From Isoetes taiwanensis (taxonomy: Eukaryota > Streptophyta > Lycopodiopsida > Isoetales > Isoetaceae): 64,000 nt of DNA. The stretch is from NCBI GenBank assembly GCA_021234155.1, contig JAJEKV010000002.1, positions 13,498,314 through 13,562,313 on the forward strand, in the 5' to 3' direction. Under the pieces are notes generated by a model. It was not told the origin of the DNA. It did not search any database and saw only the letters and a list, made by a program, of their open reading frames with translations. The position numbers and the translations under genes were made by a program. This document shows, one piece after another, positions 1 to 64,000 of this stretch; the stretch's first letter is position 1, and each line of letters opens with the position of its first letter.

Positions 1-299
1 TGTGAATAGTGAACTTATCTACATTGGCTTATTCCACATGTATTAGATACTTTCACAGGAGTTTAGAAACCTCGACCCATCTAGTTTTAGGGTTCACTAT
101 GTCCTGCACGAATCAGTGTAAATTTGGCGAATTTAACAGCTTAAGCTCAATATAACAGAAAGATAACAGATAAAGGATGATCTTGCAAGCATCCATGTTC
201 TTGTCTCTCCTACAACACATTTGATGAATGCACTATGTTACACTAGCATGTTGACAAATTCATTGCAGACTCAATTCCATGCAAGTTCTACATATTCGC
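1..299. other. No gene seen
   Basis: A/T-rich stretch without a supportable coding region, RNA gene or repeat. It is the left flank of the LINE-derived fragment that begins with the CGATCCGA hairpin. Confidence 0.6.
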
Positions 300-514
300 A
301 TCGATCCGAGACATCGGATCGCCATTCTAGAATGGGACGAGCATGCATGCGGGCGGCGCATGCCCGTTTTGGTTGGGAGTTCGCTATTTCAGGCGCGTTT
401 CGGCATCCACGTCTCATCGGCGCTTCCTCTTCTCTCAGCAGTACCTTATTCTCTTTGAACCCTCCCTCCCCCCCTTCTTTGTTTATGGTATTGTGCAATT
501 TTCTGTTTATCATG

Positions 515-561
515 TTTTTCCACCCGCTGGGTGATGCTTTTTTCCACCCGCTGGGTGATGC
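515..561 (+). repeat. Two-copy 23-bp tandem repeat
   Basis: TTTTTCCACCCGCTGGGTGA followed by TGC occurs twice with a 24-bp period, identical in both copies. It lies inside the LINE-derived fragment. Each copy holds a CCACCCG-CTGGGTG near-palindrome, so replication slippage is a likely origin. Confidence 0.9.
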
Positions 562-709
562 TATTCTCTGGTATGTTTGTGTTGTCTCGTTTGTTGTGTT
601 GGTGATGTGCAGGTACAGGTTGGCGAGCGGCATCTGTTTCGACTTCTCCATGCGGGGGTTTTTGGGAGCGATTTTTATGCCTTACATTTGTCTAAGCCCC
701 TTGCCGAAG

Positions 710-774
710 GCTTATCACTAGGGTTTTTCCTCGAAAACCCGAAAGGGCGGGGTTTTTTAATCCCAGTGATAAGC
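710..774 (+). repeat. Compound stem-loop at the 3' end of the LINE-derived fragment
   Basis: An outer stem pairs GCTTATCACTAGGG (710-723) with CCCAGTGATAAGC (762-774). An inner stem pairs GGGTTTT (721-727) with AAAACCC (734-740). The alternative pairing of AAAACCC with the later GGGGTTTT is mutually exclusive with the inner stem. The inner module is shared with the LINE B 3' UTR, which suggests an RNA structure recognised by the LINE reverse transcriptase; that role is inference. Confidence 0.75.
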
Positions 775-860
775 TTTCAGCAGGTACATCAGCCACTCAT
801 CTATTAGCATTGTATTTTTTGGGGTCCAAGTGATATAATTGGATTTTCCCTTTATTTTTC

Positions 861-891
861 GTGGGTAGTTCGCATGTGTGCGGCTACCCAC
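861..891 (+). repeat. Perfect small hairpin
   Basis: GTGGGTAG (861-868) pairs with CTACCCAC (884-891), and an inner CGCA/TGCG stem closes a TGTG loop. It sits just outside the LINE-derived fragment. The role is unknown. Confidence 0.7.
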
Positions 892-1153
892 TGTCCACCA
901 TTGTAGAAAATCTGCTGAGATGAATGAGAAGCCTATCTATCGGGCGGTTTGTTGGTTTCTTGCGAGTCCCATTCTAGAATGATGCTTTTATGAAGGCAAG
1001 CTATAGAAACATGTTGTATCTTATTGTGTGCATTTTTAAATGTATATTGAGAAAGAGCAACACCTCACTAGACTCTAGCATGCATTTATGATAGTCATGA
1101 ATCTTCTTGCCCTGGCCATGCTTAAAATGTAGTGTGTGCACATCATTTCAGTA
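892..1153. other. No gene seen
   Basis: No supported feature. CATTCTAGAATG near 967-980 repeats a palindrome also present near 322-335, which I treat as incidental. Confidence 0.5.
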
Positions 1154-1265
1154 TACAAGAATGCCCCCACGGGTTAAATTTTGTAGGGGAAACATTTGCC
1201 AACGGGCGGCAGCGCGGAGGCAAATGTTGACCCCACGGAATTTAACCCGTGGGGGCATTCTTGTA
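1154..1265. repeat. 112-bp foldback hairpin (MITE-like or small-RNA precursor-like)
   Basis: A 26-bp perfect inverted repeat (1155-1180 against 1239-1264; arm starts ACAAGAATGCCCCCACGGG), plus one more pair at each outer edge. The interior also pairs: AACATTTGCC near 1191-1200 with GGCAAATGTT near 1219-1228. The whole segment would fold into one long, nearly uninterrupted stem. It abuts the inverted terminus of the next element. Foldback MITE is the simplest reading; a precursor-miRNA-like or siRNA hairpin locus is possible because the arms are almost perfectly complementary. Confidence 0.85.
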
Positions 1266-2379
1266 ACGTGAATGTCAGGTGGCGTAATTTCTGACGTGGC
1301 ATCCTACGTGGCATAAAAAAAGCTTTTGACCTGTTCTCTCACATTGCTTCTCTTCTCTTTGCAGTAGTTCTCCTCCGGCCATGGCTATGGCGCCATGAAG
1401 CCAATGGATCATTTTGTAGGTTGAGGTGAGGCGATGTAGCTTGATGTAGGCGGCTTTTGCATTAGTTGTGGAAAAAGATGCTTCCGTTGTCATCTGTGTA
1501 TCTTTTGGCCTTCTGGGTAATGGCTATGGCGCTTTGAAGGCGCTGGAGGCTTTAGATAAGGTGCTGTAGCTGGATGTAAGCGGCTTTTGGATTATGTGTG
1601 CAGAACCACGCCTATCTTGTTCTTTTTTATCTTGTGGGTAGCTATGGCACTGCAAGAGGCAATATTATGGCATGAAATCGGTTATATTTAGCGTGATAAG
1701 ATTTACAAGGCTTTCTTGATAAGATTTCAGCATTCTTTTTTTTTTTTAAGCTTTGTGATGCTAATGCTTTCTTTTTTTTACCAGATGCTGGTTTTCTTGG
1801 TGTTGTTTTGGCGCAGCAACATTTTATTAGAAGAAGAAAAAGAATCTTAGAAGCTCAAGATGATTCTGGCGATGTTACGGCAGGCATGCAAGGTGATGGG
1901 CGCCGCCATAGGCAGTTTTGTGAAGCAGGCATGCAAGGTGCTGGGCGCCGCCATAGGCAGTTTTGTGAAGCAAGTTATTGCCGAGACTGTGGGTATTAAA
2001 AGCACAAACAGGAAGGTTCTTCAGTGCAGAGGATCAAAAAGCATTTCCAGAAGTTGTGATCTTGTCATTTCTATCTTGTATATGAATTTTGCCGTAATAC
2101 AATTTTTATTTGAGCTCATTGTCTCCTTGATGGTGTGCATTTGTGGCTGTAACTGTAACTTGGCTTTGAAATTTCTACTTAACATTCTGCGACTTCAAGA
2201 ATGTCGGATAAAAACTTATAGAATGCTAAGTAAAAATCATTGGCTTTCAGAATGTAGAGTAAAAACGTCCGGAATTTCAAAATGAGTTTGAAGGTCAACA
2301 TTCTCTAAAAGGATATAGTCCACGTGGCAGCACAACATTGGATTTGAGGTCAGAAATTACGCCACCGAACATTTACGTT
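1265..2379. mobile_element. ~1.1-kb element with 31-bp imperfect terminal inverted repeats
   Basis: The left end (1265-1295) and the reverse complement of the right end (2349-2379) agree at about 28 of 31 positions and share the core GGTGGCGTAATTTCTGAC. Additional CACGTGGCA-type motifs lie just inside both ends. The interior has a diverged duplication (near 1381-1475 and 1519-1605, both starting ATGGCTATGGCG and containing GCGGCTTTTG) and a 45-bp tandem repeat. No transposase is recognisable, so it would be non-autonomous. I could not define a target-site duplication, and the superfamily is unknown. Confidence 0.65.
1880..1969 (+). repeat. 45-bp tandem duplication, in frame
   Basis: Two adjacent 45-bp copies differing at one base (GGTGATGGG versus GGTGCTGGG). 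In the frame opening at 1860 they encode the same 15-residue block twice (ACKVMGAAIGSFVKQ, then ACKVLGAAIGSFVKQ). The block is amphipathic-looking, but the frame has no recognised family, so protein coding is unproven. Confidence 0.9.
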
Positions 2380-2527
2380 GTTACATCTTCTTTTTTAAAA
2401 AGCGATGGCATTGGTTTTCGCGCTGAGAACGCCGAATGCGGCGTTCACTCTGCCTCTTGCAGGATGCAGCAATACCAATTTTGAATTTTCGTTTTTTGTC
2501 TATAGCCTCTCTATGCTTGCCTATCCC

Positions 2528-4573
2528 ATCGATCCGAGCCATCGGATCGCCATTCTGGGAAGGGACGAGCGCCTATATTAGGCCATTTCCGTTTTGGCTC
2601 GGTTATCGGCGTCTTCTCACAGCAGCTTTTCTTCTCCTCTCGTAGCTTCCCTCCCTACTTTTCCTTGTCCACAATACCTTCCCCTGTCCAAGATACCTTC
2701 TCGTGACAGATTTCTGATTCGGCTTCTTTACTGGATCGCTTCTCCTTCCTTCCTTCCTTCCTTCCTTCCTTCTCCATATTGTCGTTTCAGCAATCTTCAT
2801 GGCGAGGTTTTTCTTAGGCATCCTTTGGCAGCAGGCATGGTTAGGAGGAGCATACTTTTGTCTATATCTTGTCCATTGCTCTTGAGTTTCTCTCCTTTGC
2901 CATCATGATCTTCTTCATTCTCGGTATTTTTGGCCTCTTCTTCATCCTTAGCACCATCCTTTCCCAGGTACGCTTCTGTTTTCTCTCATGCATGATATTC
3001 CTTACTTGGTTTGGCGGCAAGATTTTTTCATGTGCCATTATCAATTGGTTTATGCATGCTCTTATTTTCGATTTTGGTTTATGCTCTTGTGGAATTGTTG
3101 GTTGCTGACGGGCTTATGATGGATTTGGTTTCTGGGATTAATTGTTTTCATTTAGCTGGATGGCACTTATGCATGCAAGTTCAATTATGAACAGTGGTTT
3201 GGGGATTTGTGGCATGATCTCTGGAGCTCCTTATGTGCTTGTAACGACTTAGCTGCGGCAGTCAGAGTTGTAGTTGCGATGCTCCACCAATTTCGGCCAG
3301 TTTCCCCTTGCTCCCCTTGTTCTTGAGTTGCTTTTTAAGTTTCTGTTCTATGGACAGGTTTATGTTCTTGCGAAGGTTGGATTCTGCATCGTGGTCATCC
3401 CAGGTTCAGGTTCAGGCGGCTCTTTCCCATTCAAATTTCTCTAGATTTTCCCCCCTTGCCCTGCCAGATCATGCCATTTTTCCTTCCTCTCTATGTGGCG
3501 TCGATGTTTCTTGGTTCTAGGCTTCGTTTACAGGTCGGTACTCTGATGCGTTAGTTGTTGCCTGGGTTCAGTGCTTCATCACTTAGCATCAGATCAAGTA
3601 GTCATCATGCATGATTTGTTTTCTCACCCATTATCCTGTCGTGGTTGGCCCCTTTGCCATAAAACAGTATCCATTCGAGGTTTTTCAGGGGAATCGCAGT
3701 CTGTGCCAATCATCGGCATGCGGACGGGTTCTTCGGGCCAAGAGTTACCGCCATTCGATTTTTTCCTCTTCTTTTCTCTGATCTGCCTGCAATGCCTTTT
3801 CGATGGGCTTTAATCGGCCCGACCAATCTTGCCATGCACGTCCTCACTATCCTGCATATGCATTTTCCTTCGCTGCCTTCGGTTTGGCTCTTCTCTCCTT
3901 CATGTCCTTTTCTATTTTCCTAACCCGTTGCTCCACTAGATTCTTTGAGTTTGAGGCAACTTGAGGTTTTTTCCGGCGGCTTGCTTTTCTATCCACCAAC
4001 AAGCAGTCCTATGTGCATTGGTCCGATTCTCATTTGATATATTCGGCTTTATTTGTTTCCCTAAATCCTTAGCTTGAGTCCGTTATTTTGGTTGATATTT
4101 TGGTTGTTCGGTTAATGTCTCATTTTGGATCAAGTTATCCTTATCGTCTACCCTTGACAATCACTTTAGTATATTGTTTTTGTTCAATTGTCTCATTATT
4201 GCCTTGATTGCCTTTGCTTTCTCATTCTTTTATGACATCTTCTTATGTTTGAGATTATTACGCGGACTTCTAGGACAAGCAATGTCGACAATTATTTTGT
4301 TTGCGACCTTTTTCTAGCGGCATTTTCTTTTTGTGGCCTTTTCAAGCCTCATTTTTATTGGGTCAAAGGGGGTTGTCCTCTTCTTGTTTCCATCACATCA
4401 TTCCATCGGGCTATATATTACGATATTATTGCCATAGGGATTAATTTTTGCCTTGTTTGATTCTGGACTTGGGGCATACATCATTTGTCGTGTTTTTATA
4501 TCTAATTGTGGTACTAAAATCTTATATCGCTTTCGCTTTTGGCGATAGTCCGGGCCCTAAACGCATTTTTCGG
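2528..4573 (+). promoter_or_regulatory. Long 5' leader of LINE A
   Basis: About 2 kb of pyrimidine- and T-rich sequence between the CGATCCGA-gcca-TCGGATCG hairpin (2530-2549) and the first ORF1-like codons. It contains a TTCC microsatellite and no convincing coding frame. LINEs carry internal promoters in this position, so promoter function is likely by family knowledge but not shown here. The small frames inside are unrelated to known domains. Confidence 0.5.
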
Positions 4574-5300
4574 ATGACAAGAAGTAAGAGGTCCGGGTCT
4601 CCGCCAAAGGAGAACCCAAATATTCATCGATGACATGTATAGGATACTCCGAGAGATAAAGGGAGAAATAGTTGATTTGAAAAATCGATTCATCATCTCA
4701 ACACCCAAAACAAGGAATTGAAAAGTGAGAATTCCGAGCTCAAAGCTCTCTTATCCAAACCCACATTTTGCAGATCCGGCTATTCCGAATGACACCATAT
4801 GCAATCTTCAATCCCCCTAATTAGCGGACTTGGTGGCGAATACCACTAAAGTAGAATTGGAACCGCATCATGAGCGTTTGTCATCCAACCTTGGGAAGAA
4901 CGTGTTAGGGCAAAAATTTGAAAATATCAGGTCTGCAAACAGGGACGATGAGGACACAAACTGTGTGATTGCAGACTTCTTCAAGGAAGTTATGCATCTA
5001 TATGAACCTCGGGCTACTCATAGTAGACGACTTGGTAAGCCAAAGCAAATCATAACAGACCGATTCTAGTTAAATTCATTTCGAGAGGAAGCGTAAAAGT
5101 GAGTTTTACAAAACAGAGGGGTATTGAAGGGCCAAAAGATCCGGATCGATATGGACTTAACTCCAAAGACAATTAGAAGTTAAGAAGAAGGAATGGGCTA
5201 GAGTAAAGGAAGCTAGAACAGCGAGGTTTTGTGGCATACTTGGATAGAAATGGGAAAGCAAGAGTAACCAAAAAGGAAGAGAGAATAGGGACTCGGGACC
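4574..5300 (+). pseudogene. LINE A ORF1 (RNA-binding chaperone, L1 ORF1p-like), broken
   Basis: ORF1p coats the LINE RNA. The start is the ATG of MTRSKRSGSPPKENP, a basic N-terminus. A coiled-coil-like stretch follows across a frameshift (EIKGEIVDLKNRF, then KELKSENSELKALL). The next frame (4830-5069) has the L1 ORF1 RRM-type pattern: DDEDTNCVIADFFKEVM followed by HSRRLGKPKQ. Beyond it, remnants of the C-terminal domain appear in shifting frames (ILVKFISR-like, RGVLKG-like, RIDMDLTP-like). At least three frame breaks are needed to read it through. The next domain begins within a few bases of its end. Confidence 0.8.
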
Positions 5301-5302
5301 TT

Positions 5303-6095
5303 GAGGGTGCTATCATGGAATGTACATGGTCTTTCACTTGGGGAAAAATAGATGCAAATATGGCAAGAGCTCAAAGAGAATGGACATGATTATCTTGATT
5401 GAGACTTGGGAGCATCAAGCGAGGTCACTTCCTTGCATACCGTGATTTGCTGTTGTAGGCTCAGTTTGGAAACACGAAAGAACATGTTTCGTATGCGAGG
5501 ATATGGAGGCATAGCAAGATATGCCCATGTAGATATTGCTGCCAAAGCAAAGATAGTAGCGTAACGGTTTTAAGCAACATTTATGGATACAATTAGATCT
5601 GGAACACACAATATTTATTTCTTTTGCATGCTACTATGCTCCATTGAACATGGCTGTCTACAATCAAGTGGGCTTAGACAGAGATAACCCACTCCATGAT
5701 CTCTGCAAAGAAGTTCTCTTATATAGGGACATGGGAGTAGTATTAGTGGTTGGGGATTTTAATGCGAGCGAAAGAGATGCAGTGCTATATCATATTTGCA
5801 AGAAGAGGATCCGCTTCTATTGGAAAAGAGATGATAACAATTTCCAAAGGCAAGTCCACAGATCCAAAGAAAAAACTTCATGGGAGATAGGGCTGGAATT
5901 CTCGTACCATTTGTGGTCTTAAGATCATGAACGGTATATCACGCTTTCCACAAACGAACACCAAAGACGCGTGCATCACACCATTGGGAGAGAGTGTGGT
6001 TGATTACCCGCTCTTATCACATGAACACATTGACATATTGGACTGCTTTAAACTCCGGGATAAGCAGCCGAGTCGGACCATGTGGGTGTATACTT
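5303..6095 (+). pseudogene. LINE A ORF2 endonuclease domain (EEP fold), broken
   Basis: The nicking endonuclease starts target-primed reverse transcription. Visible motifs in order: SWNVHG (5313-5330, active-site Asn), an IETWEHQ block (metal-binding Glu), RGYGGIARY, then the frame from 5644 with VVLVVGDFNAS (catalytic Asp/Asn), ESVVDY near 5990-6007 and a SDHV near 6073 (terminal Asp-His pair). These are spread over different frames, so the domain is inactive as written. It is followed by a linker without firm motifs up to about 6640. Confidence 0.82.
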
Positions 6096-7670
6096 TGAGC
6101 TGACGGGAAATTGAAAGGCGCAAGGAAATACATCTGCTCCCAAGCTAAAGCTGGATTATAATAAGAGGAAGAATTATAAAACATGCTTAGAATGGGCCTT
6201 ATGCGGTGTTTCTGGAAGGGGCAGCTCAACCTCGATTCGTGGATGCTTACTTGAGACATTGATAAGAGTGGCGGAAGAATGTTTTGGTTACACGAAACAT
6301 AGAAGGCAGGAATGCCTTGCAGCGGTGGTGGGATGCGAATGCACGCAGCTAGGAGACAGTTGCCCAAAGGAATTAAGGTAAAACCGAAATGGTACAAGCA
6401 ACCGATCAAGAACAAAAAGAGAGCTTATGAACCGAGAAGGCAAGAAGAACTTGGGGATTGGTTACATAAACATCCGAGAACATTGCGGAATAAGCTCCGA
6501 GGACACATTGAGTACCAAGCAATTAAACGAAGAAGAACTCTTGCAACTCATTTGGTCCTTGTATCATTATGAAGATGCACCCAAAATGGAATCCATTTCT
6601 TTGTATGTAGGAGACATTTCACAACAACCAAGAGGTTGACATGGCCCTGGAGCATTTGAAAAATGGCAAATCTGCAGATCTTGAAGGTCCGACCGCAGAG
6701 CTTTTGAAATGGGGTGGTGAAGCCCTTCACCGTGTTTTAACCGATCGATGAATGCCGCTGCGAGAAGGTTTACCCAGTTCATGGCAATCAAACAAAGTGG
6801 TCCCAAAGCACAAATCGGGTAGTAAAGCGGATGTTTGCAATTACCGAACAATTATGGTAGGGAGTCTCTACTCTAAACCGATGGGCTGCTCGCTAGCTCG
6901 TAAATTAAGTGATTGGGCGAAATGAATGATAAACGTGCTACTGTCAAGCGTGGTTTCGTGAAGTCGCATAGTACTTTGGATCACGCCCTTACTTTAAGGG
7001 TGCTCGTTGAAAAGGCAAAGAGACCAAAGAAAGCATTGTTCTTGGCATTCATCGATTTCTCCAAAGCCTTTGACACGGTGCCGAGAGATGAATTGGGCAA
7101 CAGGATGAAAGAGATTGGAGTCCCTCTGGAGATCATGGGTGCAGTATCCCAACTGTATAAAGAAGTCAGAGCGCGATTACCTTACAACCCTACCGAGATC
7201 CACAGCACAATCGGGGTAAGACAAGGATGTCCTCTGTCACCCACGCTCTTTGGATTGTACATAGATGAATTGCAGGCATGGTTGGAAAGGAACGGTGTTG
7301 CGGGGGTTCTTTGGGTGACCACTTGATTAGGCCGCTACTTTTGCGGATGACTTGGTGTTAATGGCGAAAACACCACCAGGTCTTCAAAGACATTTGCAAA
7401 CACTTAATGAATTCGTGGCAAAAAGAATGAAGGTAAACTTATCCAAATCCAAGGTAATGATTTGTGGTAATGCGTGCAAAACCACGTTTTCACTTATTGT
7501 GGCGAAACGTTGGAAACGATAAGTCAATACAAATATCTCTCGGTCTTGAATTCTCTCGCTAATTATAAGTGGAAAGATTGCATTAAGAGACGGGTAGCAG
7601 AGGAGGGAAAGGAGCCCTATATAGCATGCTTAGACGATGTCATAAGGCATCATTACAAGACCTGGAGGTG
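6096..7670 (+). pseudogene. LINE A ORF2 reverse transcriptase domain, broken
   Basis: Copies LINE RNA into DNA at the nicked target. The region near 6650-6870 reads as thumb/finger remnants (GKSADLEGPTAELLKWGGEA, then NYRTIMVGSLYS). The frame 6913-7326 has GFVKSHSTLDHALTLR, FLAFIDFSKAFDTVPRD (motif A, catalytic Asp) and GVRQGCPLSPTLFGLYIDEL (motif B). Motif C FADD lies at 7340-7351, one frame away, followed by LVLMAKTPPGLQRH and KVNLSKSKVMICG. Motif spacing is normal for LINE RTs. Frame changes near 6905 and 7326 show decay or sequence error. Confidence 0.9.
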
Positions 7671-8473
7671 AAAAGAATGCTCTTCAAGACGCTGGTTCAA
7701 ACAAAGTAGTTCTTTCTGATTGCTCCAATATGGGGCCCTGCTCTATCCAAAGGAATGTGGAAACTGGTCGAAGGCGTCCAAAAGACTTTTTTACAAGAGG
7801 AGCTAGGTATCAAGCAGCAAACACCATACCCCATAATGTTGGCGTAAGGTGTCTATTACCATCGAAGCAGAGGCATTGATCCAGGACGATTACATTTGTA
7901 AAGCGGGATATCGCTCTAGGTGATGGGATTTCGAAGGAGCTTTGGAATCATCTCAAAAATGTGGGTTGGTACAAAGAAGTGTTGGATTGGGCAGCCAGCT
8001 GGGACATAACAAGCTGGCCGGATTCAGAAATTGGAGTAAGGGATATAGTGCAGTCACAGGTGCTCAAGCGGATCTGGCATAATCCAGGCACCAAAATGAC
8101 ATTCTACATGTCAGAGGTTGAACCCGATGCTTGTGTACTCTGATCAGACCTACCTTCAAGCAAGTATCCCGTGTGTCCCCGGCGCACTGTTGCGTTAAAG
8201 ACCGGCTCACATAAGCTTCAAGTAGAGATGGGCAGATGGTTTGGCATCCCGCGTGATGAACGGCTTTGCTCTTTGTGTACAGACAGGGTTGTTGAAGACG
8301 AGGAACATGTGTTTTTGTCATGTACAGCATATGCAGGACTCCGTACAAAGTTTGGTATTAATTTCCGTAATTTTCATAGCCTTCTGGATATGGATCCTAA
8401 AAAACTAGGCTGTTATTTTAAGAATATTGAGTCACATAGACTATTTTTGACTCAATTACAACCAGACATGTAA
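7671..8473 (+). pseudogene. LINE A ORF2 C-terminal region with CCHC knuckle
   Basis: The final frame (8171-8473) ends in a cysteine-histidine knuckle C33-x2-C36-x9-H46-x4-C51 within ERLCSLCTDRVVEDEEHVFL, the zf-RVT type found at the end of plant LINE ORF2 proteins and thought to bind RNA or DNA. The ~500 bases before it are frameshifted and poorly conserved. The stop at 8471-8473 is the natural end of ORF2. Confidence 0.82.
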
Positions 8474-8548
8474 AGTTTATTTGCTGCTCCATGACCTCAA
8501 GGTCCAAAGGGGCATGATAATAAATATTATTATTATTATTATTATTAT
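8474..8548 (+). repeat. LINE A 3' UTR hairpin and (ATT)n tail
   Basis: GACCT-ca-AGGTC (8493-8504) forms a small hairpin ahead of GGGGCATGATAATAAAT and an ATT run of about eight repeats. Plant LINEs often end with a CATGATAATAAA-type 3' UTR and a simple-repeat tail, which marks the 3' end of insertion. Confidence 0.85.
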
Positions 8549-9905
8549 ATAAGTTGAGTCCCAGGTGGGGTATTCGTTTTAGGCTATTGTTTTTCTATCC
8601 ATATTGCTTTGCATTAATTCGTTTGAGTATGGTTACGGATTAATCATTGGATTGTTTTTTCATGAGGTGCATTCTTGCATGTGTATTTCATTTTTGAAAC
8701 ATAAAGAGGTGAATATGGTTCATGACTTGCTTTCATATGGAAACTTTCAATTCTTGTCATATGTACAATTTGGGTCTGAAAACAAACTTATACGTGCTCA
8801 TATTTTGCCAATGTTCAATTTCTAATCTTGTGGTGCTCTTTTATTTTCTTCGGTTCCTTCTCATTTGTGCTTTTGAGGTTGAACACATTACTACGCAAAT
8901 ACGAATAGACCTTGCGGATTTTCATTGTGCAAATGTGGTTTTAGCATGTTTCCTATTTGCTGCATTTGCTCCCATGTCCATTTCATTTCGTAATCCTTAG
9001 CATAATATTTTGGGGTTATTTGTTACGATTCATCTTGTTACATATTCAATTTTGTCTGGACATGTGTCATTCCTGTTGGTTTGGAATTTCTTTAGGATGA
9101 TGGGAGAGCATTGGCCTTTTGACCTTATGGGTGCATTTGTATGGGTTTAACTTGGTCATTAAAGTGTTTTTTCCATAAGGTGTGTTTTTGCACGTGTATA
9201 TTGCTTTTTAGCATAGCCCATTAATCGGGTTAGGTGTGCGTATTATTCTACATGTATTGTCCTTTTCATCTTGGCACCTTATGTTTTCAAATCGGTCTTG
9301 TTGTTTACCTTGATATTATCCCTATGTTGCATTCACGTGATCTATTTTGACTTTTTATGTTTGGCATCATTGAATTTGCCTTTTTTTCCTATATATCGAT
9401 GTCTCCACTTGGTTTCCACGTTATGCTTATTATGCACTATGAGGGTTGATTTTCTTTTTCATATTCTTGAGCGTTGTTTTCCTCTTTTTGGTGCGACGGA
9501 GACATTACAATGGTTGCATTTGCTTTTTCACGTTCTTGCCTCTATCATGTTTCGGATGTTTCATGGTTGTTATCTTTTTGCGTTATGGTTGACAATATGG
9601 TTTCGCTTTATGTTGGCATGTTTTTGCATTATATGCGTTTACATGGTTGTTTGACTTTTTATGTTCGGCATCATTTGAATTTGCTTTTTTCCTATATACG
9701 ATTGTCTCAACCTAGTTTCCATGTTATGCTTATTATTGGTGGTATCGTTATTGGTGGTATTATCTTCTACATTCTAGGTTTCCCCGATCCCGCCCTCCCA
9801 AATGCCCTACTCCCTCTCTCTAGCGCCCTCACTCCCCTTGCATAGACCCCCTTGATTTGCCCCTTTCTGGCTTTCTCTCTCTAGGGTTTACAATCTCTCT
9901 CTAGA
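8549..9905 (+). other. T-rich region without a gene; possible LINE B 5' leader
   Basis: About 1.35 kb of T-rich DNA resembling in composition the leader of LINE A. Frames in it are rich in Phe, Leu and Cys, as expected from T-rich DNA, and show no domain. It holds one long direct repeat and turns abruptly into C-rich sequence at about 9780. Because it ends at the LINE B monomers it may be the outer part of that element's 5' UTR, but no homologous second copy is present to test this. Confidence 0.4.
9347..9737 (+). repeat. Direct repeat of ~87 bp, 304 bp apart
   Basis: Copies at about 9347-9433 and 9651-9737 share TTTGACTTTTTATGTT, GGCATCATT, GAATTTGC, CCTATATA and GTTATGCTTATTAT in order, with scattered differences. 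The divergence shows an old duplication rather than a recent assembly artefact. Confidence 0.85.
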
Positions 9906-10220
9906 CCCAAAACCCCCAAACCCCCAAAAGGTGCTCTGCCTGCCTTTTCGAGTCCCCAAATTGGATTCTAAGCACCCTTGAGGGCCAGAGAGACCCCTTA
10001 AACTTTGGCACCCCCAAAACCCCCAAACCCACAAAAGGTGCTCTCGCCGCCTTTACGAGTCCCCAAATTGGATTCTAAGCACCCTTTGAGGCAGCCAGAG
10101 ACCCCTCGGACTTTGGCACCCCAAAACCCCAAACCCCCAAAAGGTGCTTTGGCCTCTAAATGAGTCCCCAAATTGGATTCTAAGCACCCTTGAGGCAGCC
10201 AGAGACCCTCAAACTTTGGA
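9906..10220 (+). promoter_or_regulatory. Three 107-bp 5' monomers of LINE B
   Basis: Units start at 9906, 10013 and 10120, each beginning CCCAAAACCCC and containing AAAAGGTGCT, GAGTCCCCAAATTGGATTCT and AAGCACCCTT before an ACTTTGG end. They sit immediately before the first ORF1-like ATG. Tandem 5' monomers with promoter activity are known from mouse L1; promoter function here is inference from that position. The minus strand has closely spaced G-runs that could form a quadruplex. Confidence 0.8.
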
Positions 10221-10223
10221 AGT

Positions 10224-11874
10224 CATGGCCACGAGAAGATGGTTTAAACAGAAAGTAAAGGCAGGGGCAGCCGCACAAAGCGGGTCCCGATCAGCCATCA
10301 TGGACGGGGAGAGTCATCCTCCATGAAGAAGGAGGTGGGGCTAAGGCTAAGGCCCCTCAATGAGGCCGGCCCGGCGGAAGGGATTGATTGCTCGAGACCA
10401 TTATAGGAACTCCCGCCTCCGGCGGGAGAATTGGAGCCATGTCAAAGCGGGAGTGGAGGCTAACAAAGGTCTATTGAGGCTAGCAAGGTCCCCCGGGCCG
10501 GGCATGGCGGTGGGAGATGGAGTCCTCGGCATCCCATGTGCTTAAAAGGCAAATAAAGGTCGAGAAGAACCGCATCCGGGGCTGGGGAGACCGCCGCGGC
10601 ATGTGGAAGATGGCCTTGGCCTTGCACGCCCTGTAAGCAGCAGGCGAGCGGGGAGGTTTGAAGACATGCGGGCCGCTGGGCGTATTTCATCACTCACGGA
10701 CACCATGACCGCGGGAGAGGAGGCGCACAATCACCGGGGAGGCGATGAGTCACGGTGTCACCGGCTTTGTCCCGGAGGTGGAGGCCTCACCACCACCATG
10801 GCCGCGAGGGGGAGGCTCTTGCAATTGCGGAACCCGGCCGGGATCTTGATATAATCAAAAAAGCAAGCCTAACCCGACCCTCGGCGCCCGTCTTTTGCGG
10901 GGCTCGAGCAGCTCGTTTAATCGAGGTTTATCTCGGGGTTGCGTGCAACCATCCTATCACGAGCCGCGGATCTCCCTCTAAGGTTCATAGTCATTTACGG
11001 CCGGTCACCGGCGGGGATATGGCCAAACGGCAAAAGTAGGCCAGCCAAGAGGCAAGTGCTCCGACTTATAGGCTATATGCGGCTCAGACCGCTACCCGCC
11101 CACGACCTCCAAGCAAGAAGAATACGCCCCCAAGCTGCTGCCCCGCCCTCTAAAACCACTCCCGCCATTCGGCCACTCCACACCATTTAGAACCACCACC
11201 ACCACCCCTAGCACGGGTTGCCCGCCCACCTTTGACCCCAGGTAGCGGGGGGAACTCGGGAAACTTGGCCGGAGAGCCCAAAAACGGCAGTTCGAGGCAT
11301 GCCGAAAACCGGGGAGAGTCTCGCCCACAACATCCTAAACACATTCTGTCGGATGACATTCGAGGCGATTCACATTTTCGAGCAGCGCTTCGTCATGGGG
11401 GCTGGCCGTCAAGTCGTCCGCATTGTCATATTCACGCGTTGCGGATGCAGTGCGCGTGATGCCATATTGCGCCAGGGGGAGGATCTTTGAAGGGGACATC
11501 CATCAGACGTGGGAAGGACCTCACACCGTGCAACGGGGAGGCACTTAGAGCAGAGAGCTGGTGAAGGTCGGAGGCATTACCGCCACCAAGGGGGGTGCCA
11601 GCAGATTGGTTCGAGGCGGGGATGCACATTTTCCGACGACACACTTCATCGCCTGCTGCGGACCCACAGCCCCAACCCTTATTTGTGACGAGGCCACCCG
11701 CTTCTCCTACCGCCCCCCCTTCTCCGCTCCTACTCCGCCCCTCCACGGCCCGCCCTCCTCGGCCACATCTTTGCCCCCTCGCTCCATCTACTTCTCCTCA
11801 ACCTCTGCTTCCCGTCCCTCCCCAGCGACTCGGTTGCGCGATACCATCCTGGCCGACAAATGAGGAATTGTGTC
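10224..11874 (+). pseudogene. LINE B ORF1 (L1 ORF1p-like), broken
   Basis: Begins with a basic N-terminus (MATRRWFKQKVKAGAAAQSG) directly after the monomers. The middle is GC-rich, Gly/Pro/Arg-rich and not recognisable. From about 11280 the ORF1p RNA-binding domain appears: VRGMPE and GESLAHNI-like residues, then MTFEAIHIF, VVRIVIF, RDAIL and a GRDLT-like element in alternating frames, matching the RRM plus C-terminal pattern of L1 ORF1p. A proline/serine-rich linker (about 11690-11850) precedes the endonuclease. An RNA chaperone role comes from family knowledge. Confidence 0.72.
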
Positions 11875-12750
11875 TCGGGTGGTCTCATGGAATTGTCGAG
11901 GCTTCCCTTGGCGGAAGGGGACAGTTTGAACTTCAAGTGGCGGCGATATGGATCTCATCTTTCTCATGGAGACATGGGAGCATGTTGAGCCCGCGAGCTA
12001 CGTCTGCAAGGGTTACCAACATTTCTCGGTCTTCAATGCAATACGGAGACGAGGAGGGTCATGGTGGAGTGGCTTGCTACTACCGGACAACCTTAGCACA
12101 TTCGGTTACCCTCCGAGGAGAAGGAGGCGGACACAACCGGTACTTGTGGGTTCGTGTGCATAATACCGGTGGCAACCCTCTTTTTACGGCGCACTTTGTT
12201 ATTTCCCTCACATGAATGACACCTTCTATCGTGACCACCCCGTCGCGGATAGGATGGACCCTTATGTCGATCTATATGATGACATCAGCACCAGCCGGTT
12301 GGGTAGGGTCGTCCTTCTTGGAATTTCAATGCGGGCCGGGGTAGAGCGGCCCATGTGACTTGACCCCCCGGCGGCGATGTCCTGTCCTCGCCGCCAGCGA
12401 AGCAACACGGCCCGCGAGGGGTGGGATGACACCCAGGTCACTTTCGCTTTGTGACGATTTGCTCTGCTATGTGGCATTTTTGACTTGATAATTTGCAATG
12501 GCCTTTCCACGGTGGCCCGATTCACCGCCAAGTGCACATGCGAGCAAGGACAATCGGGGGGGAGGGTCTAGTGTGGTGGACTATGTGCTCGTGGTTCGCA
12601 AGATATGCATCTCATCGGTCGTTTCGGGTGGCAGGCGGATACGGGATGAGGAGGTCGACTGAATCACCTCCCACTTTATTTGGACTGGTTTGGCAAGCCG
12701 CGAACCCCCACTATGCCAGCCCCTCGCCGTCCTCGGTTGAGACTAGATTA
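11875..12750 (+). pseudogene. LINE B-1 endonuclease domain, broken
   Basis: Starts with RVVSWNCRGFPWRKG (active-site Asn), then in another frame MDLIFLMETWEH (Glu), YQHFSVFN, GHGGVACYYRTTLAHSVTL, YLWVRVHNT, MDPYVDLYDDI and a VVLLGDFNAR-like stretch. An in-frame TGA at 12356-12358 follows QPM and recurs in most other copies. Later parts include the GIFDLIICNG-like, VVDYVL-like and final SDHLPL-like elements, degraded here. The CACTA target GCT lies between the WNCRG and FPWRKG codons. Confidence 0.85.
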
Positions 12751-14290
12751 TGAGCGGCAGAGGACTACTGAGATGCTCATGGGCGCCCTCGATGGTCCGC
12801 GAGACCTCCCACACTAGAGCGCGAGACGGACCAGGTGACCGCTATTACGGGATCGGCGGGCCGAGGTCTTTGGCGGACCCCCGTCGCGCTCGTGGTCAGC
12901 AACATTCAGCAGAACCCGATGGTTTGATGCGGTGTAAAAAGAACGCAAGCGGCAGCTCCGCCACATTCGGATCCAGGTACCCGCTTGCGAGGCCACCACC
13001 GCGGTACCGCGCCCATCGAAGGACACAAAGGCGCGGTACCTTTGCCGAGCATCGGGGGAGATGTTCGCCTTCTTTGGACACTCATCCTCGAACCTTTTGG
13101 CGCAGAGTGCTTTCAAGGCCAACCCGACCCTCTGAGGGGACATCACACCCGGCAAGTGGGAGCGGTACTTGCAAAGAGCTCTATGACCCGGGCCAGGGGA
13201 CGGGGGCCCATACCCCCCCCGGGATGGCCCCCATTGGTTCTCGTGGGCGGGGATGTTGAGGAGGGCCCTGCAACGGTGGCTAATGGGAAGGCGGTGACCC
13301 TCGATGGTATGCAGGCCGAAGTTACTTAAATGGGCGGGGCAACCGCTTGTCTGCCGTCCTCACTACCCCCTGTTCCTTGAGCATTGCGGGGAAGGTCTCC
13401 CCGACAATGGACCACAAGCGGGGTTGTTCCCATTCACAAGGCGGGCGACCCACCTTTGTCCGGCCAATTACCGGACGATCATGGTCGATTCAATATTTGC
13501 CAAACTGTATCGGCATTCTCGGCGGCGGTTGACCCGGTGAAGGCGTGCTAGATGTGCGAGCCCTCACACAAGGTGGGCTTTAGACCCCGCCACTCAACGA
13601 TTGACCATATCTTTACACTGCGGTAATCGATTGAAGGCAGTAGGAATCATCTGCCGGGACTTGTATTGCTGCTGTGGACTTCAAGCGAAAGGCTTTTGAT
13701 ACGGTTCCCAGGGAAAAGTTGTGGGCTAGAGCTGCGTCAGGCTAAGAGGGGCTCCCGCTGTCGCGAGAATGCCATATCTCTATTGTATGAGAGTTGTTTG
13801 GCCAGGATGCACGTGGCCGGGCCAAGCATTCACGGTAGTATCGGGTCCGGCGGGGTTGCCCCTCTCGCCAACACTTTTGGCCTCTACATTGATCGGGTTA
13901 GAGCCACGGCTTACCGAGCATGGGGGGGATGGCATACGACTTTTGCACCAGGTCATCCGGCCACTCATCTATCGCGGACGATGTTGGCCTCTTTGCCCAC
14001 ACCCGAAGCTATGCGATCTCACTGGATGCCCTAGACACATTTTGTCGGGCTCTGGACATGCTGGCGTCAATCTGGCCAAGACGTGGTGGTTCTCATATCC
14101 TCTTCCGTCACCCCATGCCTCCCTTGCACTCACATATCTGGGGGGCACCGGTGGACGACACACCCACCTACAAGTACCTAGGGGTGGAGTTCCCTCCTCA
14201 CTCTTTGGGGAGGCGTCTATCCGCTAAGGGTGACGGTAGGCCGGAAAGCGCTTTTATGCCATGCACCAAACAACGGTCAAAGTGAGCTCT
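12751..14290 (+). pseudogene. LINE B-1 reverse transcriptase domain, broken
   Basis: RT landmarks in order, in shifting frames: FRPRHSTIDHIFTL-like residues near 13575-13620, motif A DFKRKAFDTVP (about 13677-13709), motif B GCPLSPTLFGLYID in broken form (about 13852-13894), motif C YADD with one extra base (13970-13982), and YKYLGVEF near 14171. Upstream, at about 13260-13510, the PVHK/NYRTIMV finger region is visible. Spacing between motifs matches LINE A, so the domain is complete in extent even though it is not readable as one frame. Confidence 0.85.
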
Positions 14291-15166
14291 ATGATTGGGG
14301 CCATCACCACATCATTCAGGGCACCGGTCGAGCACGATCGCCCTTCCGCAGACGGGTCGAGGTTTGGGGCCCGGTCGTCTCTTTGGCGACCGGAATGACT
14401 TGGAGCGCAAAGTGTAAGGCATTTTTGGCACGGGCACTTGGGGTGAAACCTTCAGTCCCCTATCGGATTCTGCTGCAGTAAAAACCGGATTCTTACGCCT
14501 GGCAGCCCTTGATAGACACATCGTCTATTTTCAGAAAGTGGTTACTATGGGTGATGCTCGGCCTCCTTTTGGGCTTACACTTTGTGGCCATGGGTCCGCG
14601 AGCGGCTTAGGGGCTGTTGGAGGGGTAAGAGATCGGTGGTTCCGCCGGATGGAGCGTCGCGAGAAGCACATCGCGTCTGGTGGGCACGGTGACCCGATCG
14701 TGGATGACTGCGGGGGAGTACCTAGGCGCTTGTTTCCTTGGCAAGCTCACGGGACCCGGCTCTAGAACGGTCAAAATGGCCCATTACAAGGAGCACATCA
14801 ACCCGTGTTAGCGGGGGCCGCAGCTCTACTGCGTTCCGGTGCCCCACGAAAAGCCTTGAGACTCATTGCCTCCATTCACCGCGGTGCCCACCATCTTCGC
14901 GTCCCGAGGCAGGCGGTGGATTGGGGGAGCCCCCCGGGGCAGAAGCTCTGTCAGTCTTTGTCAAAGCGGGTGCCATTGAGAATGAGTCTCACACTTTCGA
15001 GTTGCCAGCGTTCGGTCGGATCCGGGCGGTGCGCTCCCTTATGCTGCGCGGACTTGCCCTTGCATTTCTGATGAAACACCGTCGTCGATCGTGCCCCGGG
15101 TCGTACATTCAGAGGTACTTGGACTGCGAGGTCACCTTTGCCCCCGCCTGGCTGCCCGCTAATTAG
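14291..15166 (+). pseudogene. LINE B-1 ORF2 C-terminal region with knuckle remnant
   Basis: Recurring blocks: LARALGVKPSVPY, LDRHIVYFQKVVTMGDAR, KMAHYKEHINPVLARGP, AHHLR, then RLCR/LCQAGAIENESHTFE, which aligns with the C-x2-C...H...C knuckle of LINE A if one frameshift is allowed before the last Cys. It ends LDLRGHLCPRLAAR or similar and a stop (LPAN* in this copy). A nucleic-acid-binding role is inferred from the knuckle family. Confidence 0.75.
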
Positions 15167-15376
15167 GCACTACGGGTGTGGTGCATGACTGTATATATTT
15201 GGGTGTTTCTGCATTTTATATGTTAGGGACGGTTTGTCGGCCAGGCTGATTCTTCGCCACCCGGTTTTCCCTCGAAAACCCGCCGGGCGGGGTTTTTAAC
15301 GGGCGATAATCCGCCGCTTGCTGCGTTTTTGTATTGGGTCCCATAGACCGATTGGTCTCCGTGGACGATAAAAGTA
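15167..15376 (+). other. LINE B 3' UTR with two alternative hairpins
   Basis: GGTTTTC (15263-15269) can pair with GAAAACC (15274-15280). Alternatively AAAACCCGCC can pair with the following GGCGGGGTTTT. Both cannot form together. The block GGTCCCATAGACCGATTGGT follows, with its own GGTC..GACC complementarity. The whole module recurs in every LINE B copy and in part at 721-760, pointing to a selected 3' RNA structure for reverse-transcriptase recognition. Confidence 0.7.
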
Positions 15377-15398
15377 CCTTCCTTCCTTCCTTCCTTCC
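15377..15398 (+). repeat. (CCTT)n LINE B tail
   Basis: About five to six CCTT repeats end the element, and the same tail is found in the same place in all complete LINE B copies. It plays the part of the poly(A) tail in other LINEs. Confidence 0.9.
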
Positions 15399-15863
15399 AT
15401 AGTTGTTGGGTTTTATTTTTTGCACTTGTGGTTTATCTTGTTTTTTATGCCCCGCACTCTTTAACAGTTGTCTGGGTTATTCCGGTTGTGCTACCATTAT
15501 ACATCATATTTGCTATTTGGCAAATATGAAATATTACGCTTTGTCTGACGCTCTTTTCGGCCTTAAATCGACGCTTTTCCCCGACGCTTTTTCGACGCTA
15601 CTTTTTCGACGCTTATTTCGACGATATTTCGACGCTTTATTCGACGCTTTTTTTCGACGCTTACTTTTCCTCGACGATTTATGTGACGCATATTCTAACA
15701 TAAATTTCTGACGAATAATCTGACGAAATATCTGACGTAAAATCGTCAGAAAAAACGTCAGAAAAGCAATCGTCAGTATATTCATCAGCATAAACGTCAG
15801 GCAAAAATCTCCGTAGACACTCTGACGATTTTTCTGACAATTAATAGTCATTCTCTTGTAGTG
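15399..15863 (+). mobile_element. Array spacer 1: conserved flank plus CACTA 3' end
   Basis: The first ~146 bases (starting ATAGTTGTTGGGTTTTATTT, ending AATATTACGCTTTGT) are the same in every array unit. At about 15545 they pass into CTGACG/CGACG-rich sequence, which is the 3' subterminal region of the CACTA element, ending TCATTCTCTTGTAGTG at 15863. The LINE B endonuclease then follows at the GCT target. In this copy many CTGACG motifs read TCGACG or TTCGACG. Confidence 0.88.
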
Positions 15864-16680
15864 GCTTCCCTTGGCAGAAGGGGGACAGTTTGAACTCCGT
15901 GGCAGCCGATATGGATCTCATCTTTCTCATGGAGACATGGGAGCATCGCCGGGCTGAGGCTACGATGACCGGGTTACCAACATTTTCGGTCTTCAATACA
16001 TGCGGAGACGAGAGGGGTCATGGTGGAGTGGCTTGCTACTACCGGACAACCTTGGCACATTCGGTTACCCTCCAGAAGACAGACAGACACAACCGGTACT
16101 TGTGGGTTCGTGTGCATAATACCAGTGGCAACCCTCTTTTTCTGGCCGCCTGTTATTTCCCTCACGCAGACAGCACCTTCTATCGCAGCCACCCCGATGC
16201 GGATAGGATGGACCCTTATGTCGATCTATATGATGACATCTGGAAAGCACCGGCCGGTTGGGTAGGGTCGTCCTTCTTCTTGAGATTTCAATGCGGGACG
16301 GAGTAGAGCAGCCCATGTGACTTGACCCCTCGGCCGACGATGTCCTGCAGCTTACGCCCGCCAGAAGCAACGCGGCCCAGGGTCGGATGACAGCCAGGTC
16401 ACTCGCTTTGGCAGACAGTTGCTCCTGCTATGTGGCATTTTTGACTTGATAATTTGCAATGGCCTTTCACAGTGGCCCGATTCTCGCAAGTGCACATGCA
16501 GACAGGACAATCAGGGGGGAGGGTCTAGTGTGGTGGACTATGTGCTCGTAGTTGCGCAAGATATGCATCTCATCAGTCGTTTCCGGGTGGGCACAGACAG
16601 ATTCCGGGATGAGGAGGAGGCTTCGAGATCACCTCCCACTTTGACTGGTTTGGCAAGCCGCGGAGAACCCCACTATACCC
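15864..16680 (+). pseudogene. LINE B copy 2 endonuclease (N-terminally cut)
   Basis: The frame 15890-16306 carries MDLIFLMETWEH, YYRTTLAHSVTL, NRYLWVRVHNTSGNPLF, ACYFPHADSTFYRSHPDADR and MDPYVDLYDDI. The GDFNAR motif is lost by frameshift. TGA at 16318-16320 is the stop shared with other copies. The next frame has GIFDLIICNGLSQW and SSVVDYVLVVAQDMHLISRF. The WNCRG start motif is absent because the CACTA junction lies inside it. Confidence 0.85.
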
Positions 16681-18330
16681 GACCCCTGGCCCGTCCTCGG
16701 TTGAGACTAGATTATGGCGAGGCGAGAGGACTACGCCGAGATGCTCATGGGCGCCCTCCCGGTAATTCAAGACCTCCACACTAGAGCGTGAGCAGACCGG
16801 TGACCCTTCGCTATTACGGGATCACGGCCGGGACGGGTGCTTTGCAGACCCCCCCCGTCGCCGCTCAGGGTCAGCAACATTCCGCGTAACCGATGGTTTG
16901 ATGCGGAGTGTAAAGAACGCAAGCGGTAGCTCCACACATACGGATCGGTACCCGCTTGCGAGGCCACCACCGCATCAGCGCCCATCCGGAAGGACACAAA
17001 GGCGCGGTACCTTACCCCGCATCGAGGGGAGATGTTACATTTCTTTGGACACTCATCCTCGAACCTTTTGGCAGAGAGTGCTTGAAGGCCAACCCGACCC
17101 TCTGAGGGGACATCACACGAGGCAAAGGGGGAGCGAAGACTTGCGGCAGCTCTATGACCCGCCCGGGGACGATACGCCCATACCCCCACGGGATGGCCCC
17201 CATTGGTTCTCGTGGGCGAGGATGTTGAGGAGGGCCCGCGAACGGTGGCTAATGGGAAGGCGGTGACCTCGATGGTATGCGGCCGAAGTTACTTAAATGG
17301 GCGGTGGCAACCGCTTGTGCCGGTCCTCACTACCATTTCAACGAGCATTGCAGAAGGTCTTCCCGGACAATGGACCACAAGCGGGGTTGTTCCCATTCAC
17401 AAGGCGGGCGACCCACTTTGTCCGCCACCACCGGACGATCATGGTCGGGTTCAAGATTTGCCAAACCGCTATCGGCATTCTCGAAAGCAGCGAGTTGACC
17501 TACCGGGGGAGGCGGCAGATGTGCGAGCCCTCACACGCGAGGCGGGCTTTAGACCCCGCCACTCAGCGATTGACCATATCTTTACACTGCGGTAATCGAT
17601 TGAAGACGGCCGGAATCATCGGCGGGACTTGTATTCTTTGCTTTGTGGACTTAGCGAAGGCTTTTGATACGGTTCCCGGGAAAAGGCGTAGGCTAGATCT
17701 GCGTCCAGCGGGGCTCCCATTTGCCACTGCGCGAGAATGCCATATCTGATTGTATGAGAGTTGTTTTTGGCAGGATGCACCGGACGGGCCAAGCATTCAC
17801 CAAGTAGTATCGGTCCCGGCAGGTTGCCCCCTCTCGCCAACACTTTTTGGCCTCTACATTGATCGGGTTAGAGCCACGGCTTCGCGAGCATGGGGGATGG
17901 CATACGACTTTTGCACGGTGTCATCCCCGGCTCATCTATGCGGGCGATGTTGGCCTGCTGGCCCACACCCCAGAAGCTATGCAGTCTCACCTGGATGCCC
18001 TAGACACATTTTGTCAGGCTACAGACATGCGCGTCAATCTGGCCAAGACCAGGGTGGTTCTCATATCCTCTTCACGTCACCCCATGCCTCCTGCACTCAC
18101 ATATCGGGGGACGTACTGTGGGCGACACACACCCACCTACAAGTACCTAGGGGTGGAGTTCCCCTCCTCACTGGGCTTTGGGAGGCGTCTATCCGCTATG
18201 GTGACAAAGAGGGTTGGAAAGCGCTTTATGCCATCAAGAACAAGTCACCGGCAGAGCTCTATGATTGGGGCCATCGGTCCCACATCATTTTAGGGCGGGT
18301 CGAGCCTCGGCCCTTCAGACGGGTCGAGGT
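16681..18330 (+). pseudogene. LINE B copy 2 reverse transcriptase
   Basis: Clear RT blocks: GVVPIHKAGDP, GFRPRHSAIDHIFTLR, CFVDLAKAFDTVPG (motif A), GCPLSPTLFGLYIDRV (motif B), then YAGDVGLLAHTPEAMQSHL (motif C at 17937-17948, with the first catalytic Asp read as Gly), MRVNLAKTRVVLISSSRHP and PTYKYLGVEFPSS. Frames change at least four times. The D-to-G change is a GAC/GGC difference from copy 1 and may be a basecall error. Confidence 0.88.
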
Positions 18331-19141
18331 TTGGGGCGGCCGTCTCTTTGGCGACCTGGAATGACTTGGAGCAGGTGCAGAAGGCATTTTTGGCACGGGC
18401 ACTTGGGGTGAAACCTTCAGTCCCCTATCAGATTCTGCTGCAGGAAACTGGATTCTTGCCGCTTCAGCGGGCAGCCCTTGATAGACACATCGTCTATTTT
18501 CAGAAAGTGGTTACTATGGGTGATGCTCGGCTCCGACCGGGCTTACTTGTGGCCATGGGTCCGCTTGGCGGCTTAGGGGCCTGTTGGAGGGTAAGAGAGA
18601 TCGTGGTTCGCCCGGATGGAACGCGTCAGGAGAACATGGATCGTCGCGTCTGGTGGGCCACGTGGCCGTCGTGGCGGACAAACAAGGGAAGACCTAGACG
18701 CTTGTTTCCTTGGCAAGCTCTGGGACCCCGGCGCTCTAGAACAGGTCAAAATGGCCCATTACAAGGAGCACATCAACCCCGTGTTAGCCCGGGGCCCACA
18801 GCTCTACCTGCGTTCCCAGCTGCCCCTGAAAAAGCGCAGACTCATTGCCTCCATTCGCACAGGTGCCCACCATCTTCGCGATCGAGGCAGGCGGTGGATT
18901 GGGGAGCCCGCCGGGGCCAGGCTCTGTCGGTCTTTGTCAAGCGGGTGCCATTGAGAATGAGTCTCACACTTTCGAGTTGCCCAGCGTTCGGTCGGTCCGG
19001 GGGAGATGCGCTCCCTTAGTACGGCCGGACTTGCCCTTGCATTTGCTGATGAACACACCGTCAGTACGTGCCCTGGGGTCGTACATTCAGGAGGTACTGG
19101 ACCTGCGAGGTCACCTTTGCCCCCGCCTGGCTGCCCGCTAA
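18331..19141 (+). pseudogene. LINE B copy 2 ORF2 C-terminus
   Basis: The longest frame (18348-19019) reads LARALGVKPSVPYQILLQET, RAALDRHIVYFQKVVTMGDA and RVREIVVRPDGTRQENMDRR. A neighbouring frame reads GALEQVKMAHYKEHINPVL and AHHLR. The knuckle region LCQAGAIENESHTFELP is followed by YIQEVLDLRGHLCPRLAAR and a TAA stop. This copy best shows the ancestral C-terminus. Confidence 0.78.
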
Positions 19142-19374
19142 TTAGGCACTACGGGTGTGGTGCATGATCAGATATATTTGGGTGTTTTACGCATTTTATA
19201 TGTTAGGGAGGTTTGTCACAGGTGATTCTTTGCCACGGTTTTCCCTCGAAAACCCTTCGGGGCGGGGGTTTTTTAACCCGGGCAGTAATCCGCTTGCTGC
19301 GTTTTTGTATTGGGTCCCATAGACCGATTGGTCTCCGTGGACGATAAAAGTACCTTCCTTCCTTCCTTCCTTCC

Positions 19375-19841
19375 ATAGTTGTTGGGTTTTATTTTTTGCA
19401 CTTGTGGTTTATCTTGTTTTTTATGCCCCGCACTCTTTAACAGTTGTCTGGGTTATTCCGGTTGTGCTACCATTATACATCATATTTGCTATTTGGCAAA
19501 TATGAAATATTACGCTTTGTCTGACGCTCTTTCTGACGCTAAATCTGACGCTTTTCCCCGACGCTTTTTTCGACGCTTACTTTTTTCGACGCTTATTTTC
19601 GACGATATTTCTGACGCTTATTCTGACGCTTTTTCTGACGCTACTTTTCTGACGATTTATGTGACGCATATTCTAACATAAATTTCTGACGAATAATCTG
19701 ACGAAATATCTGACGTAAAATCGTCAGAAAAAACGTCAGAAAAGCAATCGTCAGTATATTCATCAGCATAAACGTCAGGCAAAAATCTCCGTAGACACTC
19801 TGACGATTTTTCTGACAATTAATAGTCATTCTCTTGTAGTG
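19375..19841 (+). mobile_element. Array spacer 2: conserved flank plus CACTA 3' end
   Basis: Flank to about 19520, then CTGACG-rich CACTA 3' end with intact CTGACG motifs on its left half and CGTCAG motifs on its right half, closing with TCATTCTCTTGTAGTG. This is the clean reference for the motif, against which later copies show CGG-type changes. Confidence 0.9.
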
Positions 19842-20690
19842 GCTTCCCTTGGCAGAAGGGGGACAGTTTGAACTCCGTGGCAGCCGATATGGATCTCATC
19901 TTTCTCATGGAGACATGGGAGCATGCTGGGCACAGGCTACCTGATCTGCCGGGTTACCAACATTTCTCGGTCTTCAATACCTGTACAGGACAGAGGGGTC
20001 ATGGTGGAGTGGCTTGCTACTACCGGACAACCTTGGCACATTCGGTTACCCTCCGTAAATCGCATGGCGGACACAACCCGGTACTTGTGGGTTCGTGTGC
20101 ATAATACCAGTGGCAACCCTCTTTTTCTGGCCGCCTGTTATTTCCCTCACGCAGACAGCACCTTCTATCGCAGCCACCCCGATGCGGATAGGATGGACCC
20201 TTATGTCGATCTATATGATGACATACAGCAGCACCAGCAGTTGGGTAGGGTCGTCCTTCTTGGAGATTTCAATGCACGGACAGGAGTAGAGCAGCCCATG
20301 TGACTTGACCCCCTCGCTGACGATGTCCGCTGCACTTCGCCCTTGAAGCAACACGGCCACGAGGGGTGGGATGACAGCCAGTCACTCGCTTTGGCACAGT
20401 TGCTCCTGCTATGTGGCATTTTTGACTTGATAATTTGCAATGGCCTTTCACAGTGGCCCGATTCTCGCAAGTGCACATGCAGACAGGACAATCAGGGGGG
20501 AGGGTCTAGTGTGGTGGACTATGTGCTCGTAGTTGCGCAAGATATGCATCTCATCAGTCGTTTCCGGGTGGGCACAGACAGTCGGGATGAGGAGGTCGAC
20601 TCAGATCACCTCCCACTTTATTTGGACCTGGTTTGGCAAGCTGAACCCCCCCTTGGCCCCTCGCCGTCCTCAGTTGAGACTAGATTATGA
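19842..20690 (+). pseudogene. LINE B copy 3 endonuclease (best preserved)
   Basis: With one frameshift near 20070 the domain reads almost through: MDLIFLMETWEHAGHRLP, GYQHFSVFN, GHGGVACYYRTTLAHSVTLR, YLWVRVHNTSGNPLF, ACYFPHADSTF, LGRVVLLGDFNARTGVEQPM, TGA stop (20301-20303), then LDPLADDV, LLLCGIFDLIICNGLSQW, SSVVDYVLVV and SDHLPLYLDLVWQ. The Glu, Asp/Asn and Asp-His catalytic motifs are thus all present, with a single internal stop and loss of the N-terminal WNCRG. Confidence 0.88.
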
Positions 20691-22190
20691 GCAGGCAGAG
20701 GACTACGCCGAGATGCTCATGGACGCCCTCCCAGTAATTCTGCAGACCTCCACACTAGAGCAGCAGACAGACCAGCTGACTTCGCTATTACGGGATGCAG
20801 CGGACAGGTGCTTTGCGCATCTCGTAGCGTCGCCCGCTTCGTGGTCAGCAATATTCCCACAGAATCGATGGTTTGATGCGGGTGTAAAAGAAGCATAGCG
20901 GCAGCGCCGGCCACATTCTCGATCCAGTACCCGGCTTCGCGAGAAGCCACCACCGCGATCGCGCCCATCCGAAAGGACACAAAGGGCTTGTATCTTCGCC
21001 TGCATCGGGGAGATGTTCGGCCTGCTGGACACTCATCCTCGAACCTTTTGGCGCAGAGTGCTTCGAAGGCCAACCCAGCCTACAGGGGACATCACACCCG
21101 GGCAGTGGGAAACTACTTGTGACTCTATGACCCGCGGGGGACGATATGCCCATACCCCCACCGGGATGGCTCCCCATTGGTTCTCGTGGGACGAGGATGT
21201 TGAGGAGGGCCCGCAGAACGGCCGGGCTAATGGGAAGGCGGTGACCTCGATGGTATGCGTGCCGAAGTTACTTAAATGGGCGGGGCAACCGCTTGTGCTT
21301 TTGGCCCTCACTACCCTGTTCAACGAGCATTGCGGGGAAGGTCTCCCCGACAATGGACCACAAGCGAGGGTTGTTCCCATTCACAAAGGCGGGCGACCCA
21401 CACCGTCCGCCAATTACCGGACGATCATGGTCGGGCTTCAAGATTTGCCAAACCGTTATCGGCATTCTCGAAAGCAAAGAAGCTGATTGACCGGGCAGAG
21501 GCGGCAGATGTGCGAGCCCTCACACAAAGTGGCTTTAGACCCCGCCACTCAACGATTGACCATATCTTTACACTTCGGCATCGATTGAAGGCGGCCGGAA
21601 TCATCGGCCAGGACTTGTATTGCCGCTTTGTGGACTTCGAAGGCTTTTGATCTGGTTCCCGGGAAAAGTCGGGCTAGGATGCGTCAACCGGGGCTCCCCG
21701 CCGTGCGTAATGCCATATACTGATTGTATGAGAGTTGTTTTGGCAGGATGCGGTAGACGGGCCAAGCATTCACCAAGAGTATCGGGTCCCAGGTTGCCCC
21801 CTCTCGCCAACACTTTTGGCCTCTACATTGATCGTTAGAGCCCCGGCTTATCGAGCATGGGGGATGGCATACGCCTTTTGCACCGTGTCATCCGCCCGGC
21901 TCATCTATGCGGGGACGATGTTGGCTTTTCTTTGGCCCACACCCCTTTGGCTATGCGATCTCACCCGGATGCCCTAGACACATTTTGTCGCTACGGACAT
22001 GCTGGCGTCAATCCGCCAAGACGTGGTGGTTCTCATATCCTCTTCACGCCACCCCATGCCTCCCCGCACTCACATATCGGGGGACGAACTGTGGGATCGA
22101 CACACCCACCTACAAGTACCTAGGGGTGGAGTTCCCCTCCTCACTATTTGGGGAGGCGTCTATCCGCTATGGGTGATGCCAGGGCCGAAA
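20691..22190 (+). pseudogene. LINE B copy 3 reverse transcriptase, broken
   Basis: Contains MLMDALPVILQTSTLEQQTD and LTSLLRDAADRCFAHLV before the RT core, then GFRPRHSTIDHIFTLRHRLK, DLYCRFVDFE (motif A broken after the Glu), GCPLSPTLL (motif B), a YAxDDV site with one extra G near 21908-21922, and PTYKYLGVEFPSSLF. The order is complete but no single frame spans more than one motif pair. Confidence 0.85.
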
Positions 22191-23110
22191 GCGCTTTATG
22201 CCATGCACCGGAGAACAACAAATACCGGGCGAGCTCTATGATTGGGGCCATCACCACATCCGTTCGGCACCGGGTCGAGCCCGCCCTTCAGACGGGGTCG
22301 AGGTTTGGGGCCGGTCGCCTCTTTGGCGACACGGAATGACTTGGAGCAGTGCGAAGGCATTTTTGGCACGGGCACTTGGGGTGAAACCTTCAGTCCCCTA
22401 TCGATTCCGGCCGCAGAAACTGGATTCTTGCCGCCGCTGGGCAGCCCTTGATAGACACATCGTCTATTTTTGAAAAGTGGTTACTATGGGTGATGCTCGG
22501 CCCCGCGACCGGGCTTACTTGTGGCCATGGGTCCGCAGCCGCTTAGGGCCTGTTGAGGGGTAAGAGAGATCGATTGGTTCGCCAGATGGAACGTCGCGAG
22601 CAATGTTGATGCGCATTGTGTGGGGCCGCGGCTGACCCGATCGTGACGACTGCGGGGAGCTACCTAGGCGCTTGTTTCCTTGGCAAGCTCACGGGACCCC
22701 CGCTCTAGAACAGTCAAAATGGCCCATTACAAGGAGCACATCAACCCCGTGTTAGCCCGGGGCCCACGGCTCTACCGCGTTCCCGGTACTGCTGCCTGAA
22801 AAGCGCAGACTCATTGCCTCCATTCGCACGGTGCCCACCATCTTCGTGATCGAGGCGGCGGTGGATTGGGGAGCCCCGCCAGGACAGGCTCTGTCAGTGC
22901 TGTCAAACGGGTGCCATTGAGAATGAGTCTCACACTTTCCAGAGTTGCCCAGCGTTCAGTCAGATCCGGGCCAGGTACGCTCCCTTAGTACTGCCGGACT
23001 TGCCCTTGCATTTGCTGATGAACACACCGTCAGTACGTGCCCTGGGGTCGTACATTCAGGAGGTACTGGACCTGCGAGGTCACCTTTGCCCCCGCCTGGC
23101 TGCCCGCTAA
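22191..23110 (+). pseudogene. LINE B copy 3 ORF2 C-terminus
   Basis: Same blocks as copy 2 (FLARALGVKPSVPYR, LDRHIVYF, MAHYKEH, knuckle remnant, CPRLAAR), here in short frames. It ends at the TAA before TTAGGCACTACGGGTGTGG, the conserved start of the 3' UTR. Confidence 0.75.
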
Positions 23111-23344
23111 TTAGGCACTACGGGTGTGGTGCATGACTGTATATATTTGGGTGTTTCTGCATTTTATATGTTAGGACAGTTTGTCAGCAGGCTGATTGCT
23201 GCCACGGTTTTTCCCTCGAAAACCCTTCGGGGCGGGGGTTTTTTAACCCGGGCAGTAATCCGCTTGCTGCGTTTTTGTATTGGGTCCCATAGACCGATTG
23301 GTCTCCGTGGACGATAAAAGTACCTTCCTTCCTTCCTTCCTTCC

Positions 23345-23655
23345 ATAGTTGTTGGGTTTTATTTTTTGCACTTGTGGTTTATCTTGTTTTTTATGCCCCG
23401 CACTCTTTAACAGTTGTCTGGGTTATTCCGGTTGTGCTACCATTATACATCATATTTGCTATTTGGCAAATATGAAATATTACGCTTTGTCTGACGCTCT
23501 TTCTGACGCTAAATCTGACGCTTTTCCTGACGCTTTTTCTGACGCTACTTTTCTGACGCTATTTCTGACGATATTTCTGACGCTTATTCTGACGCTTTTT
23601 CTGACGCTACTTTTCTGACGATTTATGTGACGCATATTCTAACATATTCTAACCA
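23345..23655 (+). mobile_element. Array spacer 3: flank plus truncated CACTA 3' end joined to ORF1
   Basis: Flank to 23490, then ~150 bases of clean CTGACG-rich CACTA 3' sequence that stop at GATTTATGTGACGCATATTC followed by TAAC. Instead of continuing to the CACTA terminus it runs into LINE B ORF1 at about 23640-23655. The same junction recurs near 33865, so it is a real feature of the repeat or of a repeated assembly unit. Confidence 0.88.
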
Positions 23656-24270
23656 CAATCTGGTAGTTCGAGGCATGCCAGAACAGCAGGGGGAGAGTCT
23701 CGCCCACAACATCCGAACACACATTCTCGATCGGATGACATTCGAGGCAGTTCACATTTCTCGGCGGCCCGTCATGGGGCTCGGCGCCGTCGTCGTGACC
23801 GCATTGTCATATTCCGCGGTTGCGGGATGCAGTGCGTGATGCCATATTGCGCCGGGGGCCGGATCTTTGAAGGGACATCCACAGACGTGGGACGGGACCT
23901 CACACGCGTGCAGCGGGGAGGCAGGCAGCGAGGCCGGTCGTGGTCGAGGAGGCATTCGCCACCAAGGGGTGCCGCAGATTGGTTGGCGGGATGCACATTT
24001 TCCGACTGACCTGCTCTGCTGCTTGAACCCGCAGCCCCAACCCCCTTGTTACCGCGAGGCCCACCTTACGCTTCTCCTACCACGGCCCCCCTTCTCCTGC
24101 TCCCTACTCCACCGCTCCCTCCGGCCACGCCCTCCTCGGCCACATCGCCTCCGCTCCATCTACTTCTCCTCAACCCTCGCTTCCCCGTCCTCCCCATGAC
24201 TCAGGTGCAGATACCATCCTGGCCGACAAATAGGAATTGTGTCTCCGGGTGGTCTCATGGAATTGTCGAG
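23656..24270 (+). pseudogene. LINE B ORF1 3' part, left of the CACTA insertion
   Basis: Opens with NHNLVVRGMPEQQGESLAHN, the RRM-type signature of L1 ORF1p, then DRMTFEAVHISRRPVMG, and in other frames RIVIF, GRIFEGTSTDVGRDLT and a Pro/Ser-rich linker. The frame 23627-23839 starts inside the CACTA remnant and reads into ORF1, so the junction makes a fused frame. The last bases encode the start of the endonuclease up to the GCT target at 24271-24273. Confidence 0.8.
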
Positions 24271-24273
24271 GCT

Positions 24274-24600
24274 CACTACAAGAGAATGAGGTGTTTTTGT
24301 CAGAAAAATCGTCAGATGGTCTTCACAAAATAGACAATTGTCCAGGTCCTACTGGCTGACGATTTACCTGACGAATATTATCTGACGATTGATTGTCAGA
24401 AAAATCGTCAGAAAAATCGTCAGTTCTTCTGACGCTTGAGTGTCAGAAAAATCGTCAGTTCTTCTGACGATTGAGTGTCAGAAAAATCGTCAGATAAAAC
24501 GTCAGAAAAATCGTCAGAATTTTCGTCATAGAAATCATCACAATTTTCGTCAAAGAATCGTCATAATTTTCGTCATAAAATACGTCAGATTTTTCATCAT
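24274..24600 (+). repeat. CACTA left subterminal repeat region
   Basis: By eye about eight CGTCAG and five CTGACG motifs, usually in the context GTCAGAAAAATCGTCAG, followed by weaker CGTCA-TAA variants and a T-run. These are candidate transposase-accessory protein binding sites and are very rich in CAG/CTG trinucleotides, the symmetric CHG methylation context. Confidence 0.88.
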
Positions 24601-27063
24601 TTTTTTTCTTTTGTGAGGGATCTATTTGCATTTTGTTCGGATTTGCATTTTGTCTGCAATTCTGAATTTCGTACCGATTTGCACTTAGTCTTCGTTATCT
24701 ATTTAGTAATGCGCCTGAGTTTAGCATGAATGTAGGCTAGAAGTTATGAAGAAATAAGATTATCTGTAAAACAAGAACTTCTTTATTTAAATGTAATCAT
24801 AGTTACATGTAACAATCTTTACAATGCCAACAAGAATAATGTGGCAAGATGCTTGTTCTTCAAACAATGTTCTATATTCCTAAACAAGTAGCTGCAACCT
24901 GCAACCTACAACAATAGAATATTGAAGCGAGCAATAGCAAAGTACGCTAGGATGAATGCACAAAGGAGCAGTCCCTCTTCGATAAGCCCCTTTCTATTCA
25001 TTGCAGCTGCAACATTTGATAAAACAACCCCCTGCCAACAATCCGGACATTATGGTCAACCAGAGCGATCAATTGACAAATCATTTTCAGAAAGAAAATA
25101 GAGTGATCAATTGACAAATCATTTTAAGGACCCAACCACCTTGCAGCAAATTATGAACTTTCAAGGCCTCAAACATCTCGCTTTATATGTCTATAAACCA
25201 GTAAGGAAAAATCAACAAGAGATAGAGATCAAGGTAAAGCGAACAGCGCTGATCTCATTTTTCCTGAGGGCAAAAAATCTCATTGTTTTTTCTAGAACTC
25301 AACCACCTTGTAGCAGCTCATAAAATTTTAAGACTTGAAATGTCTCCCTTTATATGTCTATGAACATCACAATTTATATGTCTAGGAACATACCAAAATC
25401 AAAAAAAGAATTATCAAACATAGAGAATTAAAGTAGTGATGACCCCCAATTATGTGTCTAACTCTAGAATCATCGGAGGTCAGCAATAGAAACATGGAAA
25501 GAAAGTCTGAGTTGTTCAAAGGCATAAGTTTCTATTTAAGAAGGCCTTCTAGCATTCTTAGCTTTCAATATAGATGTAAATATTTGTGCTATAAATACAT
25601 CTCACTGCTAAAACATAAAAATACAACTACATAAGCAAGCATTACCTAAACAACTCGCTCCCACCACATAAGCAAGCATTACCTAAACAACTCGCTCCCA
25701 CCTTGGGCGGCTGCCGTGAGTGTAGTAAGGGATCCTACATAGCACCCTCTCTTGTAAACTCTTCTCCAAAAGTCTTGAAAAAGAGATAAAAAACATGAAA
25801 AGATAAAAAGAACTAAAGCATAAAATGTCTTATAGAAACAATATCAAGGAAACACAAGCTTCTCCTTTAGTATATGGATATACTTAGACTTTGTAGCATC
25901 AAAATACAACCTTATAGGAACAAGCATGTAACATGCATTTGGCACTTTAAGAAAACATGTAAGCAGCATTTCTATTTTCTTACATACCTTAAAATTGTAT
26001 CATGATAATCGAAGCTATTTCCGTCTTAGAAGTATATACAAATCTGCCAAACATTACCATAAAAGTTAAACATTCTCCAACATGATTAGAAGCATGAAAG
26101 CTTGTTCTTGCACCATAACCAAGGACATCTGTCTTTATTTATTCAATTTAATATGAATACGTGCAACGTTAAAACTTTCCATGGCTGAAACTAAACATTC
26201 AGGCTAAAGCGCCTATATTACCATAGGCTAACCTGAAAATATGCACTCAACAATAATAATTATTCCTGCCATTTTAGTGTCCACACTGCACCAGAGCTAC
26301 AACAACAGAGGATCTGTTTGTCAATCCCTGTTTGTCACAATTTTTGGATCGGGAAGGCCCATTTTTGGATCTCTGTTCAGCGCATTTATGAGCATTTAAG
26401 ACCATTTTCTAACATCTTTCTAAAACTCTATCTTTTGCCAATGAAGCAAGAATCTTGCAAATGTTTCACATTCTAGATCAAATATTATTTCTCAAATGTA
26501 AAATTGTAAAACCATAAGAACCAACCTGGTTTATTTGCTCCAACCTTCTGTATTTTGTCATGATCTGGCACAACCGAACTGAAGCCCAACAGCTGTCCGT
26601 TTTAGCACAAGTCTTCATCACCTTGGTACAAATGAGCTTGTTTAAGTCGTTTCAAAGCACAAAAGCCCTTTTCGGCAGAACTGGACCACCTGGTCTTAGT
26701 GCATCACGGGTTCAGGCTATCTGCAGATGTGTCACCGGTCATTTTAGGCAGAAGTATTTACACAGTTAAGCACCTAGGCTTATTAGCATAACACAGCTAT
26801 CAACAACTGGATCTAGGCATACCGGAACATAACCAAATCGGTAGCCTAACAGATCCGACAGGCTATTTTCGCATGGCATAGAACTCCAGCTTAATTTTCG
26901 ACTGCAACAGGCAGATTCGACATGTATTTTTGGCTGCTACCACTCCATTGTTTGCTGCGACCACAGTGGCCGCTTGGCGGCCATGGACAAAATCCATTTT
27001 TCATCTAACCATGCCCTAAAAATCGACCTTAAAAGTTTTCAAATGTCAAACATTCACCATTAT
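24601..27063. other. CACTA interior, left part: no gene seen
   Basis: AT-rich sequence (many AATA/TTTA runs) without a supportable gene on either strand. The small frames of 60-70 residues show no domain. A 37-bp tandem duplication lies at 25629-25702. Confidence 0.6.
25629..25702 (+). repeat. 37-bp tandem duplication
   Basis: ACATAAGCAAGCATTACCTA-type unit present twice head to tail without a difference (25629-25665 and 25666-25702). A diverged form of the same duplication is in the second CACTA copy near 35825-35900, so it predates the duplication of the long unit. Confidence 0.9.
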
Positions 27064-27072
27064 TAATTTTTT

Positions 27073-28774
27073 GGGAAAGTTATAAAAATACCCTTGTATT
27101 TTAGCAAAATTACTTAAATGGCCCAGTATTTTAATAAATTATGAAAATGCCCTCGTTTCTGAGACAAAAACCGAACACATTCTACCTTCGTGCCAAGATT
27201 ACCTGATCCATGCTACCGATTTAAATTCTTAGAGCCTAATCATTGGCTTGAGACAATGTAGTCAAGGGTTAAATTTGCATGGAAGCCCTTCCATTCTTTT
27301 GAAGGGCACTTTAAAAACTTGCCTTTCGGTTTGAATGGCAATTTTTAACATTGCCATTCTGCTGCATGGTAAATTTGTTGGCTGCCATTCAATATAATAA
27401 ATTAACAAATTAACCAGAAACTCAATAACCAAACCATGAATTTGCTTTATCGAATATAATACTCAATGACTCCAAATCGTACTTCCAAATCTCAAAGACT
27501 TCCAATCCAAATCATACTTCTGTTCTTTTGCTGCTTTTGCTTTAGAAGATCGGCTGCCACAAAGCTAATCGAGACCATTGTAATGACTGCATCTGTATAG
27601 ACGAGCGGGAGCCGGGAGGAAGGATCAAGAAAAAGGGCAGGTCTGTCACCACCGATCAAGAAAGGGCCAACCAAAACTTTGAAAAAAGGGAAAATTTTTA
27701 ATTTTGCATTCAACAATGGTGGTTGCCAACTTTTTCTCAAATCGTGCACCACCACAAATTCCAAGCCAACCAACCAAAAAACTATTTAATACATAGTTAG
27801 TTAGATAATACATTGTATTGTACAGACATTATACATACAGATATGACAATGACAAATGATATTTGCATAAAAAAAAATATTCGGCATATAAATAATTAGA
27901 ATAAAATATTATATATATAATAATGTGTATAAAATTAGAAATTTTAAAAAATGATAGCCATTCTGTTGAATGGCTACATTATTTTCTGCATTTCGGTTTG
28001 AATGGCACTTTTTTATGCCGCCTTTCTTTTGCATGGCTACAAAATGGAGTGTCGTTCTCTGCATGGCTGGAGGGCTCCAGAATGGTACTGCAATGTTCAA
28101 ATTTAACCCTTGAATGTAGTATGCAATAGTGATTCAAGCTTCGCTTTATTTTCTCTATCTGGTTTTTATTGCTCCCATCAGACCCATATGCCTTGTTTTT
28201 CTTAATCTTATAAGAAACTCTGTAGAATTTCTTCTGATACCTTGCGAAATTGCTCAGGTCTTAAAACCCACATGAATCGATGCTTGCTTCTTAAAATCCC
28301 CTTTGTCAGTTGCTACTTAAGTTACTGCTTTGATAGCGTCGTAATGCTGCAAAAGGAAAAATATAAAACAGAGGTCTCAGATTGCATGCAGCCATTCCTG
28401 GATTTATCATTCATTCTTTGCCGCTCTGCATCATGCAAGATTTCTATTAAGAAGCAAAAAGTAAATGATCAAAAAAAAAAAAACAACAAATCCTCGGGCA
28501 TACGTACCTGTGATGGAAATATTTGGAGCTTCAACTTCTTCAGGAGCTCTTATTGCTGATTACGCTTTGATATACTGGGCATAGCTTTTAGAGCCATCTC
28601 TAATATCACAAGAGGAGCATCAAGGCATGCTTCGGAAGAGCATCCCGTGCACAAATGTAGAATTTGTGGTCAATTTTTCTCTGTCACACAACAGGAGCAT
28701 TTCTATGATTTAGTAAAATAGAGGGGCATTTTAACAATTTTGCCAAAATACAAGGGCACTTTTATAATTTTCCC
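27073..28774. mobile_element. Mutator-like element (MULE) nested in CACTA copy 1
   Basis: Terminal inverted repeats about 80 bp long: left starts GGGAAAGTTATAAAAATACC, and the reverse complement of the right starts GGGAAAATTATAAAAGTGCC. Both continue with CTTGTATTTT and GCAAAATT. It is flanked by the exact 9-bp duplication TAATTTTTT (27064-27072 and 28775-28783), the size made by Mutator-type transposases. No MULE transposase is present, so it is non-autonomous. It contains the hAT-like element. Confidence 0.92.
27263..28112. mobile_element. hAT-like element nested in the MULE
   Basis: A perfect 15-bp terminal inverted repeat CAAGGGTTAAATTTG is flanked by the 8-bp duplication AATGTAGT (27255-27262 and 28113-28120), the hAT signature. 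Subterminal GAATGGCA/TGCCATTC motifs repeat near both ends. 850 bp, no transposase. The minus-strand frame at 27492-27773 (93 residues) has no recognisable family and is probably chance. Confidence 0.92.
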
Positions 28775-28783
28775 TAATTTTTT

Positions 28784-29649
28784 TGGCAATAAAGCAACGA
28801 ATATCATCAATATTTGTAAAGGTCACGTGTAGTCTTATGACACTTAGGAAGCCAAATAGTTACCTACACCAGCAATTCTAGGGCAGAAATAAGATTTAAT
28901 TTTCTTGTCAAATATCATACTCCCAAATAGAAAGCAATTTGTATTTCTAGAATATTACTTATCTTTGTCAACCATTAAAACCATGTGCAGGGTTTGAACC
29001 TCTATTTGTGATTTGTGATGCTAAAGAGCATTCTCGAGCATTTTGCCAAATGCAGCTACAAGCACGATATATGGCTAAAAAGTAAAAGGTAATAAGCCCT
29101 AACTTTTTTGAAAAACAATATACGATATCCATTAAGGATCCTGAAAGTTTGAAGGGTCAAATATTCCCCATTATCTATTTTTTTCCCAAATACAAGGCCT
29201 TAGAGTTATCCCCTAAGTAGTATTATTATTTGTTATCCATGTCATCTTCTTGTTTCTATCCATGCCATCTTTCAATCATTTGACGGTTCATGTATACCAA
29301 CTTTGTCATATGTCTTGTTCCCAAGTGGGCATCTAGCTTAGGAACTTGTGAAAATCCTATACTGAATTTCCTCCTATAGTACATCATTCCTTATAAATTT
29401 CAATAAAAATATATTCAATTATAGATATCATAGCTAGCATGCAGTCGTTTGACAATTTAAAGAGCAACAAACCTATAATACTAGCTAGGGATGGAAATTT
29501 TCAAATTGTTTCCCCCCAAAAACTTAATCAAGCTTGGTCAAATAATACATCATTAGACAGATCAAGGATATAGCTTTTCAAAACATATAATGTATTCTAA
29601 AACGAACTCTTGAATGGGATGTTATGACTAAAATTGTAATAATGCTATC
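28784..29649. other. CACTA interior, right part: no gene seen
   Basis: AT-rich sequence without domains. It corresponds closely to 38903-39775 in the second CACTA copy, with substitutions and small indels. Confidence 0.6.
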
Positions 29650-30043
29650 TTCTGACAAATAATCCGACGTCATTGAAGATCCACGAAAAGATCCTGGACG
29701 CTTTTCCCGACACTAAATCGACTTCTTTTCTCGACGCTTAAATCGGACGCTCGACGCTTTTTTCTCGACGCTACTTTTTCTTCGACGCTTATTTCGACGA
29801 GAGCTTCACGCTTATTCCGACGCTTTTTCCGACGCTTACTTTTTCTCGACGATTTATGTGGACGCGACATTTAACATAAATTGGATGAATACCCGGATTT
29901 AAATATCTCGACGAAAATCGCCGAAAAACGCCGAAAGCAATCGCCGCGATATTCATCGCGATAAACGGGCCGTGCAAAAAATCTCCTCCGTGACATTCCC
30001 GACTTTATTTTCCGAATAATTAATAGTCATTCTCTTTGTAGTG
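29650..30043 (+). repeat. CACTA right subterminal repeat region (damaged)
   Basis: The counterpart of the clean motif block in spacer 2, but CTGACG is mostly written CGACG, CCGACG or TCGACG, and CGTCAG is written CGCCGAA and similar. The terminal 16 bases are nearly intact. The clean sequence style ends abruptly at about 29650. Confidence 0.8.
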
Positions 30044-30191
30044 GCTTCCCTGGCGTATAGACGCTTTGAACCTCGGTACCGATATGGATCTCATCTTTCT
30101 CATGGAGACATGGGAGCATGCCGGCACAAAGCACTGGACTGGCCGGGTTACCAACATTTCTGCCTTCACACTGCATGGTGATGTGTAGGGG

Positions 30192-30213
30192 AGCAATACG
30201 TAACTGAACGAAG
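30192..30213 (+). other. Oxford Nanopore ligation adapter left in the assembly
   Basis: GCAATACGTAACTGAACGAA plus the following G, preceded by A, matches 22 consecutive bases of the standard ONT Y-adapter (bottom strand, read 5' to 3'). It lies just before the N gap, in the middle of a LINE B endonuclease, where other copies have plain endonuclease sequence. It is not part of the genome. Confidence 0.95.
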
Positions 30214-30226
30214 CATACTGGTGGAA

Positions 30227-30250
30227 NNNNNNNNNNNNNNNNNNNNNNNN
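30227..30250. other. Assembly gap (24 N)
   Basis: The run of N joins two sequence pieces. Left of the adapter the LINE reads ..CCAACATTTCTG and right of the gap it resumes CGATCTTCAATGC, which is continuous in other copies, so little or no LINE sequence is missing if the join is right. Confidence 1.
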
Positions 30251-32207
30251 CGATCTTCAATGCAATGCGGAGACGGAGGGGTCATGGTGGAGTGGCTTGC
30301 TATCTGGGATATGGCACATTGGTTACCCTCGAGGAAGATGACGGACACAAGCGGTACTTGTGGGTTTAAGTGTGCATAATACCAGTGGCAGCCCTCTTTT
30401 ACGGCGCTGTTGTTTCCCTCAAGGCGAAGCACCTTCTATCGCGGCTTCACCCACGTCGCGGATGGGATGGACCCTTATGTCGATCCTATATGATGGCATC
30501 TGACAGCACCAGCAGTTGGGTAAGTCGTCCTTCTTGGAATTTCAATGCGGACCCGAATTAGAGCAGCCCATGTGACTTGACCCCTCGGCGGCGGAGTAAT
30601 CCTGCGGCTCGCCAACGAAACAGCACGGCCCACGGTCGATGACAGCGGGTCACTTTCGGCTTTAGCCCAGGCAGGTTATCTGCTATGTGGCATTTTTGAC
30701 CCGATAATTTGCAAGCGGCCTTTCCACGGTGGCCCGATTCGCCAAGTGCATGCGAGACGGGACAATCGGGGGTCTAGTGTAGTGGACTATGTTAGCGTAG
30801 TTGGGGAATGCGCCATCTCGTGGTCGTTTTCGGGTGAGCGCAGACTGATCGGGACGAGAGTGAGCTTCGGATCACCTCCGCTTTATTTGGACTGGTTTGG
30901 CAAGCGCGGAACCCTATGCACCAGCCCCTCGGCAGATCCTCGGTTGAAGGACTGGAATTATGAAATGATGAGGAAGGACTACGCCCGAGATGCTCATGGG
31001 CCACTCGGTAATTCTGCGAGACCTCCACACTAGAAGCGTGACGGACCGAGTGACCCGGCTATTACGGGATGCAGCGGACGAGGTCTTTAACGGGCCAACG
31101 TCGCCGCTTCGGGGATTAACCAACATTCAAGCGTAATGCCGATGGTTTGATCGCGGAGTGTAAAGCATAGCCCGGCAGCTCCGTCTGATACGGATCAATT
31201 TACCAGCGCATTTTCACACAGTACCGCGCCCATCGAAGGACACAAAGCGCCCGGTACCTTCCACCGAACATCGAGGGGAGATGTTGACTGCTGGACACTC
31301 ATCCCTCGAACCTTTAGAAGCGTAGCCGGAGTGCTTGAGAAGAAATTAGCCGACCTACGGGGACATCACGCAGGCGTGCGGGGCATTTTTACAGCAGCTC
31401 TATATGACCCGCCCGGGGGCGCATACGCCCATACCTGAGGGATGGCCCAGGCAGTTTCCGTGGGCGAGGATGTTGAGGAGGGCACGCAGCGGGCGGCTAA
31501 TGGGAAGCGGTGACCTCGATGGGTATCGCGGGCGGTTGCGCCGTCTCGTGAGGCAACCCGCTTGTGCAGTCCCTCACTACTGTTCAGAGCGTGCAGGAAG
31601 GTCTCCCGAACAATGGACCACAAAGCGGGGGTTGTTCCATTCACAGGCCAGGCGACCCACAACATCCGACCAATTCTGCGGACGATCATGGTAGGATTCG
31701 ATGTTGCCAAAGCTGTTGGGTGGCATTCTCGAGCAACCCGATTGACCGGTAGAGAAGCGGCCGGATGTCACGGTACCCTCACCTGAGGCGGGCTTTAGAC
31801 CATATCAGCGATTGACCATATCTTTACTTCGGGCGATTGAAGGCGGTGAATCATGTGAGGACTTGTATTCTTTGCTTTGTGGACCAGCGAGAAGGCTTTT
31901 GATCACGGTTCCCGGGAAAGGCATTAGGCTATTTGCGATCAGCCCGGGGCTCCAGCACTGTCGCGAGATGCCATATCACGGTGTATGAGGAAGTTGTTTG
32001 GCGGGATCGGCCGGCCAGACCAAGCATTCACGATGAAATTATCGAGTCCGTGAAGTTGCCCCTGCATAACACTTTTGGCCTCTACATTGTCGGTTAGAGC
32101 CACGGCTTCTTGAGCATGGGGGGATATCGGCTTTTGCCGAGTCATCGCCGGCTCATCTATCACGGACGATGTTAGCTGTTACGGAAGCTATCGCGGTCAC
32201 TGGATTA

Positions 32208-32260
32208 CGCGCGCGCGCGCGCGCGCGCGCGCGCGCGCACTTGCGCGCGCGCGCGCGCGC
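32208..32260. repeat. (CG)n run inside the reverse transcriptase
   Basis: Alternating CG of about 31 and 18 bases, broken by ACTT. At this place other copies have ordinary RT coding sequence (DALDTFC region). A basecaller artefact or a very local expansion; no other copy has it. Confidence 0.9.
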
Positions 32261-33588
32261 TGGGCGTTTGTCGATTTCTGGAACATCTTGGCGTCAATCT
32301 GGCCAAGACGAGGTGGTTCTCGCGCATATCCTCTTCCACGTCACCCCATGCCTCACGCACTCCACATATCGGGGACGGCACGTGGGCTGACACCCACCTA
32401 CAAGTACCTAGGGGTGGAGTTCCCTCCTCACTATTTGGGAGAAGCGTCTATCAAACTACTTGCTGAATTGGCCAATTGGTGAAGCGCTTTATGCCATCGC
32501 AGAACCATGATCTGGCCGAGCTCTATGATTGGGGCCATCGGTCCGCATCATTCGGAGCGGTGAGCACATCCTTAATGCGAGTCGGTTTGGGGCCGATGCG
32601 TCTCTTTGGCGACTGGAATGACTTGGAGGCAGTCACGAGGCATTTTGGCGCGGGCACTTGGGGTGAAACGCCGGTCCCCTATCAGGATTAAGCTGCGCGA
32701 GCTGGATTCTTGCAGCCGGTGACCCTTGATAGACACATCGTCTAATTTTTGAGAGAAGTGGTTACTATGGGTGATGCTTTCGGCTCCATAAACTGCTTGT
32801 GGCCATGGGTCGGCTTAGAACTGTTATTGGAGGTAAAGAGAGATCGATTAGTTCGCCCGGATGGAGCGTCGCGAGAACGCAGTCGTGCAATTAGACGCGG
32901 CGGCCCGATCGTGACAGCTGCGGGGAATTACCTAGGCAGCTTGTTTCCTTGGCAAAATGGGACCCGGCTCGACAGTCAAAATGGCCCATTAGGAGCACAT
33001 CAACCCCGTGTTAGCCGGGGCCGCAGCTCTACGCGTTCCCGGCTGCCCACAGCCAGACTCATTGCCTCCATTACGCGGTGCCCTGTCGCCGCGCTTCGAA
33101 GGCGAGGCGGTGGATTAAGGAGCCCGGGGCAGACTCTGTCGGTCTTTGTCAAGCGGGTGCCATTGAGAATGGAGTCTCACACTTTCGGAGTTGCCGGTGA
33201 TTGATCGGATCGGGCCAGGTACGCTCCCTTAGTCGCTGCTGGGACTTGCCCTTGCATTTCTTTGATGAACACCGCCGTCGATCGTGCCACGGGGTCGTAC
33301 ATTCGGGAGAATGCTGGACCTCGCGAGGTCACCTTTGCCCCGCGTTTGCCAGCTAATTAGGCACTACGGGTGTAGTGCATGGTATATATTTGGGTGTTTA
33401 CGCATTTTATATGTTAGGGCGGGTTGTCGGCCGGGCTGATTAATGGCGCCCGCGGTTTTTCCCTCGAAAACCCGCCGGAAGGGGGTTTTAACGGTAATCC
33501 AGCTAGCTGCGTTTTTGTAAGGTCCCACTTGGCCAGGTGAGTACTCCGTGGGCGAAATAAAGTACCTTCCTTCCTTCGCTTCCTTCCC

Positions 33589-33875
33589 GTAGTTGTTGGG
33601 TTTTATTTTTTGCACTTGTGGTTTTATCTTGTTTTATGCGCACTCTTTAGCGGTTATGCAGGTTATTAGGTTGTGCTACCATTATACATCATATTTGCTA
33701 TTTGGCAAATATAAAATAATGCTAACTGTCGGCCGCTCTTTCGGCCTTCATCGGCGCTTTTCACGGCTTTTTACGGCTACTTTACGGCGCTATTCCGGCT
33801 TGATATTTCGGCGGCAATTACGGCTTTTTACGGCTACTTTTCGTGATTTATGTGGCATATTCTAATATTCTAACC
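33589..33875 (+). mobile_element. Array spacer 4: flank plus truncated CACTA 3' end joined to ORF1
   Basis: Same structure as spacer 3. CTGACG motifs are written CGGC, ACGGC or TCGGC throughout. The junction GATTTATGTGG-CATATTCTAA to ORF1 is the same as at 23640-23655. Confidence 0.85.
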
Positions 33876-34470
33876 ACAATCGGTAGTTCGAGGCGTAATG
33901 CGGAAACGGCGGGGAAGTCGCCCACAACATCAGGCACGGTCACCGGTCGGATGACATTCCCGAGGCCGATTCACATTTCAGGCAGCGATCATGGGGCTCG
34001 GCGCCGAATTAGTGACCGCATTGTCATATTCCACGGTTCGCGGATACGCAGTCGCGTGATGCCATATATTAGCGCGAGGGCCGGATCTTTGAAGGGACAT
34101 CCACATCGTGGACGGGACCTCACACGATGCAGCGAGGAGCCGCTGACCGGGGAGCTGGTGGTCGAGGAGGCATTAAGCCACCAAGAGTGCGAGTTAGTTC
34201 AGGCGGGATGCATTTCGCGACTGACTGCTCTGCTGCGGACCATGACCCCAACCCTTGGTACCGCGGGCCATACCTTCTCTACCCGCGGCCCCTTCTCCAC
34301 GCTCTACTCCTGCTCCCTCCGCATTGCAGCCCTTTCGACCCACATCGCCTCCGGCTCATCTACTTCTCCCGCGCCGACCTCTTGCTTCCCGTCCTCCCCA
34401 GCATTTCGAGTGCGCATACCATCCTGGCGACAAATAGGAATTGTCTCGGGTGGTCTCATGGAGTGTCGAG
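33876..34470 (+). pseudogene. LINE B ORF1 3' part, second long unit
   Basis: Corresponds to 23656-24270. ORF1 RRM remnants (GSSRRNAE instead of VRGMPEQQ), RMTF, RIVIF and SLKGHPHRGRDLT are recognisable in a frame of 215 residues (33843-34490), which is open only because of compensating indels. It ends at the GCT target before the second CACTA. Confidence 0.72.
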
Positions 34471-37254
34471 GCTCACTACAAAGAGAGTAAGGTGTTTTTG
34501 TCGGAAAAATCGTGGATGGTCTAAAATAGACAATTGTCGGGGAGTCCCTCTTGGTGACGATTTACGAAGCCGAATATTATCGGCGATTGATTGTCGGAAA
34601 AATCGTCAGAAAAATGCGTCGATTCTTGGCAACGAATTAACCGAGGGGAAATCGTCCGGTTCTTCGGCGATTGAGTGTCGAAAAATCGTCGGTCGCTTTG
34701 TCGAAAAATCATCGAATTTTAATCATAGAAATCATCACAATTTTTCGTCAAAGAATCGTCATAATTTTACCGTCGCAAAATCATTCCAGTTTTTCATCAT
34801 TTTTTTCTTTTGTGAGGATCATTTGCATTTTGTTGGCGGATTTGCATTTTTATGCGCAATTCTGAATTTAAAGTACCGATTGCGCTTAGTCGCCGTTATC
34901 TATTTAGTAATGCTGAGTTTAGCATGAATGTAGGCTAGAAGTTATGAAGAAATAAGATTATCACGTAAAACCAAGAACTTCTTTAATTTTAAATGTAATC
35001 ATAGTTACATGTAACAATCTTTACAATGCCAACAAGAATAATGTGGCAAGATGCGTTCTTCAAACAATGTTCTATATTCCCTAAACAAGTGGCTGCAACA
35101 CCGCAGCCACCACAACAATAGAATATTGAAGCGAGCAATAGCAAAGTACGCTAGGATGAATGCACAAAGGAGCAGTCCCTCTTGATAAAGCCTTTCTATT
35201 CATTGCAGCTGCAACGTTTGATAAAACAACCCCCTTAACAATCGGACATTATGGTCAACTTGAGGCGATCAATTGACAAATCATTTTGAGAAAGAAAGCC
35301 AGTGATCAATTGACAAATCATTAAGGGGACCCAACCACCTTGCAGCAAAATTATGAACTTTCAAGGCCTCAAACATCTAAGCTTTATATGTCTATAAACC
35401 GATGAAAAATCAACAAGAGATAGAGATCAAGGTAGCGAACGAAGCTGATTATTTTCCTGGGGCAAAAAAATCTCATTGTTTTCTAGAGACTCAACCACCT
35501 TGTAGCAGCTCATAAAATTTTAAGACTTGAAATGTACTCCTTTATATGTCTATAGACATCACAGATTTATATGTCTAGGAACATACCAAAATCAAAAAAG
35601 AATTATCAAACATAGAGAATTAAAGTAGTGATGACCCCCAATTATGTGTCACAACTCTAGAATCAGCCAGTCAGCAATAGAAACATGGAAAGAAAGTCTG
35701 AGTTGTTCAAAGGCATAAGTTTCTATTTAAAGAGGCCTTCCTAGCATTCTTAGCTTTCAATATAGATGTAAATGTTTGTGCTATAAAATACATCCTCCTT
35801 TGCTAAAACCATAAAATACAACTACATAAAGCCGAGCATTACCTAAACAGCTCGCCCACCGCTTAAGCAAGCACATTACCTAAACAACTGCGGCTCCCAC
35901 CTTGACTGCATTGAGTGTAGTAAGGGATCCTACATAGCACCCTCTCTTGTAAGCTCTTCTCCAAAGTCTTGAAGAGATAAAAAGCATGAAAGATAAAAGA
36001 ACTAAAGCATAGACGTCTTATAGAAACAATATCAAGGAAACACAAGCTACTCCTTTGGTATATGGATATGCTTAGACTTTGTAGCATCAAAATACAACCT
36101 TATAGGAACAAGCATGTAACATGCATTTGGCGCTTTAAGAAAACATGTAAGCAGCATTTCTATTTTCTTACATACCTTAAAATTGTATCATGATGTCGAA
36201 GCTATTTCAGTCTTAGGTATATATACAAATCTGCCAAACATTACCATAAAAGTTAAACATTCTCCAACATGATTAGAGAGCATGAAGCTTGTTCTTGCAC
36301 CATAACCAAGGACATCTGTCTTTGTTATTCAATTTAATATGAATAAGTACAGCGTTAAAACTTTCCATGTGGCTGAAACTAAACATTCGGGCTAAAAGCC
36401 TATATATTACCATAGGCTAACCTGAAAATATGCACTCAACAATAATGAATTATTCCTGCCATTTTAGTGTCCACACTGCACAGGCTACAACAACAGGATC
36501 TGTTTGTCAATCCTGTTTGTCACAATTTTTTGGATCGGGGAAGGCCCATTTTGGATCTCTGTTTAGAAGCGCATTTATGAGCATTTAAGACCATTTTCAA
36601 CATCTTTCTAAAACTCTATCTTTTGCCAATGAGCAAGAATCTTGCAAATGTTTCACATTCTGGATCAAATATTATTTCTCAAATGTAGGTGTAAAACCAT
36701 AAGAACCAACCTGGTTTATTTGCTCCAACCTTCTGTATTTTGTCATGATCTGGCTGTAACCAGACTGAAGCCCAACAGCTGTCCGTTTTAGCACAAGTCT
36801 TCATCACCTTGGGTACAAATAGGCTTGTTTAAAGTCGTTTCAAAAGCACAAAGCCCTTTTCGGCGGCGAACTGGACCACCTGGTCTTAGTGCATCGGGTT
36901 CAGGCTATCTGCAGATGTGTCACCGGTCATTTTAGGCAGAAGTATTTACACAGTTAAGCACCTGAAAAAATGGCACTTGTTTTGGCTATCAACAACTGGA
37001 TCGACGCCGGAACATAGCAAATCGGTGACCTAACGGATCCGACAGGCTATTTTCGCATGGCATAGAACTCAGCAATTTTCGACTGCGAAAGCAGGCAGAT
37101 TCGACATGTATTTTGGCTGCTACCACTCCATTTGTTTGCTGCGACCACAGTGGCCGCTTAGCGTAGCCGGATAAATCCATTTTCATCTAACCATGCCCTA
37201 AAAATCGACCTTAAAAGGTTTTCAAATGTCAAACATTCACCATTATTAATTTTT

Positions 37255-38893
37255 GGGAAAGTTATAAAATACCGCCCATTTTATACAAAATTACTTAAAT
37301 GGCCCAGTATTTTTAATAAATTATGAAAATGCCCTCGTTTCTGGGACAAAAACCGAGACACATTCTACCTTCGTGCCAGATTACTGATCCATGCTACCGG
37401 TTTGATTCTTGGAACCTAATCATTGGCTTGAGACCAAGTATGATCAAGGGTTAAATTTGCATGGAAACCCTTCATTCTTTTGAAGGGCCTTTAAAAACCT
37501 TTCGGTTTTGAATGGCAATTTTAACATTGCCATTCTGCTGCATGGTAAATTGTTGGCTGCCATTCAATATAATAAAATTAACAAATTAACGAGCTCAATA
37601 ACAAACCATGGATTTGCTTTGTCGAGATATAATACTCAATGACTCCCCGTCGTACTTCAAATCAAGACTTCAATCAAAGTCGCGCCACGTTGCTTTTGCT
37701 GCTTTTGCTTTAGAAGATCGGGTACGCCACAAAATAATCGAGTTCATTGTAATGAAGCGCATGCGTATAGGCAATGAGATAGGGAGGAAGGTCAAAGAAA
37801 AGGCGGTCTGTCACCACTTAGATCAAAGAAGAGATGACAAAGGCAGGAAAAGGGGGAGGAAAGATTTTTAATTTTGCGTTCCAGCAATGGTGAAGTTTGC
37901 CAGGCTTTCTCAAATCGTGCACCACCACAAATTCCAAGCCAACCAACCAAAAACTATTTAATGCATAGTTGGTTAGATAATACATTTATGTATTGTCACG
38001 GACATTATACATCTGGATATGACAATGACAAATGATATTTGCATAAAAAAATATTGACATATAAATAATTAGAGATAAAATATTATATATATAATAATGT
38101 GTATAAAATTAGAAATTTTAAAAATGATAGCCATTAATTTGAATGGCTACATTATTACGCATTTAGGTTTGAATGGCACTTTTATGCAGCCTTTCTTTTG
38201 CATGGCTACAAAATGGAATTAATGGATTCTGCATGCGGAGAGCTCAGATGAACACTGCAATGTTCCAAATTTAACCCTTGAATGTAGTATGCAATGAGTG
38301 ATTCAACCGGCTTTATTTTCTCTATCTGGTTTTATTGCTCCCTCAGGACCCATATGCCTTGTTTTCTTAATCTTATAGAAACTTCGTAGAGATTTCTTCC
38401 GATACCTTCTTGAAATTGCTCGGTCTTGAAACCCATGGATAAGTGCTTGCTTAAAATCCCCTTTGTCCGGTTGCTACTTAAGTTCTTTGCTTTGATAAGA
38501 AAGCGTCATTAATCTTTGCCAAAGGAAAAATATAAAGCGGAGGTCTCGGTGCATGCGACCATTCTGGATTTATCATTCATTCTTTGCCGCTCTTGCATCA
38601 TGCAAGATTTCTATTAAGAAGCAAAAAGTAAATGATCAAAAAAAAAAAAACAACAAATCCTCGGGCATCGCATTTTGTGATGGAAATATTTGGAGCTTCA
38701 ACTTCTTGAGGCTCTTATTCGATTAAGCACGATATCTTTGGGCATAGCTTTAGAGCCATCTCTAATATCACAAGAGAGGAGCATCAAGGCATGCTTGGAG
38801 GAAGCATCCGTGCACAAATGTAGAATTTGTGGTCAATTTTTCTCTGTCACACAACAGGTGAGATGAGGGGTGCGGGAAGAAGCGTCATTTTCC
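37255..38893. mobile_element. MULE copy in CACTA copy 2, right end replaced
   Basis: The left terminus GGGAAAGTTATAAAAT is recognisable, but the right terminal inverted repeat (about 75 bases in copy 1) is replaced by ~34 unrelated bases (GTGAGATGAGGGGTGCGGG and following) before TCCTAATTTTTT. Either a deletion with filler DNA or faulty consensus. Confidence 0.8.
37445..38280. mobile_element. hAT-like copy in CACTA copy 2
   Basis: Both 15-bp termini (CAAGGGTTAAATTTG and its complement) are intact and the right duplication AATGTAGT (38281-38288) is intact. The left one reads AAGTATGAT, a corrupted form. Confidence 0.88.
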
Positions 38894-40133
38894 TAATTTT
38901 TTGGCAATAAAACCTTTGAAATATCATCAATATTTGTAAAAAGGTCCGCGTGTAGTCTTATATGACACTTAGGAAGCCAAATAGTTACCTACACCAGCAA
39001 TTCTAGAAGCGAGAAATAAGATTTAATTTTCTTGTCAAATATCATACTCCCAAATAGAAAGCAATTTGTATTTCTAGAATATTATTACTTATCTTTGTAA
39101 CCATTAAAACCATGCAATGCGGGGTTTGAACCTCTATTTGTGATTTGTGATCTTTAAAGAGCATTCTCGAGCATTTGCCAAATCGCGACTACAAATACGA
39201 TATATGGCTAAAAGTAAAGGTAATAAGCCTAACTTTTTTTGAAAACAATACTCGATATCATTAAGGATCACGAAGTTTGAAGGGTCAAAATATTCCCCAT
39301 TATCTATTTTCCCCAAAATACAATTAGAGTTATCCCCTAAGTAGTATTATTATTTGTTATCCATGTCATCTTCTTGTTTCTATCCATTGCCATCTTTCAA
39401 TCATTTGGTTCATGTATACCAACTTTGTCATATGTCTTGTTCCCAAATGGGCATCTAGCTTAGGAACTTGTGAAAAGGAAGTCTATCTTGAATTTCCTCC
39501 TATAATTACATCATTCCTTATAAGAATTTCAATAAAAATATATTCAATTATAGATATCATAGCTAGCATCGCGGTCGTTTGACAATTTAAAGAGCAACAA
39601 ACCTATAATACTAGCTGGGATGGAAATTTTCAAATTGTTTCCCCAAAACTTAATCAAGCTTGGTCAAATAATACATCATTAAGGCCGGATCAAGGATATA
39701 GCTTTTCAAAACATATAATGTATTCTAAAACGAACTGCTTAGATAGATGTTATGACTAAAATTGTAATAATGCTATCTTTTGACAAATGTCGGCTTTTAC
39801 GACAATAAGATCGGCGAAAGTCGGCTTTTCACGACACTAAATCGGCTGGCTCTTTGGCGCTAAATCTGGCCTTTCACAGCGCTTTTCTGGCTACTTTTAC
39901 GGCTATTTACGGCGATATTTCTGGCTTATTACGGCCTTTTTACGGCTACTTTTACGGCGGTTATGCTTGGCGCATATTCTAACATAAATTTCGGCGAATA
40001 ATCGGCCAGATATACGGCCATCGTCGAAGCGTCGAAAAAGCAATAATCGGTATTCATCAGCATAAGCGTCAGGCAAAATCCGTGAACACTCGGCGATTTT
40101 TACGACGAATTGTAGTCATTCTCTTGTGAAGTG

Positions 40134-43100
40134 GCTTCCCTTGGCGAGAAGGGGGCGGTTTGAACTCACGATGGCGGTAGATATGGATCTCATCTTTCTC
40201 ATGGAACATGGGAGCATCTTTGAGCCGCGGGCTACCTGATCTGCCCGGGTTACCAACGACCGGTCTTCAATACATGCAGACCGGAGGGTCATGGTGGAGT
40301 GGCTTGCTACTCTTAGGACAACCTTAGCACGATGATTTACCTCGAGAGAACAGACGGAACCCGTACTTGTGGGTTCCGTTATTGCATAATACGATGCTTA
40401 ACCCTCTTTTCTGGCCACTGCGTTATTTCCCTCCGCCGAGACAGCACCTTCTATGTAGCCACCCCGTCACGGATAGGGATGGATTCCCTTATGTCGATCT
40501 ATATGATGACATCACGGCAACACCGGCCAGTTGGGTAGGGTCGTCCTTCTTGGAGATTTCAATGCGGACGGGGAGTAAGAGCAGCCCATGTGACTTGACC
40601 CTGCGTGACGATGTCACGCGCAGCTGCGCCCCTTGAAGCAACTGGCCAGGGTGGATGACAGCCAAGGTCACTTTCAAAGCTTTGGCCCGGGGCAGGTTGC
40701 TCACGCTATGTGGCATTTTGACTTGATAATTTGCAATGGCTCACGGTGGCCCGATTCGCAAGTGCACATGCAGACGGGACAATCAGGGGAGGGTCTGGTG
40801 TGGTGGACTATGTGCACCGTGATTCGCCAGATATGCATCTCATCGATGCGTTTCGGGTGGGCACGGGCGATTCCGGGATAGGGAGATGCGACTTCCGGAT
40901 CACCTCCCACTTTATTTGGACTGGTTTGGCAAGCGCCCGGAATTTATATGCCAGCCCCTCGCCGATCCTCGGTTAAGGACTAGATTATGGCGGTGAGAGG
41001 ACTACGCCGAGATGCTCATGGGGCGCCCTCGATGGTCTGCGGACCTCCACACTGGAAGCGTGAGGGCGGACCCGGTACGGCCGGCTAATGCGGGATCGCG
41101 GCGGACCGGGTCTTTGGCGGACCCCTCGGCGTCGCTCGAGTCGACAACATTCAGCGTAACCGATGGACGATGCGAGGTATAGAAGCGCCAAAGCGGTAGC
41201 TCCCGGAATCACGATACGGATCGGTGCAGCTTACGGGGCCACCACGATGCAGCCCATCGGAAGGACACAAAGCGGTGCCTTATGACATGGGGAGATGTTG
41301 ACTTTCTTCGGACACTCATCCTCGAACCTTTTAGCGAGTGCCCGAAGGCTAACCCGACCCTCTGAGGGACATCACGCAGGGCGATTAAGGGCAGTACTTC
41401 GGCGGCTCTATGACCACGCCCGAGGGGCGCATCACCTTATACCCCACGGGATGGCCCCATTGGTTCGTGGGCGAGGATGTTGAGGGAGGCTGCAGCGAAT
41501 TTGGCTAATGGGCGGTGACCTCGATGGTATCGCGGGCGAGTTACTTAAATGGGCGGGGGGCAACGCTGATAGGTCCTCACTGCTGTTCAGCGAACGTGCG
41601 AGGAAGGTCTCCCCAGACAATGGACCACAAGCGAGGGTTGTTCCCCATTCACCGTGACCCACCTTTGTCCGATGTGCGGACTGATCATGAAGTGCGGTTG
41701 ATTGTTGCCAAACTGTTGGTGGCATTCTCGAGCAGCGAGTTGACCCGGTAGGCGGGAAGGCGTGGATGTCACGAGCAACCCTCACCGCAGGCGGGCTTTA
41801 GACCCGCCACTCTAGCGATTTGACCATATCTTTACACTTTACGGGCGATTGAAAGGCGAGATCATCGGCGGACTTATGTGCTGCTTTGTGAGACTTGGCG
41901 AAGGCTTTTGATCACGGTTCGGGGAAAGAGCGTAGGCTGGGCTGCGTCAGGGGCTCAATGCGGGAATGCCATACTCTGGTGTATGAGAGTTGTTTGAGGA
42001 TCGCGGTAGGCCAGACCAAGCATTCACCGATGAGTATCGAGGGAGGTCGATGAGTTGCCCCTCGCCAACACTTTTTGGCCTCTACATTGTCGGTTAGAGC
42101 CACGGCTTCTTGAGCATGGGAGATGGCATCTGAAGCTTTTGCACACCAGGTCATCCGCTGACTCATCTATCGCGGACGATGTTGGCACAGCGTACACCAG
42201 TATCACGGTCTCACGGATGCCCTAGACACATTTTCGGACTCTGATTATGCGGCGTCAATCAGCCAGACGGGGTGGTTCATATCCTCTTCCGTCACCCCAT
42301 GCCTCCTGCTCCACATAGGGGACAGCCTATAGACGACACCCACCTACAAATACCTAGGGGTGGAGTTCCCTCCCTCACTCTGGCGGGAAGCGTCTATCCG
42401 CTTACTTGAATTGACGGTAGGCAGCTTTATGCCATGCGGAATACTTGATCCTGGCGGAAGCTCTATGGTTAAGGGCCATCGGTCACATCACATTTCAGAC
42501 GAGTCGAGCTTTGTCATACATGCGGGGTGAGAGTTTAGAGACAGTCGTCTCTTCGCGACACGGAATGACTTGGGCGGAATGCGAGCATTTTGAAAGCGCG
42601 GGCACTTAGGGTGAAACAGCCGGTCCTATGGGATTGCGGCGAGAGCTGGATTCTTGCAGCTTCAGCGGGCAGCCCTTGATAGACACATCGTCTATTTTGA
42701 GAGAAGTGGTTACTATGGGTGATGCTTTCGGCTCCGCGCGGCTTACAACATGGCCATGGGTCGCAGCTTAGGGCTTTGTTGGAGAGGGTAAGAGAGATCG
42801 ATTGGATTCGCCCGAGATGGAGCGTCGCGAGAACGCAGATCGTCTGAGGTGGGCCACGGTAGATGGCGGCGACTGGGAAGACCTAGGCAGCTTGTTTCCT
42901 TGGCAAGCTCTGGGACCGGCAGCTCTAGAAACGAGTCAAAATGGCCCATTCTGAGCTTTATCAATAACCCGTATTGGCAGGCCGCGGCTCTACTGGTTCG
43001 GCTGCCCACAGCGGAGACTCGGTACCTCCATTAAATACGAGTGCCCACCATCTTACCGCTCGAGGCGGGCGGAGTGGATTGGGGAGCCAGCCGGAGCAGG

Positions 43101-43540
43101 GCTCTGTCGGTCTTTATCAAGCGGGTGCCATTGAGAATGGAGTCTCACACTTTCGAGTTGCCAGTTGATCGGATCGGGCGAATGCGGCTCCGCAAATCTT
43201 GGGACTTGCCTTGCATTTCGATGAACACCGCCCGTCGATCCACGTGCCACGAAGTGCGTACATTCGAGAATCTTGGACACAACGAAGTCACCTTTGCCCC
43301 CGCTTTGGCTGCGCTAATTAGGCACTACGGGTGTGGTGCATGGCTATATTTGGAATTGTTTACGCATTTATATGTTGAGACGGAGTTTGTCGGTGATTGC
43401 TGCCGCAGTTTTCGAAAACCAGCCGAGGCGGGGTTTTTAACCGGGCAAGTAATCCGGCTTACTCGCGTTTTTGTATTGAGTCCCATGGGCCGATTGGTCT
43501 CGATGAACGATAAAAGTACCTTCCTTCCTTCCTTCCTTCC
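40134..43540 (+). mobile_element. LINE B copy 5 (right of CACTA copy 2)
   Basis: From GCTTCCCTTGG to (CCTT)n at 43519-43540. Traces: DMDLIFLM near 40186, PYVDLYDD near 40490, the shared MTGA-type stop CCCATGTGACTTGAC near 40588, KAFD near 41900, the block TACAAATACCTAGGGGTGGA near 42344, and KRVPLRMESHTFELPVDRI near 43120 at the knuckle. No frame is intact. Confidence 0.87.
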
Positions 43541-43971
43541 ATAGTTGTTGGTTTATTTTTTGCACTTATGTGATACTATATAGCACTCTTTAGCGATTAT
43601 GGGTTATTCGGTTATTACTTTACCATTATACATCATATTTGCGCTATTTGGCAAATGAAATGCAGCTTTTAATGCGGCTCTTTCGGCTAAAATCTGGCGG
43701 CTTTCACGGCTTTTTACGGCTACTTTTGGCTATTTACCGGCGATATTTCGGCGCTTATTACGGCGCTTTTACGGCTACTTTTCGGCGGTTTATGGCGGCA
43801 TATTCTAACATAGATTCGTGAATAATCGGCCGAAATATCGGCCGTAAATCGTCGGGGAAAAAGCATCGAAAAGCAATGTCGATATATTCATCGACATAAG
43901 CGTCGGGCAAAATCTCATTAGACTTACTCGGCGATTTTTACGACAATTAATGAGTCATTCTCTTGTAATTG
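43541..43971 (+). mobile_element. Array spacer 5: flank plus CACTA 3' end
   Basis: Flank to about 43667, then the CACTA 3' block with CTGACG written CGGC/ACGGC and CGTCAG written CGTCG. The terminus reads TCTTGTAATTG instead of TCTTGTAGTG. Confidence 0.82.
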
Positions 43972-46900
43972 GCTTCCCTTGGAAGAGGCGGTTTGAACTT
44001 CAAGTGGCGGCCCGATATGGATCTCATCTTTCTCATGGAGACATAGAACATCTTTGGAGCCTGAGGCTACGTCTGCCCGGGTTACCAACATTTCACCGGT
44101 CTTCAATACCGCATCACGGAGACGAAGGGTCATGGTGGAGTGGCTTGCTACTACGGACAACCTGGCACATTGGTTTACCCTCGAGGCAGAATGAACTAAC
44201 CGGTGCGGCGGGTTCGTGTGCATAATGCGGGTAGCAGCCCTCTTTTTACGGCGCTGTTATTTCCCTCCATGACGGCACCTTCTATCGCCACCCCGTCGCG
44301 GATAGGATGGACCCTTATGTCGATCTATATGATGACATGCGGCCAATGATTGGGTAAATTACGTCCCTTCTTGGAATTTCAATGCCGCGGGCGGGGGAGT
44401 AGGCAGCCCATGTGACTTGGCCCCTATTTGTGATGTCCTGCTGACTCGCCCTTGAGGAAGCAGCACAGCCCGCAGTGGGATGTGGCCAGTCCTTTCGCTT
44501 TAGCGGGCGGTTGCTCTGCTATGTGGCATTTTTGACTTGATAGTGCAATGGCCTTTCCGGTGGCCCGATTCGCAAGTGCACATGCGAACCGGGACAATCG
44601 AGGGGAGAGGGTCTAGTGTGGTGGACTGTAATGGCAAATGGTTAAGATATGCATCTCATCCCGGTCACAAGGTTTCCGGTGGAGCCTGAGGGCGGTCGGG
44701 ATGAGGAGGTGGGCTGGTCACCTCCACATTGAACCTGGTTTGGCAAGCCGCGGAGAACCCCCACTATGCCAGCCTCGCCCGTCCTCGGTTGAGACTAGAT
44801 TAGCCAGGCGGTGACTTCTGGCCAAGATGCTCATGGGGCCCTCCGGTAGTGCCGGACCTCCACACCTAAACGTGAGCCAGTTCCAGGCCGGCTATTACGG
44901 GATGTTGTGGGCCGAGGTGCTGGCGTTGGCGGCGTAGCCGCTCAGAATTGGCATTCAGCATGCCGATGGTGGTTTGATGCGGAGTGTAAAACTGGCGGCG
45001 CTCAGAGTCACGTGCAGATCGAGGTACCGGCTGCGGGCCACCACACGATCATAAGCGCCCATCGGAAGGACACAAAGTAGCGGTACCTTACTGAACATCG
45101 GGGAGATGTTGGCTGCTGGACACTCATCCTCGAACCTTTACGGCGAGGGTGGCGAAGGCCAACCGACCCTCGGGGGACATCGCACCGGTGATGGAGCGAT
45201 GCGCAGCTCTATGACCCGCCCGGGGGGCGCATCATATACCCCGGTTGGCCCACCCCATTGGTTCGTGGGCGAGGATGTTGAGAGGGCTTTTGCATTCAAT
45301 GGGAAAGCGGTGACCTCGGTGGTATCGCGGTAGGAGTTAGCCGTGAGCGGGGCAGCGGCTTGTGCGGTCCTCGCTACCATTCAGCAGGCATTGCGGGAAA
45401 GTCTCCCCGAACAATGGACCACAAGCGGGGTTGATTTCCCATTCACAAACGAGGCGACCCACCTTGTCCGACCAATTCACCGGAACGATCATGGTCGATT
45501 CGGTGTTGCCAAAGCTGTTGGGTACGGCGTTCTCGGCGGCGGTTGACGTGGCTGATGACGGATGCGAGCCCTCCCGCACGGGCAGGCTTTAGACCCGCCC
45601 ATCAGCGGGCCGAGCCATATCTTTGCTGCAGACGCTGATTGAAGACAGCGGAATCATCGGCGAGGACTTGTATTCTTTGCTTTGTGGACCGGAAGGCTTT
45701 TTGATACGGTTCCGGGGAAAATTTCCGTAGGCTAAATTTCCGTCAGCCCCAGGGCTCCGCTGCGTCTTGAAGAATGCCATATCTGATTAGCTATGAGAGT
45801 TGTTTTAGGATAGGTAGAAGCCGGGCCAAGCATTCACCCGGTAGTATCCGAGTCGCGGCGGGGTTGCCCCCTCTCGCCAACTTACTTTTGGCCTCTACAT
45901 TGTCGGTTAGAGCCACAACTGCGGGCATGGGGATGTATCTGGCTTTGCACGGAGTCATCACGGCGGCTCATCTATCACGAGACTGATGTTGGCTGTTGGC
46001 CCACACCGGAAGCTATGAGTCTCACACGGATCACCGAAGTAGACACATTTTGTCGGGCTACAGGACATGCGGCGTCAATCTGGCCAAGACAGGTGGTTCT
46101 CATATCCTCTTCCGTCACCCCATGCTCTGCGCTTTCGCATATCGAGGACTGACACGTAGACGACACACCCACCTACAAATTACCTGGGGTGGAGTTCCCC
46201 TCCTCACTCTGTTGGGGCGTCTATCGCTTCGCGGAGTATTGAGGCTGGAAAAGCTTTATGCCATCTTGAGAATAGCGGTGATCAGTGACTCTATGATTTG
46301 GGGCCAGATTACATCTGTTAAGGTGTACGGTGACTTTACATTATACATGCGAAGTGTCCGGGAGTTTGGGGCGGTCGTCTCTTTGGCGACTGGAATGACA
46401 GGCAGTGCGGAAGGCATTTTAGCGCGGGCACTTAGGGTGAAACCGATCCCCTGTCGAGGGTCTAGCTGCGGAAGCTGGATTCTTGCGCCGGTAGGCATTA
46501 TGATAGACACATCGTCCTATTTTGGAAGTGACGCCGTTCTTATGGGTGATGCTCGTCCAGCGCAACCTGCGTGGCCATGGATCCTTGACGGCAAGAGACA
46601 GTTGGAGGGTAAGAGAGATCGATGAAGTTCGCCCGGATGGAGCGTCTGAGGAACCTGAGATGCATCTGAGGTGGAGCCACCGGTGACGTCGTGGCGACTG
46701 GGGAGTACTGGGCGCTTGTTTTGCGGCAAGCTCTGGGACCCAGCTCTAGAAACGAGGTCAAAATGGCCCATTACAAAGCATCAACCCGGTGTTAGCCGGG
46801 GCCCACCGTTCGGTACGCCTTTTGAAAAGTATGGGGCTTCATTGCCTCCATTCATACGGTGCCCACCATCTTCGCGCCAGGGGCAGGCAGGTGGATTGGG

Positions 46901-47368
46901 GAGCCGGGAACCAGAATGCAACCGATCTTTGTCAAAGCGGGTGCCATTGAGGAATGAGTCTCCCCACTTTCGAGTTGCCCAGTTGATCAGGGTCCGGGCG
47001 AATGCGGCTCCCATGGAAATGCTTCGCCGGACTTGCCCTTGCATTTGCTGATGAACCTACCGTCGGTCGTGCCACGAGGTCATTACATTCGGGAAGATGC
47101 TTGGACACAAGTGCGCGCGTACTGCAGCTAATTGAGCACTCTGGTGTATGGTGCATATTTGTATCATATTTAGGTGTTTACGCGTTTATATATGTTAGGG
47201 CCGGTTTATTATTGTCGGGCTGATTGCCGCGGTTTTCCCTCAGAAAACCCTTAGGCCGGGGTTTTAACCGGGCAGTAATCCGCTTCTTTGCGTTTTGTAT
47301 ATTAGGTCCCATAGACCCGATTGGTCTCGTGGGCGATAAAGAAGTACCTTCCTTCCTTCCTTCCTTCC
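43972..47368 (+). mobile_element. LINE B copy 6
   Basis: EN traces (FELQVAARYGSHLSHGD region near 43990), finger and RT traces near 45343-45592, GGSHILFRHP and a 209-residue chance frame at 45996-46625 covering the RT end and LARALRVKP, and knuckle-region traces near 46671-47051. Tail (CCTT)n at 47347-47368. All frameshifted. Confidence 0.86.
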
Positions 47369-47809
47369 ATAGTTGTTGGGTTTTATTTTTTGCACTTGTG
47401 GTTTATCTTGTTTTTATGCCCGCCTCTTTGCGGTTAATGCAGGTTATTAGGTTGTGCTACCATTATACATCATATTTTGCTATTTGCTTAAAATATGAAA
47501 TGTGCAACTTTATTGACGGCTCTTTAAAATTTCGTCATGGCTTTCGGCAGCTTTTTTGGCTACTTTTACGGCGCTATTTTGGCTTATTGCGGCTTTACGG
47601 CTGGCTAAGCACCACGGCGATTTATGTGGCGCGTATTCTAACATAAATTTACGGCCGATAATCTGGCGAAATGTCGGCGTAAAATCGTCGAGAAAAAAGC
47701 GTCGAAAAAGCACCTATCGTCGATATATTCATCGGCATAAACTGTCGGGCGAATCTCCGTAGACCTTTCGGCGATTTTTACGACAATTAATACTCATTCT
47801 CTTGTAGTG
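47369..47809 (+). mobile_element. Array spacer 6: flank plus CACTA 3' end
   Basis: Same organisation. The terminus TCATTCTCTTGTAGTG is intact at 47794-47809 while the CTGACG motifs are heavily altered. Confidence 0.84.
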
Positions 47810-50800
47810 GCTTCCCTTGGCGGAAGGGGGCGGTTTGAACTCGATGGCAGCCCGATGGATCATCTTTTCTCCGCCTGGAACGTAGGGCATGCTGAGCCGC
47901 GAGCTACGTCTGCCGGGTTACCAACATTTCTCGGTCTTCAATACATCCCGGAGACCAGGAGAGGTCATGGTGGAGTGGCTTGCTGCTACCGAACAACCTT
48001 GGCACATTCGGTTACCCTCCAGTGACGGACTACGGCGGTACTTGTGGGTTGCATTGACAATACCCGGTGGCAACCCTCTTACGGCGCTGTTATTTCCCTC
48101 CGTGAAGCGAGGCACCTTCTATCGCGGCCACCCGATGCGGATGGGATGGACCCTTATGTAGATCGCCATGATGACATACGGCAGCGCCAATAGCCGGTTG
48201 GGTAGGATGAGTATTCTTGGAGATTTCAATGCGGGACAGGGTAAGAGCAGCCCACAATGGCCGACTGGCCACAGCTGATGTCACTTGCTTCACGCCCTTG
48301 AAGCAGCATTACGAGGTGGGATGACAGCCGGAGTCATCGCTTCTGGCGGTGGGTTATGCTATGTGGCAGGCTTGATAATTTACGTATTTCCGTTTATTTA
48401 CGATTCGCCAGTGCACGCCAGACCGGGGACAATGGAGGTCCTGAATTATTATTGAAGTGGACTTTAACCGTAGTTGCGCCGGAATATGCATCATAAGTCG
48501 TTTAAGAAGTTGAGCCGCAGACTGATGGGATGGAGGCCATTCAGTCTCCCACTTTATTTGGACCTGGTTTGGCAAGCCATACGGGAGCCCTATACCGACC
48601 TAAAGCGTCCTCGGTTAAGGACTAGATTATGGCCGGATACGCCAGGAATGCTCATGGGCCAGCCCTCGTTGAAATTCACCGTTATCCACACTGAAGCGTG
48701 AATGATTCCAAATTTGACCCCGTATACGGGATCGTGGACCGTCTTTGGCGGACCCCTCCAGCGTCGCGCTCGAGTCGGCAACATTCCCGTAACCCGATTG
48801 GACGATGCGGAGTCATAAAGCATGGCCGGTAGCTTCGAATCATTACGGATCAGAACGCCATGCGAGGCCACCACGATTACGGCCCATCGAAAAGGACACA
48901 AAGGCGGTACCTTACTGACTTGTCGAGGGGAGATGTTATTTCTTTTAGGACGCTCATCCTCGAACCTTTTAGGCATGAGAGAGAGTGCCCGAGAAGGCCG
49001 CTTCGACCCTCTGAGGGACATCACGCGATGGGAGCGATGCTTGCGTGGCTCTATGACCGCGCCGGGGGCATATACACCCACAGGATGGCCCCATTGGTTC
49101 GTGGAAGAGGATGTTGAGGAGACTGCTTGGTGGCTAATGGGAAGCGGCTCGATGGTATCACGGTAGGAGTTGCCAATCGGCGGGGCAACGGCATGCAGAG
49201 TCCCTCACTACCACATTCAACGAGCATTGCGAGGGAAGGTCTCCCGACAATGGACTGGCGGGGTTGTTCCCATTCACAAAAGGCCCTTTAGCATCGACCA
49301 ATGCAGAACCGTCATGGTCGATTCGGTGTTGCCAAAGCTGTTGGTGGCATTCGAGCAGCGAGTTGACCGGTAGGCGGAAGGCGTGAGATGTCGCGAGCCC
49401 TCCTGCAGGCGGGGCTTTAGACCCGCCACTCAGCGATTGACCATATCTTTTTGCTAGCGGGCTAGCGTTGAAGCGGAATCATCGGCGAGGACTTGTATTG
49501 CTGCTTTTGTTGACCCAGCGAAGGCTTTTGTCGGTTCAGGAAAAGGCATGGGCTAGGCTGCGTCAGCTGGAATGGCGCATTCGAATGCCATGCAGATTGT
49601 ATGAGGATTGTTTGGCCGAGGATGCAATGACGGACTGGCAATTTCACCGATATTATCGAGTCCGGCGGGGGTTGCCCCTCTAAGCCAACACTTTGGCCTC
49701 TACATTGATGGAGTTAAGAATACGGCTTCTGCCCGAGCATGGGGGATGGCATAAAACTTTTTGCACCGGTCATCCAGCCAGCTCATCTATCGGGCGATGT
49801 TGGCCTGGCCACTGAAGCATAGATTACTGGATGCCCTAGACACATTTGTCGGGGCTACGGACATCGCGTCAATAAAGCCCGAACCCGGGTGGTTCTCATA
49901 TCCTCTTCGTCACTACATGCCTCACGCACTCACATATAGGGGTGGCCATAGACGGCCTACAGAAATTACCTAGGGGTGGAGTTCCCCTCTCCTTTCTGTT
50001 TGGAATCTATCCAGCTTACTTGGGCAATACGGTACAGGCAGCTTTATGCCATGCGGAACAACGGAGTCACCCGAGCTGACTCTATGATTGGGGCCATCGG
50101 TCACATGTTGTTGGGGCCTTTGAGTCGAGCTTTGTCATACATGCGAGTCGAGGTTTGGGGCCGGTCGTCTCTTTAAGCGACTGGAATGACTTGGAAGGCG
50201 GTGGAAGGCATTTTTAACGGGCACTTGGGGTGACATGATCCCCTATGGGGATTAGCTGGAAGCGGCCCGGATTCTTGCCGCTTCGGTAGGCAGCCCTTGA
50301 TAGACACACTTCGTCTATTTTGAGGAAAGTGGATTTACTATATGGGTGATGCACCGGCTCCGCTGCGTGGCCATGGTCCTTGACGGCTTAGGAGCTGTTA
50401 TTGGAGGTAAGAGTCGATGGTTCGCCGGATGGAGCGTCTGAGAACCTGTGAATCGTCTGGTGGGCAGTGACGATCGTGGCGACTGGCGGGAAGACCTAGG
50501 CAGCTTGTTTCCTTGGCAAATACGATTTGACAGCTCGACGAGGTCAAAATGGCCCATTACAAGGAGCATCAGCCAGTGTTAGCGGGGCCCCGCAATCTAC
50601 ACAACGTTCCATTTACGAAAAAGCGCGGACTCATTGCCTCATTAAGCACGAGGTGCCACCATCTTCGCGCCGGGGCAGGCGGGTGGATTAAGGAGCCCGC
50701 CCGGGGCAGACTCTGTCAGTCTTTGTCAAGCGGGTGCCATTGAGAATGGAGTCTCACACTCCCGGAAGTTGCCAGTTGGTCGGATCAGGGCCAGATGCAG

Positions 50801-51159
50801 CTCCTTAATCTTGCGGACTTGCCCTTACGTTTCGTGAACCTGCCGTCGGTCTACGTGCCACGAGATTACGTTACATTCGGGGAGAGTCTTTGGACTGCGA
50901 GGTCACCTTGCCCCGCTGTACCTGCCCGCTAATTAGGCACTACGGGTGTGGTGCATATTGTATATATTTGGAATTGTTTACGCATTTTATATGTTAGGGC
51001 GGTTTGTCCGGCCGGTGATTGCTGCAGTTTCCCCTCGAAACCAGCGCCGGGTTTTAACCCGGTGATCAATCCGCTTTCTTTCGCGTTTTTTAATATTAGG
51101 TCCCATAGACCCGATTGGTCTCGTGGGCGATAAAGTACCTTCCTTCCTTCCTTCCTTCC
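47810..51159 (+). mobile_element. LINE B copy 7
   Basis: EN traces GYQHFSVFNTS, HGGV and YLWV near 47910-48050; SLPLYLDLVWQ near 48545; VFSRQW and QWT finger traces near 49240; ALTYRG near 49930; MAHYKEHQPVLAGP near 50549 and the knuckle region SLSSGCH near 50740. Tail ends at 51159. The shared TGA site is too corrupted to read in this copy. Confidence 0.85.
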
Positions 51160-51602
51160 ATAGTTGTTGGGTTTTATTTTGCACTTGTGGTTTATCTTGT
51201 TTTATGCCCGCACTCTTTACTTGATTGCGGTTATTAGGTTTATTGCTACCATTATACATCATATTTGCTATTTGGCAAATATAAAATAATGCAGCTTTAT
51301 TACGGCTCTTTCGGCTAAATATGACGCTTTTCGGCTTTTTCGGCTACTTTTACGGCCTTCTTCGTGATATTTAAATGGCTTGACCGGCTTTTAAATGGCT
51401 ACTTTTACGGCCCGATTTATGTAGTAGCGTATTCTAACATAAATTTACGGCGAATAATCGGCTGAGAATGTCAGCGTAAAATCGTCGGAAAAAGCGTCGA
51501 AAACAATCGTCGATATATTCATCCGAGCATAAGCGTCGGGCAAAAATCTCAAATAGACACTCGGTGATTTTTACGACAATTAATAGTCATTCTCTTGTAG
51601 TG
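51160..51602 (+). mobile_element. Array spacer 7: flank plus CACTA 3' end
   Basis: Flank with GCAAATATAAAATAATGC, then altered CACTA 3' block, with terminus TCATTCTCTTGTAGTG intact. Confidence 0.84.
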
Positions 51603-54600
51603 GCTATGGCGAAGGGGGCAGTTTGAACTCGTGGCGGCCGATATGGATCTCATCTTTCTCATGGAACATGGGAGCATCTGCAGGCGAGCTTCGTCTAATA
51701 GGGTTACCAACATTTCTCGGTCTTCAATACGCAATACGGAGACCGGAGGTCATGGTGGAGTGGCTTGCTACTCTGCGGACAACCTTAACATTCGGTTACC
51801 CTCGAGGAAAGGCAATTGCCCACAAGCCGGTACTTGGCCAGGTTGGTATTGCATAATACCGGTGCTTAGCCCTCTTTTACGGCGCTGTTATTTCCCTCAG
51901 CGGTGACTTTACCTTCTATGCATGGCCACCCGTGCGGATAGGATGGACCCTTATGTCGATCTATATGATGACCTCACGGCCCGGCTTCCGAAGGTTGGGT
52001 AGAATTCGTCCTTGGAGATTTCAATGCGGACGGGGAGTAAATGACCCATGTGACTTGACCCCCTCATTGTGATGTCACAACGACTCATGCATGAGAAACA
52101 ACGTACGAGGGTCGGATGGCAGCCAGTCACTTTCGCTTTGGCCCGGGCGGTTGCTCTGCTATGGCATTTTGACTTGATAATTTGCAATGGCCTTTCCACG
52201 ATTGCTTGCGATTCACCATGAAGTACACACATCGCGAACCCGAAAAGGACAATCGGGGAGGGAGTCTAGTGTAATTGGACTATGTATGCTTTCGTAGTTA
52301 TAGATATACATCTCATCGGTCGTTCACGGTGGGCACAGAGCCGGTCGGGATGAGGTCGACTCGGAATCACCTCCGCTTTATTTGGACTGGTTTGGCAAAG
52401 CGGAGCCACTATGCTGACCCCTCAGCGTCCTCGGTTGAGACTATAGATTATGAAGCGGTAGAGGACTTCACAGCCGGATGCTCATGGACGCCCTCGGTAA
52501 TTACGGACCTCCACACTACCGTGTGAGCGGACCGGTGACTTAAGCTATTCACGGGATCGCGGTGAATGAGGTCTTTAGCCGGCCAGCGTCATGGCTCGAG
52601 TCAGTAACATTCCAGCGTAACCCGATGGTTTGATGCAGTGTAAAGCATAGCGGCGGCTTCGAATCTGATGCGGATCGAGGTGCCAGCCGCGGCGAGGCCA
52701 CCACGATGCAGCCCATCACGAGAAGGACACAAAGGCGGTACGCATACCGAACATCGGGGAGATGTTACGGCTGTTGGACGCTCATCCTCGAACCTTTAGT
52801 ATGGCAGAGTGCTTGGTAGCCGATACGGGGACATCACACGGTGAGCGAGTGCTACCCGTACGGCTCTATGACCTTGAGGGAACGCGCTCGCCCATACCCC
52901 GCAGGGATGGCCCCATTGGTTCGTGGGCGAGGATGTTGAGGAGGGCACCTTGGTACGGCTAATGGGAAGCGGTGACCTCGATGGTATCACCCGGTAGAGT
53001 TACTTAAATGGGCGGGGAACTGGCGGCATGCCGATCCTCACTACTGTTCAATGACATTGCGAAGGTCTCCCCGACAATGGACCACAAAGCGGGGTTGACA
53101 TTCACAAAGGCCGGGCGACCCACCTTTGTCCGAGCCCAATTCACCGGACGATCGCGGTAGGTGGTATTTGCCATTGTTGGTGGCATTCTCGGCAGCGGTT
53201 AAGCCAGGCGGCCCGGATGTCGCGAGCCCTCACCGCAGGCGGGGAGCTTTAAGGCCCGCCACTCAGCGATTGACCATATCTTTACCGCTGCGTGGGCGAT
53301 TGAAGGCGGTAGGAATCATCGAAGGACTTGTATTGCTTTGTGGACTTCAGCGAAGGCTTTTGATCACGGTTCCCGGGAAAGCGTAGGCTAGGCTGGCGTC
53401 AAGCGGAACCCGCTGCTGTCTTGAATGCCATATCACAGTTAATATGAGAGTTGTTTGTGGGATGCAGCGGCGGGCCAGCATTTCCGCAGTGAGTATCGGG
53501 GGTCAGCGGGGGTGCCTCGCCAACACTTTTTAGCCTCTACATTGTCGGTTAGAATACGGCTTCGCGGGCATGGGGGGATAGCATCACGACTTTGCGGTCA
53601 TCGCCAGCTCATCTATCGCAGGGCGATGTTGGCTGTTGGCCCACCCGAAGCTTCTCTGCGATCTCACTGGATTGCCCTAAGACACATTTTGGTAGAACTC
53701 TGGAGACATCGCGTCAATCTGGCCAAGACGGGGGTGGTTCTCGCATATCCTCTTCCGTCACCCCCATGCCTCCGCACTCACATATGGGGGCTGACTGTGG
53801 GCTGACCACACCCACCTACAAATTACCTAGAGGTGGGTTTACTCCTCCTTTCAGCGGGAAGCGATCCTATCCATGCCGAGGTGACAGCAAAATTTGGAAA
53901 GCGCTTTATGCCATCTGGAATAACGATCACCCGGTGAGCTCTGATTGGGGCCATAATTCCGCATCTGTTTCGAACTGATGCGAACTGTCATACATGTAGA
54001 AGTCGGAGTTTGGGGCCAGTGCGTCTCTTTGGCGACACGAATTGACAGGCAGGTCGAAGGCATTTTTTAGCCGCGGGCACTTGGGGTGAAACCGATCCCC
54101 TATCGGATTCTCTTTTGCGGAAACTGGATTCTTGCTTCAATGGGCAGCCCATGATAGACATCGTCTATTTTGAAGTGGTTACTATGGGTGATGCTCGGCT
54201 CCGCTGGCTACTTGTGGCCATGGGTCATAGCGGCTTAGGGCTGTTGGAGGTAAGAAGATCGATTAAGTTCGCCCGGTCGGAACGTCGCGGGAATTACCGG
54301 ATCGCGTCACAATTAGACGCAGTGACCCGATCGTGGCGACTGCGGAAGTACCTAAGAGCGGCTTGTTTCCTTGGCAAAGCTCACGGGACCCCGGCTCTAG
54401 AAACAGTCAAAATGGCCCATTACAAAGAGCATCAGCCCGGTGTTAGCCGGGGCCCGCGACTCTACACCTGCGTTCCCGGCTGCTTTACTGAAAGCGGACT
54501 CATTGCCTCCATTATACGAGGTGCCACATGCCGCGTCGAGAGGCAGGCGAGGTGGATTGGGAGCCCAGCGGAGGCGGAGCTCTGTCGGTCTTTGTCAAGC

Positions 54601-55027
54601 GGGTGCCATTGAGGGAATGAGTCTCCACACTTTCGAGTTGCCAGTTGATCGGATCGAGACCGAGTGCATCCCTTAATCTTGCCGGGACTTGCCCTTGCGA
54701 TTTCAGCGATGAACCTGCCGTCGGTCACGTGCCGAATTAGGTGATACGATGAGTCGCCGGACTGCGAGTCACCTTTGCCCCGCTGGCTGCCGCTAATTAA
54801 GGCACTTCACAGTTGTGGTGCATGGCCCGTATATATTTGGGTGTTTACGCATTTTATATGTTAGGGCCGGTTTGTGTTGATTCGCGCCCGCGGTTTCCCT
54901 CGAAACCCGCCGGAAGGGGTTTTAGCGGGCGATGAAATCCGGCTTCTTTAGCGTTTTTAACATTAGGTCCCATAGACCGATTGGTCTCCGTAGACGATAA
55001 AATTACCTTCCTTCCTTCCTTCCTTCC
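51603..55027 (+). mobile_element. LINE B copy 8
   Basis: EN traces MAADMDLIFLMEHGSIC and RVTNISRSS near 51631; the shared CCATGTGACTTGACCCC stop site near 52048; RLTISLPLRGRLKAVGIIEG near 53270; motif A GFDHGSR-like; TPTYKLPRGGF near 53808; and a 165-residue frame (54115-54612) with VVTMGDARLRW, KMAHYKEHQPGVSRGP and RWIGSPAEAELCRSLSSGCH, one of the better C-termini among the late copies. Tail (CCTT)n 55006-55027. Confidence 0.86.
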
Positions 55028-55472
55028 ATAGTTGTTGGGTTTTATTTTTTTTGCGCCCTTGGTTTATCTTGTTTTTATGCCCCGCCTCTTTATGAGTTAT
55101 GCAGGTTATTCGGTTATTACTACCATTGTACATCATATTTGCTATTTGGCAAATATGAAATGTCTGCAGCTTTGTCGGCGGCTCTTTCGGCGCTAAATCT
55201 AGCAGCTTTTCCTGGCAGCTTTTTCTGGCGCTACTTTTACGGCTATTTGGCGATATTTACGGCGCTTATTAGAGCGCTTTTCGGCCTTCTTTTACGATGA
55301 TTTATGTGGCGCATATTCTAACGCGGAAATTTCTGTGAAATATCTGACGATAAAATCGTCGGAAAAACATCGAAAAAACAATCATCGATATATTGTCGGC
55401 ATAAGCGTCGGTGAAATCTCGTAGACGCACTTTCGGCGATTTTCGACAATTAATAGTCATTCTCTTGTAGTA
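55028..55472 (+). mobile_element. Array spacer 8: flank plus CACTA 3' end
   Basis: Same organisation. The terminus reads TCTTGTAGTA, one base off the CACTA consensus. Confidence 0.83.
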
Positions 55473-58400
55473 GCTTCCCTTGGCGGAAGGGGCGGTTTGA
55501 ACTCCGTGGCGGCCGATATGGATCACCATCTTTCTCATGGAACATAGGGCATCGCGAGCCTGAGGCTACGATCTGCCGGGTTACCAACATTTCGATCTTC
55601 AATGCGCAATGCGGGCCAGGTCATGGTGGGGAGTGGCTTGCTACTCTTAGGACAACCTTAGCACATTCGGTTACCCTCCGGAAACCGAACCGGACACAAG
55701 CGGTACTTGTGGGTTACGTGTGCATAATACGGTGGCAACCCTCTTTTAGCGCTGCTTCCCTCACTTATGACGGCACCTTCTATCGCGGCCACCCGTCACG
55801 GATAGGATGGACCCTTATAATACGATCTATATGATGACATCACAGCCTTTACCAATGATTAGGTAGAATTCGTCAACTTCTTGGGAGATTTCAATGCGGA
55901 CGGGGAGTAGAGAGCAGCCCTTCTTGACTTGACCCCTGTTGTGATGTCCGCATTTCGCTTCCCGCGAAACAACGCGGCCCACGGGTAGGATGACGGCGGA
56001 GTCACTGTTTGTCTTGACGGTTAACTCTGCCTGTGGCATTTTGACTTGATAATTTGCAATGGCTCCGCGATTGGCGATTCTACGCCCAAGTGCACGGCAC
56101 GAGCCGGAGACGTCGGGGAGGGTCTAGTGTACGGTGGACTATGTGCTCGTGGTTAGCGGAATATGCATCTCATCGGTCGTTTCCGGTTAGGCCTGAGCCG
56201 GTCGGGATAGGAGGTCGACTCAGATCACCTCCCGCTATTTGGACCTGGTTTGGCAAACATGCGGACCCCCACTATCTTGACCCTCGAGTCTCCCGGTTGA
56301 GACTAGATTATGGCGGTGAGGACCTCGCGAGGTGCTCATGAACCCTCTGATAGAGTGCAGACATCCACTGGAAGCGGCGTGACCCGGACCAAGTGACCCC
56401 GGCTATTACGGGATCACGGCCGGGCCGGGTGCCGGATAGCGTCGCGCTCGGTCAGCAACATTCCCAGCGTAACCGATGGTTTGATCGCGAGATTAACCAA
56501 AGCGCCAGCGGCGGCTCGAAGTCACGATACGGATCAATTGCCAGCTTTACTGGGCCACCCACCGCGATTACCCAGCCCATCGAAGGACCTGAGAAGTGGC
56601 GGTACCTTGCCGAACATCGAGGGGGAGATGTTGACTTCTTTGGACGCTCATCCTCCCGAACCTTTTAGCCCTTGAGGAGTGCCGAAGGCCAACCCGATAC
56701 AGGGGACATCACACGGGCGTTAAGAACGATGCTTACCCATACGACTCTATGACCAGCGAGGGGCAGCATACATATACCCCACCCGGGATGGCCCCATTGG
56801 TTCGTGGGCGGATGTTGAGGAGGGCTGCCAGCGGGTACGGCTAAATGGAAGGCGGTGACCCCTCGATGGTATCACCCGAGGCGAGTTACTTAAATGCGTG
56901 GGGCAGCGCTTGTGCCGGTCCTCGCATTCCAGAGCATTTAAGGAGATGCTCCCGAACCAATGCTGGACCCACAAAGCGGGGTTGTTCCACATTCTCTAGG
57001 CGAGGCGACCCACAGCATCCGGTAATTACGGGCGATCATGAATTCGATTCGATTATTTGCCAAAGTTGTTGGTGGCATTCTCGGCGGCCGGTTGACCGGT
57101 AGGCGGGAAGGCGGCGAATGGAAGAGCCCTCACCGCAGGCGGGAGCTTTAGACCAGCCACTCCAGCGATTGACCATATCTTTGCTGCGGGCAGCGATTGA
57201 AACGGCCCGGAATCATCGGCGGGACTTACATCGTGGCACTTTATGGACTTGGCGAGCTTGTCGGTTCGAGAGGGAAAGGCGTAGGCTAGGCTACCGTCCA
57301 TTGGGGCTCAATTTTGTCGCGAATGCCGTATCTGAGATTAATATAGAGAGTTGTTTGGCGGGATCGCGACCCGGCGAATGGCATTCACGGTAATTATCGG
57401 GGGTCAGCGGGTTGCCCCCTCTAGCCAACACTTTTGGCCTCTGCGATTTGATCGGTTCAGAATGCACGGCAGGCATGGAAGTCAGCATACGGCTTTTGCA
57501 CCGGTCATCCAGCCAGCTCATCATCGCGGGCGATGTTGGCTCTTTGGCCCACACCCGAAGGAAGCTATCGATCTCACTGGATGCCCTAGACACATTTTTA
57601 ATGGGGCTCTGAGGACATCGTAAAATGCGGCCAAGACCGGGTGGTTCTCATATCCTCTTCCGTCACCCCATGCCTCCACTGCACTCCACATATGGGGGAA
57701 TGACTGTGGACGACACACCCACCTACAAGTACCTAGAGAGTTGGAGTTCCCCTCCTGGCGGAATCTATCCTTTGAATTATTATTGTTGGAAAGCTAGCTT
57801 TAAGCGCTATCTGGGAATACTTGATCCTGAGGCCGAGCTCTATGATTGGGGCCATCGGTCCCGCATCACATTCGAGAGACTAGCTGGTCGAGGCACAATC
57901 CTTAAATGAAGTCGAGGTTTGGGGCCCGGTGATCTCTTCGTGACACGGAATGACTTGGAGCAGGTCACGAGGCATTTTTGGCAGACACTTAGAGATTGAA
58001 ACCTTGAGTCCCCTATCAGTTACAACTGCGGTGGATTCTTAAACCCGGTGAGCAGCCCCTTGATAGACTATACGTCTATTTCGGAAAGTGGTTACTATGG
58101 AATACTCGGCTCCCTTTTTGGCTTACAACATGGCCATGGAGTCCCTTGTGGCTTAGGAGCTGTTGGAGGGAGTAAAGAATTCACGGTGGTTCGCCCGGAT
58201 GGAGCGTCGCGAGAACTGAGATCTCGTCTGTGAGTGGAGCACGGCTGACGATCGTGGCGACTGGGGAGTACCTAGGCAGCTTGTTTCTTGAAGCTCACGG
58301 GACTGGCTGACTCTAGAACAGAGTCAAAATGGCCCATTAAAGGAGCACATCAACCAGGTATTGGCAGGAATTTTATTCCTAGTTCCAATTTGCCCACAAT

Positions 58401-58941
58401 ATGAGACTCATTGCCTCCGATGCATACGAGGTGCCCACCATCTTCGCATCGAGACAGGCGGTGGTTAGAGCCCAGCCGGAGCCGGAGCTCTGTCGGTCTT
58501 TGTCAAGCGGGTGCCGTGAGGAATGGAGTCTCACACTTTCCGGTTGCCCGGCGTTCGATCGGATCGGACGAGATGCGGCTCCCTTGAATGCTGCGGACTT
58601 GCCCTTGCATTCTTTGATGAACCTGCCGTCGATGCACGTGCCAGGGTGTTACGACCGGAAGTCACTGGACCTGCGAGGTCACCTTTGCCCCGCTGGCTGC
58701 CGCTAATTAAAATTTTCACGGGTGTGGTGCATGGCTGTACATATTTAGGTGTTTACGCATTTTATATGTTGGGGCCGGTTTGTCGGCCCGGTACATTAAC
58801 GCCGCAGTTTTCCCTCAACCCTTGAGTGGGGGTTTTTAACCAGGCGATGAAAATCGCTTCTTTGGATTTTTGTATTGGGTCCCATGGAGCCGATTGGTCT
58901 CGATGGGCCGATAAAAGTACCTTCCTTCCTTCCTTCCTTCC
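55473..58941 (+). mobile_element. LINE B copy 9
   Basis: EN traces near 55510-55760; WTMCSWLAEYASHRSFPVRP near 56140; finger and RT traces near 56850-57190; TPTYKYLESWSSP near 57712; YDWGHRSRITF near 57840; VVRPDGASREL near 58185; knuckle-region ELCRSLSSGC near 58480 and DLRGHLCPAGCR before the stop near 58706. Tail ends at 58941. Confidence 0.86.
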
Positions 58942-59369
58942 ATAGTTGTTGGGTTTATTTTTGCACTTGTGGTTTATCGCATTTTTATGCATACTAACCC
59001 GGTTAATACAGGTTATTCGGTTATTAACTCACCATTATACATCATATTTGCTGGCTGTAAATATGAAATGTCACAACTTTGTCGGCGCTCTTCGACTTCG
59101 AAATCGGCTGGCTTTTCTGGCGGCACTTACGGCTACTTACGCTAATTTCGGCGATATTTAGGCGGCTTATTAGAAACGCTTTTACTGCTTTTACGGCGAT
59201 TTATGTGGCGCGTATTCCACAACATAAATTTCTGACGAATAATCGACAGAATATCGGCGTGGCATCGTCAGAAGAAATAAGAACATATTCATCGGCATAA
59301 GCGTCGGGCAAAATCTCCATTAGACACTCGGCGATTTTTACGACAATTAATAGTCATTCTCTTGTAGTA
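58942..59369 (+). mobile_element. Array spacer 9: flank plus CACTA 3' end
   Basis: Same organisation. The terminus reads TCTTGTAGTAG and the following GCTTCCC is corrupted to AAAGCCC, so the exact join is uncertain by a few bases. Confidence 0.8.
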
Positions 59370-62300
59370 GAAAGCCCTTAGCGAAGGGGACAGTTTGAAC
59401 TCCGTGGCAGCCGATATGGATCTCATCTTTCTCATGGGACATGCAGAGACATCTTTGAGCCTGAGCTACCCTGATCTGCCGGGTTACCAACATTTCGATC
59501 TTCCAATGCATGCGGAGACGGAGGGGTCATGGGTAAGGTGGCTGCTGCTCCGGGATAACCTTAGCGCGATGGTTACCCTCCGGAAGACGACGGACACAAC
59601 CCGGTGCGTAAGGTTCGTGTGCATAATACGGTGGCAACCCTCTTTTACGGCGCTTTGTTATTTCCCTCATGAGGCGGCACCTTCTATAGCGGCCTGCCGT
59701 CACCGGATAGGATGGACCCGCATATGCGTCTATATGATGACATCTGACACCAATGATTGGGTAGAATTAGGTCCTTCTTGGAATTTCAATGCAGACTGAG
59801 GAGTAAAATGAAGCCCTTCTTGACTTGACCCCCTGTGATGTCCTTGCCTTCACGCCCGCTGAAACAACACAGCCCACAATTCGGATGGCGGCCGGGTCTG
59901 GCGCTTTGGCGGGGGCAGTTGCTCCTGCTATGTAGCATTGACTTGATAATTTGCAATGGCCTTTCCGCGATTGGCCGATTCGCAAGTGCACATGCCAGAT
60001 GGAACAATCAAGGGGAGAGTCTAGTGTAGTGGACTATGTGCTGCGTAGTTAAGCAAGATATGCATCTCATCGATTCGTTTAGGGTGGGCGGGGAGCCCGG
60101 TCCGGGATGAGGAGAGATGACTCGGATCACCTCCGCTGGCCCCAGACCTGGTTTGGCAGAGCGCCCGGACCCCACTATGCCAGCCCTGTAGGTCCCTCGG
60201 TTGGAGACTATAGATTATGAGCGAAGCCAGAGGACTCTGTAGAGATGCTCATGGGCGCTCCCGGTAATTGCGGACCTCCACACTATAGAGCAGCGGGCGG
60301 ACCAGAGTGACTTAAGCTAATACGGGGATCACGTGAGACGAGGTGCTTTGAATTTTACGGCGTCGCTCGGGTCCGGTAACATTCCAGCGTAACGATGGTT
60401 TGATCACGGGTGTAAAGCGGCGGCTCCGTCACATTCTGGATCAAGGTACCAGCTTGCGGAGGCCACCACCACGGTAGCCCGCCGAAGGAGCACAAAGCGG
60501 TCACCTTGCGAACATCGGGGAGATGTTGGCCTGCTGGACCTCATCTCCGAACCTTTTGGCCTTGAGAGTGCGCCCGAGAAGACCAACCCGATATCGGGGA
60601 CATCACACGGGCAGTGGGAACAGTACTTACGGCGGCTCTACCATGACCAGCGGGGGCGCATCGCCCATACCCCGCGAGGGATGGCCCCCATTGGTTCGTG
60701 GGCGGATGTTGAGGAGGGCACCACTGCTTGGTGGCAGCTAATGGGAAGGCGGTGACCTCGATGGTATCGCGGGGCCAGGTTTACTTAAATGGAAGCGGTG
60801 GCAAGCGTGCGGTCCTCACTGCACATTCCAGCGAGGCATTGCGGAAGGTCTCCCAGACAATGGACCGCAAAGCGGGGTTGTTCCCATTCTGGGCAGGCGA
60901 CCCACATCGGCCAATTACGGACGATCATAGTGATTCGGTATTTGCCAAGTAGGTGGCATTCTCGGCGTGATTGACCCGGTAGGCGGAAGGCGGCGAGATG
61001 TCGAGCCCTCCTGCAGGGGCTTTAGACCCGCCACTCAGCGATTGACCATATCTTTACTGCTACAGAACTGGCGATTGAAGACAGCCGGAATCATCGGCGA
61101 GGACTTGTATTGCTGCTTTGGACCGGGGAAGGCTTTTGATACGGTTCCGGGGAAAAGGCGTAAGGCTGGAAATTGCGTCCAGCTGGGGCTCCGGCTGCGT
61201 GCGAGAATGCATATCTGATTAGCTGTAGAGAGTTGTTTCGGGGATCACCGTGGCAGACAAGCATTCACCGATGGTATCGGGGTCCGGCAAGGGTTGCCCC
61301 CTCACCGCCAACACTTTTGGCCTCTACATTGTCAGTTAGAGCCACGGCTTCGCGAGCATGGGGGGATGGCATCTGACTTTTGCACGGGGTCATCAGCCGA
61401 AGCTCATCTATCACCCGGGCCGATGTTGGCTCAGCGGCCCACACCCAGAAGCTATGCGGTCTCACTGGATGCCCCTAGACACATTTTTGTCGGAGACTCT
61501 GAGGACAATGCTTGGCGTCGATCGGCCAAGACGGGGTGGTTCTCATATCCTCTTCGCGTCACACAGCTGCCTCCGCACTCATGCTCGGGGACAGCACGGC
61601 GGGCGAGCACCACCTACAAATTACCTAGGGGTGGAGTTCCCTCCTCACTCGCTGGGAGAGCGTCTATCGGCTTCTTGGTGACCCGTGGTTTGGAAAGCGG
61701 CTTTATGCCATCACCGGAACAGGTCTGGCGGAGCTCTCTATGATTGGGGCCATCGATCACATCATTCCGGGCAGTGAAGAACATCATGCAATGCGAAGTC
61801 GAGGTTTGGGGCCAGTCGTCTCTTTAGCAGCGACCTGGAATGGCTGGAAAGGCAGTCACGAAGGCATTTTGTACACGGGCACTTAGGGTGAAACCTTGAT
61901 CCCTATCGGTCTAGCTGCGGGGAAGCTGGATTCTTGCGGCTTGGTAGGCGTATATGATAGACAATGCGTCTATTTTCCCCGGAAAGTATGGTTACTATAG
62001 GTGATGCTTTCGGCTCCACTTTGGCTTACTGTGGCCATGGGTCCTTGGCGGCTTAGGAGCTGTTGGAGGGTAGAGATCGATGGATTGCGCCCGGATGGAG
62101 CGATGCGGGAACGCAGATCGCGTCTGAGGTAGGTACAATGACGATCGTGACAATAGCGGGGTACACAGAGCAGCTTGTTTCCTTGGCAGAAGCTTTCACG
62201 GGACCGGCATCTAGAAACGAGTCAAAATGGCCCATTACAAGAGCATCAACCCGTGTTAGCCAGGGGCCCGCGGCTCTACTGCGTTCCCGGTACGCCCACT

Positions 62301-62818
62301 GGCGGACTCATTGCCTCCATTATGCAGTGCCCACCATCTTATCGAGGCAGGCCGAGGTGGATTAAGGAACCCAGCGGAACAGACTCTGTCGATCGCGTCA
62401 AGCGGGTGCCGTGAGAATGGAGTCTCACGCACTTTCGAGTTACTTGATTAGGTCGGATCCGGGCGGTCATCCTTAATCTTGCCGGACTTGCCCTTTGTTT
62501 CTTGATGAACACCCGTCGGTCACGATGCCACAGAATTCGTGCATTGATGCCCCGGACACAAAGAGGTCACCTTTGCCAGCACGGTGCCAGCTAATTAGGC
62601 ACTCTGGTGTAGTGCATGGTATATATATTTGGGTGTTCGCGGTATATGTTAGGACGGTTTATTAAATGGTGATTCTTTGCCCGCAGTTTTCCCTCGAAAA
62701 CCCTTGAGTGAAGTTTTTAACTTGCGAGGCGTGTCAAGCTTCTTTGTTATCAGTAAGGTCCACAGGCCGATTGGTCTCCGTGAATGATAAAAAGTACCTT
62801 CCTTCCTTCCTTCCTTCC
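59370..62818 (+). mobile_element. LINE B copy 10
   Basis: The frame 59395-59799 gives MNSVAADMDLIFLMGHAE, DLPGYQHFDLP and RVRFVCIIRWQPSF, the longest EN piece of the late copies. RLTISLLLQNWRLKTAGIIG and GKAFDTVPGKRRK (motif A region) lie at 60967-61218. HPGRCWL, RPRRGGSHILFASHS and the YLGVEFPPHS block are near 61400-61680. C-terminal traces QNGPLQEHQPVLARGPRLYC are near 62220. Tail (CCTT)n 62797-62818. Confidence 0.86.
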
Positions 62819-63260
62819 ATAGTTGTTGGGTTTTATTTTTGCACTTGGTTTATCTTGTTTTATGCCCTCTTTAACGGTTATGCGGGTTATTCGGTTATTG
62901 CTACCATTATACATCATATTTGCTATTTGGCAAATATGAAATACAGCTTTGTCACGGCCAGCTCTTTACGGCTAAATCTGGCGGCTTTCAGCTTTTTATT
63001 TCGCACTACGGTAGCTATTTACGGCGATATTTAAACTGATACGGCGCGCTTTCTGGCGCTACCGCACCCCGGCCCGATTTATGTAGCATATTCACCAACA
63101 TAAATTTACGGCGAATAATCGGCGAAATATCGGCGTAAAATCGTCGGAAAAGCGTCGAAATATCGTCGATATATTCATCGGCATAAGCGTCGAGGGCAAA
63201 ATCTCCGTGAACACTTTCGGCGGAGTTTTGACAATTAATAGTCGATTTCTCTTGTAAGTG
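62819..63260 (+). mobile_element. Array spacer 10: flank plus CACTA 3' end
   Basis: Same organisation, with the terminus TTCTCTTGTAAGTG carrying one extra base. Confidence 0.83.
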
Positions 63261-63986
63261 GCTTCCTTGGCGAGGAGACCGGTTTGAACTCGAGTAAGCC
63301 AGCCCGATATGGATCCTCATCTTTCTCAGCCAAGGGCAGGGCATCTTTGAGCCGCAGGCTGCGATCCTCTTAGGGTTACCAACATTTCTCGATCTTTAAT
63401 GCAATGCGGAGACGGAGGGTCATGGTGGAGTGGCTTGCTACTACCGGACAACCTTAACATTGATTTACCACTCCAGAGAGCAGAGGGAACTAACCGGTAC
63501 TTGTGGGTTAGTGTGCATAATACGATGGCAGCCCTCTTTTTCACGGCGCTGTTGAAATTTCCCTCGCAGCGGCACCTTCTATAGCCACCCGATCTTGGAT
63601 AGGATGGACCCTTATGTCGATCTATATGATGACCTCTGGCAGCAGCACCGGCAGTTGGGTAAGATTAGTCCTTCTTGGAGATTTCAATGCGGACGGAAAT
63701 TAGAACTGGCCCATGTGACTTGACCCCTACGGTATGATGTCTGCAGCTTCGCTGAAGCAACTTTAGCCCGCGAGGGTGGGATGACGAGGTCACTTTCGCT
63801 TCCCAGCGAGCGGTTGCTCCTGCTATGGCATTTTGACTTGATAATTTGCAATGGCCTTTCCACGATTGGCCCGATTCGCAAGTGCATGCGAGCCAAGGGA
63901 CAATCAAGGGGAGGGGTCTAGTGTGGTGGACTATGTGCTTCCGTAGTTGCGCCAAGATATGCATCTCATCGGTCGTTTCGGGTGGG
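63261..63986 (+). mobile_element. LINE B copy 11, cut by the adapter at the window end
   Basis: Endonuclease only: GWTLMSIYMMT/DPYVDLYDD near 63610, the CCCATGTGACTTGACCCC stop site near 63710, then ATCTCATCGGTCGTTTCGGG corresponding to HLIGRF before the sequence changes to adapter. Confidence 0.84.
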
Positions 63987-64000
63987 AGCAATACGTAATA
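63987..64000 (+). other. Start of a second nanopore adapter
   Basis: AGCAATACGTAA (63987-63998) matches the first 12 bases of the adapter seen at 30192, directly after LINE sequence and with the same preceding G. The window ends before the rest can be seen. Confidence 0.75.

Follow-up and report, generated by a model that had tools for sequence, protein, structure and literature searches.

Repeat copies in the 64,000-nucleotide window of Isoetes taiwanensis analysed here (the window is this whole stretch) carry changes at CAG and CTG words (CWG) which, judged from the sequence, are with near certainty a sequencing artefact and not mutation, and for which CHG methylation is the likely cause. 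Altogether we consider it highly probable that nanopore basecalling errors were left in the assembly, with CHG sites miscalled through a 5-methylated C.

The source genome comprised 1.66 Gb in 1110 contigs. The window contained a tandem array with units of roughly 3.8-4.0 kb, broken twice by the same ~5.3-kb element (copy A and copy B), for which the label "CACTA" was carried over from the first-pass annotation. The features referred to below are as follows.

11893..15702, forward strand: array unit arr1, strong CWG-specific damage, few other differences
15856..19680, forward strand: array unit arr2, CWG damage partial and blockwise
19834..23646, forward strand: array unit arr3, least damaged unit, taken as reference
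24285..29655, forward strand: CACTA copy A, clean
30192..30213, forward strand: nanopore ligation adapter word at the left contig end, exact 22/22 match
30227..30250, no strand: run of 24 N, inferred contig junction, sole N run in the window
30251..64000, forward strand: read-level nanopore piece with arr4, CACTA copy B and arr5-arr10, ending in adapter letters, then N
34440..39790, forward strand: CACTA copy B, damaged
63987..63998, forward strand: bases 1-12 of the adapter word, at the right edge of the piece

The 22-base word at 30192-30213, which we take to be the Oxford Nanopore ligation adapter, was found in 0 of 100 shuffles, and the final letters of the window were the adapter's first 12 bases plus two more. 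Genome-wide, 468 adapter words were found (at most one mismatch) against 0 for the reversed-word control; both this number and the six adapter loci that were fetched, where an N run began 7 or 8 bases past the word in 6/6, point to untrimmed contig ends. The 24-N run of the window began 13 bases past its adapter word, and the idea of a masked adapter hidden under these N was dropped since adapter words stand at contig ends, before N. Past the window the contig was all N in the four stretches sampled (28,000 bases) across the next 86 kb, which may be a gap. Given the adapter at its right end and the N runs, 30251-64000 has the appearance of a scaffolded read-level piece that closes at a + strand read end, and we infer that it is one single read. 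Pairwise identity was 68.6-75.3% for arr4-arr10, 84.8-87.1% for arr1-arr3 and 82.7-84.2% for the dispersed copies L010-L012, and homopolymers of at least 5 numbered 3.4 per kb in arr5-10 vs 6.6 in arr2-3. The left contig end (19965-30226) and the right contig start (30251-40324) matched at a constant offset of 10,286, so that copy B may be the second appearance of one CACTA locus through an unmerged contig overlap rather than a real second copy.

The first-pass annotation had described CAG/CTG-specific damage in 29650-64000, and most of its word examples were confirmed. CGTCAG occurred 20 times before and 6 times after 29650 while CGTCGG went from 0 to 14, CTGACG fell from 36 to 3, and both CACTA-interior word pairs were present (CAGAGGTCTCAG at 28369 and CGGAGGTCTCGG at 38538; CTAACAGATCC at 26846 and CTAACGGATCC at 37030). 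The change of CATCAGCAT to CATCGGCAT was a weak example, with 2 before and 1 after for the former and 1 and 3 for the latter. Within the CACTA pair CAG was damaged at 40/60 and CTG at 29/70 words, compared with 20/144 for CAT and 15/78 for CTA, and a tally by trinucleotide placed CAG/CTG first among 32 strand-merged classes in arr1, arr2 and arr5-10, so that the errors were concentrated at the methylation motif.

For arr5-10, a word entered the loss counts if it was conserved in 3 or more of the 4 comparison copies. The initial comparison copies, arr2 and L010-L012, proved to be partly damaged themselves, and 23 dispersed copies were therefore used for CWG and control losses in the array, for CG gain and for class ranks. 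In arr5-10, CAG was lost at 148/180 sites vs 25/54 for CTG, ACG at 70/84 vs 42/120 for CGT, CCG at 136/210 vs 73/168 for CGG and CGC at 122/174 vs 59/126 for GCG, with little strand difference for CAT (64/342) and ATG (85/342). Reverse-complement words were thus hit unequally, where equal damage would be expected of a process acting on both strands. In the CACTA pair, ACG (15/20) and CGC (10/15) were as badly damaged as CAG, and ATG was damaged at 15/102. It follows that CWG is not unique in the read-level piece, and the claim that only CWG words were hit is wrong for 29650-64000; that nearby non-CWG words stay intact fails as well, control words being lost at 28-37% per later array copy (27-32% when pooled, at three thresholds). 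The damage of CG-context words on the + strand, and the lesser effect on CTG than on CAG in this piece, count against the CHG explanation. No sign of a Dcm-aware basecaller shielding CCWGG was found at the few sites available, either in the array (CCAGG 6/6, CCTGG 14/18 lost) or in the CACTA element (CCAGG 1/1, CCTGG 1/3 lost).

A purer CWG footprint was found outside this interval, upstream and in other CACTA loci. Using words present in 60% or more of the 23 dispersed copies, with other words dropped before counting, arr1 had lost 26/34 CWG words (76%) vs 31/400 control words (8%; p=3e-19), and arr2 14/34 (41%) vs 21/400 (5%). Under stricter support (80% and 90%) the CWG losses were 14/16 and 8/9 in arr1 and 5/16 and 4/9 in arr2. 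The density of CAG plus CTG was 34.9 per kb in arr3 vs 20.2 in arr1. Because its background error is low, arr1 was taken to be a multi-read consensus, in which case the errors survived into consensus-quality sequence. Damage was thus not limited to the later copies, and the first-pass description suits arr1 and arr2 (11893-19680) better than its own interval: its basecall origin and CWG enrichment stood, while the interval also holds read noise and CG-context errors and is more strongly affected on one strand.

Seven CACTA loci outside the window were tested. Five of them (L004-L007, L018), which represent four elements as L007 and L018 overlap on one, had lost.35-.67 of CWG words vs.08-.21 of controls, while no significant CWG excess was seen in L003 and L008. 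CAG/CTG ranked 1 of 32 classes in L007 and 1 of 28 in L018. In L004, L005 and L006, where CG-containing classes came ahead of it, its ranks were 2, 2 and 3, and in L003 and L008 it ranked 4. A weaker CWG excess was also present in the 23 dispersed array copies (167/712 vs 749/9097 control words lost), where 37 of the 167 lost CWG words were of deamination type.

Lost CWG words often gained CG, at 17/26 in arr1, 8/14 in arr2 and 104/180 in arr4-10, against 4/31, 2/21 and 137/879 for lost control words; under stricter word support the share in arr1 was 6/14 and 3/8. The CpG observed/expected ratio was 0.83 in arr3 and 0.98 in arr5-10; for the CACTA element, copy A had 0.57 and copy B 0.75. On the preferred account, nanopore basecalling errors persist in the assembly, with 30251-64000 as a scaffolded read-level piece; beyond ordinary read noise, CHG sites would be misread through 5-methylation of their C in these transposons, a context foreign to the basecaller. 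The outcomes suggest that a basecaller taught methylated C chiefly as CpG would tend to report CG at mCAG/mCTG. Polishing would have cleared these miscalls only in stretches to which accurate reads could be assigned, so that CWG damage would persist in patches in other copies.

Within copy B the loss of CWG words depended on position. In the middle, which corresponds to 24901-27300 of copy A, CTG was lost at 2/30 and CAG at 12/28, compared with 27/40 and 28/32 at the ends; losses in middle and ends, respectively, were 78/424 and 101/492 for control words, 101/585 and 142/852 for AT-only words, and 13/24 and 20/28 for CG-context words, the last difference not being significant. The limits of middle and ends were chosen after viewing the data; in a scan over all copy B intervals a CWG result as extreme was reached in 0/200 permutations, and for thinned control words in 96/200. 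Among 19 words lost at the left end of copy B, L004 keeps 16 while L005, L006 and L007 lose 16, 15 and 16, and in the middle L004 loses 17/33 words that copy B keeps. Family words lost in some copies are thus kept in others, so the word alone does not decide the damage and the error is tied to a local state, for which CHG methylation domains would be the simplest that fits the on/off pattern.

It is rather unlikely that patchy polishing alone sets this pattern, with CWG errors present everywhere in the draft and surviving where accurate reads were unplaceable. Such a process would account for the blockwise retention and loss of CWG words in arr2 and in outside CACTA copies and for neighbours that differ on one contig (L003 without excess, L007 damaged), and it may add to the on/off pattern in the cleaner copies. 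However, it tells where errors remain and not why CWG is affected, and the middle of copy B retains its background error, as the AT-only words show, so that it was not polished. We give even less weight to a basecaller word bias without methylation, in which a model poor at CAG/ACG-type words is exposed by unpolished sequence. One-strand damage to ACG, CGC, CCG and CAG in the raw piece would be expected from it, as would the raised loss of purine-rich words such as AGG (117/216), but identical family words would then not be missing from one copy and intact in another, nor would CTG and CAG differ as they do, at constant background error, between the middle of copy B and its ends.

The differences between the two CACTA copies were polarised with outside loci L003, L008 and L015-L018, of which L018 was later found to be damaged itself. 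An outside base was available at 397 differing sites; 363 of these agreed with copy A, 10 with copy B and 24 were ties, so the changed copy is the second one, and the 36-fold asymmetry is not that of clock-like mutation. Hypermutated second copies, or CpG decay that gave the clean copies CAG from an ancestral CGG, are hardly credible and were rejected: deamination leads naturally from CGG to CAG, and 36/712 CWG words in the dispersed array copies are CGG/CCG, but outside copies hold the CAG form at CAG to CGG sites by 19 to 1, indels and double changes are frequent among the outcomes, the strands are unequal and adapter words lie in the sequence. The polarity, the adapter words and the strand asymmetry likewise upheld the earlier view that basecalls and not biology are at issue.

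The artefact may preserve a faint map of CHG methylation. More tentatively, deposited nanopore plant assemblies could keep a readable CHG methylome, written as spurious CG at CAG/CTG, with near single-molecule on/off domains in unpolished stretches; on that same tentative reading the ends of copy B would be CHG-methylated and its middle largely CHG-free yet CG-methylated. If this is true, spurious CG gain inflates CpG counts in transposons.

Nanopore errors at methylation motifs are already established for bacteria. About 70% of the consensus errors of the ONT basecallers then current were attributed to Dcm motifs by Wick et al. (2019; PMC6591954). As here, a 5mC context missing from training gave systematic miscalls that survived consensus; that case concerns the bacterial CCWGG motif, whereas here CAG/CTG in general is affected in plant repeats and CG is often gained. 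In Listeria, modification-mediated nanopore errors at GCAGC and GCTGG (PMC10687267) were also motif-bound mismatches at CWG-containing words left after polishing, although they arise from bacterial modification systems, unlike symmetric plant CHG methylation. Generic basecallers were reported to be less accurate on plants, with plant DNA methylation blamed in general (PMC9749173); the text shares the methylation-blamed loss of basecalls, does not use the word CHG, and its relevant passages give no word-level footprint. Nanopore telomere errors (PMC9414165) resemble those described here in being systematic, strand-specific miscalls, but they are repeat-calling errors, and "methylation" occurs once in that text. 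In a search of titles and abstract openings that covered few subscription papers, CHG-specific miscalls in plant assemblies were not found described.

Errors of this kind imitate transposon divergence, add indels and create false CpG sites; estimates of transposon age and studies of methylation would be biased by them. If the CHG link is right, badly polished stretches could be recognised simply by an excess of CAG/CTG-to-CG changes between copies of a repeat, and where only FASTA exists the same excess would give a crude methylation map.

The ~3.9-kb array units were arranged head-to-tail at 11893-63986. They were called LINE-like from two sub-threshold Pfam matches in 2/5 scanned ORF fragments (Exo_endo_phos, 24.4 bits with a cut-off of 24.5; RVT_1, 25.6 bits with a cut-off of 29.6), and belong to a family that is large genome-wide, with 7396 first-look candidates, 40 of which were scored. 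Within the read-level piece, array alignments break at CG runs near 32206-32260, where ~26 CG dinucleotides stand in a run (TRF 32208-32260) and a second CG run follows close behind; these may mark a stalled basecaller or a join.
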